This document shows, piece by piece, positions 1-64,000 of a DNA stretch of 64,000 nucleotides (its first letter is position 1; every line of letters begins with the position of its first letter). Made by a program: the position numbers and the translations under genes. Origin of the DNA: Cloeon dipterum (taxonomy: Eukaryota > Arthropoda > Insecta > Ephemeroptera > Baetidae); contig NC_088786.1 of assembly GCF_949628265.1 (NCBI RefSeq), positions 39,639,681-39,703,680 of the forward strand. Reading direction: 5' to 3'. The notes under the pieces were generated by a model, which did no database searches, had not been told where the DNA came from, and saw only the letters and a program-made list of their open reading frames with translations.

Positions 1-290
1 CCTTCAGGACAACTTCCGTACCTGGTTAAGTCCTTTAGGAACCTTCCGTACTTGATAAAGTCCTTTCGGACAAATTCTTCACCTGAGTAAGTCCTTCAGG
101 ACAATTTCCGTACCTGAAAAAGACCTTTAGGACAACTTTCGCACCTGATAAAGTCCTTCGTCACAGTAACCTTACCTGATAAAGTCCTTTATGATCCTAC
201 CGTACCTGAAAAAGTCCTTCAGGACAACTTTCGTACCTGATTAGGCTCTTTTGGGCTATTTCCCCATTGGTTAAAGTCCCTTTTAACAAA
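1..290. repeat. 31-bp minisatellite in an Atg1 intron
   Basis: About nine degenerate tandem units of 30-31 bp, each starting near CCTTCAGGACAA and ending near ACCTGATAAAGT, run from the window edge almost to the next Atg1 splice acceptor. Units differ at several positions, so the array is not freshly expanded. It lies in the intron before the exon at 342 and probably continues to the left. Confidence 0.85.
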
Positions 291-341
291 TATTCAGCTG
301 ATTTTTAATTAATTCTGAATATTTTTTGTTCGTGTTCGCAG

Positions 342-2765
342 GTGCAGTTCACGCTGGGCACGCCGCCGAGCGCAGGTCGTCGTCGGTCGGCGTCCGGCAG
401 CTCGTGCGGGACGCCGCCGCCGGTGACGACGTGGCAGGTGTCGCCGGTGACGCAGTACGCGGTGCTGGCGTCGTCGGCGCGCCACGCGACGCCCAACAGC
501 TCGCCGATGCGCCGCTCGGGCATCTGCTCGTCGCCGCTGCTGGCCGGCTTCACGGCCCCGGTGCCGGCGGGCGGCGGCGCCGCGCCGCTGGCGCCGATCC
601 TCGGCTCGCCGACTCGCGGCGGCGGCGGCTTCGACAACGCGTTCGCGCAGACGGGCGGCAGCGACAGGTGCGGCAACGTGGCCTCGCCGGCCGACTGGAA
701 GCTGGTGGCGCGCGCCGCCACGCTGCCCGACATGGCCACCGACAACCAGGTGGCCGCGGCGGCGGCGGCCGCCTGCCGCACCCACGTCGAGCTCACCTCG
801 CAGCTGGCCGCCGAACTGCAGAGGAGGCCCAGCTACGGCTTCTTCCACGAGCAGGCCGACCCCGTCTTCGGCACGTCGCCCCCGCAGGCCGCCGCCGCTG
901 CGGCCAACGCGGCCTCCGACGGCCCCATCACGTTTGTCGCCCCCGAGCTGCCCGAGGAGACCCTTTTGGAGGTTTTAAAATACATTTTTTGCATAAAATT
1001 ACAATTTATTAATTATTAAAATTGCAGAGAGAGCATAATGAGACTTTAGCGAAACTGAACTTCGTGCTGGCGCTGGTGGACTGCGTCATCGAGCTGGCTC
1101 GTACGCGCGCCACGCCGCTGCCCGGACTGGCCGAGAGCGTGGCCGCGGTGCCGACGGCCGGCTCGCCGTGCTCGCCAGGCCAGGCGAAACTGTCGGACGG
1201 CACGCGCAGGGCCGAGCAGCTCGTGCTGCTGGTGCGCGCCCTGCAGCTGCTCAAGTCTGGCCTCAACCTGGCGAACATGGAACTCAAGGCTGGACGCCTC
1301 CAGCCCTCCTCCACCGTCAAATCAGGTTTGCTTAACAATTTTTAATTCAACGAAAGCAATTTAAATGTGAAAATTGTTGTTTTTCAGTGGTCTCGAAGCT
1401 GAACGAAAAGTTCCACTACTGCCTGTCCACGTGCAAGCAGCTCAACATGCCCGGGTTGCTGCAAAAGGCGGGAGTTGACACCAACACAAGCATCGCGGCG
1501 GACAGGATCCTCTACAATTACGCAATAGAAATGGTGAGTGGCCGTTTTATCACATTTACCACTGAAAATTCCCTTTGAAATGCTCTAAAATTAATATTTT
1601 TGGCTTAAAAACCGTCAATATTATTGGTATTTTTAACTAATTAAGGAAAGACCCAGTCGTTTCCTCAAAACTCGACTGAAGAAACTTTTTGGCCCAAGAA
1701 TCGACGAATTTTCTTCAACTCTGTTCATTACACCTCTTTTACACGCCCCTTTTTTAAACATAAACCGCATTTTGAGTCGCTAACAGATAAATTTAAACCT
1801 AAAAACGAATTATCAAGCCTGTAAAAATTCTTGCTGTCGCATTCTGAACCTTTGTTGGCTCTCAGCGAGCAAAAATTGAATATTTGGCGCGAATTCTGTA
1901 CAAGAATTTTCGTTTTATCCTATTTCCTGCATTCTTATTGGCTGATTTAATTTAATAATCAAATTAAAGTCTGAAAACATGTCAGTCGTACGTGTTTTTT
2001 GCATTTTTAAGTGGGGAAAATAAATCATAACAATTGAAATTCGTCAAATTCTTAAATCATGCAGATTTGGCGCGAATTTCGGGCAAGAATACTCGCTCTT
2101 GTTCATTCCTGCATGCTGATTGGCTGATTCAAATTTAAAACTGAAATATGCCCAAATAATACGTTATTTTGGCCCTGTTTAAGTGAGGAAAGTATTTCAT
2201 ATCTCGCTTTAAGTTAGTCAAAATCCTCAATCATGTGGTTTTGGCGCGAAATTTGATCAAGAATCCCGATTTCCTGCATCCAATCTCGTGATTTGTGAGA
2301 ATTCGTGGGAAATCAGCCATTCAAATTCTCTCTGCCGTGGAAATTCTTAACGGATTTTTGGCGGGAAACGGTTACAGCCTCAAGGATCCATCAAAATCTC
2401 AAATTTTTTAATCAAGAAATTCGCATTAATCAAATTTTGAAGAAACGGATGCCTCTCTCTAGCACGAAGAGACCATTATTAATATAATAAAATTTTCAGT
2501 GTCAGTCAGCCGCGCTGGACGAGCTCTTCGGCAACCCGCAGGAGTGTTTCCACCGGTATCAGACGGCACAGATTTTGCTGCACAGCCTGTCGCAGCAAGT
2601 GCAGCACGAGCACGACCGGACCCTCCTCTCGAAATGTAACACACGCGGCAGCCATCTTTATTCCACTGATAGAATTCTATAAAATTTGCAGACAAAGACG
2701 CAGTCGAGAAGAGACTGTACGTGCTGCAGCAGCAGGGCTACATTTACGCTTACGACTCGACCTGA
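342..2765 (+). CDS. Atg1: Atg1/ULK autophagy kinase, C-terminal five exons (partial)
   Basis: Exons 342-971, 1028-1325, 1388-1533, 2500-2635 and 2692-2765 (TGA) join in phase to 427 codons. All junctions are GT-AG. The last ~200 residues match the ULK1/Atg1 C-terminal (EAT/tandem-MIT) domain: PELPEETLLE followed by REHNETLAKLNF, then AEQLVLLVRALQLLKSG, STVKSVVSKLNE and a final CQSAALDELFGN block, in the order seen in human ULK1. In this family that domain binds Atg13 and targets the Ser/Thr kinase to the autophagy initiation complex. The first visible exon encodes a low-complexity Ser/Pro/Ala/Gly linker and is very GC-rich against AT-rich surroundings. The kinase domain lies left of the window. 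The junction at 971/1028 is the segment copied into the zinc-finger array. Identity is secure from the domain pattern; upstream exons cannot be seen. Confidence 0.93.
1870..2300. repeat. ~180-bp tandem repeat inside Atg1 intron
   Basis: Three units around 1870, 2055 and 2230 share TTTGGCGCGAA, then CAAGAAT, then a CCTGCAT...CTGATTGG-like stretch. They fill the largest visible Atg1 intron (1534-2499). A related piece (TTTGGCGGGAAACG, then CCTCAAG..TCCATC) occurs at 2350-2395 in the intron and again at 3160-3205 downstream of the gene. Confidence 0.6.
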
Positions 2766-4740
2766 TTGGTGCTCTTGGCGTGGTTGCTCGGCGTCGGACC
2801 CACTGACCTGCCAGTCCCGCACCTCCACAAACCAACTTCGCCAAGAGCCAGTCCTCAAAGTAGTGAAACTAAGGAAACATTTGCAACGTAAACTCACTTA
2901 GCAAAACAAAGAAGGAGAAATAAATATACAAAAATACTACAGAGCACGCGTACTCGGAGACCTCGACAGTCCAGTTCTTAACCGAAAAACACTCACTTTC
3001 TAGGCGTGAGTTGAGTATCGCGGGAATTCTTTCAGATGGATTCTTTGGGGTGGCGGGAAAAACCGTTGCCATGGAATTTCGGGGATATTCGGCCAATCAC
3101 AATGTAAGATAATCATGAATTCCAAACAAGAATTCTCGTCCTGTCGGAAATTCTTAGCTAATTTTGGCGGGAAACGAATTGAGCCTCAAGAATCCATCCA
3201 AATTAAACCTTCCCGCGCTGCGAATTCACGTGAACGTCGTAGGCAAACAGATTCGCTTGAAATTCTTGTAAATACACACGCAGTAAAAGAAAAGAAAAGC
3301 AAGCGAAGCCGCGAATAATAACCGAGTGTACCTAAAAAAGTGAATTTATCTCATTGTAAATAGCTTGGTAGCGATAATAACCGGACAGAGCACACACCCA
3401 CTTTTCAGTTTTGATGACGGACACGCTGCATTTTGCTTTTACATACATAATAAATAAATGCGTAGAGGCATGGATGACAAATGAACACTGATCTCGTTAA
3501 GTAAACTGCCCGTAGAGTATGTCGAATTGAAAAAAAAAATAATGAAAGAATTAAAAGAAGCAAGGTGCAGTATGGTAACACCCACACACTATTGTATAAA
3601 TCGTATATATATATTTTAAAATAATAAAACACACTCATACGCTGTATGTTATATGATTTCTGCTGCCGATCACACTCACACTCTACTTTAATAACTATTA
3701 TGTATAGCTATATATTACGATACATTAATGATAAAACGATACACACGTAGAGGAAATTTGTAATCTAGTCCACCGACCCGCAAGCAAACACCTGCAAATA
3801 ATTATAAACAATAATCTAACGACGGCGGTTTGATTTTCCGTTTTATTACTATACAACTCACTGTGTTAGTCTGAGATTAGAGGCGGAGCATCAAATGCCC
3901 ACATCCACGATAATTAATTCAATTTTGCTGCTCTCCATTCGACATTTAAAATTATTGTAATTAACTGCTGTGGTTGTGCTGCTTTCTCTGTTCCAAAAAG
4001 TTTTGCGTCTTCCGCTATTTTTTGCAGCTCGTTTATTGATTGTTTAAACAGTGATATATGTTTCAAAGCCTATACAAATATAATTATATCAATGTCCTAA
4101 GTAGCTGAGTGTACGAACAAAATAACAAACTCTGAAAGTGGCTTTTCTCTATCTCTCTGTAATTATAATGAATAAATTGAAAAAGCCACTTTTCTCGTCT
4201 TGTCAGTCACGCTGCTTTTGATTTGAACGCCTTGATGTGTTGTTGTTAGTTGTTGCTGTTGTTGATTATCCAGGAGTGATGATAAAAATACGCAAATTGC
4301 GTGCTGAAATGTATTTTTTGATCGAGGGAGGGAGCGCGCCGAGCGGAGACGAGAGAGTGAGTGCGATGCGTTTTCTATGATTTCGCGCGCGAGGCAAATT
4401 TATTGTTTTCTCCCCCCACACTCACCCCAATTGACTTTGTATCAGTTGTGTATGTACTGTACCTCTGAGATGAATCCAAAATATATAGCAAGCCTTTTCA
4501 CAACTACCACTCGCCTTTCTTTAAGTTTCACCACCAAAAGAATAAATAAATAAATAAATAAATGCAATTGATACCGACAGAAATAAATCATCAAGTAGTG
4601 TTTTTCCATCGCGAAACAAATAAAAAGATGATTTAAATGTGAATGAATTAAATATACGCTGCTGATTGGCTGCCGCAACGCGCATGTCACCCTGCGCAGA
4701 TCCACGTGCCTTAATTATTTATTATGATTGGTGAATCGAC
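2766..4740 (+). other. Atg1 3' UTR and intergenic flank
   Basis: No convincing coding sequence. The first AATAAA is at 2919-2924, 154 bases after the stop; further AATAAA copies lie near 3448 and 4164, so alternative long 3' UTRs are possible. Short ORFs here have no recognisable domain. The stretch is AT-rich with simple repeats (for example (AATA)n near 4543-4562). Confidence 0.55.
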
Positions 4741-4932
4741 GACCGTTAGATGGCACTTCAGGCTAATTGAAATGTAACAAAATACGCGGGAATGAAATTA
4801 TTAGGTCGGCACGCCCCTTTTTCGAAGTTTCTAATTGGCCGCTGGACTGTCTCCTGATTGGCCTCGATTATTTCGACGCCATATTGACTTCTGACCGGCG
4901 GGAAACAACGCAGATCGCAACACGGGCCCCTG
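4741..4932 (+). repeat. Dispersed repeat R1, copy 1
   Basis: A ~190-bp block running from GTTAGATGGCAC through CTGATTGGCC and GACGCCATATTGACTTCTGA to CAGATCGCAAC. Clear relatives lie at 36172-36367 (+) and inverted at 46250-46425. Shorter pieces of its right end recur at 5085-5140, 7650-7700 and 39045-39110, in 3' flanks of ZNF-1, ZNF-2, ZNF-11 and ZNF-12. No terminal repeats or coding capacity are visible; it is a dispersed non-coding repeat or shared ancestral flank. Confidence 0.7.
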
Positions 4933-5365
4933 GTGGGAATTGCGACTGCGCAGAAGGTTTCAATTTGGTTCACGCATGCGCAGTGATTAGTTTTTACCTT
5001 CCTGTGAGATGACGAAGCGATCTGAACGTACTGCGCATGCTTAAGATGCGCACAAAATGGGCATATATTCAAAAACTTTAAATTTCGACGCCATATTAAC
5101 TTCTGACCAGCGTGAACCAATCCAGATCACGGTTCAGACTTTCGGATACTGGTGTTAAATAATATTCATAAGATAAAAAGAAAATATTTAATTGTTTTTT
5201 GAATAGTACATTTGAAGATACAAAATAATTAATATACAGTAACTGTTTACACAAAACACCTACCAAAATTCAAACTGTAGCAAAATTACCGTATTCTGGT
5301 AGGTTTTAAAATTCAATACGGAACAATTTTTCAGAATGCCACTATTCATTTGAATTTGGTACAAT

Positions 5366-7065
5366 TTATACATCAATGTGCTTCTTGACAATATGAGCAC
5401 ACAAACCTTTCCTACTCCTATAAACTTTCGGGCACTTGTCACAACGGAAATTAATACCCTTCGGACAATAATGCTTTGCAAGAAGTCCTGAGCAATTTAA
5501 CTTGCACTTGCAGTGGCGGCAAGTCTTTGCTGTCCGGTGTCTAAACATGTTTTGACGGGTAATCTCCTGGGCACATTCTGCGCAACGAACGTACTCGTGC
5601 GATCTGTACTTGTGACTATTGAGAATTGGTTGAGAGCCAAACAATTTGTTGCAATCTGCACACTTGAAAGTCTTTGGAAAATGTAAGCATTGAATGTGCC
5701 ATAACATGTAGTTCTTATTAAATGTAGAATAGTCGCAATGGTCGCAGCGTAACTTAGTTTTGAGAAGAGAGTGAAATTTTCTCACGTGGCGATTCAACTT
5801 CCAACCCATGTTGAACAATTCTCCACACTCTTTGCAACTATGGGGGTTTTGTTTGCAGCGGTTCTTATGCAGTTGATACAAACCAGAGCACTTGAATTCG
5901 AGTTTGCATTTGGAGCAAGCCAATGGTCTTCTGTGGCGTGCCTTGTATACGACAGCCACGTCCTGGCCACAAGATTTGCACTTGTCGAATGTATGATATT
6001 GTTTGTAGTGATAATTAACCAGGTATTTTGAGCCGAAACTGGCGTCGCAACTGTCGCATTTGAACGTCTGTGGCATGTGCTTCGACTGTTGGTGTATCAC
6101 CATCGCGTTCTTGATCGTTGTGAAATACTCGCAATGCTCGCACTGGAAAAGATCTTGAATTTTGCCACGTTTGTGAAATGAATTGACGTGGAGAATCATT
6201 TCAGGCTTGGATTTGAAATTCTCGTTGTAGCCTAAAGGCACCAGTTCTCGATGCTTGCGTCTCATGTGCTGCTTCCACGATGAACTTGAGAAATACAATT
6301 TGTCGGTTAAACAAAATTTGCAACGAATTTTGTCACTTTTCTCGTGAAAATCGTGCATGTGCTTCTCTTTTTCCTCCTCGGTATGAAAGAATTTCGTGCA
6401 GCCCCAAATTCTGCATTTGATGGCTTCTTTGTGCTTCAATTTGACGTGATATGTCAGATAGTCGTATCTCTTGCCGCAGTAAAGACAAACTCCACTGACG
6501 TATTTCTTTTTCTTAGGGATTTCCTTCTCGTACTCGGCAAGATCAACCTCTTCCAACTGCACCCAACACTGTTCAACTTCTCCAACTGTAAAATTTAGAA
6601 AAAGGAAATCATCTTGACGAATATATTATCAAAATTTCCCAAGTACCTGAATAATTCTCGCGAAGCACCTTAGCGTTTTCTTCCAAATCAAGGTTTTTCG
6701 GCCACCAAGCAACACCATCGTCTCCAGACTCATCCCCAAACCTAGAACACGCGTCAGAATTAAAATATTAAATTAAAATTCATGAAAATAACTCACTCAG
6801 CCTGCCAAATGCAAAAATAGCAGATCAAAGCGTCTTCTTCAACCACTTCCGGCAGGTTTTCGTCTTCTTCCGTCAGGTTCATGACCTTCATGGCCCATTT
6901 CCTCAGCTTGAACCTGTCCACCTGCGACGCGAGGACGTGGCCGTCCGACGTCGGACACTCGCACAGTCTGCACAGCGGCTTTTGAATAGCAGGTTTTGCT
7001 TCTCCGACTCTTGGTGGCTGCATCTCTCGACTCCTCAAGCTTCTGGTTCTGCAATGTCTCTCCAT
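5366..7065 (-). CDS. ZNF-1: ZAD-like/C2H2 zinc-finger protein
   Basis: Exons 7065-6797, 6741-6647 and 6585-5366 give 527 residues. This entry defines the family layout. Exons 1-2 encode a ZAD-like domain (C32, C35, C82, C85); ZADs dimerise insect zinc-finger proteins. Exon 3 opens with an acidic linker (VGEVEQCWVQLEE), then fingers F1-F14 from about residue 155. F1-F6, F9-F11 and F14 are C2H2, F2 and F4 with a CX4C knuckle. F7-F8 and F12-F13 are cysteine-rich pairs with Cys in place of the last His. F5-F9 and F10-F14 are two copies of one module. A nuclear DNA-binding regulator is likely; targets are unknown. Here F4 has lost both cysteines (VPLGYNENF where paralogues read VAC...GC..YF). Helices: F9 NMGWKLNRH, F10 NKNYMLWH. 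The start is the first ATG in exon 1, in GGAGACATGG. Confidence 0.88.
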
Positions 7066-7214
7066 GTCTCCACCCAAAATGTTTTCACCGTTAAATTTCT
7101 ATGCCCAGTTCCTGATTTGGTCGGCTCGGAAAAAGCAAGCGAATTTTTTCCTCGTGGAACTAGATTCTTGCATATCGTCCTGCGAAGCCATGTGTGTTTA
7201 CAAGCGCAGAACCA

Positions 7215-7490
7215 ACACCTCCGCCCCCGTTCGCAGTGGTGTGTGTGACAAGGAGAATGAAATTTTTGAGCAATTATATTTTTTCCCACGTTTTTAAGGT
7301 TTTTAATATTTGTCTGTTTACTTTTTTTTATTTAATTTTCTGTTTAAATTTGATAGTTTTTTAAAATAGCCTTAGATTTCGACTTAAAAACTTTAAAATT
7401 CGAGTAATGCTATAAACTCCATATCTTACTTCTATCATGCTTTTGGAGGCAACCAATCAGCGTTCAATCAATGCTCTTTGACTGGCGCAA
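7215..7490 (-). promoter_or_regulatory. ZNF-1 promoter (GC-box motif plus CCAAT module)
   Basis: On the + strand the motif CCGCCCCCGTTCGCAGTGG followed by TGTGTG.GACAAGGAGAA sits at 7219-7257, 150 bp upstream of the ATG; it contains a GC box (GGGGGCGG on the gene strand). About 380 bp upstream (7447-7490) is a CCAAT-type module, AACCAATCAGCGTTCA then ACTGGCGC; the second CCAAT is mutated here. Both blocks recur ahead of most genes in the array, which is the main evidence for function. Confidence 0.6.
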
Positions 7491-7916
7491 TCTCCAGATA
7501 TTTTAAGAATTATCTCACTATTTGTGGTTCTTTTTACGCAACGGGACATAATGAATAATGACTGCTTCAACCGGAGTGTGTGTCCAGTTCGGTTTGTGAA
7601 AATTTAACACGGGAGTATAGGAATCTCCGGTTTTTGAGCCTAAAATTATATATTAACTTCTGACCAGCATGAACCAATACAGATCACGAATCAGACTTTA
7701 GGATGCTGGTGTTAAATAATATCCATAAGATAAAAAGAAAAGGATATATTTTATTGTTATTTGAATAATGAATAATACATTTGTAGATACAAAATAATTA
7801 ATATTCAGATATTTTACACAAAACACCTATACCAAAATTCAAACTGTAGCAACATAACCGCGTAAAAGGGACTATTTTCTGGTAAATTTTTACAATTCAA
7901 TACGTGAAAATTTTAA
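7491..7916. other. Spacer ZNF-1/ZNF-2
   Basis: Holds the array-wide GGGACATAATGAA motif (7540-7560), a right-end piece of R1 (7650-7700) and the ZNF-2 3' UTR with an AATAAA on the gene strand (7750-7755). No gene is seen. Confidence 0.5.
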
Positions 7917-9651
7917 TTAGACATCAATGTGCTTCGTGACAATATGAGAATACAAACATAACTTTTTGCTATAAAATTTCGGGCACTTGTCACAATAGAA
8001 ATTATTGCTCTGCAGATTCAGACAGCCATGCTTTTCCAAAAGTCCTTGGCACTTGAATTTGCACTCGCAGTGGCGGCAAGTCTTGATGATCAGGTGATTA
8101 AACATGTTTTGACGGATTATCTCCTGGGCACATTCAGCGCAATGAACGTACTCGTGCATCTTGTACTTGTGATTATTGAGAATTGATTCAGAACCAAACA
8201 ATCTGTTGCAATCCGCACACTTAATCGTCTTTGGAAGATGATTGCATTGCATGTGCCACAACATGTGGCTCTTAGTAATTGTAGAATAGTCGCAATGGTC
8301 GCAGCGTAACTTAGTTATGCGAAGAGTGTGAAATTTTTTCACGTGGCGATACAATTTCCCACGCTCGTTGAACGATTCTCCACACTCCTTGCAACTGTAG
8401 GGGTTTTGTTTGCAGCTCTTCCAATGCGATTGATACAAACCCGAGCACGTGAATTTGAGTTTGCATTTGGAGCAAGCCGATGGCCTTCTGTGGGTTGGCA
8501 TGTACCCGACAGAAACGTCCTGGCCACAAGATTTGCACACGTCGAAAGTATGGAATTTTTTGAAGTGCCTATTCACCAACTGTTTTGAGCCGAATTTGGC
8601 GTCGCAACTGTCGCATTTGAACATCTTGGGCTTGTGCTTCGACAGTTGGTGATTTCTCATCACGAATTTAGAGTTGGAGAAAAATTCGCATTGCTTGCAC
8701 TCGAAAAGATTTGTGTCTTGTTTGTGCCACGAGTCGACATGGAGAAGCATTTCAGACTTGGATTTGAAATACTCAATGCAGCCTAAACGCGTGCACGCCA
8801 CCAGTTCTGGATGCATGCGTCTCATGTGCCGCTTCCACAATGTTCTTGAGGAGTACAATTTGCTGTCTTTACAAAATTTGCAACTAATTTTGCTGCTTTC
8901 GTTTGGTTTCTCACGTTTTTTATGACAATCATGCTGCATGTGCTGCTCTTTTTCCTCCTCGGTGTGAAAGTAAGTCGTGCAGCCCCGAATTCCGCATTTG
9001 ATGGCTTCTTTGTGCATAGCTTTGACGTGACCCATCAGTCGTTCGAATCTGTTGCCGCAGTAAAGACAAACTCCACTGACGCATTTCTTTTTCTTAGGGA
9101 TTTCCTTTTCGTACTCGGCAAGATCAACCTCTTCCAACTGCACCCAGCACTGTTCTACTTCTCCAACTGTAAAATTTACGAGAATAGAAATAGCCATGAA
9201 TTTTTTTTTAAATGCGCAAGTATCATACCTGAATAATTCTCCCGCAACACCCTAGCGTTTTCTTCCAAATCAAGGTTTTCCGGCCACCAAGCCACAGCCT
9301 CGTCTCCGGACTCATCCCCAAACCTACAAAAACAAGTCAAAATTAATAAACTGCAACTTTAAAAGTTCGGGAAATAACATACTCTGCCTGCCAGATGCAA
9401 AAATAGCAGATCAAAGCGTCTTCTTCAACCACTTCCGGCAGGTTTTCGTCTTCTTCCGTCAGGTTCATGACCTCCATGGCCCATTTCCTCAGCTTGAACC
9501 TGTCCACCTGCGACGCGAGGACGTGGCCGTCCGACGTCGGACACTCGCACAGTCTGCACAGCGGCTTTTGAATGGCAGGTTTCGCTTCTCCGACTCTTGG
9601 CGGCTGCATCTCTCGACTCCTCAAGCTTCTGGTTCTGCAATGTCTCTCCAT
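7917..9651 (-). CDS. ZNF-2: ZAD-like/C2H2 zinc-finger protein
   Basis: Exons 9651-9383, 9323-9229 and 9166-7917 give 537 residues; the first donor is GTATGT. Zinc ligands of all fourteen fingers appear present, making this one of the best-preserved members. Compared with ZNF-1 it has a longer linker after F2 (HDCHKKREKPNESSK) and a three-residue extension before F14. Its ZAD exon is almost identical to that of ZNF-1, including the longer N-terminus (RTRSLRSREMQPPRVGE). Its fingers differ at helix positions: F9 NERGKLYRH, F10 TKSHMLWH. The 3' flank is of the R1 type, without an Atg1 fragment. Confidence 0.88.
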
Positions 9652-9809
9652 GTCTCCACCCAAAAATGGTTTTCACCGTTAAATTCCTATGCCCAGTTCC
9701 TGATTGGGTCGCCTCGACAATAGTAAAGTAAACAAGCAAATTTTTTACGCGGAACTTGCTGCTCGCATATCGTCCGGCGAAGCCAAGCCATGTGTGTTTA
9801 CAAGCAGAA

Positions 9810-10085
9810 CCAACACCTCCGCCCCCGTTCGCAGTGGTGTGTGCGACAAGGAGAATGAAATTTTTGAGCAATTATAGTTTTTTCTACGTTTTTATGGTTT
9901 TAATATCTGTTTGTTTACTTTATTTTAATAAATTGCTTTTTAAATTTGCTAATGATTTAAAATAGCTTTAGATTTTGACTTAAAAACCTCAAAATTCAAG
10001 TAATGCTGTTATTTCCTTATCTTACCTCTATCATTCTTTTGGATGCATCCAATCAGCGTTCAACGCGCTTTGACTGGCGCGTTCT
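9810..10085 (-). promoter_or_regulatory. ZNF-2 promoter
   Basis: The GC-box motif lies at 9813-9850, 159 bp before the ATG. The CCAAT module is at 10045-10080 (CATCCAATCAGCGTTCAACG, then GACTGGCGC); as in ZNF-1 the second CCAAT has decayed. Confidence 0.55.
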
Positions 10086-10206
10086 CCAGATATTTGAATT
10101 GTAAGAATTTTCTTATTAATTCTAGTTCTTTTCGTTCTTTTTTCGCGTCGGGACATAATGAATGCGCTTTAATGTAACAGCGGGAAAATGATGGTACATC
10201 AACATG

Positions 10207-10296
10207 GTGTACCATGTAGGACACACCGGTTCTCGTTTACTTCTAATTAAATCACCGAAGTTAAGCAACGATGAGACACGAGTCAAACAGTACGTA
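10207..10296 (+). pseudogene. 5S rRNA-derived sequence
   Basis: ACCATGT..GACACACCGGTTCTCG, an 11-bp insertion, ATCACCGAAGTTAAGCAACG and then AG..ACGAGTCA..CAGTACGT follow the order of the 5' two thirds of arthropod 5S rRNA. The A-box of the internal RNA polymerase III promoter (AAGTTAAGCAACG) is intact; the 3' part of 5S is missing. It interrupts the array-wide GGTACATCAACAT motif. It is either a 5S pseudogene or the head of a 5S-derived SINE whose body is 10297-10490; no poly(A) tail or target duplication was identified. Confidence 0.7.
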
Positions 10297-10967
10297 TTTT
10301 TTGTAAATGTACCACTGCAACCCCCGAGATATTCGGGTGACACAGAGTTTCGACCCCTGGGTCCCTGAAATGTGCGGCCTGGTGCGCCCATGTTATCCGT
10401 TCAAGGTGTTATTGGGACCAGGGTTTCAGCTTTCGTGCTAGTGCAGTGCGCGTTCTTCCCGCTCCGAGGACAGGAATAAAAAGAGCCAGAAATTGGCTAT
10501 GAAAAAATTAAATTTTCGATATATATTCATTTTCAAATTTGAGTTTAAAATAAAATATTAATTTTGATGACCTTTGTTAACCTTTGACCTACCACTTTGA
10601 GGACAATTTAAAAGTTGTTTGACTTCTTGAGACGAGTTAAACGGTTTTCTAATTTTTGTTCTGCGAATACCCTGATGAAAGTACTCAAAATTCCCACATT
10701 TTGACTTTGGAACACCCGCAAACCCCACGAAAAATGGAAAGTTGGAGATTTTTCTACTGTTTTGTTGGTCAATTGGGGCAGTCAAAGCAAACAATCTTAA
10801 GTCAATATTCATCGACCCCTGGACAATAATTTGTTGTTTTCGCAGATTTGTGCTTACCTACCAAAACTGAAACTGAAGCAGAATTACCGTAAAAGGGACA
10901 ATTTTTTGGTAGGCTTTTTAAATTTAATACGCAGCATAATTTTTCAGGATGTCGTTATTAATTTTAT
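10297..10967. other. Spacer ZNF-2/ZNF-3
   Basis: 10297-10490 is unassigned and may be the body of a 5S-headed SINE. 10555-10830 contains GACCTTTG..ACCTTTGACCTAC, AAAGTTGTTTG and CTAATTTTTGT in the same order as an arm of the palindromic element at 54701-56643, so it may be an old relative. The remainder is ZNF-3 3' UTR. No gene is seen. Confidence 0.35.
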
Positions 10968-12673
10968 TTATACATCAATGTGCTTCTTGACAATATGACC
11001 GTACAAATAATTCTTTTTCCTATAAATTTTCTGACACTTGTCACAAATGAAATTATTACCCTGCGGACAAAAATGCTTTTCAAGAAGTCCTGAGCACTTT
11101 AACTTGCACTTGCAGTGGCGGCAAGACTTGATGGTCCGATGGTAAAACATCTTTTGACGGCTCATCTCCTGGGTACATTCTGCGCAACGAACGTATTTGT
11201 GACGCTTGTTTTTGTGATCCTTGAGAAAATATTCAGAGCCAAACAGTAACTTGCACTCTCCACACTTAATCGTTTTTGGAATATGTAAGCATTGGATGTG
11301 CCCTTCCAAGCTTCTCTTTACAAATGTGGAATAGTCGCAATGGTCGCAGCGTAAATTCGGAGTTTTGGGGTGAAATTTTTTCACGTGGCGATACAACTTC
11401 CAACTGAAGGTGAACGATTCTCCGCACCATTCGCAACTATAGGGAGTTTGTTTGCAGCTCTTCTTGTGCAATTGATACAAACCCAAGCAATTAAAACTGA
11501 GTTTGCATTTGGAACAAACGGATGGCCTTCTGTGGACTGCCTTGTACCTGAGAGAAACGTCCTGGCAACAAGATTTGCACTTGTCGAATGTATGACAATT
11601 TTTGAAGTGTAAATTAAGCAGGCATTTAGAGCCTAAACTGGCGTCGCAGCTGTCGCAGTTAAACGTCTTTAGCATGTGCTTCGACTCTTGGTGTAACCTC
11701 AACCTGGTTTTCTTTTTGGTAAAATAATCGCAATGATTACAGTGGAAAAGATCTTGTTTTGTGCCTTGTTTGTGAAACGAGTTTATATGGTGAATCATTG
11801 CAGGCTTGGATTTGAAATACTCTTGGCAGCCTTTATGCTTGCACGATAACAATTCTGGATGCATGCGTCTCATGTGCAGCCTCCACGAAGTGCTTGAGGA
11901 AAGCAATTTCCAATTTTCACAAAATTTGCAACGAATTTTGCTGCTTTCGTATGGTTTGTCACGTTTCTCGTGAAAATCCTGCTGCATATGCTGCTCTTTT
12001 TCCTCCTCGGTGTGAAAGTAAGTCATGCAGCCCCGAATTCCGCATTTGATGGCTTCTTTGTGCTTCTTCTTGACGTGATCCGCCAGCTGGTTGTATGTCT
12101 TGCCGCAGTAAAAACAAACTCCACTGCAGTATTTCCTCTTTTTAGGGATTTCCTTATCGTATTTGGCCAGATCAATCTCTTCCAACTGCACCCAACACTG
12201 TTCAACGTCTCCAACTGTAAAATTTAGAAAAAGGAAATCATCTTGACGAATATATTATCAAAAATTCACAAGTACCTGAATAATTCTCCCGCAGCACCTG
12301 TGCGTTTTCTTCTAAATCAAAGTTTTTCGGCCACCAAGCCACAGCTTCGTCTCCAGACTCGTCCCCAAACCTACAGGAACACGCGTCAAAATCAAAATAA
12401 AATATTTAGGGCTCATGAAAAAACTCACTCCGCCTGCCAGATGCAAAAGTAGCAGATCAATGCGTCTTCTTCGACCACGTCCGGCAGGTTTTCGTCTTCT
12501 TCCATCAGGTTCATGATTTTCATGGCCCATTTCCTCAGCTTGAACCTGTCCACCTGCGACGCGAGGACGTGGCCGTCCGACGTCGGACACTCGCACAGTC
12601 TGCACAGCGGCTTTTGAATCCGAGTTTTTCCTACTTGACTCCTTAAGCTCCTTGATTGTCTCTCCATCTCCAT
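10968..12673 (-). CDS. ZNF-3: ZAD-like/C2H2 zinc-finger protein
   Basis: Exons 12673-12429, 12370-12276 and 12214-10968 give 528 residues. It belongs to the subgroup with the shorter N-terminus (QVGKTRIQKPLCRLC) shared by ZNF-3 and ZNF-5 to ZNF-12. Translation can begin at the first of two ATGs two codons apart (MEMERQ). All fingers keep their ligands. F7 has an extra cysteine (CKSCCQDV). F10 is the only copy with Leu at the helix core (VKRSLEGH); F9 is TFSWKLYRH. The AATAAA overlaps the stop codon. The 3' flank has neither R1 nor an Atg1 fragment. Confidence 0.88.
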
Positions 12674-12828
12674 GTCTCGGTCCAAAAAGGTTTTAAGCGT
12701 TGAATTTCAATGCCCAGTGCCCAGTTCCTTGATTGTATTTAGTCGACGTCAGCAGTTATAAACAATCTAATTTTTTCACGCGGAACTGAACAGGAAGTCG
12801 TAAGTCGTGTGTTTACAAACGACAAACG

Positions 12829-13080
12829 ACACCGCCCCCGTTCGCAGTGGTGTGTGCGACAAGGAGAAGAAAATTAGGGATTGGTATTTCTGTTTTTCCA
12901 CATTTTTTTACTATTTTCCTCACTTTTTCAATTGAATTCCTTTTTTAATCGAGAAAATTTCTAAATCAGCTTGAGATTTAATTTAAAACTTAGAAATTTG
13001 AGTAAAGTTTTGAACTCCTTATCTGAACTCTGTCTAGTTTTAGGAGGCAACCAATCAGCGTTCAGTTTGCTTTGATTGGC
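12829..13080 (-). promoter_or_regulatory. ZNF-3 promoter
   Basis: ACCGCCCCCGTTCGCAGTGG and its extension (12831-12870) lie 156 bp upstream of the ATG. The CCAAT module (13048-13080) keeps two CCAAT boxes on the gene strand: AACCAATCAGCGTTCA, then GATTGGC, on the + strand. Confidence 0.6.
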
Positions 13081-13144
13081 TTTAACTCCAGATATCGTCA
13101 ATTTTAACTATTTAGAATTATCTCATTATTTGTAGTTCTTTTTA

Positions 13145-13730
13145 CGCTTTGAGATTCGGGACATAATGAAACCACGGGAGAATGGTACATTCACATTTTT
13201 ATCTTCTGTCAAAGTTAGACAATCCATCAGAGATCTGAGGCACCCAAATTTTAATCGGCGGTTGTTAGTTTTCGAGCTCCCCAAGCCAAGAGACATCGGC
13301 AGCTGTTTGGGAAAATTTCGTTTGTCGACTTTCCGATTTTTTCCGGAACACATATAATGCTTTTTTAATGGAGATGAAAAATTCTCTTTGAAGTTGAGCA
13401 AATGATGAGCAGTGGAAATCGAGTTCTGCGTATGAAAAGTGGACTCTTGACTGTGTCCCCCATTCCTGAGCTTCAAACTTGGAATTTCTCCATCTATTAA
13501 TGAGTACATTTAAGCGGACATAAACTTCAACGCCAAAAGTCCCGTTCAACCTATACGTTCCAAATTTAAAAGTCAAATTCGGCAGGAACTGCTCATCGAA
13601 GTTCCTGTCCCGAAAAAAATATCCGACCCCGCCCCGATTCTCATATAACCGCTTTTACTTCTGCTCGGGATCAGAATTTCCCGGGAAATGAAAAATTTCC
13701 CGGTCCTGATGGACGCTCTGCTCGTAGCTG
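13145..13730. repeat. Spacer block SA, copy 1
   Basis: A ~570-bp block, highly similar to 19015-19574 and 32865-33455, lying between the promoters of ZNF-3, ZNF-5 and ZNF-9 and the Atg1 fragments behind ZNF-4, ZNF-6 and ZNF-10. A minus-strand ORF (13265-13576) is open in this copy but broken in the others, so it may descend from a captured exon; no family was recognised. Confidence 0.75.
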
Positions 13731-13888
13731 GCCGCCGAACTGAGGAGGTTAAGCTACGGCTTCTTCCACGAGCATGCTGCCACCGCTGCAGCCTCCGTCA
13801 CGTTTGTCGCCCCCGGAGCTGACTGAGGAGACTCTTTTTTTAAAAGACCTGTTTATTACTGTGAAAATATCAGAGAGAACATAATGAG
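13731..13888 (+). pseudogene. Atg1 fragment A4
   Basis: Matches Atg1 from AGCTGGCCGCCGAACTGAGG (exon 342-971) through the shortened intron to AGAGAGAACATAATGAG at the next exon start. The reading frame is lost and the intron is present, so this is a DNA-level copy, not a processed one. It lies ~190 bp beyond the original ZNF-4 stop, antisense to ZNF-4. Confidence 0.85.
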
Positions 13889-14072
13889 CCGTTTAAAAAT
13901 ATTAAATCAAAAAAATTTAATACAATTTGAATGATGAATATATTTTTAGATTCAAATTAATTTCACATAATATTGTTTTTACTCTAAATTGAAACTACAG
14001 CAAAATTAACGTGGTGATTTTTTTTTTAATTTGACACTCGACATTTTTTTAGAATAAAGCTTTTTATTTTAA

Positions 14073-15781
14073 TTACACGTCAAAGTGCTTCCTGACAATA
14101 TGAGAATGCAAACTGGTCCTGTTCCTGTAAATTTTTGACTACTTGTCACAATATTAATTATTACCCTGCGGACAGTCATGCTTTGCAACAAGTCCTGAGC
14201 AATTTAACGTGCACTTGCACTGGCGGCAAGTCTTTACTGTCCGTAGTTTAAACATGTGTTGACGGCTCATCTTCTGCGCACATTCTACGCAACGGACGTA
14301 TTTGTGATCCTTGAGAAATGATTCAGAGGCAAACAAATGGTTGCACTCTCCACACTTAATCGTCTTTGGAAAATGCCTGTATTGCATGTGCCCCCCCATG
14401 TATGTCTTGTTAAATGAAGAATAGTCGCAATGGTCGCAGCGGAAATTAGGGATTTTGCTGTGAAATTTTCTCACGTGGTGATTTAACTTCCAACACACGT
14501 TGAACGATTCTCCACACTCCTTGCAACTATAGGGGGCTTGTTTACAGCTCTTCCGATGCAGTTGATACAAACCCGAGCACTTGAATTTGAGTTTGCATTT
14601 GGTGCAAAACGATAGCCTTCTGTGGTCAGCCTTGTACCCGAGAGAAACGTCCTGGCCACAAGATTTGCACACGTCAAATGTATGAAATTTTTTGTAGTGA
14701 AAATTAACAAGGAATTTTGAGCCGAAACTGGCGTCGCAACTGTCGCATTTGAACATCTTTGGGAAGTGCTTTGCCTGTTGATGTAGCACCATCACGTTCA
14801 TCCTGGTTGTGAAATAATCGCAATGCTCGCACTCAAAAAGATATTGATTTATGCCTTTTTTGTGAAACGAGTTGACATGGAGAATCATTTCAGACTTGGA
14901 TTTGAAAAACTCTTTGCAGCCTAAACGAGAGCACGCCACCAGTTCTGGATGCATGCGTCTAATGTGCCGCTTCCACAATGTTCTTGAGGAATACAATTTG
15001 CTGTCTTTACAAAATTTGCAACGAATTTTGCTGCTTTCCCCTGGTTTGCCACCTTTCTCGTGAAAATCATGCTGCATGTGATGCTCTTTTTCCTCCACGG
15101 TGTGAAAGTAAGTCGTGCAGCCCCAAATTCCGCATTTGATGGCTTCTTTGTGCATGTATTTGACGTGCTTCATCAGATGGTTGTATCTGTTGCCGCAGTA
15201 AAGACACACCTCACTGCCGCATTTCCTCTTTTTAGGGATTTTCTTTTCGTATTCGGCCAGATCAATCTCCTCCAACTGCACCCAACACTGTTCAACTTCT
15301 CCAACTGAAAAATTTTATCAATGGAAATTCCTTTTTATTATTTTAAAAAAATTCTTAAGTACCTGAATAATTCTCCCGAAGAACCTTAGCGTTTTCTTCC
15401 AAATCAAGGTTTTTCGGCCACCAAGCCACAGCCTCGTCTCCAGACTCGTCCCCAAACCTAAAATGCGAGTCAAAATTAACGAACTGCATTTTTATCATCT
15501 TGAAAAACATACTCTGCTTGCCAGATGCAAAAGTAGCAGATCAAAGCGTCTTTTTCGACAACCTCCGGCAGGTTTTCGTCTTCTTCCGTCAGGTTCATGA
15601 TCCTCATGGCCCATTTCCTCAGCTTGAACCTGTCCACGTGCGACGCGAGGACGTGGCCGTCCGACGTCGGACACTCGCACACTCTGCACAGCGGCTTTTG
15701 AATGGCAGGTTTCGCTTCTCCGACTCTTTGCGGCTGCATCTCTCGACTCCTTAAGCTTCTGGTTCTGGAATGTTTCTCCAT
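14073..15781 (-). CDS. ZNF-4: ZAD-like/C2H2 zinc-finger protein, last finger lost
   Basis: Exons 15781-15513, 15457-15363 and 15304-14154 give 504 residues. A TAA at 14154-14156, right after the PQGNN that follows F13, removes F14; a second nonsense codon follows five codons on. Beyond it the old finger stays in frame to its former stop at 14073. Other decay: five residues are deleted between F11 and F12 (DHKYVRC), removing the second His of F11, and the F12 His is replaced by Leu (FKLRTVKTC). The ZAD is intact apart from small changes (CRVC knuckle, ASHVDRF). Helices: F9 NVCWKLNHH, F10 NKTYMGGH. A start at 15781 fits paralogues; the frame is open further upstream. Confidence 0.85.
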
Positions 15782-15938
15782 GGCTCCACCCAAAAAGGTT
15801 GCGTTAATTTTCAATGCCCAGTTAGTTCCTGATTGGGTCGCCAGTCATAAACAAGCAAATTTTTTCACGCGGAACTTTTGCTGCTTGCATTATTTGCATC
15901 TTCCTGTGAAGTCATGTGTTTAACGTGTTTACAAGCAT

Positions 15939-16217
15939 CACCTCCGTTACTCCGCCCACGTTCACAGTGGTGTGTGCGATAAGGAGAAGAATTTTTACAA
16001 GCTGTCACCTGGTTTTCGACTTTTATTTAATATTTTTTATTTTCATTTTTAATTAAATTACTCTTTTGGTTTAATATTTTTTTTAAATAGAGTTACATTT
16101 ATTATTTTAAACGAAATAATTTGTTGTTTTATTGTTAACTTCTCATCTTACCTCTATTGTTTTTAAGGAGGTAACCAATCAGCGATCAGCGCGGTTTAGC
16201 ACTTTCTTTGATGGGCG
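15939..16217 (-). promoter_or_regulatory. ZNF-4 promoter
   Basis: The GC-box motif is altered to CTCCGCCCACGTTCACAGTGG (15949-15990). The distal module (16168-16217) keeps one CCAAT (GTAACCAATCAGCG); the second reads GATGGGCG. This gene and ZNF-15 share the CCCACG variant. Confidence 0.5.
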
Positions 16218-16844
16218 TACTCCTGTTAAGAATTAAGAAACAATAATTATCTCTTATCTGTTTATGTACATAGGAGCCAAACTCATAAGATGCTCGACTA
16301 AGTTTGGTTGCAGAGAGAGTGATGTCGGAGAAGAAAAACACTGTTTGTCTCAAGAAACTCGTGTATTCACTTTTAGCGCGTATATATATATAAAACTGGA
16401 AAATAAAATATCACAATAAATGAATTGAGGATTTTGTTTAAGTCTTTGTTGGGTGTAGCAAGATTTGATTGCACATAGGAAATTAATTATACTTGAGAGC
16501 CTTCTCTATACGATCCTTGTGCGAATTTTGAGGAAAATTCGCAATATTGAAAAATTAATCGAAAATTTATAGAGAAATTTTGATTACCAAGCATTTTAAC
16601 TCATTTTCTCGAAAAATTTAAACGGTATAACCTGGAAATTATGCTTCTTCCCAAAGTTTCAACTTAAAATAAATTTTGATAAAGCCTACATTTATAAAAT
16701 TATATAATCCATTGAATTGAATAAATTTTTAGATTCCAAATAGTTTCATTGCAGCATGATTTTTTATATAAAACAAAGAAAATGTACTGGCAATTTTTTT
16801 ATTTAACACGCTTCAATTTTTTAGAATAAAGCTTTTTATTTAAT
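16218..16844. other. Spacer ZNF-4/ZNF-5
   Basis: AT-rich and without a gene. 16560-16610 resembles 48320-48390 and 54620-54690 (AGAGAAATTTTGATTA..AAGCATTTTAACTCAT), so ZNF-5, ZNF-14 and ZNF-15 share a third type of 3' flank with neither R1 nor an Atg1 fragment. Confidence 0.45.
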
Positions 16845-18544
16845 TTATTTACCAATGTGCTTGCTGACAAAATGGCAATACAAATTTCTCTTATCCAAAT
16901 AAAAATTCGGGCACATGTCACAATAGTAATTTTTACTCTGCAGACACACATGGTTTTTAAGAAGACCACGACACTTGAATTTGCACTTGCAGCGGCGGCA
17001 ACTCTTGACAGTTCGATGGAAACGCATGTAAGGACGGGTTATCTGCTGGGCACATTCTGCGCAACGAACATATTCGTGCGATCTGTCCTTGTGAATCTTG
17101 AGAATGGATTCTGAGCCAAACAATTTGCTGCACTCTCCACACTTAATCATCTTTGGCAAATGTCTGTATTGCATATGATTCGCCATGTGGCTCTTTTCAA
17201 ATGTAAAAAAATCACAATGGTCGCAGCGGAAATTAGGGGTTTTGCTGTGAACTTTTCTCACGTGGCAATTCAGCTTCCAACACACGTTGAACGATTCTTC
17301 ACACTCCTTGCAACAATAGGGGGCTGGTTTGCAGCTCTTCCTGTGCAGTTGATACAAACCAGAGCAAGTGAATTTGAGTTTGCATTTGGAGCAAGCCAAT
17401 GACCTTAAGTGGTCAGCCTTATGCCCGTGAGAAACGTCCTGGCCACAAGATTTGCACTTGTCGAATCTATGAATTTGATTGTTGTGAAAATTAACCAGGT
17501 ATTTTGAGCCGAATTTGGCGTCGCAAAGGTCGCATTGGAAGACCTTTGGCATGTGCTTCGCCTCTTCGTGTTTTCTCAAAACACCCTTAAATGTGGTGAA
17601 ATACTCGCAATGCTTGCACAGGAAAAGATCTTGATTTTTGCCTTGTTTGTGATAAGAGTTGATATGGAGAATCATTTCAGACTTGGATTTGAAGTACTCT
17701 TTGCAGCCGTAATGCGTGCAAGCAAACGGAAGATCAGGGTGGTTGTGTTTCATGTGCCATCTCCACGATTTCAATGAGGAATACAATTTGCCGATTTCAC
17801 AAAAATTGCAAGAAAAATTCTTCCTTTCGCGTGGTTGTTCACGTTTCTCGTGTAAATCCTGCTGCATGTGCTGCTCTTTTTCTTCCTTGGTGCGAAAGTA
17901 AGTCGAGCAGCCCCAAATTCCGCATTTGATGGCTTCTTTGTGCATCAGTTTGACGTGGTCCGTCAGTTTGTTGTAACTGTTGCCGCAGTAGAGACAAACT
18001 CCACTGCCGTATTTCCTCTTTTTAGGGATTTCCTTTCCGTACTCGGCCGGATCAATTTCTTCCAACTGCACCCAACACTGCTCAATTTCTCCAACTGTAA
18101 AATTTAGAAAAAGGAAATAATCTTGACGAATATATTATCAAAAATTCACAAGTACCTGAATAATACTCGCGAAGAACCTTTGCGTTTCCTTCCAAATCAA
18201 GGTTTTTCGGCCACCAAGCCACAGTCTCGTCTCCAGACTCGTCCCCAAACCTACAAAACACGCGTCAAAATCAAAATAAATTTTATAGATTGTGACAAAA
18301 CTCACTCTGCTTGCCAGATGCAAAAATAGCAGATCAATGCGTCTTCTTCGACCACGTCCGGCAGGTTTTCGTCTTCTTCCGTCAGTTTCATGACCTCCAT
18401 GGCCCATTTCCTCAGCTTGAACCTGTCCACCTGCGACGCGAGGACGTGGCCGTCCGACGTCGGACACTCGCACAGTCTGCACAGCGGCTTTTGAATCGGA
18501 GTTTTTCCTACTTGACTCCTTAAGCTCCTTGAACGTCTCTCCAT
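16845..18544 (-). CDS. ZNF-5: ZAD-like/C2H2 zinc-finger protein
   Basis: Exons 18544-18306, 18250-18156 and 18094-16845 give 527 residues. All fourteen fingers are recognisable. The linker between F2 and F3 is distinct (EQPRERKNFS), F3 begins CNFC, and F9 begins CCKECEES. The protein ends H-I-G-K where most paralogues end HIDV or HIDK. F9 helix NVCWKLNCH has Cys at the position before the first His; F10 is EKSHMANH. AATAAA lies within 15 bases of the stop. Confidence 0.88.
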
Positions 18545-18705
18545 CTCCGTGTCTCCGTCCGAAAATGTTTTAAGCGTTAAATTTTAAATGGTCAGTGCCC
18601 AGTTGTTTGCTTTGTATTGGGTCGGCAGTTATAATCAAGCAAATTTAATCATGCGGAGCTCTTGCTGCATGCACTGTGAAGTCGTGTGTTTACAAGTGAC
18701 AAGTG

Positions 18706-18960
18706 ACACCGCCCCCGTTCGCAGTGGTGTGTGCGACAAGGAGAAGAAAATTAGGGATTGGTTTTTCTCTTTTTCCACTTTTTTTTATTCTTTTCCTCAC
18801 TTTTTCTATTGAATTACTTTTTTAATCGAGAAAATTTCTAAATCAGCTTGAGAATTTATTTAAAAACTAGAAATTTGAGTAAAGTTTTGAACTCCTTATC
18901 TGAACTCTGTCTAGTTTTAGGAGGCAACCAATCAGCGTTCAGTTTGCTTTGATTGGCGCT
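18706..18960 (-). promoter_or_regulatory. ZNF-5 promoter
   Basis: GC-box motif at 18708-18748, 162 bp upstream of the ATG; paired CCAAT boxes at 18924-18958. The sequence is nearly the same as the ZNF-3 and ZNF-9 promoters, consistent with block duplication. Confidence 0.6.
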
Positions 18961-19014
18961 AACTCCAGATATCTTAAATTTTAACTCTTTAGAATTATTT
19001 CATTATTTGTAGTT

Positions 19015-19574
19015 CATTTTACGCTTCGAGATTCGGGACATAATGAAACCGCGGTAGAATGGTACATTCACGTTTTCACCTTCTGTAAAAGGTAGACTAT
19101 ACATCAGAGATCTGAGCCACCCAAATTTTGATCGGCGGTTGTTGGTTTTCGAGCTCCCCAAGCCAAGAGACATCGGCAGCTGTTTGGGAAAATTTCGTTG
19201 GCCGACTTTCCGATTTTTTCCGGAACACATAAATGCTTTTTTAATGGAGATGAAAAATTCTCTTTGAAGTTGAGCAAATGATGAGCAGTGGAAATCGAGT
19301 TCTGCGAATGAAAAGTGGACTCTTGACTGGTGTCCCCCATTCCTGAGCTTCAAACTTGGAATTTATCCATATATTAACAAGCACATTTAAGCGAACATAA
19401 ACTTCAACGCCAAAAGTCCCGTTCAACCTACGTTCGCCAGGAACTGCTCATCGGAATTCCTGTCCCGAAAAAAATACCCGATCCCGCCCCGATTCTTCGT
19501 ATAACCGCTTTTAACTCTGCTCGGGATCAGAATTGCCCGGAAAAAAATATTTCCCGGTCCCGATGGACGCTCTG
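19015..19574. repeat. Spacer block SA, copy 2
   Basis: Second copy of the block described at 13145-13730, in the same orientation and context, with small indels that break the ORF of copy 1. Confidence 0.75.
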
Positions 19575-19727
19575 CTCGCAGCTGGCCACCGAACTGAGGA
19601 GGTTAAGCTACAGGCCGCCACCACTGCAGCCTTCGTCACGTTTTTGTCGCCCCCGGAGCTGCCAAAGGAGACTTTTTTTAAATGCCCTGTTTATTGCTGT
19701 GAAAATATCAGAGAGAACATAATGAGG
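19575..19727 (+). pseudogene. Atg1 fragment A6
   Basis: Same segment of Atg1 as A4, from GCTCGCAGCTGGCCACCG to AGAGAGAACATAATGAGG, with a short internal deletion that removes the part encoding SYGFFHEQ. It sits ~180 bp beyond the ancestral ZNF-6 stop. Confidence 0.82.
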
Positions 19728-19906
19728 CGTTTTAAAAATATTAAATCAAAAAATTTTAATGAAATTTGAATAATGAATGTTTTCACAGATTCAAATTAAA
19801 TTTCATATATTGTTTTTACTCAAAATTGAAACTGCAGCAATATAAACCTGGTGATTTTTTTCAATTTGACGCGACATTTTTTTTAGAATAAAGATTTATA
19901 TTTTAA

Positions 19907-21609
19907 TTACACGTCAAAGTGCTTCCTGACAATATGAGAATATAAACTGGTCCTGTTCCTATAAATTTTTGGACACTTTGTCACAGTATAAATTATTACC
20001 CTGCGGACAGTCATGCATTGCAACAAGTCCTAAGCAATTTAATGTGCACTTGCACTGGCAACAAGTCTTTACTGTCCGGTGTCTTAACAAGTCTTGATGG
20101 CTTATCTTCTGCGCACATTCTGTGCAACGAACGTATTCGTGTCGCAAGTTTCTGTGATCCTTGAGAAATGATTCAGAGGCAAACAAATGGTTGCACTCTC
20201 CACACTTAATCGTCTTTGGAAAATGTCTGTATTGCATGTGCCGCGGCATGTATCTCTTTTCAAAAGTGGAATAGTTGCAATGGTCGCAGCGGAAATTAGG
20301 GGTTTTGCTGTGAAATTTTCTCACGTGGCTATTCAACTTCCAACGCACGTTGAACGATTCTCCACACTCTTCGCAACTATAGGGGGCTTGTTTGCAGCTC
20401 TTCCGATGCAGTTTATGCATACCCGAGCACTTGAATTTGAGTTTGCATTTGGGGCAAACAGATGGCCTTCTGTGGCGTGCCTTGTACCCGTAAGCCACGT
20501 CCTGGCCACAAGATTTGCACACGTCGAATGTATGAAACTTTTTGTAGTGCGAATTAACAAAGTATTTTGAGCCGAAACTGGCGTCGCAACTGTCGCATTT
20601 GAACATCTTTGGCATGTGGTTTGACTGTTGGTGTAGCACCATTAAGTTCCTAATCGGTGTGAAATAATCGCAATGCTCGCACTCAAATAGATCTTGATTT
20701 ATGCCTTTTTTGTGAAACGAGTTGATATGGAGCATCATTTCAGGCTTCGATTTGAAGTACTCAATGCAGCATACACGCGAGCACGCCACTAGTTCTGGAT
20801 GCATGCGTTTCATGTGCTGCCTCCAATATAATCTTGAGGAATACAATTTGCCATTTTCACAAAATTTGCAACGAATTTCGCTGCTTTCCCATGGTTTGCC
20901 ACCTTTCTCGTGAAAATCATGCTGCATGTGATGCTCTTTTTCCTCCACGGTGTGAAAGTAAGTTCTGCAGCCCCAAATTCCGCATTTGATGGCTTCTTTG
21001 TGCATGTATTTGACGTGATATGTCAGATGGTCGTATCTCTTTCCACAGTAAAGACACACTTTACTGCCGTATTTCCTCTTTTTAGGGATTTCCTTATCGT
21101 ATTTGGCCAGATCAACCTCTTCCAACTGCACCCAACACTGTTCAACTTCTCCAACTGTAAAATTAAAGAGAATAGAAATCGCCATGATGTAATTATTATA
21201 AATTCCTCAAGTACCTGAATAATTCTCGCGAAGAACCTTAGCTTTTTCGTCCAAATCAAGGTTTCTCGGCCACCAAGCCACAGCCTCGTCTCCAGACTCG
21301 TCCCCAAACCTAAAAAAAGCGATAAAATCAAAATAAAATATTTAAAGCTCATGAAAACACATACTCTGCCTGCCAGATGCAAAAATAGCAGATCAAAGCG
21401 TCTTCTTCGACCACGTCCGGCAGGTTTTCGTCGTCTTCCGTCAGGTTCATGACCTCCATGGCCCATTTCCTCAGCTTGATCCTGTCCACCTGCGACGCGA
21501 GGACGTGGCCGTCTGACGTCGGACACTCGCACAGTCTACACAGCGGCTTTTGAATCGGAGCTTTTCCTACTTGACTCCTTAAGCTCCTTGAATTTCTCTC
21601 CATCTCCAT
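19907..21609 (-). CDS. ZNF-6: ZAD-like/C2H2 zinc-finger protein, last finger frameshifted
   Basis: Exons 21609-21365, 21309-21215 and 21154-19959 give 511 residues. One extra T (+ strand CACTTTGTCAC where ZNF-10 has CACTTGTCAC) shifts the frame just after F14 begins (CDK then VSKNL, stop), destroying that finger. The old frame continues as a remnant to 19907. The other thirteen fingers keep their ligands. F9 is NVRWKLNSH and F10 EKRYMPRH; the F10 knuckle reads CDHCNY. It is closest in exon 3 to ZNF-10 and ZNF-8. Confidence 0.86.
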
Positions 21610-21766
21610 GTCTCAGCCCAGAAAGGCTTAAAGCGTTAAATTTTAATGCCCTGTGCTCGCAGTTCCTTGCTTGTTTTGGGTCGGCAGCAGGTCAGGAGTC
21701 ATAAACAAACAAATCTTTTTACGTGGAGCTTTTGCCGCTTGCACTGTCAGGTAGTGTGTTTAGAAA

Positions 21767-22040
21767 TGACACCGCGCCGGCAACGCCCCGTTTGCAGAGG
21801 TGTGTGCGACAAGGAGAAGAAAATTAGTTAATATTATCTTTTTTTCTAGTTTTTTTATCATATTTTTCTTTGTTTTTAAAAAAATTCTCTTTATGTTTAA
21901 TACCTTTCTAGAATAAACTTGGATTAATAATCTAAAACTTAAAAATTCGATTTATTCTTTTAACTCCATATCTTACCTCTAACGGTTTTTAGGAGGCAAC
22001 CAATCAGCGTTCAGCGCGGTTCAATGCTTTGTATTGGCCG
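21767..22040 (-). promoter_or_regulatory. ZNF-6 promoter (diverged)
   Basis: The GC-box motif is disrupted by a 12-bp insertion (ACACCGCGCCGGCAACGCCCCG, then TTTGCAGAGG) at 21769-21820. The CCAAT module (21994-22040) has AACCAATCAGCGTTCA and GTATTGGCC. It may be weaker than its paralogues. Confidence 0.5.
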
Positions 22041-22139
22041 TATTGGCGATCTCGTTTGTATTTTCCAAAAATTTCGGACTAATTTTGAGGAAAAAGGTTT
22101 GAATTTTTGAACAATGCAGAAAAACCTGAAACAATACTT

Positions 22140-22562
22140 CAGTTGCATAAACCCTAAGTGTTCGAAGCCGCCAATTAACAGATGGCGCCACCGTAGACTT
22201 TCGATTTTAAGGCACTTCCGCTGCGATTTTACACTCAATCTAGCTACTCTGCATTCTTCAATTAATTTGCTATTTTTTGACGTGCTGAAAACCAAAATCG
22301 GTTCAGCCAATCGCCGTAGAATCGTGAAAAACTATTTTTTGAAATAAAAAATCTTTTCCAACGTTTCTACGGCGAATTGCTGAACCGATTTTGGTTTTCA
22401 GCACGTCAAAAATTAGCAAATTAATTAAAAAAAGCCAAATAGCTAGATTGAGTCTGAAATCGCAGCGGAAATGCCTTAAAACCGCTTAAAACAAATTTTT
22501 TTAAGAAAGTCTGTGGTACGCCATCTGTTGGCGGCTTCAAACACTAAGGGTTTATGCAACTG
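22140..22562. mobile_element. 423-bp foldback element (MITE)
   Basis: An imperfect palindrome starting CAGTTGCATAAACCCTAAGTG and ending with its complement CACTAAGGGTTTATGCAACTG. Inner blocks (ACAGATGGCG, TGCTGAAAACCAAAATCGGTT) also pair across the centre near 22340. No gene is encoded. The flanks rejoin in the related sequence at 59330-59380, which lacks the element, so it is a true insertion. Target duplication is not clear. Confidence 0.8.
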
Positions 22563-22599
22563 GTCAGTTAAAGGTTTTTTAAGCAAAAAATAGGTGCTT

Positions 22600-23088
22600 A
22601 ATTTTGTACAATAAAATTGGCGAATATCCTGGTAAAAACTGCAAGAGATGCGTTTCGTGCTTTAATCTTAAACTACAAATTTTAAATTAATTAATTTTTT
22701 TATGAAATCTGTGTCTCCTTAAAAAATGGCTCTATTTAGAGTTTACATTTTAGGATCAAATAAATTTTCGAAATCGGAATACAAAAAGTGAATCACTTGA
22801 AAACCGATATTCATCGATATATTTATACAATCTGCCTGGTTTCAAAAAAAGCGCAACTTTCAAAACCCGAAAACGTTAATTTCCTTTTTGCAAAAAGGGT
22901 GAAAATTAATTCAAGACAGTCAAAATTTGGGAGCTTAATTTTGTTAGAAGTCACGCAATTTTACTGCAGCCAAGTCGCAATTATTAACAACTTGATATAG
23001 CAGATTTCTAAAATTTGGCAATGCACAAAAAAATTAACCAGTTTTAGGGTTAACCACATTTTTCTCAATTTAACGTCAAAAAAGTCAG
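22600..23088. repeat. Spacer block SB, copy 1
   Basis: A ~490-bp block starting near ATCCTGGTAAAAACTGCAAG and including GAAGTCACGCAATTTTACTG. Further copies, often partial, are at 26680-27069, 29830-30190, 41469-41660 and 59370-59520. It sits directly before the Atg1 fragments A7, A8, A9 and A13. Non-coding. Confidence 0.75.
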
Positions 23089-23374
23089 TGGCCACGCTGC
23101 CCGACTGGAAGCTGTTGGCCCGCGATATGGCCACAGATAACCAGGTGGCCGCCCTCGCCCGCACCCACGTCGAACTCACCTCGCAACTGGCGGCCGAACT
23201 GTGGACCTGAGGAGGCTTCTTCCACGAGCAGACCGACCCCGTGTCTTCGGCGCCTCGCCCCCGCAGACAACCTCCGACGGCCCCTTCACATTTGTCGCCC
23301 CCGAGCTGCCCGAGGAGACCTTTTTTTGAATGACCCGTTTTTTACTATGAAAATTGCAGAGTGAGCATAATGAG
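23089..23374 (+). pseudogene. Atg1 fragment A7
   Basis: A longer Atg1 copy: the part encoding DWKLVAR..MATDNQVA..RTHVELTSQLAAEL, then FHEQ.DPV, FVAPELPEET, a shortened intron and the exon start (GAGTGAGCATAATGAGG). In-frame TGA codons and indels show it is not coding. It lies ~200 bp beyond the ZNF-7 stop, antisense to it. Confidence 0.88.
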
Positions 23375-23578
23375 GTGTTGAAAAACAATATATTTTCAAT
23401 AAGATTTTATTGTAATTTGAATAATGAATATATATTTTAGATTCAAAATAAATTTCACAAATGTTTTTTACACTAAACACCTATTACAAAAATTGAAACT
23501 GGAGCAGAATTATCCTGCTAAGTTTCTTTTAATTTAACATTTTTAAAGCAACTTTTAAGATTAAAGCTTTTCATTTTT

Positions 23579-25281
23579 TTATTTATCAATGTGCATCCTG
23601 ACAATATGAGCACTCAAACCTTTCCTACTCCTATAAACTTTTGGGCACTTGTCACAAAAGAGATTATTACCCTCCAGACAGATATGATTTGCAAGAAGTC
23701 CTGAGCACTTAAATTTGAACTCGCAGTGGTGGCAAGTCTTTACTTTCCGGTGAAATAATATGTTTTGATTGCTTATTTCCTTGGCACATTCTGCGCAACG
23801 AACGTATTTGTGCGATCTGTCCTTGTGACTCTTAAGAATAGATTTTGAGCCATACAATTTGTTGCAATCTACACACTTAATGATCTTTGGTAAATGTCTC
23901 CATTGCATGTGCCACGCCATGCGGCCCGTTTCAAATGTGGAATAGTCGCAATGGTCGCAGCGAAAACTTGCGGTTTTGCTGTGAAATTTTCTCACGTGGC
24001 GATTGAACTTCAAATACACGTTGAACGATTCTCCACACTCTTTGCAACTATAGGGGTTTTGTTTGCAGCTCTTCCGATGCAGTTGATACAAACCAGAGCA
24101 CTTGAAACGGAGTTTGCATTTGGTGCAAAGCGATAGCCTTCTGTGGACTGCCTTGTATGCGAGAGCCACGTCCTGGCCACAAGATTTGCACTTGTCGAAT
24201 CTATGAAATTGATTGTTGTGATAATTAACCAGGTATTTTGAGCCGAAACTGGCGTCGCAGCTGTCGCATTTGAACATCTTTGGCAAGTGCTTCCATTGTT
24301 GGTGTAGCATTAACGTGGTTTCCTTAGTGGTGAAATACTCGCAATGCTTGCACTGGAAAAGATCTTGATTTTTGCCTTGTTTGTGAAACGAGTTGATATG
24401 GAGAATCATTTCAGTCTTGGATTTGAAGTAATCTTGGCAGCCAACACGCGTGCACGCAACCAGTTCTGGATGCATGCGTTTCATGTGCGTCCTCCACAAT
24501 GTTCTTGAGGAATACAATTTACTGTTTCGACAAAATTTGCAACGTATTTGGCCGCTTTCGCATGGTTTGTTTCGTTTCTCGTGAAGATCCTGCTGCATGT
24601 GCTGCTCTTTTTCCTCCTCAGTGTGAAAGTAAGTCGTACAGCCCCAAATTCCGCATTTGATGGCTTCTTTGTGCATCAGTTTGACGTGCGGCATCAGTTG
24701 GTTGTATGTCTTGCCGCAGTAAATGCACACTCCTCTGACGGGTGTCCCTTTTGTAGAGATTTTCTTCGTGTATTTGGCCAGATCAATCTCCTCCAACTGC
24801 ACCCAACACTGGTCTACTTCTCCGACTGTAACATTCAAACAATAGATATCACTCTGATGAATTTAATTTTATTAAAAACACCCAAGTACCTGAATAATTC
24901 TCCCGCAGCACCCTAGCGTTTTCTTCCAAATCAAGGTTTTTGGGCCACCAAGCAACAGCCTCGTCTCTAGACTCATCCCCGAACCTAAAATACGCGTCAA
25001 AATTAAATAACTGTTATTTTATCACTTTGAATAATAACTCACTCAGCCTGCCAGATGCAAAAATAGCAGATCAAAGCGTCTTCTTCGACCACCTCCGGCA
25101 GGTTTTCGTCTTCTTCCGTCAGGTTCATGACCTCCATGGCCCATTTCCTCAGCTTGAGCCTGTCCACCTGCGACGCGAGGACGTGGCCGTCCGACGTCGG
25201 ACACTCGCACAGCCTGCACAGTGGCTTTTGAATCCGAGTTTTTCCTTCTTGACTCCTTAAGCTCCTTGAACGTCTCTCCAT
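23579..25281 (-). CDS. ZNF-7: ZAD-like/C2H2 zinc-finger protein
   Basis: Exons 25281-25043, 24984-24890 and 24825-23579 give 526 residues. All fingers are intact. The finger exon is very close to that of ZNF-9: F9 NVYLKFNRH, F10 ETGRMAWH and the SKTASFRC linker are the same. They differ mainly near F1 (ISTKGTPVRGVCIYC here). The promoter and exon-1 contexts of the two genes differ. Ends HIDK with AATAAA overlapping the stop. F11 reads KLYGSK where others have KLFGSE. Confidence 0.88.
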
Positions 25282-25449
25282 CTCCAGGTCTCGGTCCAAA
25301 AATGTTTAAAGCGTTAAATTTGAATGCCCAGTGCCCAGTTCCTTGCTTGTTTTGGGTCGGCAGTCATAAACAAGCAAATTTTTTCACGCGGAACATTTGA
25401 TGCATGCACTGTGAAGTCGTGTGACTCGTGTGTTTACAAAATACAAATG

Positions 25450-25722
25450 GCACCGCCTCCGTTCGCAGTGGTGTGTGCGACAAGGAGACGAAAATTTGAA
25501 ACTGATATCTTCTGTTTTTCCACGGTTTTCACTATTATGTCTTTACCTTTTAAATGAAATACGATTTTTCATCGATATTGTCTTAAATAGCTTTAGATTT
25601 CTAATTCAAAACTTAAAAATTCAAGTTATGAAATCAACTCCTTTTCTTAACTCTCTGATTTTTCAAGAGGCAACCAATCAGCGTTCAGCGCTCTTTTATT
25701 GCTGCAATCTGATTGGCGTACT
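25450..25722 (-). promoter_or_regulatory. ZNF-7 promoter
   Basis: The GC-box motif has one change (CACCGCCTCCGTTCGCAGTGG, 25451-25490). The CCAAT module (25670-25718) is expanded by TTTTATTGCTGCAATCT between the two boxes, a variant shared with ZNF-8, ZNF-10, ZNF-11 and ZNF-14. Confidence 0.58.
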
Positions 25723-25783
25723 CCTGATATTTAAGTACTATCTGGTGTAGGTCGGGACATAATGAACGCGCTTTCAGCTTTAA

Positions 25784-26207
25784 AGAGGAATGATACTGGA
25801 AAATGCTTGTTGCCAATGTATAAACTCATCCCTTAGGATTCTGTTAAAGCCTAAATTAACCTAAGGAGCGCTGTGATTTTTTGAGAAAATTGGCTGGAAA
25901 GTTAGCGTGCTTTTCAAATGGTAATGGCTGTCTCCTTACTTGAAATCCGATTTAATTTCAAAAGCAAGAGTTTCCCCAATAAGTGGCATACACCGTTGGA
26001 CAGATCTCGACGAGAGGAATCGGAATATGCCAAGAAAATATGTTCAAGCACTGTAAATTTTGGAGAAAATTGGCAAAATTTGAATTTTTATTGTAGGTAG
26101 GTCCTTTTTTACTAATGCAAATTGTTGAACAAATTGTTTATCGATCAATTGTCGATGGCATGCAACAATTCAAATAATTTTCAATTGTTGCCCTGTATCA
26201 TTCCACT
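25784..26207. mobile_element. 424-bp MITE flanked by TTAA
   Basis: Terminal inverted repeats AGAGGAATGATACTGG (left) and the complement of CCTGTATCATTCCACT (right), flanked on both sides by TTAA (25780-25783, 26208-26211). It splits the array-wide CGCTTTAATAATGCAACAG motif, which is intact in paralogous spacers. A TTAA duplication is typical of the piggyBac superfamily, though the termini do not start with the usual CCC. An inner stretch (GCACTGTAAATTTTGGAGAAAATTGGC) has relatives inverted at 47520-47600 and 53820-53900. Confidence 0.78.
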
Positions 26208-26679
26208 TTAATAATGCAACAGCCGGAAAATGGTACGTCAACGCATTATTATCTTCTGTCAAGAGTAGACGTCTGAGATCTGAGCCGCCCAAGTTTTGAT
26301 TGGCGGCTGGCTTTTGAGCTCGGACGGCTTCCAGCCTCTAGCGCTGCGCTTTTAACTGTTTTTATGAAAACAGCACACTCTCAAGTTTTGCAAATAGAAA
26401 TTTAGGTGTAAAACGCTGCGTTTTTTCAAAATTTTGCTACAATTTTGCATATTTGTCTCAAATATGCGAATTTTTTATGATCCAATATTCTCTAAATTTT
26501 GGAAATTTCGCTGATCTCTCATTTTTAAATTCAATTTCAAGTAAAAAGAAATTTAGTAATAATTTTTCGAGTAAGGCTATCGTTAAAAATAATTTATTTT
26601 ACTGTAAATTTTAAAAATTAATTTATAAATTTGACAATTAAATTGTCTCAAATATACTTACGTTATTTAATTTAATATC
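26208..26679. other. Spacer remainder ZNF-7/ZNF-8
   Basis: Continues the array-wide upstream motif (AATGCAACAGCCGGAAAATGGTACGTCAACG; GATTGGCGGCTGGCTTTTGAG), then AT-rich sequence with no gene. The segment 26296-26362 recurs at 36105-36160 and 38875-38945. Confidence 0.45.
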
Positions 26680-27069
26680 CTAATAAAAACTGCAAGAGAT
26701 GCGTTTCGTGCGTAAATCTTGAACTACAAATTTTAAATTAATTAATTTTTGTATGAAATCTGTGTGTCTCCTTAGAAAGTGGCTCTATTTAGAGTTTACA
26801 TTTTACGACCAAATGAGCAATGAAATTTTCGAAGGAATACAAAAAGTGAATCAGTTGAAAACTGAATTATCATCTATATATTTATACAATCTGCCTGGTT
26901 CCAGAAAATTGCGCAACTTTCAAGACCCGAAAACGTTAATTTCCTTGTTGCAAAAGGGTCGAAAATTAGTTTGAGACAGTCAAAATTTGGGAGCTTAATT
27001 TTGTTAGAAGTCACGCAATTTTACTTCATGTAAACCACATTTTTCTCAATTTAACGTCAAAAAAGTCAG
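26680..27069. repeat. Spacer block SB, copy 2
   Basis: Copy of 22600-23088 without the ~60 bp around the CAAGTCGCAATT..AACAACTTG section, leading directly into Atg1 fragment A8. Confidence 0.7.
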
Positions 27070-27351
27070 TGGTCACGCTGCCCAACTGGAAGCTGTTGGC
27101 CCGCGATGTGGCCACACAGATAACCAGGTGGCCGCCCTCGCCCGCACCCACGTCGAACTCACCTCGCAGCTGGCGGCCGAACTGTGGACCTGAGGAGGCT
27201 TCTTCCACGAGCAGACACCGACCCCGTGTCTTCGGCACCTCGCCCCCGCAGGCAACCTCCGACGGCCCCTTCACGTTTTTCGCCCCCGAGCTGCCCGAGG
27301 AGACCCTTTTTTGAATGACCCGTTTTTTACTATGAAAATAAGCATAATGAG
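27070..27351 (+). pseudogene. Atg1 fragment A8
   Basis: Same extent as A7; it has lost the splice-acceptor CAG region (ATGAAAATAAGCATAATGAGG) by a small deletion. Lies ~160 bp beyond the ZNF-8 stop. Confidence 0.86.
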
Positions 27352-27507
27352 GTGTTGAAAAACAATATATTTTCAATAAGATTTTATTGTAATTTGAATA
27401 ATGAATATATTTTAGATTCAAATTGAATTTCACAAATGTTTTTTACAATAAACACCTATTGCAAAAATTTAAACTGAAGCACAATTATCTTGCTAAGTTT
27501 ATTTTAA

Positions 27508-29241
27508 TTAAACACTTTTAAAGCGACATTTAAGATTAAAGTTTTTCATTATTTTAATGTGCATCCTGACAATATGAGCACGCAAAATTCTCCTACTCCT
27601 ATAAACTTTTGGACACTTGTCACAAAAGAAATTATTACCCTGCGGACAGACATGCTTTGCAACAAGTCCTGAGCAATTTAACGTACACTTGCACTGACGG
27701 CAAGTCTTTACTGTCCGGTGTCTTAACATGTTTTGACGGCTCATCTCCTGGGCACATTCTGCGCAATGAACGTATTCGTGTCGCATGTATTTGTGTTCCT
27801 TGAGAAATGATTCAGAGGCAAACAAATGGTTGCACTCTCCACACTTGATCGTCTTTGGTAAATGTCTGTATTGCATGTGCCCCCCCATGTATCTCTTTTC
27901 AAATGTGGAATAGTCGCAATGGTCACAGCGAATATTTGGGGTTTTGGGGTGAAATCTTCTCACGTGGCGAATCAACTTTCTACTGTTGGTGAACGATTCT
28001 CCACACTCCTTGCAACTGTAGGGGGCTTGTTTGCAGCTCTTCCTGTGCAATTGATACAAACCCGAGCACTTGAATTTGAGTTTGCATTTGGTGCAAACCG
28101 ATGGCCTTCTGTGGACTGCCTTGTACCCGTGAGCCACGTCCTGGCCACAAGATTTGCACACGTCGAATGTATGAAATTTTTTGTAGTGCGAATTAACAAG
28201 GTATTTTGAGCCGAAACTGGCGTCGCAGCTGTCGCATTTGAACATCTTTGGCATGTGCTTTGACTGTTGGTGTAGCACCATCAAGTGTTTCGTTGTTGTG
28301 AAATAATCGCAAAGCTTGCACTCAAATAGATCGTGATTTATGCCTTTTTTGTGAAACGAGTTGATATGGAGCATCATTTCAGGCTTCGATTTGAAGTACT
28401 CAATGCAGCATACACGCGAGCATGCCACTAGTTCTGGATGCATGCGATTCACATGCACCCTCCATGAAGTTCTTGAGGAATACAATATGCCATTTTCACA
28501 AAATTTGCAACGAATTTTGCTGCTTTCCCCTGGTTTGTCACCTTTCTCGTGAAAATCATGCTGCATGTGATGCTCTTTTTCTTCCACGGTGTGAAAGAAT
28601 GTTGTGCAGCCCCTAATTCCGCATTTGATGGCTTCTTTGTGCATGTATTTGACGTGATGTGTCAGATGGTCGTATCTCTTTCCACAGTAGAGACACACTT
28701 TACTGCCGTAATTCCTCTTTGGGATTTCCTTCTCGTACTCGGCCAGATCAATCTCTTCCAACTGCACCCAACACTGCTCAACATCTCCAACTGTAAAATT
28801 TAAGAGATTAGAAATGACGCCGTTCATTGTTTTAATAAAAATTCCCTACCAGAATAACTCTCCCGCAGTACCCTGGCGTTTTCTTCCAAATCAAGGTTTT
28901 TCGGCCACCAAGCCACAGCCTCGTCTCCAGACTCGTCCCCAAACCTAAAAAAACAAGCGTTAAAATCAAATTAAAATATTCAGGGCTCACGAAAAAACTC
29001 ACTCTGCCTGCCAGATGCAGAAATAGCAGATCAAAGCTTCTTCTTCGACCACGTCCGGCAGGTTTTCGTCTTCTTCCGTCAGGTACATGACCTCCATGGC
29101 CCATTTCCTCAGCTTGAACCTGTCCACCCGAGATGCGAGGACGTGGCCGTCCGACGTCGGACACTCGCACAGTCTGCACAACGGCTTTTGAATCCGAGTT
29201 TTTCCTTCTTGACTCCTTAAGCTCCTTGAATGTCTCTCCAT
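27508..29241 (-). CDS. ZNF-8: ZAD-like/C2H2 zinc-finger protein with shifted stop
   Basis: Exons 29241-29003, 28944-28850 and 28790-27508 give 538 residues. A small deletion removes the usual stop after HI(D/K): the reading frame continues from HIK with eleven extra residues (IMKNFNLKCRFKSV in all) to a new stop. All fingers remain. The basic linker before F1 lost two codons (EIPKRNYGSK). Exon 2 ends TCTG|GT instead of TCAG|GT. F9 TNSRKLIRH is the most divergent F9 helix in the array; F10 is EKRYMGGH. Confidence 0.87.
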
Positions 29242-29405
29242 CTCAATGTCTCCGTCCAAAAAGGTTTAAGCGTTAAATTTCAAATGGTCGGTGCCCAGTT
29301 CTTTGCTTTGTATTGGGTCGGCAGTTATAATCAAGCTATAATTTAATCATTCGGAACTCTTGCTGCATGCAATGTGAAGTTGTGTTGTTTACTGTGTTTA
29401 CAAAT

Positions 29406-29680
29406 GACACCGCCCCCGTTCGCAGTGGCGTGTCTGACAAGGAGACGAAAATATGAAACTGGTATCTTATGTTTTTCCACGTTTTTTGGTATTTTTCTCT
29501 TTACCATTTATATAAAATAAGTTATTTAGTCGATATTTTCCAAAATAACTTTAGATTTATACTTTAAAACTTAAAAATTCAAGCTTTGATACCAACTCCT
29601 TTTCTTCACTCTCTCATGTTTCAAGAGGCAACCAATCATCGTTCAGCGCTCTTATATTGCTGCAATCTGATTGGCGTTCT
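29406..29680 (-). promoter_or_regulatory. ZNF-8 promoter
   Basis: ACACCGCCCCCGTTCGCAGTGG at 29407-29430 with a CGTGTCTGACAAGG variant of the extension, 165 bp upstream of the ATG; expanded CCAAT module at 29628-29676. Confidence 0.58.
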
Positions 29681-29829
29681 CCTGATATTTAAGAACTTTT
29701 ATCTGATTATTAAATTTAAGAAACTCGTCTGCGGGACATAATGAACGCGTTTTAATAATGCAACAGCCGCAAAATGGTACGTCAACGCATTATTATCTTC
29801 AGTCAAGAGTAGACATCTGATATCTGAGC

Positions 29830-30190
29830 CGCCTAAGTTTAGAGCAATGAAATTTTCGAAATCGGAATACAAAGAGTGAATCAGTTGAAAACCGATATTC
29901 ATCTATATATTTTTATATTCTGCCTAGTTTCAGAAAAATTGTGCAACTTTCAAAACCCGAAAACGTTAATTTCCTTGTTGCAAAAGGGGTGAAAATGAAA
30001 ATTAATTAGAGACAATCAAAATTTAGGAGCTTAATTTTGTTAGAAGTCACGCAATTTTACTGCAGCCAAGTCGCAATCAAACAACTTGATATAGCAGATT
30101 TCGAAAATTTTGCAATGCGCCAAAAAACTAGAAAATCAACCTGTTTTAGGGTTAACCACATTTTTCTCAATTTTACGTAAAAAAAAGTCA
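29830..30190. repeat. Spacer block SB, copy 3
   Basis: Third copy of the block at 22600-23088, lacking its left ~150 bp; it joins the array-wide upstream motif at about 29840 and leads into Atg1 fragment A9. Confidence 0.7.
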
Positions 30191-30478
30191 GTGGCCAAAC
30201 TGCCCGACTGGAAGCTGTTGGCGCGCGATGTGGCCACAGATAACCAGGTGGCCGCCCTCGCCCGCACCCACGTCGAACTCACCTCGCAACTGGCGGCCGA
30301 ACTGTGGACCTGAGGAGGCTTCTTCCACGAGCAGACCGACCCCGTGTCTTCGGCGCCTCGCCCCCGCAGACAACCTCCGACGGCCCCTTCACATTTGTCG
30401 CCCCCGAGCTGCCCGAGGAGACCTTTTTTTGAATGACCCGTTTTTTACTATGAAAATTGCAGAGTGAGCATAATGAGG
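30191..30478 (+). pseudogene. Atg1 fragment A9
   Basis: Almost identical to A7, including the TGTGGACCTGAGG change and the ACTATGAAAATTGCAGAGTGAG exon start, so ZNF-7 and ZNF-9 units are recent copies of each other on this side too. Confidence 0.88.
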
Positions 30479-30677
30479 TGTTGAAAAATATATAACCAAT
30501 AATATTTTATTGTAATTTGAATAATGAATATATATTAGATTCAAATTGAATTTCACAAATGTTTTTTTACACTAAACAGCTATTACAAAAATTGAAACTG
30601 GAGCAGAATTATCCTGCTTAGTTTCTTTTTATTAAACATTTTTAAAGCAACTTTTAAGATTAAAGCTTTTCATTTTT

Positions 30678-32375
30678 TTATTTATCAATGTGCATCCTGA
30701 CAATATGAGCACACAAACCTTTCCTACTCCTATAAACTTTTGGGCACTTGTCACAAAAGAGATTATTACCCTCCAGACAGATATGATTTGCAAGAAGTCC
30801 TGAGCACTTGAATTTGAACTCGCAGTGGCGGCAAGTCTTTACTTTCCGGTGAAATAATATGTTTTGATTGCTTATTTCCTTGGCACATTCTGCGCAACGA
30901 ACGTATTTGTGCGATCTCTCCTTGTGACTCTTAAGAATAGATTTCGAGCCAAACAATTTGTTGCAATCTCCACACTTAATGATCTTTGGTAAATGTCTGT
31001 ATTGCATGTGCCACGCCATGCGGCCCGTTTCAAATGTGGAATAGTCGCAATGGTCGCAGCGAAAACTCGCGGTTTTGCTGTGAAATTTTCTCACGTGGCG
31101 ATTGAACTTCAAATACACGTTGAACGATTCTCCACACTCTTTGCAAATATAGGGGTTTTGTTTGCAGCTCTTCCGATGCAGTTGATACAAACCCGAGCAC
31201 TTGAATTTGAGTTTGCATTTGGTGCAAAGCGATAGCCTTCTGTGGACTGCCTTGTATGCGAGAGAAACGTCCTGGCCACAAGATTTGCACTTGTCGAATC
31301 TATGAAATTGATTGTTGTGATAATTAACCAGGTATTTTGAGCCGAAACTGGCTTCGCAGCTGTCGCATTTGAACATCTTTGGCAAGTGCTTCCATTGTTG
31401 GTGTAGCCTTAACCTAAACTTCTTAGTGGTGAAATAATCGCAATGCTTGCACTGGAAAAGATCTTGATTTATGCCTTGTTTGTGAAACGAGTTGATGTGG
31501 AGAATCATTTCAGACTTGGATTTGAAGTAATCTTGGCAGCCAACACGCGAGCACGCAACCAGTTCTGGATGCATGCGTTTCATGTGCGTCCTCCACAATA
31601 TTCTTGAGGAATACAATTTGCTGTTTCGACAAAATTTGCAACGTATTTTGCCGCTTTCGCATGGTTTGTTTCGTTTCTCGTGAAGATCCTGCTGCATGTG
31701 CAGCTCTTTTTCCTCCACAGTGTGAAAGTAAGTCGTGCAGCCCCGAATTCCGCATTTGATGGCATCTCTGTGCATCAGTTTGACGTGCTGCATCAGATAG
31801 TCGTATCTCTTGCCGCAGTAAAAACACACCTCACTGCCGTATTTCCTCTTAGGGATTTTCTTTTCGTATTTGGCAAGATCAATCTCCTCCAACTGCACCC
31901 AACACTGTTCTACTTCTCCGACTGTAACATTCAAACAATAGATATCACTCTGATGAATTTAATTTTATTAAAAACACCCAAGTACCTGAATAATTCTCCC
32001 GCAGCACCTTTGCGTTTTCGTCCAAATCAAGGTTTTTGGGCCACCAAGCAACAGCCTCGTCTCCAGACTCGTCCCCAAACCTAAAACATGCGTCAATATT
32101 AAAATACTGCAACTTAATATGCTCGGAAAAACTCACTCTGCCTGCCAGATGCAAAAATAGCAGATCAAAGCGTCTTCTTCGACCACGTCCGGCAGGTTTT
32201 CGTCTTCTTCCGTCAGGTTCATGACCTCCATGGCCCATTTCCTCAGCTTGAACCTGTCCACCTGCGACGCGAGGACGTGGCCGTCCGACGTCGGACACTC
32301 GCACAGTCTGCACAGCGGCTTTTGAATCGGAGTTTTTCCTACTTGACTCCTTAAGCTCATTGAACGTCTCTCCAT
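30678..32375 (-). CDS. ZNF-9: ZAD-like/C2H2 zinc-finger protein
   Basis: Exons 32375-32137, 32080-31986 and 31921-30678 give 525 residues. Near-twin of ZNF-7 in the finger exon, 3' UTR and Atg1 fragment, but its promoter and upstream spacer are of the ZNF-3/ZNF-5 kind (block SA), so the unit is a recombinant of two unit types. All fingers intact; the F5 helix differs from ZNF-7 (TKKFRLRLH against TKETTLMLH) although the rest is nearly unchanged. Ends HIDK. Confidence 0.88.
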
Positions 32376-32549
32376 CTCCGTGTCTCCGTCCAAAACTGAT
32401 TAAAGCGTTAAATTTCAATGCTCCGTGCCCAGATCCTTGATTGTATTGGGTCGGCAGTCATAAATAAGTAAATTTTTCTCACGCGGAACTTTTGATGCAT
32501 ACCATGCACATTGCACTGTGAAGTCGTGTGTTTACTGTGTTTACAAATG

Positions 32550-32802
32550 GCACCGCCCCCGTTCGCAGTGGTGTGTGCGACAAGGAGAGGAAAATTAAGG
32601 ATTGGTATTTCTCTTTTCCAACATTTGTAATTCTTTTCCTCACTTTTTCAATTGAATTACTTTTTAGTCGAGAAAATTTATAAATCAGCTAGAGATTTAA
32701 TTTAAAACTTAAAAATTTGAGTAAAGTTTTGAACTCCTTTTCTAAACTCAATCTAGTTTTAGGAACAACCAATCAGCGTTCAGTTTGCTTTGATTGGCGC
32801 TA
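32550..32802 (-). promoter_or_regulatory. ZNF-9 promoter
   Basis: CACCGCCCCCGTTCGCAGTGG (32551-32571) plus TGTGTGCGACAAGGAG; compact CCAAT module (32767-32799) of the ZNF-3/ZNF-5 kind. Confidence 0.6.
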
Positions 32803-32864
32803 ACTCCAGATATCTTAAATCTTAACTCTTTAGAATTATCTCCATATTTGTAGTTCTTTTTACG

Positions 32865-33455
32865 CTTCGAGATTCGGGACATAATGAAACCGCGGGAGAA
32901 TGGTACATTCACGTTTTCATCTTCTGTAAAAGGTAGAGACTATACATCAGAGATCTGAGCCACCCAAATTTTGATCGGCGGTTGTTGGTTTTCGAGCTCC
33001 AAGCCAAAAGAGACATCGGCAGCTGTTTGGGAAAATTTCGTTGGCCGACTTTCCGATTCTTTCCGGAACACATATAATGCTTTTTTAATGGAGATTAAAA
33101 ATTCTCTTTGAAGTTGAGCAAATAATGAGCAGTGGAAATCGAGTTCTGCGTATGAAAAGTGGACTCTTGACTGTGTCCCCATTCCTGAGCTTCAAACTTG
33201 GAATTTCTCCATCTATTAACAACCAAATTTAAGCGAACATAAGTGTCGCCTAAAAATTTAAACGCCAAAAGTCCCGTTCAACCTACGTTCCAAATTTAAA
33301 AGTCAAATTCGCCAGGAACTGCTCATCGGAATTCCTGTCCCGAAAAAAATACCCGATCCCGCCCCGATTCTCATATAACGACCGCTTTTTCTTCTGCTCG
33401 GGATCAGAAATTTTCCGGGAAACGAAATATTTCCCGGTCCCGATGGACGCTCTGC
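32865..33455. repeat. Spacer block SA, copy 3
   Basis: Third copy of the block at 13145-13730. It carries a ~20-bp insertion (GTGTCGCCTAAAAATTTAAA, near 33243) absent from the others. It leads into Atg1 fragment A10. Confidence 0.75.
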
Positions 33456-33621
33456 TCGCAGCTGGCCGCCGAACTGAGGAGGATTAGCTACGGCTTCTTC
33501 CACGAACAGGCTGCCACCGCTGCAGCCTCCGACACGTTTGTCGCCCCCCGAGCTGCCAAAGGAGACTCTTTTTTAAATGCCCTGTTTATTGCTGTGAAAA
33601 TATCAGACAGAACATAATGAG
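33456..33621 (+). pseudogene. Atg1 fragment A10
   Basis: Same class as A4 and A6: AGCTGGCCGCCGAACTGAGG, CTACGGCTTCTTCCACGA, CACGTTTGTCGCCCCC and the exon start AGACAGAACATAATGAGG. Non-coding. Confidence 0.85.
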
Positions 33622-33801
33622 GCGCTTAAATATATTAAATCAAAAAATTTTAATGAAATTTAAATAGTGAATATATTTTTAGATTCAAATTAAACTTCAC
33701 ACATTGTTTTTACTCAAAATTGAAACTGCAGCCAAATTAACCTGGTTATTTTTTTTCAATTTGAACGCGACATTTTTTTAGAATAAAGCCTTTTATTTTA
33801 A

Positions 33802-35500
33802 TTACACGTCAAAGTGCTTCCTGACAATATGATTATACAAACTGGTCCTGTTCCTATAAATTTTTGGACACTTGTCACAATATAAATTATTACCCTGCGG
33901 ACAGTCATGCATTGCAACAAGTCCTAAGCAATTTAACGTGCCCTTGCACTGGCAACAAGTCTTTACTGTCCGGTGTCTTAACAAGTCTTGACGGCTTATC
34001 ATCTGCGCACATTCTGTGCAACGAACGTATTCATGTCGCATGTATTTGTGTTTCTTGAGAAATGATTCAGATGCAAACAAATGGTTGCACTCTCCACACT
34101 TGATCGTCTTTGGTAAATGTCTGTATTGCATGTGCCTCGCCATTTGTACCTTTTCAAATGTGGAATAGTCGCAATGGTCGCAGCGAATATTTGGGGTTTT
34201 GGGGTGAAATTTTCCCACGTGGCGATTCAACTTCCAACGCACGTTGAACGATTCTCCACACTCCTCGCAAATATAGGGGGCTTGTTTGCAGCTCTTCATA
34301 TGCAGTTGAAACAGACCCGAGCACTTGAATTTGAGTTTGCATTTGGAGCAAACCGATGGCCTTCTGTGGGGTGCATTTTGTCCGCGAGCAACGTCCTGGC
34401 CACAAGATTCGCACTTGTCGAATGTATGACAATTTTTGTAGTGAATGATAACCAGGTCTTTCGAGCCAAATCTGGCGTCGCAGCTATCACATTTGAACCT
34501 CTTTGGGAAGTGCTTCGCCTGTTGGTGTAGCACCATGAAGTCCTTCCTCGTTGTGAAATAATCGCAAAGCTTGCACTCAAAAAGATCTTGATTTATGCCT
34601 TTTTTGTGAAACGAGTTGACATGGAGCATCATTTCAGGCTTCGATTTGAAGTACTCAATGCAGCCTAAACGCGAGCACGCCACCTGTTTTGGATGCTTGC
34701 GTCTCATGTGCTCCCTCCACGATTTTACTTTGGAATACAATTTGATGATTACACAAAAATTGCAGCGAAAATTCTTGCTATCGCATGGTTTTTCACGTTT
34801 CTTGTGAAAATCATGCTGCATGTGCTGCTCTTTTTCCTCCACAGTGTGAAAGTAAATTGTGCAGCCCCGAATTCCGCATTTGATAGCTTCTTTGTGCATG
34901 TATTTGACGTGACGTGTCAGCTGGTCGTATCTCTTTCCACAGTAAAGACACACTTTACTGCCACATTTCCTCTTTTTAGGGATTTCCTTTTCGTATTTGG
35001 CCAGATCAACCTCTTCCAACTGCACCCAACACTGTTCAACTTCTCCAACTGTAAAATTTAAGAGAATAGAAAAAGCCATGATGAAATTTTTATTAAATAT
35101 GCTAATATACCCGAATAACTCTCCCGCAGTACCCTGGCGTTTTCTTCCAAATCAAGGTTTTTCGGCCACCAAGCCACAGCTTCGTCTCCAGACTCATCCC
35201 CAAACCTAAAAAAAAGCGTTAAAATCAAATTAAAATATTTAGGGCTCATGAAAAAACTCACTCTGCCTGCCAGATGCAAAAATAGCAGATCAAAGCGTCT
35301 TCTTCGACCACTTCCGGCAGGTTTTCGTCTTCTTCCGTCAGGTTCATGACCTCCATGGCCCATTTCCTCAGCTTGAACCTGTCCACCTGCGACGCGAGGA
35401 CGTGGCCGTCCGACGTCGGACACTCGCACAGTCTGCACAGCGGCTTTTGAATCGGAGTTTTTCCTTCTTGACTCCTTAAGCTCCTTGATTGTCTCTCCAT
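33802..35500 (-). CDS. ZNF-10: ZAD-like/C2H2 zinc-finger protein
   Basis: Exons 35500-35262, 35205-35111 and 35048-33802 give 526 residues. It is the intact counterpart of ZNF-4 and ZNF-6: F14 survives (LYCDKCPKIYRNRTSLYNH) and the protein ends RKHFDV. F6 has a divergent helix (SKDLVIIHYKNCH) and F12 reads RCTECAQMISRQ. F9 NVRWKLNRH, F10 EKVQMARH. AATAAA follows 8 bases after the stop. Confidence 0.88.
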
Positions 35501-35667
35501 CTCAATGTCTCCGTCCAAAAAGGTTTAAGCGTTAAATTTCAATGGTCGGTGCCCAGTTTGTTGCTTTGTTTTGGGTCGGCAGTTATAATCAAGCTATTTT
35601 AATCATGCGGAACTCTTGCTGCATGCACTGTGAAGTCGTGTGTTTACAGTGTTTACTGTTTTTAAAC

Positions 35668-35940
35668 GGCACCGCCCCCGTTCGCAGTGGTGTGTGCGAC
35701 AAGGAGAAGAATATACGAATGGAATCTTTAGTTTTTCCACGTTTTTCAGTATTTTTCTCTTTACCATTTATATTAAATAAGTTATTTAGTCGATAGTTTT
35801 TAAACTAGCTTTAGATTTCTACTTTTAAATTTAAAAATTGAAGCTGTGATACCAACTCCTTTTCTTTACTCTCTCATAGTTCAAGATGCAACCAATCAGC
35901 GATCAGCGTTCTTTTATTGCTGCAACCTGATTGGCGTACT
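35668..35940 (-). promoter_or_regulatory. ZNF-10 promoter
   Basis: GGCACCGCCCCCGTTCGCAG (35668-35687) with the full extension to 35710; expanded CCAAT module at 35889-35935. Confidence 0.6.
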
Positions 35941-36171
35941 CCTGATATTTAAGAACTTTTATCTGATTAATAAATGTACGTTACGCACCGGGACATAATG
36001 AACGCGCTTTAATGATGCAACAGCGGTAGAATGGTGAATGGTACATCAACATATTATCATCTGTCAAGGGTAGACATCTTGCGAGATCTTAAGCCGCCCA
36101 AATTTTTATTTGATCGGACGGCTTCCAGGCTCTAGCGCTGCGCTTTTAACTGTTTTTGAAGTGGCTAATTT

Positions 36172-36367
36172 ACCATTAGATGGCACATCAGGCTAATGGA
36201 AATGTAACAAAATGCGCGGAAGGGAAATTACTAGGTTGGAACGCCTCTTTTTCGACGCGTCTGATTGGCCGCTGGACCGTCTCCTGATTGGCCTGCATTA
36301 TTTAGACGCCATATTGACTTCTGAACTGCGGGAATAAACTCAGATCGCAATCTGGACCCTGGCATTA
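36172..36367 (+). repeat. Dispersed repeat R1, copy 2
   Basis: Full-length relative of 4741-4932 (ATTAGATGGCACATCAGGC ... CGCCATATTGACTTCTGA ... CAGATCGCAATCTGG), in the 3' flank of ZNF-11. Confidence 0.7.
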
Positions 36368-36604
36368 AACAATATGTATAAGAAAAAAAGCATTAAAATT
36401 TAAAAGATTTTATTGTAATTTGATAATGAATAATAGATTTTTAGATTCAAAATAATTCAATTGCACAAAATACTTTTTAAACAAAACATCTACCAAATTT
36501 GAAAATGTAGCAAAATTATCTCGGTAAGATTTTATAATTTAGAACGCTACAATTTTTTAGAATAAGCTTTTTATTTTTTATATATCCATCAATGTGCATC
36601 CTGA

Positions 36605-36749
36605 CTAATATTGATACAAACATGTCTTTATCACAATAGAAATTATTACACTGCAGACGAGACAGACATGCTTTTCAAGAGGTCCATCGCACTCTAATTT
36701 GCACTTGCCGTGGCGGCAATTCTTGATGATCCGATGTCGCAACATGGTT
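36605..36749 (-). pseudogene. Shattered 3' end of ZNF-11
   Basis: Out-of-frame continuation of ZNF-11 still readable as the F12-F13 region (HRIIKNC..CKLECDGPLEKHVC) and traces of F14. At least two frame changes and a deletion separate it from the live frame. Confidence 0.75.
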
Positions 36750-38273
36750 TTAACGGCGTATCTTATTCTGCGCACATTCTGCGCAACGAGCGGCTCCGTG
36801 CTGCACGTATGTGTGATGCTTGAGAAATTCCGTGACAAAAAATTTGTTGCAAAATACACACTTAATGATCTTTGGAAGATGTAAGGTTTGCATGTGCCGC
36901 TGCATCAGATATTTATCAAATGTAGAATAGTCGCAATGGTCGCAGTCAACACTCGGGAATTTTGTGCGAAGTTTTCTCACGTGGCGATTCAACCTTCTTA
37001 TACTCCTGGTGAACGATTCTCCACTATTTTTGCGAATAACGACTTTTTGGCAGCTTTGCCTATGCAATTGAGACAAACCCGAGCACTTGAATTTGAGTTT
37101 GCATTTTTTGGAGCAAACCGATGACCTTGTGTGTTGTCTCTTGAGTCCGAGAGCCACGTCCAGGCCACAAAGTTTGCACACGTCGAACGTATGATGTTGT
37201 TTGTAGTGAAAATTAACCAAGAATTTTGAGCCATATCTGGCGTTGCAGCTGTCGCATTTGAACATCTTTGGGAAGTGCTTAGACTGTTGGTGTATACTCA
37301 AATGCTTCTTCTCGGCGGTAAAATACTCGCAATGCTCGCAATGCAAAAATTTTTGTTTTATGCCACGTTTGTGCCAGAAGTTAATATGGAGAATCATCTC
37401 AGGCTTGCATTTGAAGTACTCTTGGCAGCCATGATGCGTGCACGCCACCGGAAGTTCTGGATGCTTCCGATTCATGTGTTTTCTCCAAGAACTTACTGAG
37501 ACATACGAATTGCAGTTTTCACAGAATTTGCGACTCATTTTGCTGCTTTCGTCAGGTTTGCTGTCCCGTTTCTCGTGTAAATAATGCTGCATGTAATGCT
37601 CTTTTTCCTCCTCGGCGTGAAAGTAAGTCGTGCAGCCCCGAATTCCGCATTTGATTGCTTCTTTGTGCATCTGTCTGATGTGCTCCACCAGTCGCTTGTA
37701 TCTCTTGCCACAGTAAAGACAAACTGCACTGTCGCATTTCCTCTCCTCCTCCTCAGGGATTTCCTTTTCGTATTCGGGCAGATCAATCTCCTCCAACTGC
37801 ACCCAACATTGTTCTACATCTCCAACTGTAAAATTTACGAGAATAGAAATAGCCATGATTTTTTTTTAAATGTGCAAGTACCTGAATAATTCTCCCGCAA
37901 CACCCTAGCGTTTTCTTCCAAATCAAGGTTTTTGGGCCACCAAGCAACAGCCTCGTCTCCAGACTCATCCCCGAACCTAAAATACGCGTCAAAATTAAAT
38001 AACTGCTATTTTATCACTTTGAATAATAACTCACTCTGCCTGCCAGATGCAAAAATAGCAGATCAAAGCGTCTTCTTCGACCACGTCCGGCAGGTTTTCA
38101 TCTTCTTCCGTCAGGTTCATCACCTTCATTGCCCATTTCCTCAGCTTGAACCTGTCCACCTGCGACGCGAGGACGTGGCCGTCCGACGTCGGACACTCGC
38201 ACAGTCTGCACAGCGGCTTTTGAATCGGAGTTTTTCCTACTTGACTCCTTAAGGTCCTTAAACGTCTCTCCAT
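36750..38273 (-). CDS. ZNF-11: ZAD-like/C2H2 zinc-finger protein, decaying
   Basis: Exons 38273-38035, 37976-37882 and 37825-36750 give 469 residues before a frameshift in F12 (ARCAECAQNKIRR, stop). Several fingers are damaged: F3 lost its first Cys (MSRKFC), F8 has a CX3C knuckle (CSKKC), and F9 lost both cysteines and the last His (VVIRKNSGESF ... RKLRTKF). ZAD cysteines and all splice sites remain. Either a pseudogene that still has an open ZAD frame, or a gene kept for its ZAD and N-terminal fingers. Of the fifteen it is the most divergent. Confidence 0.75.
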
Positions 38274-38451
38274 CTCCGTGTCTGCGTCCAAAAAGGTTTT
38301 AACCGTTAAATTTCTATGCCCAGTGCCTAGTTCCTTGATTGTATTGGGTCGGCAGTCATAATCAAGCTAATTTAATCATTTGGAAGTCGGAACTCTTGCT
38401 GCATGCACTGTGAAGTCGTGTGTTGTTTACTGTGTTAAGTGTTTACAAACG

Positions 38452-38722
38452 TCCCCGCCCCCGTTCGCAGTGGTGTGTGCGACAAGGAGAAGAAAAAATG
38501 AAGCTGGTATCTTTATTTTTTCCACGTTTTTCAGTATTTTTCTCTTTAACATTTATATTAAATAAGTCATTTAATCGATAGTTTCAAAAATAGCTTTAGA
38601 TTTCTATTTATAAACTTAAAAATCCAAGTTATGAAATCAACTCCTTTTCTTAACTCTCTGTTTTTTCAAGAGGCAACCAATCAGCGTTCAGCGCTCTTTC
38701 ATTGCTGCAATCTGATTGGCGT
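38452..38722 (-). promoter_or_regulatory. ZNF-11 promoter
   Basis: CCCCGCCCCCGTTCGCAGTGG plus extension (38453-38490) and an expanded CCAAT module (38675-38720) are both preserved although the coding region is decaying. Confidence 0.58.
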
Positions 38723-39316
38723 ACTCCTGATATTTAAGAATTAACTGATTATTAAATGTACGTTACACGTCGGGACATAATGATCGCGCTCTAATGATTC
38801 AACAGAGGGAAAATGGTCCATCAACAATATCTTCTGTCAAGAGTAGACATTTTTTGAGATCTGAGCCACCCAAGTTTTGATTGGCGGCTGGCCTTCGAGC
38901 TCGGACGGCTTCCAGCCTCTAGGGCTGCGCTTTTAACTGTTTTTGAAGACAGCGCAATTCACAGCAAGTAGAGTCAAATTGTAAGATGCCCACAACTTGA
39001 CTGCACAGCTTCATAATGAGCGAATATTGAAACTGAAAATTTCGACGCCATATTGATCTCGGACCAGCGGAAACAAACACAGATCGCAACCCTGACCTCG
39101 GTGTTAAAGAATTATTATCTAAGCAGAAAATTGTAATTTGAATAATAAACATTTTTTTGGATTCAAATTATTTATATCAAAAATATTTTTTTACACAAAA
39201 AACCCTACACAAGTTGAAACTGTAGCAAAATACCCGCAAAATGGACAATTTACTGGAAGGCTTTTATAACTTAATAAGCAACAGTTTTTTTTTCAGAATG
39301 TCACTATTAATTTTAA
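38723..39316. other. Spacer ZNF-11/ZNF-12
   Basis: Array-wide GGGACATAATGA motif at 38771, the GATTGGCGGCTGGCCTTCGAG segment at 38879, a right-end piece of R1 at 39045-39110, then ZNF-12 3' UTR. No gene and no Atg1 fragment. Confidence 0.45.
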
Positions 39317-41032
39317 CTATACATCAATATGCTTCTTGACATTATGGTAAAACAAGCTTGTCTTTTCCCTGTAAATTTTCGGGCACTTGTCACAAAAGAA
39401 ATTATTGCTCTACAGACAGACATGCTTTGCAAGAAGTCCTGAGCACTTGAATTTGCACTTGCAGCGGCGGCAAGTCTTGATGGTCCGATGTTTAAACATG
39501 TTGTGACGGCTCATCTCCTTATCACATTCTGCGCAACGAACGTATTCGTGTCGCATGTGTTTGTGTTTCTTGAAAATACATTCAGAGGCAAACAATTGGT
39601 TGCACTCTCCACACTTAATCGTCTTTGGTAAATGTCTCCATTGCATGTGCTCCGCCATGCGGCCCTTTTCGAATGTGGAATAGTCGCAATGGTCGCAGCG
39701 TAACTTGATATTTTTGAAAAGAGTGTGAAATTTTCTCACGTGGTTATTCAACTTGTTACACACGTTGAACGATTCTCCACACTCTTTGCAACTGTAGGGG
39801 GCTTGTTTGCAGCTCTTCCTGTGCAATTGATACAAACCCGAGCACGTGAATTTGAGTTTGCATTTGGAGCAAACAGATGGTGTTCTGTGGTGTTCCTTGA
39901 TTCCGTAAGCAACGTCCTGGCCACAAGATTTGCACACGTCGAAAGTATGAAATTTTTTGTAGTGCAATTTAACCAGGCATTTTGAGCCGAAACTTGCGTC
40001 GCATCCGTCGCATTTGAACGTCTGTGGCATGTGCTTGGCCTGTTCGTGTTTTCTCAACACGTATTTAGACGTGGTAAAATACTCGCAATGCTCACACTGG
40101 AAAAGATTTTGATTAGTGCCTCTATTGTGCCACGAGTTGATGTGGAGAATCATGTCAGGCTTGGATTTGAAGTACTCAATGCAGCCTACAAGCGAGCATG
40201 CCACTAGCTCTGGATGCTTGCGATTTATGTGCTGCCTGCGCGATTTTAGCGAAGAATACAATTTGCCGATTTCACAAAAATTGCAGCGAAAATTCTTGCT
40301 TTCGCATGGTTTTTCACGTTTCTTGTGTAAATAATGCTGCATGTGCTGCTCTTTTTCCTCCTTGGTGTGAAAGTAAGTCATGCAGCCCCAAATTCCACAT
40401 TTAATGGCTTCTTTGTGCTTCTTCTTGACGTGACCCGCCAGCTGGGTATATCTCTTGCCGCAGTAAAAACAAACTCCACTGACGTACTTCCTCTTTTTAG
40501 GGATTTCCTTTTCGTATTTGGCCAGATCAACCTCTTCCAACTGCACCCAACACTGTTCAACTTCTCCAACTGTCAAATTTAAGAGAATAGAAATATAGCA
40601 ATGATGAAATTTCTATTAAAAATGCTTAAGCACCTGAATAATTCTCCCGCAGCACCTTTGCGTTTTCTTCCAAATCAAGGTTTTTCGGCCACCAAGCCAC
40701 AGCCTTGTCTCCAGACTCGTCCCCAAACCTAAGACACGCGTCAAAATTAAATAGCTGTAATTATATCATCTTGAAATAACTTACTCTGCCTGCCAGATGC
40801 AAAAATAGCAGATCAAAGCGTCTTCTTCGACCACGTCCGGCAGGTTTTTGTCTTCTTCCGTCAGGTTCATGACCTCCATGGCCCATTTCCTCAGCTTGAA
40901 CCTGTCCACCTGCGATGCGTGGACGTGGCCGTCCGACGTCGGACACTCGCACAGTCTGCACAGCGACTTTTGAATCCGAGTTTTTCCTACTTGACTCCTT
41001 ATTAAGCTCCTTGATTGTCTCTCCATCTCCAT
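39317..41032 (-). CDS. ZNF-12: ZAD-like/C2H2 zinc-finger protein with premature TAG
   Basis: Exons 41032-40785, 40728-40634 and 40569-39410 give 500 residues. A single CAG-to-TAG change after F13 (KHVCL, then stop at 39410-39412) removes F14. Beyond it the frame is fully open and encodes an intact F14 (FFCDKCPKIY...YHNVKKHIDV) to a second TAG at 39317-39319, so the loss is recent or the codon is read through at some rate. The exon-1 linker has one extra codon (SLIRSQ). F9 NVCNKLNNH, F10 EKGRMAEH. The intron-1 donor is GTAAGT. Confidence 0.87.
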
Positions 41033-41190
41033 GTCTCCGTCCAAAAAGGTTTTAAAAGTGTTAAATTTCAATGCTCCGTGCCCAGCTCCTTGATTGTATT
41101 GGGTCGGCAGTCATAAATAAGTAAATTTTTCTCACGCGGAACTTTTGATGCATACAATGCACTGTGAAGTCGTGTGTTTTGTTTACAAAC

Positions 41191-41450
41191 GGCACCGCCC
41201 CCGTTCGCAGTGGTGTGTGTGACAGGGAGAAGAAAGTATGAAACTGGTATCTTATGTTTTTCCACGTTTTCCAGTATTTTTCTCTTTACCATTTATATTA
41301 AATAAGTCATTTAGACGCTATTTTTTAAAATTGCTTTAGATTTTTTCTTTAAATCTTAAAAATTCGAGTTATTCTATAAACTCCTTATCTTAACTCTATC
41401 GGAATTTACGAGCCAGCCAATCAGCGTTCAGCGCGCTTTGATTGGCGTTC
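41191..41450 (-). promoter_or_regulatory. ZNF-12 promoter
   Basis: GGCACCGCCCCCGTTCGCAG at 41191-41210 with a GACAGGGAGAAG extension; compact CCAAT module (GCCAGCCAATCAGCGTTCA ... GATTGGCG) at 41411-41447. Confidence 0.6.
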
Positions 41451-41468
41451 TTTCTGATAATGTCCTGG

Positions 41469-41660
41469 CCCCGGTAAAATTGCGCAACTTTCAATAACCA
41501 AATTTGAATTTCCTTGTTGCAAAAAAGGGTAAAAAATCAATTCGTCAGTGAAAATTATGGATCTTTTGTTATAAGAATCACGTTATTTTACAGCGCCCAG
41601 GAAGTAATGGAGCAACTGAATAGCAGATTGCGCCAATTTTGAAATGAGCCAAAAATCCAC
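41469..41660. repeat. Spacer block SB, copy 4 (truncated)
   Basis: Right half of block SB (AAAATTGCGCAACTTTCAA ... CACCAGTTTTGGGGTT), joined directly to the end of the ZNF-12 promoter and cut off on the right by the insertion at 41661. Confidence 0.6.
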
Positions 41661-42555
41661 CAGTTTTGGGGTTGTTGCGAATATCTGCAACACAGCGTAT
41701 ACCAAAATACATGATTATTACCCTCCGACCCCTTGGCTTACAGCCCGCAGAACTGGAGCGTCTCAGTTGTCTCAGATATTATTTAATTCTTAATATTTTG
41801 CTCTAATTCCTCCATTGGCCAGGAGGCCCAAACAGGATCAGTCGAACTAAGATTTCCTCGTAAACAATTGATAAGTCCCGGAGCCAATCTTAATTATCTT
41901 AATTATTCAACGTCGAGAGCCACGCGAGGCCACAAGCCGAGAATAATCAGGACATGCCGCGGTTGTATCAATTTAAATCACTTTAAATAATATTCAATAA
42001 GCTTTAAGACAGAAAAGGCTGCCTTTAAGTGAGCCTTTAATTATGATGATATATTCAGATTTCTTTAATTATATTTTGCTCGTCAAGTGAAAGACAAACA
42101 GCGGAGAATTGTGCTTAGAAATTAAGTTGTTTGATTTTTATTATTCAGAGAGGAAAAGACTTTCAATCGTGAAATTGGCCATAATTACGTTACTCTGAAG
42201 TTAAGTTAACGCGGACGAGACTTTGAAAATAAAAGACAAATTGTTACTTTGACTGGCAAGGCAAAAGAGGGTCAACAAGTAGGCAGAGGCCAGGAAAACG
42301 TCTCCGTTCCGAGCCGGCGATAGCCACCTCGAAGCTTGGGGGTGGTTTGACACCTCTGGGGTGTCACGTGCCAGTCAGTGATGGGGAAAAATACAGTTTG
42401 GGGCGCCAAAGTTACTTTAAGTTAAACTGCGCTCGGCTGGTCGTTTTAGAAAAAATAAAAGAAAGACCAATTTTATACATAAAACTGTGTGTGGTTCTTG
42501 GGTAGCTGCTGCGGAGCGTCCGGCAGCCATCCTTAGGTTTGCAGGTGCATGTTGG
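41661..42555. other. ~0.9-kb insertion of unknown origin
   Basis: Sequence with no match elsewhere in the window, placed where other units pass straight from block SB to the Atg1 fragment. It begins TGTTGCGAATATCTGCAACA, which could be the start of a solo LTR, but no matching CA end with a short target duplication could be fixed. Several AATAAA motifs lie on the + strand (42226, 42455). No ORF with a recognised domain. Confidence 0.3.
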
Positions 42556-42567
42556 GGCAAATCAGGT

Positions 42568-42796
42568 CGCCTGCCGCACCCACGTCGAGCTCACCTCGCA
42601 GCTGGCCGCCGAACTGAGGAGGCTTCTTCCATGAGCAGGTCGACCCTGGCTTCCTGAGCACCTCGCCCCCAGCGGCCGCCACTGCGGCCTCCGACGGCCC
42701 CATCACGTTTATCACCCCCGAGCTACTGCCCAAGGAGACCCTTTTGGAGGTTGCAAAATCGTTTTTACTGTGTAAATTGCAGAGAGAGCATAATTA
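42568..42796 (+). pseudogene. Atg1 fragment A13 (least diverged)
   Basis: Keeps CGCCTGCCGCACCCACGTCG, the stretch encoding THVELTSQLAAEL, the SDGPITF region and the original donor context CTTTTGGAGGTT, all nearest to the real Atg1 exon. Indels still break the frame. Its intron is shortened and ends TTGCAGAGAGAGCATAAT. Confidence 0.88.
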
Positions 42797-42989
42797 GGGG
42801 TTTATGAATAATATATTTTCAATGAGATTATTTGGTGTTTTGAATATTGAATAAATTTTTAGATTCATATTTCACAAATTTGTTTTACTCAAAACACCTG
42901 CAAAAATTAAAACTGCAGCAAAATTATCCTGGAAAATTGTTTTAATTTAGCACGTTTTACAATTCTTTGGAAAAAGCTTTTCATTTCAT

Positions 42990-44694
42990 TTATGCATCAA
43001 TGTGCGTCCTGACAAAATGATTATACAAACTTGTCTTTTTCCTATAAATTTTCGTGCACTTGTCACAATGAAAATAATCCCCCTGCGGACAGACATGCTT
43101 TGCGAGAAGTCCTGAGCACTTAAATTTGCACTCGCAGTGGCGGCAAGTCTTCATGGTCCGATGTTTAAACATCTTTTGATGACTCATCTCCTGGGCACAT
43201 TCTGCGCAACCAACGTATTCGTGTCGCATGTATTTGTGTTTCTTGAGAAATGATTTAGAGGCGAACAGTTGGTTGCAGTCTCCACACTTAATCGTCTTTG
43301 GAAAATAATTGCGTTGCATGTGCTCCATCATAGGATATTTATCAAATGTGGAAAAGTCGCAATGGTCGCAGTGAAAATTCGGGGTTTTGGTGTGGCACTT
43401 TCTCACGTGGCGATTCAACTTCCAACGCACGTTGAACGATTCTCCACACTCTTTGCAACTATAGGAGGCTTCTTTGCAGCTCTTCCTATGCAGTTGAAAG
43501 AAACCCAAGCACTTGAATTTGAGTTTGCATTTAGAGCAAATCGATGTCCTTCTGTGGCGTGCCTTGATTCCGTAAGCAACGTCCTGGCCACAATATTCGC
43601 ACTTGTCGAATTTATGACATTGTTTGTAGTGAAAATTAACCAGGCATTTTGAGCCGAATTTGGAGTCGCAACTGTCGCATTTGAACTTCTTTGGCAAGTG
43701 CGTCGATTGTAGGTGTAGCCTCAAATTGGGCTTCTCAGTGGTAAAATACTCGCAATGCTCGCACTGCAAAAGATTTCGTTTTATGCCTTTTTTGTGCAAC
43801 GAGTTGACATGGAGAATCATTTCAGACTTGGATTTGAAGTACTCAATGCAACCTACACGCGAGCACGCCACTAGTTCTGGATGAATGCGTCTCATGTGCT
43901 GCCTCCACAATGTTCTTGAGGAATATAATTTTCCATTTTCACAAAAATTGCAACGAAAATTCTTGCTTTCGCATGGTATTTCACGTTTGTCGTGTGCATC
44001 CTGCTGCATGTGCTGCTCTTTTTCCTCCTCGGTGTGAAAGTAAGTCGTGCATCCCCGAATTATGCATTTGATGGCTTCTTTGTGCTTCTTCTTGACGTGA
44101 TCCGCCAGCTGGTTGTAAAAACAAACTCCACTGCAGTATTTCCTCTTATTAGGGATTTCCTTTTCGTATTTGGCCAGATCAATCTCCTCCAATTGCACCC
44201 AACACTGTTCTACTTCTCCAACTGTAAAATTTGGAGAATAGAAATTACGCCGTTGATTATTTTAATTAAAAATTCCCTACCTGAATAATTCTCCCGAAGA
44301 ACCTTAGCATTTTCTTCCAAATCAAGGTTTTTCGGCCACCAAGCCACAGCTTCGTCTCCAGACTCGTCCCCAAACCTACAAAAACACGAGTCAAAATCAA
44401 AATAAATTTTATAGATAGGGAAATAACATACTCCGCCTGCCAGATGCAAAAATAGCAGATCAAAGCGCCTTCTTCGACCACGTCCGGCAGGTTTTCGTCT
44501 TCATCCGTCAGGTTCATGACCTTCATGGCCCATTTCCTCAGCTTGAACCTGTCCACCTGCGACGCGAGGAAGTGACCGTCCGACGTCGGACACTCGCACA
44601 GTCTGCACAGCGCCTTTTGAATGGTAGGTTTTGATTCTCCGACTCTTGGTGGCTGCATGTCTTGACTCCTTAAGCTTCTGGAATTACGTTCCAT
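42990..44694 (-). CDS. ZNF-13: ZAD-like/C2H2 zinc-finger protein, F1 and F10 damaged
   Basis: Exons 44694-44432, 44375-44281 and 44221-42990 give 529 residues. Compared with ZNF-3, a 15-bp in-frame deletion between GTA repeats removes CGKTY from F1 (VCFYNQLADHV), taking one zinc cysteine. In F10 the last His is Tyr (HMQRNYFPK). The ZAD exon has the longer N-terminus (RSQDMQPPRVGESKPTIQK) and DGHFLASQ. Intron 1 is open in the exon-1 frame, so an unspliced product would read on. F9 NVRWKLNRH; ends THIDA. It is followed by the best-kept Atg1 fragment. Confidence 0.87.
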
Positions 44695-44852
44695 GTTTCC
44701 ACCCAAAAAGGTTTTAAGCAATAATTGCCAATGCCCAGTTCCTGATTGGGTCGGCACGGCTGTCGTAAACAAGCGAATTTTTCCACGCGGTATCTGCTGC
44801 TTGCATTATTTGCATCTTCTTGTGAAGCAGTGAAGCCATGTGTTTACAAGCA

Positions 44853-44906
44853 ACACCTCTGGCCCCCCGTTTGCGTTCGCTGTGGTGTGTGCAACAAGGA
44901 GAAAAA
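44853..44906 (-). promoter_or_regulatory. ZNF-13 proximal promoter, CCAAT module missing
   Basis: A divergent GC-box motif (GGCCCCCCGTTTGCGTTCGC, then TGTGGTGTGTGCAACAAGGAG). After CTTAACTCCGTATCTTTC, where the other units reach GAGGCAACCAATCAGCG, the sequence switches to an inverted-repeat element; no CCAAT module remains. Confidence 0.5.
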
Positions 44907-45072
44907 AGTAAGTACTAACCTGTATCTCTGTTTTTCCTTGTTTTTTATTGCTATTAGATTTACATTTTGTATTAGATTGCTCATTTAGTTTAGTAAATTT
45001 AGAATAGCCTTCGATTTATACTTTAAGACTTCAAAATTCGAGTTGTTCTCTTAACTCCGTATCTTTCTGCTT

Positions 45073-45385
45073 CAGGCGACAGTAGAGACATCTGCTCTTA
45101 CCCAGCAAAAGCAGTTAATCTTAACACAAAGTTAGAAAAAGTCACGTGACTCGATCCACCAACATCATTGGCTGATATAAGCAAAGCAGTCGATCATATC
45201 TCATGCTTCTCTCTTCTTCTTAATTCAAGCAGTGCGTGCTTGCTCTTGGCCAATGGGATGGCGGGATTGAGTCACGTGACTACTGGTACTGTCTGTGCCA
45301 TCTGTTGTGTGCTTCACTGCTCTTTCTGGATGTGAGAAGATGTCTACTCTTGCGACTAGCTGATTTCTCAGGCGAAAGGGGGCAC
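45073..45385. mobile_element. ~310-bp imperfect inverted repeat
   Basis: CGACAGTAGAGACATCT near the left end pairs with AGATGTCTACTCTTGCG near the right; inner AGTCACGTGACTCGATCC pairs with GGGATTGAGTCACGTGACT. It replaces the CCAAT module of ZNF-13. A MITE is the likely identity; no target duplication was found. Each arm carries a perfect CACGTG E-box. Confidence 0.55.
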
Positions 45386-46249
45386 TCTTATCGAATGCGA
45401 ATTGTGTTTCGTTTGACAACCTTCCCTTTTAATGCATGAAGACTCCAAAAAATTGCGTTTTGCATTTATTCAAAGATTCATGAGAGGTTTTTACTGCAGA
45501 ATATGGAAGCCATTTTTCGAAATTCAATGTTCTATACTTTATTTCTTTCAATTCTCTTCAAATGAAAATTCTTGGGTTTATCTATTGAATTATAGACTTG
45601 AAGCCGCGTTTTAAAAATGATTTTTAAAAAATGGAACAAATTTACTGCTTTTTTCATTTTGTTAGGAATATGGTCGAGTTAAAACATTCAAATTTTAAAG
45701 TTGAAATAACTTTTAATAAAATATACCACTCAATAAGCTTTACACAAGTCTAATTATTGAGTCCGCATCTGCTCGTTTTCCACCTGTGAACAAGAGAAAA
45801 CAAGAAACTTTGCAACACGACTAGGACTCATTAGTGGTACCGGTGTCCCGATTGTTGTATGTTTATTGATGTTTGTTGTTCATGACTCATAACATTTCGT
45901 TCCAGTAAAGAAAATTACATGAACAAAGGCAAAAAATGACAAGCAGGATGTGCATTAAACGCGCGAAACAAAAGGTTGATTCGACGTTGTCTCGCGCCGT
46001 TGAGTAGTTGAAAATTAAAATCACATTCACAAACACTTTAAAAGTTGCACCACAGGGACTACTGTTCTCTCTCGCAAAAGGGTGGAAATTTTAATGCATC
46101 ACAGTCTTTCAAAATTAGTGGCAGGTCGTTCCAGGGCTTGCATATCCTGTAAGAAAAGGCGCTGTTCTTGCCGGGGGCGGCAGGAGGCGCGGATGTGCAG
46201 CGCTGTCGTCTCGCAGGGCGCGCCCCTGAATGATTCTTGCTCTCGCGTT
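45386..46249. other. Unassigned spacer
   Basis: No gene recognised. Includes a GC-rich patch (46130-46230) inside otherwise AT-rich sequence; the short ORFs there have no domain. Confidence 0.35.
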
Positions 46250-46425
46250 GAAATCTGTATTGGTTCCCGCTGGTCAGAAGTCAATATGGCGTCGAAATAA
46301 AGGAGGCCAATCAGGAGACAGTCCAGCGGCCAGTCAGAAGCGTCAAAAACGAGGCGTGCCGACCTAAGAATTTCATTCCCGTGATTATTTTACATTTCCA
46401 TCAGCCTGATGTGCCATCAAACGGT
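46250..46425 (-). repeat. Dispersed repeat R1, copy 3 (inverted)
   Basis: Reverse complement of 4741-4932: GGTTCCCGCTGGTCAGAAGT, CAATATGGCGTCGAAATAA, GGCCAATCAGGAGACAGTCC and CAGCCTGATGTGCCATC, in that order. Confidence 0.75.
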
Positions 46426-46576
46426 TGATTCGTTCCTATTAAACTGTGTATGACATATAATATTGAATTAGTTAAAATTGGTTTTCCCTTTATCCTGAGA
46501 TGTGTACAGATTTTTATATTCCTTTGAGATCAATTCGACCCTTTGCTTGTTCAATTCGATATAATTACGCATAAAA

Positions 46577-47053
46577 TCACCAGAGTATTTCATCATCCAA
46601 ATCTAAAACATACAAAAAACGCCGCGTTGAAATATCATCACACAAATTCAGGATATTTTGCAAACAAACCTGGAATCTTTTGCGCTCATCGAGTTCCAGG
46701 ATGACATCTGCGAGAAGAGCAATGACAATCTCGATATTGTCATAATCTATTCCAGAATACGAACTAATGAAGCATGTATTCCATAGATTTTTGAGGATTC
46801 TCAAAACCAAGCCATAGTAGTTCACGGAGAGGACTCCTTCATAGAGCTCGTGATCAAGGATGACGATCTTAGCCAATAACAGAGCTGCAGCGGCTAGCAG
46901 TGATGGACGCACACCAAACAACCTGTCGTCGCTCATCAGGCTCAACTCAAGCAGGTACTTGGCGGTCATGTAATCAATGACAAGAGCCTCGGCAACAGTT
47001 ACAAAGAGCCAAAGGTACTCAAACGAAATCGGCTGTCCAATCCTACAGCCAGC
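46577..47053 (-). pseudogene. Cyclin fragment (second cyclin fold)
   Basis: An open frame on the minus strand reads GCRIGQPISFEYL then MTAKYLLELSLMSDDRLFG, RPSLLAAAALLLAKI and, further on, a helical C-terminal tail. This matches the start and body of the C-terminal cyclin domain of A/B-type cyclins (the FLRR.., AKYLLELSL and PS.IAAAAL motifs). The N-terminal cyclin box with its CDK-binding helix is not found in the ~1.5 kb upstream, and no good acceptor is seen. It is best read as a captured gene piece whose frame is still open; a real gene with distant exons cannot be excluded. Confidence 0.65.
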
Positions 47054-48388
47054 CTTTAAGAGCAGTAAAATAAAACACGTCCTTTCCCAGTGGTGTCATG
47101 CGACTAACTATAACTATATTGTCAATGTTGCCAACTTACAGTCATACAATTATTTAGTAATCAGGCTTGCCAAGTACCTTACAATTTTTTTGGGAAAAAT
47201 CAATATAATAGGATAATTTATTCAAGAATTATCTCTGGTTTTTTTTTTCATTTTAATAATTCAAATGATTTCCAGAGGCAAACTCGGACTCGGACTCTCT
47301 CTTGTGTCTATCAGAGACTGCGTATAATACAAAGAAACTTTTATTTTATTTTCAAGGACAGATTCATTATGGTTACCATGTGCGAAAATTTCAAATTTAT
47401 CTGATAATTAAAAACGTACGTAAAATGATAATTGAGCGAAGTCAAGTTGCGCGCCAACAGGAAGCGGCAGCGTGCCACGCCCCCCTCTGTTGGCCAGCAG
47501 CGCTGGGTGCTGACCAATCAGATTGTTTTTGCCTATTTCCTCCGAACTTTACAGTGCTAGACCACTGATTTGGAATCTTCTCATCGAGATCTATTGGACA
47601 GCCAGAGACTTTTTTGGGGGGAAATGCGGAATTTCAGTAAAAATCGGGATTGCAAGATAACGTTGAGAATTCTCCATTGATCTATCTCTATATATTTTCT
47701 CCAATAATACGTTTTTATATGTGGAATTTAAACTATGTATTTGTTACGATTTTACAAGCAATAATATTTTAGTTTTTAAACGAAAGTCTTTGTTGCGTCT
47801 ATTGTTAAAAGTTCAAATAAGCTACTTTGTTTATAAAATTTAGTTTATTATTTTAACGTAAAAATAAAATGGCCAAAAAATATTTTGAAATCCAAATTTT
47901 CATCACAATTCGGCGCAAATTTTTTGGTTTAGTTTTCAGTGTTAATTTTATTTTAAATCTAATTTTTACAAACAAACATCTGATTTACACTGCTCTCGTG
48001 GATCATATTATTTAAAATTAAATGCAATTATTTCGGTTTATTAGTAAAAAGTCTTAAATAAGAAAAGCTTTTAAAAAACCGCGTAGCATGATGAAAATGA
48101 ACAAATAAATCGGCATAATTTTCTAGAATCTTCAAAACGCTTCTCAAAATTAAAATTGGATTTTTTCAAATATTTAATTTAATAAAATAAATGTCTAATA
48201 TATTTCATAAAATTACACAGTTCTTTCACAGATAGGTGGCTATATCAACAAATCCCATAAATTAATTCAATTCTTTCATGATTTTGTGCATCTTTACGAT
48301 CGTTGCGAAATGAGGAAAAATAATTCCAAAATTTACTCTATAGGGAGAGAAATTTTTGATTAACAAGAATTTTAGCTCATATTCTCTT

Positions 48389-48390
<2 letters not shown>
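47054..48390. other. AT-rich intergenic sequence
   Basis: No gene. 47520-47600 contains an inverted relative of the inner part of the 25784-26207 element (TTTACAGTGCTAGACC ... GAGATCTATTGGACAG). Confidence 0.4.

Positions 48391-48446
<56 letters not shown>
48391..48446. repeat. (TA)n microsatellite
   Basis: About 28 TA units. The corresponding site in the right copy was the target of the palindromic element. Confidence 0.95.
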
Positions 48447-48452
<6 letters not shown>

Positions 48453-48591
48453 CATTGATTTGAATATATTTTTAGATTCCAAAGAGTTAAATTTCAGAAG
48501 AATTTTTTACACTAAACAAAACAAAATATACTGAAGTTTTTTTCAATTTAACACGCTTCAATTTTTTAGAATAACGCTTTTTTCGTTTTAT

Positions 48592-50320
48592 TTATTGATT
48601 AATGTGCATCCTGACAAAATGGTGATAAAAACCTTTCCTTTTCCTAAACATTTTCGGGCACTTGTCACAATAGAAAAAATTACCCTGCGGACAGACATGC
48701 TTTTCAAGAAGTCCTGAGCACTTGAATTTGCACTTGCAGTGGCGGCAAGTCTTGATGGACCGATGTTCATACATGGCTCGACGGCTCATCTCGTTATCAC
48801 ATTCTGCGCAACGAACGTATTTGTGCGATCTGTACTTGTGAATCTTGAGAATGGATTCTGAGCCAAACAATTTGTTGCAATCCGCACACTTAATCGCCTT
48901 TGGGAGATGCATGTATTGCATGTGCCGCAGCATGTATCTCTTTTCAAAAGTAGAAAAGTCGCAATGGTCGCAGCGGAAATTAGGGGTTTTGCTGTGAAAT
49001 TTTCTCACGTGGTGATTCAACTTCAAACCCATGTTGAACGATTCTCCACACTCTTTGCAAATATAGGGGTTTTGTTTGCAGCTCTTCCGATGCAGTTGAT
49101 ACAAACCAGAGCACTCGAATTTGATTTTGCATTTGGAGCAAACAGATGGCTTTCTGTGCTGTTTCTTGAGTCCGAGAGCCACGTCCAGGCCACAAGATTT
49201 GCACTTGTTGAACGTATGATATTGTTTGTTGTGAATAGTAACCAGGAATTTTGAGCCGAATTTGGAGTCGCAACTGTCGCATTTGAACATCTTTGGGAAG
49301 TGCTTCGCCTGTTGGTGTTTACTCAAAATGAGCTTCTCAGTGGTAAAATACTCGCAATGCTCGCACTGCAAAAGATTTCGTTTTATGCCTTTTTTGTGCA
49401 ACGAGTTGACATGGAGAATCATTTCAGACTTGGATTTGAAATACTCTTTGCAGCCGTAATGCGCGCACGCCACCAGTTCTGGATGAATGCGTCTCATGTG
49501 CTGCTTCCACAATGTTCTTGAGGAATATAATTTTCCATTTTCACAAAAATTGCAACGAAAATTCTTGCTTTCGTATGGTTTTTCACGTTTGTCGTGTAAA
49601 TCTTGCTGCATGTGCAGCTCTTTTTCCTCCACGGTGTGAAAGTAAGTCATGCAGCCCCGAATTCCGCATTTGATGGCTTCTTTGTGCATTCGTTTGACGT
49701 GTTGTGTCAGCTGGTCGTATCTCTTTCCACAGTAAAGACACACTTTACTGCCACATTTCCTCTTTTTAGGGATTTCCTTTTCGTATTTGGCCAGATCAAT
49801 CTCCTCCAACTGCACCCAGCACTGTTCTACTTCTCCAACTGTAAAATGTGGAGAATAAATATGACACCGTTGATTATTTTAATAAAAATTCCCTACCTGA
49901 ATAATTCTCGCGAAGCACCTTTGCGTTTTCTTCTAAATCAAGGTTTTTCGGCCACCAAGCCACAGCCTCGTCTCCAGACTCATCCCCAAACCTACAAAAA
50001 CACGCGTCAAAATCAAAATAAATTGTATAGATAGTGAAATAAACATACTCTGCCTGCCAGATGCAAAAATAGCAGATCAAAGCGTCTTCTTCGACCACGT
50101 CCGGCAGGTTTTCGTCTTCTTCCGTCAGGTTCATGACCTGCATGGCCCATTTCCTCAGCTTGAACCTGTCCACCTGCGACGCGAGGACGTGGCCGTCCGA
50201 CGTCGGACACTCGCACAGTCTGCACAGTGGCTTTTGAATGGCAGGTTTTGCTTCTCCGACTCTTGGCAGCTGCGGAGGCTGCATCTCTCGTATCCTTCTG
50301 GTTCTGCAATGTCTCTCCAT
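48592..50320 (-). CDS. ZNF-14: ZAD-like/C2H2 zinc-finger protein
   Basis: Exons 50320-50049, 49991-49897 and 49838-48592 give 537 residues. All ligands are present, so it shows the module repeat best: first cysteines of F5-F9 at about residues 281, 309, 335, 356 and 383, and of F10-F14 at 412, 440, 466, 487 and 513, a shift of 130-131 each. Finger exon differs from ZNF-15 by one residue (CEYF here, CKYF there). The ZAD exon is peculiar (RTRRIREMQPPQLPRVGE) and unlike ZNF-15. F9 NMGLKLNHH, F10 EKRYMLRH. Ends HINQ with AATAAA overlapping the stop. Confidence 0.9.
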
Positions 50321-50476
50321 GTCTCTACCGAAAAAGATTTTTAGCGTTATTTTTCATTGCCCAGTTAGTTCCTGATTGGGTCGGCAATTATTAACAAGCA
50401 AATGATTTCAGGCGGAACGCGGAATTCTTGCTGCATGTGCATGCACTGTGAAGTCATGTGTTTACTGTTTACAAAC

Positions 50477-50742
50477 GACACCGCTCCCGATTGCAGAGGT
50501 GTGTGCGACAAGGAGAAGAACATTTGAAACTGGTATTTTTTTTCGGTATTTTTCTCTTTGCCATTTATATTAAATAAGTCATTTAGACAATATTTTCAAA
50601 AATAGATTCAGATTTCTACTTTAAAACTTTAAAACTTAAAAATTCAAGTTCAATATCAACTCCTTTTCTTAATTATCTCATGTTTGTAGAGGCAACCAAT
50701 CAGCGTCCAGCGCTCTTTGATTGCTGCAATCTAATTGGCGTA
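50477..50742 (-). promoter_or_regulatory. ZNF-14 promoter
   Basis: Divergent GC-box motif (ACACCGCTCCCGATTGCAGAGG, 50478-50499) and an expanded CCAAT module at 50693-50738 with CTAATTGGCG as the second box. Confidence 0.52.
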
Positions 50743-51093
50743 CTCCTGATATTTTACGATGCTTCTGAGGCGATTCCTTTCTTATTGTCAGCTTTAATAA
50801 TCCCATAAATTTAGTTTTAGCTTTATTTTGCTAGTCATGTTCAACATTTCTTGCCCGCGGCGCTGGCCCTCTTTTCTTTGCAGGGCGCGCCATCAAATTT
50901 AAGAAAAGAGCTTTTGGGCTCTGAAAAGAACAAAAATCAAACTATAGTTTGGGCCCGAGATTGGCTCCCAAAGGTCAAAACATGCGCTCTGAATAATGTA
51001 CAAAAATGCGTTAGCTTATTAAGCAGCAGAGGCAACAGAAGCGTGAGTTCCACGCCCCCTATGATCGATGAGACTGCCGTATTTAGTGAAGAT
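50743..51093. other. Unassigned spacer left of the foldback
   Basis: No recognised gene; an open frame at 50851-51096 has no domain. Ends in the GTGAAGAT target duplication of the next element. Confidence 0.35.
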
Positions 51094-51660
51094 TAAGGAT
51101 AGTAGAGACTAGGAGGCGACATTCGGTATCAGAGCTGATACCCTACTATATGCACGCCAGCTTTATTTGCACGGTGTTAGTATGTTGCTAAGCAACGCGA
51201 CACGCGACTGATTCCTAGTAAACAATCAGTCTAACAATGGGTCGCAATCTCGAAAATAGCAGGAAAGCCCCAAAATCTCGCGTTCGGGACGGATACAGAC
51301 CTTCGGACAGTCGGATGGATCGCCAATAACAGCAAAAGTCTTCAGGTTAGTCTGTTTGTGTTTGCACACCTGGTGCACACTAGACGAGAAGCTTGTTTAG
51401 CTCACTTACTATTATGACTCGCGGCTGACACTTTTGCTGTTATTGGCGATCCATCCGACTGTCCGACTGTCCCGAACGCGAGATTTTGGGGCTTTCCTGC
51501 TATTTTCGAGATTGCGACCCATTGTTAGACTGATTGTTTACTAGGAATCAGTCGCGTTGCTTAGCAACATACTAACACCGTGCAAATAAAGCTGGCGTGC
51601 ATATAGTGGGGTATCAGCTCTGATACCGAATGTCGCCTCCTATAGTCTCTACTCTCCTTA
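51094..51660. mobile_element. 567-bp foldback MITE with 8-bp target duplication (hAT-like)
   Basis: Arms 51094-51339 and 51429-51660 are near-perfect reverse complements around an 89-bp loop. Termini TAAGGATAGTAGAGACT and the complement of AGTCTCTACTCTCCTTA are flanked by a direct GTGAAGAT repeat (51086-51093 and 51661-51668). Eight-base duplications are typical of hAT (and P) transposons. No transposase is encoded. Confidence 0.87.
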
Positions 51661-51668
51661 GTGAAGAT

Positions 51669-53172
51669 GAATGATTGATGATTTTAAATCCGATCAATTC
51701 ACTCTCCAAATAAAAAACCTAATTTTTGGACTGTTATTTAGTGGGGAATAAAAGAGCAGGTGTGCTCTGTCGCTTATTCCATTTTAAATCCGGTCAATTC
51801 ATTCTCTAAATAAAACCTTCATTTTTGTACTCTAATTATAAGTAAGGATATACGCTTTCCCGTCTCTGCTTTTCTCTGAAAAGCTGGCTAGTTCATGCCG
51901 ACCATGTCCTCTAGCCAATTTTCAAATCGGCCGAAGCGAGGCTTGCTATTAGTACTTAAAAAAATCGCCTCATATTATTTCACAGGTATGAAATATATTT
52001 TATGAATATTTACTCATGAAATTCCAGTTCTGTTTCTTACCTGTTGGTACTTGTTCAGAGGGGGAGAGATCACAGCAGACGCGTAGAGAGCGAGTGAGGG
52101 TGGAAACACGACTGACAATGAGTTGCTGCTTTTGCATTTACATGAGAATTAAGGGGCGTCTTTTCAGTGCCTAGAGCGTTGACCCTGAATCATCCCCCTT
52201 TTTCGCTGCGACGCTCTCCCAATTTACCACCCACGCTCTTATTCTTCTGAATTCCTGCCTATTTTCGTGATCTGACAATGCGTTCTTTTTGCTCGTCCGC
52301 ATTTTACTCTCCAACAAAGCGTGGATAAATGTTTCTCGAATATTCTCTCGTTATGCTTGCATGGTTTTTGCTTCACGCATTTTCTTTCCCTTTAGTTCCC
52401 GTCTTCATAATAAAAACGATTTTTACATTAAATAATAACAATGAAAAATAAAACAGTCTAAATTGGCTACAATCGTCTAAAAACGACTAATTTGGCTCTT
52501 AGAATAAACAGTCTAAATATGGTCGACTATTTTGGCCAAAAAAATTGTCTAAAATTCACAGCTCCGGATGATCAGATTAGGGTGTCATCACAGTTGAAAG
52601 AAATAGAGAACTTGATTAAAATATGAAAAGCAAGGAAAGAATTAAAAAATTTATGTTTTATGAATCCTAAAAACCAGGGCCGAACGGAGTTTTACTTCGC
52701 GCGCCCGAAAAAACAAGTTCGCGAGCGCCACCTCGTGGCGCTGAGCGAAAGCTGTTAAGGACCCTTTAGTGCCTATCCTTTAGTTAGGCGAGGTATAGGT
52801 TTGAGTCCACCGATTGGCTTCTGGGCAGAAACATCGACGTAATTGGCCAAGGAGACTGGGATGATCGACTTTGCATCCGTCGACAAGCATTTTTACAGCC
52901 ATTCAGCCGTGGATAAGGCCGAAACTAAGCGTAAACGTGAAAAGAGGCGTGTGCATCAGTGAGCCTGCAGATGTTTGTTTACATCGTTTATACGCCCCGA
53001 TTTCGGCTCGGCAAGGCCGTTAACGAGTCGATTTCGGCGCCGAAAACGTCGGCAATTAAGTGCCGACGTTTTACCGACAGGGTACGGCGTTTGGTGTCGG
53101 CGTTATCTCCTGCAAGTCCGTGGTAAATATGGTGGATATGAAGTTGTAAACCTTATTTGTGCACTCTCATTG
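51669..53172. other. Unassigned region
   Basis: No gene recognised. Contains a ~60-bp direct repeat (TTTTAAATCCG.TCAATTCA.TCTC, at about 51682 and 51782). It also has short perfect hairpins at 52726-52742 (GCGCCAC/GTGGCGC) and 53041-53070 (AAAACGTCGGC/GCCGACGTTTT). Confidence 0.4.
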
Positions 53173-53290
53173 TTAGCCAATAACAGAGCTGCAGCGGCTA
53201 GCAGTGATGGACGCACCCAAACAACCTGTCGTCGCTCATCAGGCTCAACTCAAGCAGGTACTTGGCGGTCATATATGTAATCAATGACAA
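53173..53290 (-). pseudogene. Truncated cyclin fragment, copy 2
   Basis: Right-hand copy of the cyclin piece, starting at the duplication edge, so the C-terminal half is absent. A 2-bp loss (GACGCACCCAAAC against GACGCACACCAAAC) also breaks the frame. Confidence 0.7.
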
Positions 53291-54700
53291 GAGCCTCGGC
53301 AACAGTTACAAAGAGCCAAAGGTACTCAAACGAAATCGGCTGTCCAATCCTACAGCCAGCCTTTAAGAGCAGTGAAATAAAACACGTCCTTTCCCAGTGG
53401 TGTCATGCGATTAAGTATATTGTCAATGTTGCCAACTTACAGTCATACAATTATTTAGTAATCAGGCTTGCCAAGTACCTTACAATTTTTTTGGGAAAAA
53501 TCAATATAATAAGATAATTTATTCAAGAATTATCTCTGGTTTTTTTTTCATTTTAATAATTTAAATGATTTCCAGAGGCAAACTCGGACTCGGACTCTCT
53601 CTTGTGTCTATCAGAGACTGCGTATAATACAAAGAAACTTTTATTTTATTTTCAAGGACAGATTCATTATGGTTACCATGTGCGAAAATTTCCAAAATTT
53701 CAAATTTATCTGATAATTAAAAACGTACGTAAAATGATAATTGAGCGAAGTCAAGTTGCGCGCCAACAGGAAGCGGCAGCGTGCCACGCCCCCCTCTGTT
53801 GGCCAGCAGCGCTGGGTGCTGACCAATCAGATTGTTTTTGCCAATTTTCTCCGAAATTTACAGTGCTAGACCACTGATTTGGAATCTTCTCATCCAGATC
53901 TATCGGACAGCCAGACTTTTTTTGGGGGAAATGTGGAATTTCAGTAAAAATCGCGATTGCAAGATAACGTTGAGAATTCTCCATTTATCTATCTCTATAT
54001 TTTCTCCAATAATACGTTTTTATATGTGGAATTTAAACTATGTATTTGTTACGATTTTACAAGCAATAATATTTTAGTTTTTAAACGAAAGTCTTTTTGT
54101 TGCGTCTATTGTTAAAAGTTCAAATAAGCTACTTTGTTTATAAAATTTAGTTTATTATTTTAACGTAAAAATAAAATGGCCAAAAAATATTTTGAAATCC
54201 AAATTTTCATCACAATTCGGCGCAAATTTTTTGGTTTAGTTTTCAGTGTTAATTTTATTTTAAATCTAATTTTTACAAACAAACATCTGATTTACACTGC
54301 TCTCGTGGATCATATTATTTAAAATTAAATGCAATTATTTCGGTTTATTAGTAAAGTCTTAAATAAGAAAAGCTTTTAAAAAACCGCGTAGCATGATGAA
54401 AATGAACAAATAAATCGGCATAATTTTCTAGAATCTTCAAAACGCTTCTCAAAATTAAAATTGGATTTTTTCAAATATTTAATTTAATAAAATAAATGTC
54501 TAATATATTTCATAAAATTACACAGTTCTTTCACAGATAGGTGGCTATATCAACAAATCCCATAAATTAATTCAATTCTTTCATGATTTTGTGCATCTTT
54601 ACGATCGTTGCGAAATGAGGAAAAATAATTCCAAAATTTACTCTATAGGGAGAGAAATTTTTGATTAACAAGAATTTTAGCTCATATTCTCTTAAAATAT

Positions 54701-56639
54701 ATGGAAGGATCCATATTAAGTGAACCCCTGTTTGGCAAGTGGTCTTCAGATCTTGATGAAATTCGGTGGAGATGATGCCCTAGGGAACCTAAGTTAAACC
54801 ATAAAATATTAGGTCAAAATTCCAAAAATTGTTCATTTTACAGGGGTTCAAAATTTGAGATTTTTGAAAAAGGTGATGTTTTCGGCGATTTGTAACTTGG
54901 ACTCTGTTTATAGTAAACACAAAAATTAGGTATCCAAAATATTTTACGTTTGATGCCAAACAACTTTCCCACGATGACCAACTTCGTAGGTCAAAGGTCA
55001 AGGTCACTAAATTGGGGTCAAACTTTTCAAAAAAATCCCACATACCCAAGTACATAAAATTTGGGAAATTCAAAATAGCCAAAATGTGCCTCATATCCAT
55101 GGTAACAACATATAAAAAATTGGCGATACGTTTTTTTTTTCGTTTTCGAGATATTTTGAATTGAGTGTTTAAAATCGATGTTTTCCGAGTCTTCTGATCA
55201 TCAATAAAAACACGTTTTCCGCTTAATCTCAGCTTCTATGGGTCCGATTTACAAAAACCGCACACCGTTTGATACGTAATGACCTCCCCTAGGTAATGCA
55301 AGTGATCATAAGGGTGCCCACCCCCTTCAAACCCTTAACCACCCCCTGGAAATCCGAAAAATTAATTTTTTCATATTTTTAACCTCTATCTCGACAAATT
55401 AAGCGTGACACCAATCAAGTATGTCGCAAAATAGTTACAATAATAAATATTATTATTTTCTTTGTAGAGGAAACCTTAAAAAAAATAAAATTGCTAATAT
55501 GAAGATATTAAAAAAATTATTTAGGTTTATTTTAAAATAGCGTTATATTTGGTTTTAGTTTATTTAAAATAACTTGATTAATCTTTATTTATTAATATTT
55601 TAAAAATAAATTAATAAATGCAACCAATTCAAATATCTGAAATTGCACACAATATGCACCAAATTATGATGGTTCTACATATTGTATTGGTTGCATTTAT
55701 TTATAATAATAAAAGAACAGTGTGAAATGTTAAATTTATTTTTAAAATATTAATAAATAAAGATTAATCAAGTTATTTTAAATAAACTAAAACCAAATAT
55801 AATGCTATTTTAAAATAAACCTAAATAATTTTTTTAATATCTTCATATTAGCAACTTTATTTTTTTTGAGGTTTCCTCTACAAAGAAAATAATAATATTT
55901 ATTATTGTAACTATTTTGCGACATACTTGATTGGTGTCACGCTTAATTTGTCGAGATAGAGGTTAAAAATATGAAAAAATTAATTTTTCGGATTTCCAGG
56001 GGGTGGTTAAGGGTTTGAAGGGGGTGGGCACCCTTATGATCACTTGCATTACCTAGGGGAGGTCATTACGTATCAAACGGTGTGCGGTTTTTGTAAATCG
56101 GACCCATAGAAGCTGAGATTAAGCGGAAAACGTGTTTTTATTGATGATCAGAAGACTCGGAAAACATCGATTTTAAACACTCAATTCAAAATATCTCGAA
56201 AACGAAAAAAAAACGTATCGCCAATTTTTTATATGTTGTTACCATGGATATGAGGCACATTTTGGCTATTTTGAATTTCCCAAATTTTATGTACTTGGGT
56301 ATGTGGGATTTTTTTGAAAAGTTTGACCCCAATTTAGTGACCTTGACCTTTGACCTACGAAGTTGGTCATCGTGGGAAAGTTGTTTGGCATCAAACGTAA
56401 AATATTTTGGATACCTAATTTTTGTGTTTACTATAAACAGAGTCCAAGTTACAAATCGCCGAAAACATCACCTTTTTCAAAAATCTCAAATTTTGAACCC
56501 CTGTAAAATGAACAATTTTTGGAATTTTGACCTAATATTTTATGGTTTAACTTAGGTTCCCTAGGGCATCATCTCCACCGAATTTCATCAAGATCTGAAG
56601 ACCACTTGCCAAACAGGGGTTCACTTAATATGGATCCTT

Positions 56640-56643
<4 letters not shown>
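54701..56643. mobile_element. 1.94-kb near-perfect palindromic element
   Basis: Left arm 54701-55628 and right arm 55686-56643 are reverse complements with few differences (a ~28-bp insertion in the right arm near the centre) around a 57-bp spacer. It starts ATGGAAGGATCCATATTAAG and ends with the complement. It lies in a TA run that is uninterrupted at the paralogous site (48391-48446), so insertion into TA, as for Tc1/mariner-type elements, is likely. The family was not recognised; identical 103-codon ORFs in the two arms merely mirror each other. Confidence 0.85.

Positions 56644-56711
<68 letters not shown>
56642..56711. repeat. (TA)n microsatellite
   Basis: About 35 TA units, the right remnant of the run split by the palindromic element. 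Confidence 0.95.
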
Positions 56712-56718
<7 letters not shown>

Positions 56719-56857
56719 CATTGATTTGAATATATTTTTAGATTCCAAAGAGTTAAATTTCAGAAGAATTTTTTACACTAAACAAAACAAAATATACTGA
56801 AGTTTTTTTCAATTTAACACGCTTCAATTTTTTAGAATAACGCTTTTTTCGTTTTAT

Positions 56858-58582
56858 TTATTGATTAATGTGCATCCTGACAAAATGGTGATAAAAACCT
56901 TTCCTTTTCCTAAACATTTTCGGGCACTTGTCACAATAGAAAAAATTACCCTGCGGACAGACATGCTTTTCAAGAAGTCCTGAGCACTTGAATTTGCACT
57001 TGCAGTGGCGGCAAGTCTTGATGGACCGATGTTCATACATGGCTCGACGGCTCATCTCGTTATCACATTCTGCGCAACGAACGTATTTGTGCGATCTGTA
57101 CTTGTGAATCTTGAGAATGGATTCTGAGCCAAACAATTTGTTGCAATCCGCACACTTAATCGCCTTTGGGAGATGCATGTATTGCATGTGCCGCAGCATG
57201 TATCTCTTTTCAAAAGTAGAAAAGTCGCAATGGTCGCAGCGGAAATTAGGGGTTTTGCTGTGAAATTTTCTCACGTGGTGATTCAACTTCAAACCCATGT
57301 TGAACGATTCTCCACACTCTTTGCAAATATAGGGGTTTTGTTTGCAGCTCTTCCGATGCAGTTGATACAAACCAGAGCACTCGAATTTGATTTTGCATTT
57401 GGAGCAAACAGATGGCTTTCTGTGCTGTTTCTTGAGTCCGAGAGCCACGTCCAGGCCACAAGATTTGCACTTGTTGAACGTATGATATTGTTTGTTGTGA
57501 ATAGTAACCAGGAATTTTGAGCCGAATTTGGAGTCGCAACTGTCGCATTTGAACATCTTTGGGAAGTGCTTCGCCTGTTGGTGTTTACTCAAAATGAGCT
57601 TCTCAGTGGTAAAATACTTGCAATGCTCGCACTGCAAAAGATTTCGTTTTATGCCTTTTTTGTGCAACGAGTTGACATGGAGAATCATTTCAGACTTGGA
57701 TTTGAAATACTCTTTGCAGCCGTAATGCGCGCACGCCACCAGTTCTGGATGAATGCGTCTCATGTGCTGCTTCCACAATGTTCTTGAGGAATATAATTTT
57801 CCATTTTCACAAAAATTGCAACGAAAATTCTTGCTTTCGTATGGTTTTTCACGTTTGTCGTGTAAATCTTGCTGCATGTGCAGCTCTTTTTCCTCCACGG
57901 TGTGAAAGTAAGTCATGCAGCCCCGAATTCCGCATTTGATGGCTTCTTTGTGCATTCGTTTGACGTGTTGTGTCAGCTGGTCGTATCTCTTTCCACAGTA
58001 AAGACACACTTTACTGCCACATTTCCTCTTTTTAGGGATTTCCTTTTCGTATTTGGCCAGATCAATCTCCTCCAACTGCACCCAGCACTGTTCTACTTCT
58101 CCAACTGTAAAATGTGGAGAATAAATATGACACCGTTGATTATTTTAATAAAAATTCCCTACCTGAATAATTCTCCCGAAGAACCTTAGCGTTTTCTTCC
58201 AAATCAAGGTTTTTCGGCCACCAAGCAACAGCCTCGTCTCCAGACTCATCCCCAAACCTACAAAAACACGCGTCAAAATCCAAATCGATTTTATAGATGG
58301 TGAAAAAACTCACTCTGCCTGCCAGATGCAAAAATAGCAGATCAAAGCGTCTTCTTCGACCACGTCCGGCAGGTTTTCGTCTTCTTCCGTCAGGTTCATG
58401 ACCTTCATGGCCCATTTCCTCAGCTTGAACCTGTCCACCTGCGACGCGAGGACGTGGCCGTCCGACGTCGGACACTCGCACAGTCTGCACAGCGCCTTTT
58501 GAATGGCAGGTTTCGCTTCTCCGACTCTTGGCGGCTGCATCTCTCGACTCCTCAAGCTTCTGGTTCTGCAATGTCTCTCCAT
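56858..58582 (-). CDS. ZNF-15: ZAD-like/C2H2 zinc-finger protein, start codon region disturbed
   Basis: Exons 58582-58314, 58257-58163 and 58104-56858 give 536 residues. The finger exon equals ZNF-14 except for one residue in F5, while exons 1 and 2 come from a different lineage (RTRSLRSREMQPPRVGE, closest to ZNF-1 and ZNF-2). A 7-bp duplication (GACATGG) at the start creates an upstream ATG at 58589 in another frame. The ZAD frame is reached only from the second ATG at 58582, so it needs leaky scanning. The upstream ATG opens a long frame that runs through exon 1 without resemblance to a domain. Confidence 0.86.
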
Positions 58583-58740
58583 GTCCCATGTCTCCACCCA
58601 AAAAGGTTGCGTTAATTTTCAATGCACAGTTAGTTGCTTATTGGGTCGGCAATTAGAAACGAGCAAACTTATTCACGCGGAACTTTTGCTGCTTACATTA
58701 TTTGCATCTCCCTGTGATATCGTGTGTTTACAAGCAATAC

Positions 58741-58990
58741 ATCCGTTACTCCTGGTTACTCCGCCCACGTTCGCAGTTGTGTGTGTGATAAGGAGAAGAA
58801 TTATTTCAACGTGTCGTCTGTTTTCCGACATGTATCATTATTTTTTGTTTACATTTAAAATAAAATTATTTTTTTTAATTGATAATACTGTTCACTAGAT
58901 TTAGTATTTTACTTAGAACTTGTAAATTTGATTGTTGTTTTTAACTCCTTATCTTACCTTGGTCGTGTTTTCAGAGGCAACCAATCAGCA
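58741..58990 (-). promoter_or_regulatory. ZNF-15 promoter
   Basis: TACTCCGCCCACGTTCGCAG then TTGTGTGTGTGATAAGGAG (58758-58797), the variant shared with ZNF-4. At 58974-58988 AGGCAACCAATCAGC begins the CCAAT module, but the module then breaks off into a second promoter copy. Confidence 0.52.
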
Positions 58991-59265
58991 CCGCACACGT
59001 TTGCATAGGTGTGTGCGACAATGAGAAGAATATTAGTAACTAGTATCTCTGTGTTTCCTCGTTTTTAATTATTTATTGTTTTTCTTTTAAAAAAAATTGC
59101 AATTTAAGTTAATAATTTTTTAGAAAAAACTTGTTTTTATGCTTTTAAACTAAAAAATTCGATTTCTACTATAAACTCCTTATCTTTCCTCGAACTGTTT
59201 TTGGAGGCAACCAATCGCAGCGTTCAGCGTGGTTCAACGATTTTTGATTCGCGGTCTCATTTGTA
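58989..59265 (-). promoter_or_regulatory. Orphan array promoter (remnant of a lost unit)
   Basis: A second GC-box-type motif (CACCGCACACGTTTGCATAGG, then TGTGTGCGACAATGAGAAG, 58989-59028) with its own CCAAT module at 59211-59260 (GAGGCAACCAATCGCAGCG). No ZAD exon lies between it and ZNF-15. It fits a deletion that joined two units at CCAATCAGC. Confidence 0.65.
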
Positions 59266-59329
59266 TTTTTCCACAGTTTCTAACTTATTTTGACGCGAAA
59301 AAATTGGATTTATCAGAAAAATGTAGATA

Positions 59330-59520
59330 AACCTGAAACTAATAATGTTTTCTAAAGCAAAAAATTGGCAGATATCCTGGTAAAAACTGCAAGAATTGCG
59401 TTTTGTGCTTTAATCTTAAAAGAAAAAGTTTAAATTAATAAATTTTTGTATTTGACAACTTGTGTTTCTCCTCAAAAAATGGCCTTAATTTAGAGTTTAC
59501 ATTTTAGGCCCAAATGAGCA
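59330..59520. repeat. Spacer block SB, right-end copy and empty site
   Basis: AAACCTGAAACT..AATGTTTTCTAAAGCAAAAAA then ATCCTGGTAAAAACTGCAAG parallels 22110-22660 without the foldback element. Similarity to the array ends near 59520, which marks the array boundary. Confidence 0.6.
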
Positions 59521-60177
59521 ACGAAATTTTTGATATTTGATGATTAGTAAGATTTTTGTAGGGTTTTTTAATCCGATTTAATTTTCTTACTCCACAAGAA
59601 ACAAGATCAGGTGACAGCTCCTCGTCGGCAAGGTTCTTCTCGCCGTCGACCAGCCACTCGGATCCTTGCCGACCATTTGTTCTTTTAAAAATCAATCCCG
59701 CTTTTTTTTACAATTTTATTAGCAGACGTGAAATTAAATAAAATGGTATCCATGCAGTTTTATTATTGTTTTTTTCTATTTAATGCAATAAAATTTGCAA
59801 AATTTGCAGGAGCTCAAAATTTGAGACATATATATTACATTTTATTTGCATTCATATTAATCTTTCTTTATTTTCGCATAAAAAAATAAAAAAACGTTTT
59901 ACATATATTTTATTTGGCGCATTTATGCTTGAATTAAATTTTTAACTATATAATTAATTACAAAAATACAATTAAAGCCGAGAACTGACAGGATTTTCTA
60001 TGAAAATTGCCAGAATATTTAAAATTTATTTTGAAATCAATAGTTTTGGCCAAAAAAGTATTTCGTTGGTACCAATGGGAAGCTGAAGATTGGACCTCTA
60101 ACATATATGTCAGTACTAAACAGGAAAAATGAACAGATTTTGAGAAATTAGCGGATATACATTGCATGCTCTCTCCA
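59521..60177. other. Non-array sequence
   Basis: AT-rich. One GC-richer patch (59593-59672) could be a lone exon on the minus strand (GRQGSEWLVDGEKNLADEE) with a GTAAGA after it, but no partner exons or family were found. Confidence 0.3.
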
Positions 60178-60290
60178 GTGGTCACGTGACCCAGGCGAGC
60201 GCGCTGATTGGTTGCTGATCGCTCCCACTGTTAGCGTGAAGTGTCACTATAAGACTCCGCTTCATGCTGGTGAGCTGAAAGTTATTTTTT
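60178..60290 (+). promoter_or_regulatory. Possible promoter
   Basis: Within 75 bp there is a GGTCACGTGACC E-box, a CCAAT box (GATTGGTTGC) and CTATAAG, followed by CATGCTGGTGAGC, which could be the donor of a non-coding first exon. No downstream coding exon was found, so this is tentative. Confidence 0.25.
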
Positions 60291-61892
60291 ATTTTTAAAA
60301 ATTGCAGAATTTGGAAAGGGGTGGGTGTTTGGCCACATTAAAATTCAGCAGTTGATAGTAGCGTCAAAAACAATCGATATTCAGAAGGCTGATTACATTT
60401 AAAGTTTTTTCCTTGTGAGCAAATTTTCTCGAATTTGTCACGATCCAAAAGACAAAATTAGTACAAGTAATGCAAATTATGTCACAATATTGACGAAAGC
60501 TTGCTTCTTTTCGCGCATTTTCACGTGACTGTTTGTTGGACCATACTCCACCTATTTTTCCCGCCAAAACGAAAGGCTATTTTCGGAAATAAATTTTATT
60601 GGAAAATATATTACAAGTCTAGCCGATTCAGGACGAATTTTCGGCTGGTGCTCGCTCAACAGCTGCATCGCAGCAGCTATTTAACAAAACAAAAGTTGAA
60701 ATCATGCAATTTTACAGTTTCAAAATAGTTTGCGAAAAGAAAAACAAAACAAGTCGCATGATAACAACCAATACATCACTTTTTCTTCACTACATTTTCA
60801 TCTCACAGGTTTTTCAATTTGCGTGGCAGCTGGTAACACAGCGAATATGATGTTTGAGCAAAATATTTACAATCAATTATTGATCCAACTACTGTTTTTA
60901 ATTGAATCAGTCTTCAGCAATATTGGTACGTCTGCTCAGTGTGAAAATCGCCATCCTAAATATATTTTTCTCATTTAACAAGTAAGATTTATCAATTTTA
61001 TCAATAGGCATTTTGTTCCAAAACTTAAAAAAATTCACTTGAGTTTTTTGGACACATTTCATAAAACTCTTTCTAGCAGGTTTTTTAAAATCGTCAAGTT
61101 TAAAGTGCCCCAGGAAGTAATGCCATAATTTGAATAACAATGAACTAGCGAAAATAACGAAAAATACATAATTCATTTCACATAATACGGCATATAAGAT
61201 TTAAAAAAATTTCACAAATAACTTCTTACGTAATTTCTTTGAAATGTATAAAATATAAAATATGTGGTTTCCACGTAAAATGTTGGTCGACAATAACTAA
61301 TATAATTCTAAGTATTTAGTCAATCCCACTTGCGTGATGTTTGAGCAATTATAATTTACCCAAAAACTCGAGGAGCATATTTCGGTATTGTGGCACACAA
61401 TTTCTAGAGATAGATCAGCTCTCATACTCGGTTGGAAAATAAGCATGCACGGTTTTTCAGTATTTATGAAGAAATCATTATCGTGACTCGTGACATTCAA
61501 CCATAATCCGACTGAATTACCGACGGTGTGCTTAGAAACATCGTCATAGACGCTATTTAAGGAGAGAGGAGAGAAAAGCTCTACTCTCGCCTTAGTTAAA
61601 TAAGTTTGAGTGGTCCTGCTGCAGAACCTGAAAATGCAGATGACATCTTCTTGCTCTTCCTCTTTTCCTTCTTGTCAGTCTTGCTGGTCTATCGCTTCCG
61701 GGCTTTGCCAAACGTTTTGATGTAATTTCAGCGAAGTACCAACACACGATTCTTTGTTCACTTAAACTCTTGCTTAGTTTAGTTCCAAGAGTTTTGTACT
61801 TAATCCACTAACACGGTTAGATTTTCAAAACCTGATCCTAAGTTTGTGAAGTTTACACAAGGCGCGTGAAGTGAGACTGTCGGAGTGAGCGT
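60291..61892. other. AT-rich region without recognised gene
   Basis: Only short ORFs without domains. The right part (61560-61892) would be the 3' UTR and flank of the gene at 61893-62908. Confidence 0.35.
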
Positions 61893-62908
61893 TTAATCGG
61901 AAAAAAGGTCGGGCATGCTTAGGTATTGAACGTTGCTCTCGGATCTCTCCCCGGTAACAATTCGAATGTTCTCAGCAACACAACCGTGCCCTTCATTGTT
62001 GGAATCGCTCGGTGCAACTCTGTTTATCACCAGAAATTCACTGAGTTCTTGTGCGACACACGAGTCTTGATGAGCAACTGCAGGTTGAACCAAACTTGAT
62101 GAGGCTTTCCTGCCAGGACACCTGACGGAAATTGGAACTTTTAACTTTAATTGTGAATCACTGAATTATAGTGAAAAAAATTCAACAACTTTCTTGGCAT
62201 ACCATTTATTTAAAAAAAAATAGAAGCATTTTTTACTTATTCAAAGATTTTGATCGCATTTCAGGAATTTTTCTTAAAAATTCACACACACCGCGTGATA
62301 GATTTTTATACGAGATATGTATTGAATTGAAGCTTTATATGTCTTACCTTTTCTTTGCATCATTTTTTTCAACGCTGTTTGCCTGGCGTTTTTTTGTGGC
62401 CACTGCTCCCGCCTTGTAGGTTACGATCCTTTTTCGTTTAAGGGAAAGGCTTTTCTTATTTGCGCGTAGTAAATCTCCACGTTCTTGAAATACGTCACAA
62501 ACGTCAACTTTTCCAAACTCAGGCGTTGAGTTCATAATTTCTAAAACAATAAAAATTATTAAACAAAGTAAATTGAAAAAAAGGAAAATAATTCACCTTG
62601 AATGCAATTCAAGGCTTTTAAATCAGGACGCGTGCAACCTTCGTCGCTGGACCTGAAACTTTGCTTTGCCATGTTTTCATCTTGGATGACATAGGCCAAC
62701 AGTTTGAGCGCCGTCGTCTTGCCACAACACGCGAGCTTGCTTGGATCCGAGTCCTTGACTATGTCCTCGAAACATCTAATGGCTTCACTAGAGACACGAA
62801 CTTGATGATTTTTAATAATTTCTCGCAACTGGAAATTTTAACAAAAAAAATGCACTTATCAAAATGAAGCCAAAAGGGGGTTTAATATTGACATACTTTG
62901 GTAGACAT
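61893..62908 (-). CDS. Four-exon gene, 221 residues, BEN-like N-terminal region
   Basis: Exons 62908-62897, 62828-62597, 62540-62348 and 62121-61893 join in phase (GTATGT, GTGAAT and GTAAGA donors; all acceptors AG) to 221 residues ending in TAA. The N-terminal ~85 residues contain TTALKLLAYVIQDENMAKQ, then SF..SD.G and RPDLKALNCIQ. This weakly resembles a BEN domain, a DNA/protein-interaction fold of chromatin regulators. A basic stretch (NKKSLSLKRKR ... ATKKRQ) could be a nuclear signal; the C-terminal part is acidic and unassigned. A TAA overlaps the third donor, so an unspliced form would end there. The first exon has an open frame upstream and a good acceptor at 62946, so further 5' exons are possible. 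The splice-phase agreement is strong; the family is uncertain. Confidence 0.68.
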
Positions 62909-62945
62909 CTTGCAGAATTTTAAAGCAGAGCACACACAGAGGAAA

Positions 62946-63373
62946 CTGAAAAAAATCAAATAATTAGTTATAGCAGGAGATTCAACATGTTGATTGCAAT
63001 AAACAGAAAAATACACTTATTAATCTGATATTTATTTTCCCTACCAAAACTTTTTCCTGTAAAAGTGGGATTAAATTTGATGTAATATGGGAATAAACCT
63101 GTAAAACGTCCTAAAATATGGATTTATACTGCTCTAAACGCCAGATCTAAACGGATCCCCGATTTTTCTCTAAACGGGATTTATACAAAAAGGATAACAA
63201 TTGGTTAAAACCCTCTAAACTGGATTTAAGAATTGGATAAAATTTAGTATTAAGCAAACTGGATGGGAGAGTCTAATACACACATACCACACGGCTCAGC
63301 GCGCAGTGTGTAAATGATATATGCTAATCTAGCACTTCACGCGCATTATGAATTGTTTTAATAAATCAAAATA

Positions 63374-63376
<3 letters not shown>
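62946..63376. other. AT-rich flank with short repeats
   Basis: Contains several GGATTTAtac/CTCTAAAC motifs (63115-63235) in loose tandem order; no gene seen. Confidence 0.4.

Positions 63377-63442
<66 letters not shown>
63377..63442. repeat. (TA)n microsatellite
   Basis: About 33 TA units. Confidence 0.95.
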
Positions 63443-63446
<4 letters not shown>

Positions 63447-64000
63447 AACACACACCTGCAGTATTTGTTTAAATGCTGATTTAATGATTATATTTTAATT
63501 TTGGTATCGAAATTTTTATTCTATAAAATACATTATTACATTAAAAAGTTTATCTATATAAATTTGATAATTAAATTTAATTAATAGTTTAATATTTATT
63601 TAATTTTACTGTTTTTAATTTACTATTATAAATATATACACACACCAAGAATGTTTTACTTTAATTTCATTTAAAGGAATTCAGTTAAATTATATATGTA
63701 TTAATACAAATAGATTAAAATGATTTAAATTTTAAAGACAGAAACAAACCCGGAACTATGCAACCTGCGTTGCATTGTTGCGCCACAGATATGCCTATAT
63801 TGCCAGTCAGTAAGAGGGTGTCAATGAAGTGTTAAATTTGTAAGATGGTTCGAAATTATGGCCTGTAGGATGCGTTAGTGTTGCCGTCCGTCGCTTCGAT
63901 CTCTCTTTTTAATATTACGGGGCAGCGAGGTTGGTTTCTCCAGCCGGCACAATACATTCGTTCGCGCTACATGAACAAAGCGTGGGTAACAGCGGGATGC
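63443..64000. other. Unassigned right edge
   Basis: AT-rich to about 63740, then a more balanced composition to the window end; no coding or RNA gene recognised. Confidence 0.4.

Follow-up and report, generated by a model that had tools for sequence, protein, structure and literature searches.

Fifteen tandem zinc-finger genes of Cloeon dipterum carry promoter blocks and finger blocks with uncoupled histories, an observation new here, on either side of a first exon that is almost uniform among the copies. Our preferred explanation, which we regard as fairly probable, is that tandem growth accompanied by recombination re-paired promoters with finger arrays, and that the encoded proteins would form a diversifying chromatin-binding repertoire. 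Next to an Atg1-like gene, tandem duplication would have enlarged the cluster, with unequal crossing-over and/or gene conversion during that growth. Partners would have changed in a zone that starts ~250 bp upstream of the first Cys codon and reaches exon 2, re-pairing promoter blocks with finger blocks while exon 1 stayed near uniform. Each protein combines a four-cysteine domain at its N terminus (at most remotely ZAD-like) with a WW / QCWVQLE module and fingers, and these putative nuclear proteins may share one N-terminal interaction surface while addressing different DNA targets.

The window, the whole 64-kb stretch analysed, holds the array between 5366 and 58582 (Table 1). The script-built gene models put all 15 genes on the minus strand, with every exon 2 exactly 95 bp long and the intron phases 2 then 1 throughout (intron 1, 55–59 bp; intron 2, 56–64 bp), so that the one-strand array and common exon plan described in the initial annotation both stand. 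A degenerate exon-1 motif matches 15 times in the window vs a mean of 0.07 in shuffles. Outside the window an exon 2 of 95 bp is not universal, being 98 bp in one of 17 further copies listed and 98, 98 and 104 bp in three diverged copies; values of 70 and 122 in two other diverged copies look like wrongly placed splice sites. Eleven of the 15 genes are full length (525–538 aa) and four end prematurely; neither these short genes (4, 6, 11 and 12) nor the first-finger defect of gene 13, read by eye from the gene model, appeared in the earlier description. The conserved proximal promoter block that it did describe, TTCTCCTTGTCGCACACACCACTGCGAACG with 0–4 mismatches, was found 192–218 bp before the ATG in 15/15 genes (reversed control, 0). 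A search of the whole window against Rfam gave 0 matches at gathering thresholds.

Table 1. Features of the array and its flanks, in window positions (exons in transcript order).
Feature	Position	Strand	Details	Basis
Left-flanking gene stretch	764..989	+	fragments recur between array genes	repeat comparison
Gene 1	5366..7065	-	exons 6797-7065, 6647-6741, 5366-6585; 527 aa	gene model
Gene 2	7917..9651	-	exons 9383-9651, 9229-9323, 7917-9166; 537 aa	gene model
Gene 3	10968..12673	-	exons 12429-12673, 12276-12370, 10968-12214; 528 aa	gene model
Gene 4	14154..15781	-	exons 15513-15781, 15363-15457, 14154-15304; early stop, 504 aa	gene model
Gene 5	16845..18544	-	exons 18306-18544, 18156-18250, 16845-18094; 527 aa	gene model
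Gene 6	19959..21609	-	exons 21365-21609, 21215-21309, 19959-21154; early end, 511 aa	gene model
Gene 7	23579..25281	-	exons 25043-25281, 24890-24984, 23579-24825; 526 aa	gene model
Gene 8	27508..29241	-	exons 29003-29241, 28850-28944, 27508-28790; 538 aa	gene model
Gene 9	30678..32375	-	exons 32137-32375, 31986-32080, 30678-31921; 525 aa; mosaic, with a promoter resembling those of genes 5 and 3 and fingers resembling those of gene 7	gene model and comparison
Gene 10	33802..35500	-	exons 35262-35500, 35111-35205, 33802-35048; 526 aa	gene model
Gene 11	36750..38273	-	exons 38035-38273, 37882-37976, 36750-37825; early end, 469 aa	gene model
Gene 12	39410..41032	-	exons 40785-41032, 40634-40728, 39410-40569; early stop, 500 aa	gene model
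Gene 13	42990..44694	-	exons 44432-44694, 44281-44375, 42990-44221; 529 aa; first finger without second Cys	gene model
Gene 14	48592..50320	-	exons 50049-50320, 49897-49991, 48592-49838; 537 aa; mosaic, resembling gene 8 in the distal promoter and gene 15 elsewhere	gene model and comparison
Gene 15	56858..58582	-	exons 58314-58582, 58163-58257, 56858-58104; 536 aa	gene model
Conserved promoter block of gene 15	58768..58797	-		motif search
Second, outlying promoter-block copy (16th), further upstream of gene 15	58998..59027	-		motif search

The C2H2 zinc-finger family to which this tandem cluster belongs is large and spans several clusters. In the genome (190 Mb in 10 contigs) the exon-3 entry motif has 396 exact matches (control, 0), and a wider motif with up to one mismatch has 550 (control, 2). 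Among 572 candidates, 150 exon-1 matches were scored, 96 at 70–100% identity, 52 at 46–60% and two short and partial. The main text of the Cloeon dipterum genome paper mentions neither zinc finger nor C2H2. Six consecutive TTAGG units gave no match in the genome, in a search that may skip simple repeats; TTAGG is likewise reported as not found in Ephemeroptera. Viral relatives were considered and rejected, as 16 pattern matches in viral contigs yielded 0 relatives by tblastn. Fragments of the left-flanking gene occur in six of the 14 spacers between array genes and are taken as duplication debris. By eye we take this gene to be Atg1/ULK-like; Pfam detects a kinase domain in L038, part of the left flank, and the window frame of the gene itself has no Pfam match. 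The block around gene 15 (56658–58683) is 97.3% identical to that around gene 14 (48392–50418), and the two genes differ by 0.1% across the first 1100 bp of exon 3, as repeated haplotypes in a faulty assembly might. Such an artefact is nevertheless hardly credible, given that the other 13 genes differ by 5.4–20.6% from their nearest exon-3 relative, that the distal promoters of genes 14 and 15 differ, and that related copies lie on several contigs.

Promoter and finger histories are uncorrelated among 24 C1 copies, including 15 window copies (r −0.05, P 0.67), although each block is coherent within itself (promoter r 0.43, P 0.001; finger r 0.31, P 0.004), and the same uncoupling is seen in 14 window copies. 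Individual genes change partner from one block to the other, with discriminating sites dividing 27:127 in the promoter vs 173:35 in the fingers of gene 9, 55:114 vs 204:2 in gene 14 and 50:100 vs 174:20 in gene 7. All eight mosaic triplets have P < 0.05 (Fisher; weakest 0.013), a figure to be read with the facts that they were picked after the nearest-neighbour table, that several share genes and that the Fisher test treats linked sites as independent. When the truncated C2 copy L028 is wrongly counted as C1, the up–ex3b correlation becomes 0.44–0.48 and, in the 10 copies outside the window, ex1–ex3b reaches 0.64. Relative to the first Cys codon, the switch lies somewhere from about −250 to +250 in gene 9 and from about −250 to −100 in gene 14; gene 10 stops resembling gene 8 only in exon 2 / intron 2. 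These zones include or adjoin exon 1, where the copies resemble one another too closely for breakpoints to be placed. Across the 15 genes, exon 3 of gene k correlates significantly with neither adjacent promoter (k−1, r 0.08; k+1, r 0.14) and does so with promoter k+2 (r 0.39, P 0.02); without gene 11 and either gene 14 or 15, both k−1 (0.25–0.48) and k+1 (0.40–0.47) are significant.

A near-invariant first exon with differing finger exons had been proposed from the outset, and mean nucleotide identity agrees, at 95.8% in the exon-1 core vs 67.7% in intron 1 and 81–84% in exon 3 (the gene 14–15 pair was dropped from divergence means). Synonymous divergence is nearly threefold lower in exon 1, with pS 0.096 (0.059–0.139) vs 0.263 in exon 2 and 0.258 in exon 3. 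The lowest value among 337 well-covered exon-3 blocks of exon-1 length is 0.170, falling to 0.102 when poorly covered codons are included (483 blocks). Copy W11 was dropped from the block scan and the 14-copy correlations, and from parts of the pS and neighbour analyses. Protein conservation alone does not account for how little exon 1 varies, since its synonymous sites are unusually conserved too. One reading is that the DNA or RNA sequence itself has a function, in splicing, as a promoter-proximal element or as a target of the family's own proteins, and that conversion is not the cause. Conservation runs high across exon 1 and is low in the intron next to it, and between families ~56% identical in protein exon-1 codon conservation is 0.640 vs 0.512 predicted from regional codon usage (exon 3, 0.505 vs 0.464), an excess that conversion alone would not give. 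However, exon-1 distances, which rest on few differences, track neither promoter nor finger history, and the GC3 of 0.79 in exon 1 vs 0.49–0.54 is also expected from GC-biased conversion, which leaves a sequence function rather unlikely as the cause. An overlapping reading frame was also considered and rejected as a general explanation: by eye, many copies leave the +1 frame open, but it meets early stops in other copies and also in a diverged relative.

Within the favoured account of re-pairing by recombination, we propose more tentatively that exon 1 may act as an evolutionary joint, whose near identity, kept in dozens of copies by recombination, would allow promoters and fingers to be swapped and so build a combinatorial repertoire on an undescribed cysteine domain. 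If true, promoters (when and where) would be exchangeable against finger arrays (which DNA) with the protein intact. In large, fast-evolving zinc-finger families one seldom sees how new finger arrays gain their promoter and effector domain; promoter and finger histories are separable per copy here, so that module swapping becomes directly testable.

The initial annotation called the array ZAD-like and named a profile match as the check on that claim. The tandem C2H2 family and its near-invariant N-terminal domain are borne out, but the domain assignment fails the check: Pfam zf-AD (PF07776) matches 0/10 diverse family N-domains and 0/3 window sequences (one full protein, two N-terminal parts), in searches asked at E ≤ 10 whose tool filters drop most matches above ~0.1. 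The same model matches 21 other stretches of this genome at E ≤ 0.01. The N-terminal region has no Pfam match although its signature occurs ~400–550 times in one 190 Mb genome. It is possible, if not the reading we prefer, that classical ZAD-ZNF genes simply expanded in this lineage, their ZAD having diverged beyond the reach of the Pfam model. Two CxxC pairs (C7, C10, C57 and C60), a feature expected of a ZAD at a spacing of about 40–50 residues, are invariant in 10/10 diverse members and precede the C2H2 fingers; 46 or 41 residues separate them, vs 42 in one of this genome's classical ZADs. HHalign against ZAD gives 65% at full length and 72% when cut to ZAD length, above 200/200 Cys-preserving shuffles. 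On realignment of the 72% match both Cys pairs are aligned, but its score is carried by the 13-column first Cys knuckle, the part beyond which scores 1.7% alone. A PDB profile search with the family N-domain gave no match at E ≤ 10, though the same search with a classical ZAD from this genome retrieves grauzone, and Foldseek found 0 matches in PDB for an exon-1 structure model that is itself poor (pLDDT 58). The order of strands and helices in this low-confidence model presumably fits that of ZAD. A second model, of gene 14 read in frame from exon 1 through intron 1 into exon 2, reached pLDDT 39 and was left unused, and no intronless copies were among the matches listed by a spliced-query search. 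On these comparisons a remote ZAD link is borderline. The many heterodimers envisaged in the initial annotation would be conjecture only, because ZADs are reported to homodimerise preferentially (PMC7828040).

In its layout the family resembles insect ZAD-ZNF genes (PF07776 plus a C2H2 array), which likewise place an N-terminal Cys4 domain ahead of C2H2 fingers, are reported to amplify in a lineage-specific manner (PMC7655104) and form tandem clusters with common intron positions (PMC9810180). It differs in the missing zf-AD match, in the extra conserved WW / QCWVQLE module and in numbering several hundred motif copies, against the roughly one hundred Drosophila ZAD-ZNF proteins given in a review (PMC7828040). 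The Drosophila complexes Cucoid, M1BP and Oddjob, of 4–5 genes, are attributed to tandem duplication, with gene conversion named as one possible cause of incongruence between tree and cluster (PMC9810180). Those clusters are small and conversion is only suggested for them, whereas block mosaics are measured here. Tetrapod KRAB-ZNF genes also join an N-terminal effector domain to a C-terminal C2H2 array, and have been described as showing lineage-specific amplification, rapid turnover and selection on their DNA-binding parts (PMC7655104). No KRAB domain was found in Pfam scans of two exon-3 frames, three window sequences and 10 diverse N-domains. The logic of function is most likely comparable to that of both families, a diversifying chromatin-binding repertoire; expression, DNA binding, a common partner or dimerisation, and a role in chromatin would all be expected of these proteins.

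Each of the 15 window proteins has 9–12 fingers by a strict pattern, about 14 zinc-finger modules and the conserved WW / QCWVQLE module, the last without a Pfam match. Two exon-3 frames scanned match zf-C2H2_4 at 30.1 and 34.2 bits (cut-off 27), and the full gene 5 protein has Pfam finger matches below cut-off only. Changes are concentrated in the recognition helices, where contact positions have a pN of 0.323 vs 0.163 elsewhere in exon 3 (~twofold, P 0.0002; 23 of 32 copies, short-exon-3 copies and W11 being dropped), although they are not significantly more variable than the exposed helix positions 1 and 5 (P 0.14, 0.11). L028 and L029, with the short-exon-3 copies, were also left out of one comparison of copies. 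A pN/pS of 1.11 at the contacts does not prove positive selection. Because four of the 15 genes end early, part of the array may be decaying, and with the short exon-3 frames and partial copies found elsewhere in clusters this would suit a largely neutral turnover of tandem copies through birth and death, with few that matter. We consider neutral turnover improbable: 11/15 genes keep long open frames at an exon-3 dS of ~0.32, dN/dS of means is 0.11 for exon 2 and 0.59 for exon 3, and the zinc-ligand His is nearly invariant, with a pN of 0.006 at the first zinc-binding His.

The array (5366-58582) consists of 15 zinc-finger genes, numbered here by rising coordinate, all on the minus strand and with gene starts 2.6–8.3 kb apart. 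With splice sites placed by pattern, exon 2 measures 95 bp and the intron phases are 2 then 1 in 15/15 genes; the introns are 55–64 bp long. A 30 bp promoter block with 0–4 mismatches lies 192–218 bp upstream of the ATG in every gene, and an extra block beyond gene 15 is perhaps a remnant of promoter duplication. Both the one-strand array with a constant exon plan and the conserved proximal promoter block, as proposed in the initial annotation, are therefore borne out. Proteins of 525–538 aa are encoded by 11 of the genes, while genes 4, 6, 11 and 12 end early (504, 511, 469 and 500 aa, respectively).

Promoters and fingers appear in different pairings along the array. Among 24 copies on contig C1, distances were coherent within the promoter block (up1–up2 r 0.43, P 0.001) and within the exon-3 block (ex3a–ex3b r 0.31, P 0.004), and those within exon 3 agreed with those downstream of it, but promoter and finger distances were uncorrelated (up–ex3 r −0.05, P 0.67). 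The same uncoupled pattern was found in 14 window copies, with exon 2 leaning toward the finger block. Gene 9 has fingers like those of gene 7 and a promoter like those of genes 5 and 3, and gene 14 resembles gene 8 in its distal promoter and gene 15 in the remainder. The switch zones span about −250 to exon 2/intron 2; exon 1 lies within or adjoining them, where the copies are too uniform for breakpoint placement. Synonymous divergence is 0.096 in exon 1, 0.263 in exon 2 and 0.258 in exon 3 (dS of C1 copies against six C4 copies 0.172, 0.462 and 0.513), and GC3 in exon 1 is 0.79 vs 0.49–0.54. Recombination with GC-biased conversion would fit the low exon-1 divergence, the high GC3 and the mosaics together. 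The main rival is a sequence-level function that keeps exon 1 conserved, a possible explanation given that codon conservation between families is 0.640 in this exon vs 0.512 expected.

The spacers also bear on how the array grew. Pieces of stretch 764-989, from the gene flanking the array on the left, recur in 6/14 spacers; this gene looks by eye like Atg1/ULK, and a kinase domain is present in the left flank (L038). Genes 14 and 15 each lie within a 2-kb repeated block (97.3% identity). For a given gene k, the spacer downstream of it is similar to the promoter region of gene k−1 (r 0.49, P 0.003), as expected from contiguity, and equally to that of gene k+1 (r 0.48, P 0.004), so no single duplication unit is picked out.

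All 15 proteins carry 9–12 fingers by a strict pattern, or about 14 modules by eye when C2HC and short ones are included, and C2H2 fingers exceeded the Pfam cut-off in both exon-3 frames scanned. Across 23 long copies, the 44 contact positions showed a nonsynonymous change of 0.323, against 0.163 in the rest of exon 3 (permutation P 0.0002). Under the helix numbering assumed here, variability within the helix peaks at position 6 (0.431), whereas the first zinc-binding His hardly changes (0.006). The recognition helices thus vary while the scaffold is retained; positive selection is not proven, and the contact-position excess over helix positions 1 and 5 did not reach significance (P 0.14 with 14 window copies and 0.11 with 23 copies).

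The N-terminal domain is encoded by exon 1 (LCRLCECPTSDGH...LICYFCIWQAE, with Cys pairs 46 residues apart), exon 2 (...DEAVAWWPKNLDLEENAKVLRENY) and the beginning of exon 3 (VGEVEQCWVQLEE). Four cysteines and WW are common to 10/10 diverse members, and QCW(V/A)(Q/P)LE to the 9/9 with exon 3 located. Pfam zf-AD matched 0/10 diverse members and 0/3 window sequences, and a PDB profile search gave no match at E <= 10; for comparison, a classical ZAD of the same genome found grauzone (1pzw, 8.7e-5). HHalign against five classical ZADs gave 65% at full length and 72% trimmed to ZAD length, a score reached by 0/200 Cys-preserving shuffles. Realignment matched both Cys pairs, but the core match was 13 columns and the second part by itself gave 1.7%. 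The exon-1 structure model was weak (pLDDT 58), with 0 matches in the PDB. Given the absent zf-AD match, borderline HHalign result and weak model, the ZAD-like N-terminus of the initial annotation holds for the layout of its Cys pairs and not at profile level, and the sequence suggests a ZAD-like domain whose ZAD membership is unproven. A classical ZAD match lies at C1:39621972-39622178 (L012, L020), ~18 kb off the window edge on the array's strand, adjoined by C2H2 frames.

The family is large at the genome scale, in figures that count motifs and exons rather than intact genes. Exact matches number 396 for the exon-3 entry motif (backward control 0) and 151 for the exon-1 LICYFC-WQ motif (control 0), and a wider motif gives 550 with <=1 mismatch (control 2). 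Exon-1 scoring covered 150 matches among 572 candidates: 96 were close (70–100%; C1 and C4, one on C2), 52 diverged (46–60%; C4 and C2) and two short and partial. The array's two introns are likewise present in diverged members L021-L024 and L026 (five copies by script, the rest by eye). Sister clusters that have diverged but keep this architecture lie at C2 1.68–4.85 Mb and C4 28.8–33.8 Mb and hold at least dozens of the motif or exon matches listed. In one C4 copy (L019 5575-7857; stop-to-stop frame 760 aa), inspection by eye shows that a run of late fingers is repeated, and finger number thus varies in the family. Family size alone is not unprecedented, since ZNF genes are reported to number in the hundreds or even thousands in some arthropods, in a paper that also describes no correlation between ZNF and retroelement number in dipteran flies (PMC10547256).

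Most likely, the array proteins would share one N-terminal surface and differ in DNA targets, with expression driven by promoters that can be exchanged. By analogy with the ZAD-ZNF and KRAB-ZNF families (PMC7655104), they may act in chromatin or in the control of repeats. Among the open-access papers listed, titles and abstract openings described neither this N-terminal domain nor promoter-finger re-pairing in such an array. Other features of the window are listed in the table.

Additional features in the window
Feature	Position	Strand	Location	Details
Near-perfect inverted repeat	54697-56647		between genes 14 and 15	arms 481 and 443 nt, 99 and 100% complementary; centre 120 nt
Second inverted-repeat set	51110-51642		gene 14-15 spacer	arms 92, 89 and 42 nt, 95-100% complementary
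Open frame, cyclin C-terminal domain	46577-47095	minus		Pfam 1.6e-8
Repeated block	46869-48397; 53173-54702			97.3% identity
16th promoter block copy	58998-59027	minus	~200 bp beyond gene 15's own block	4 mismatches
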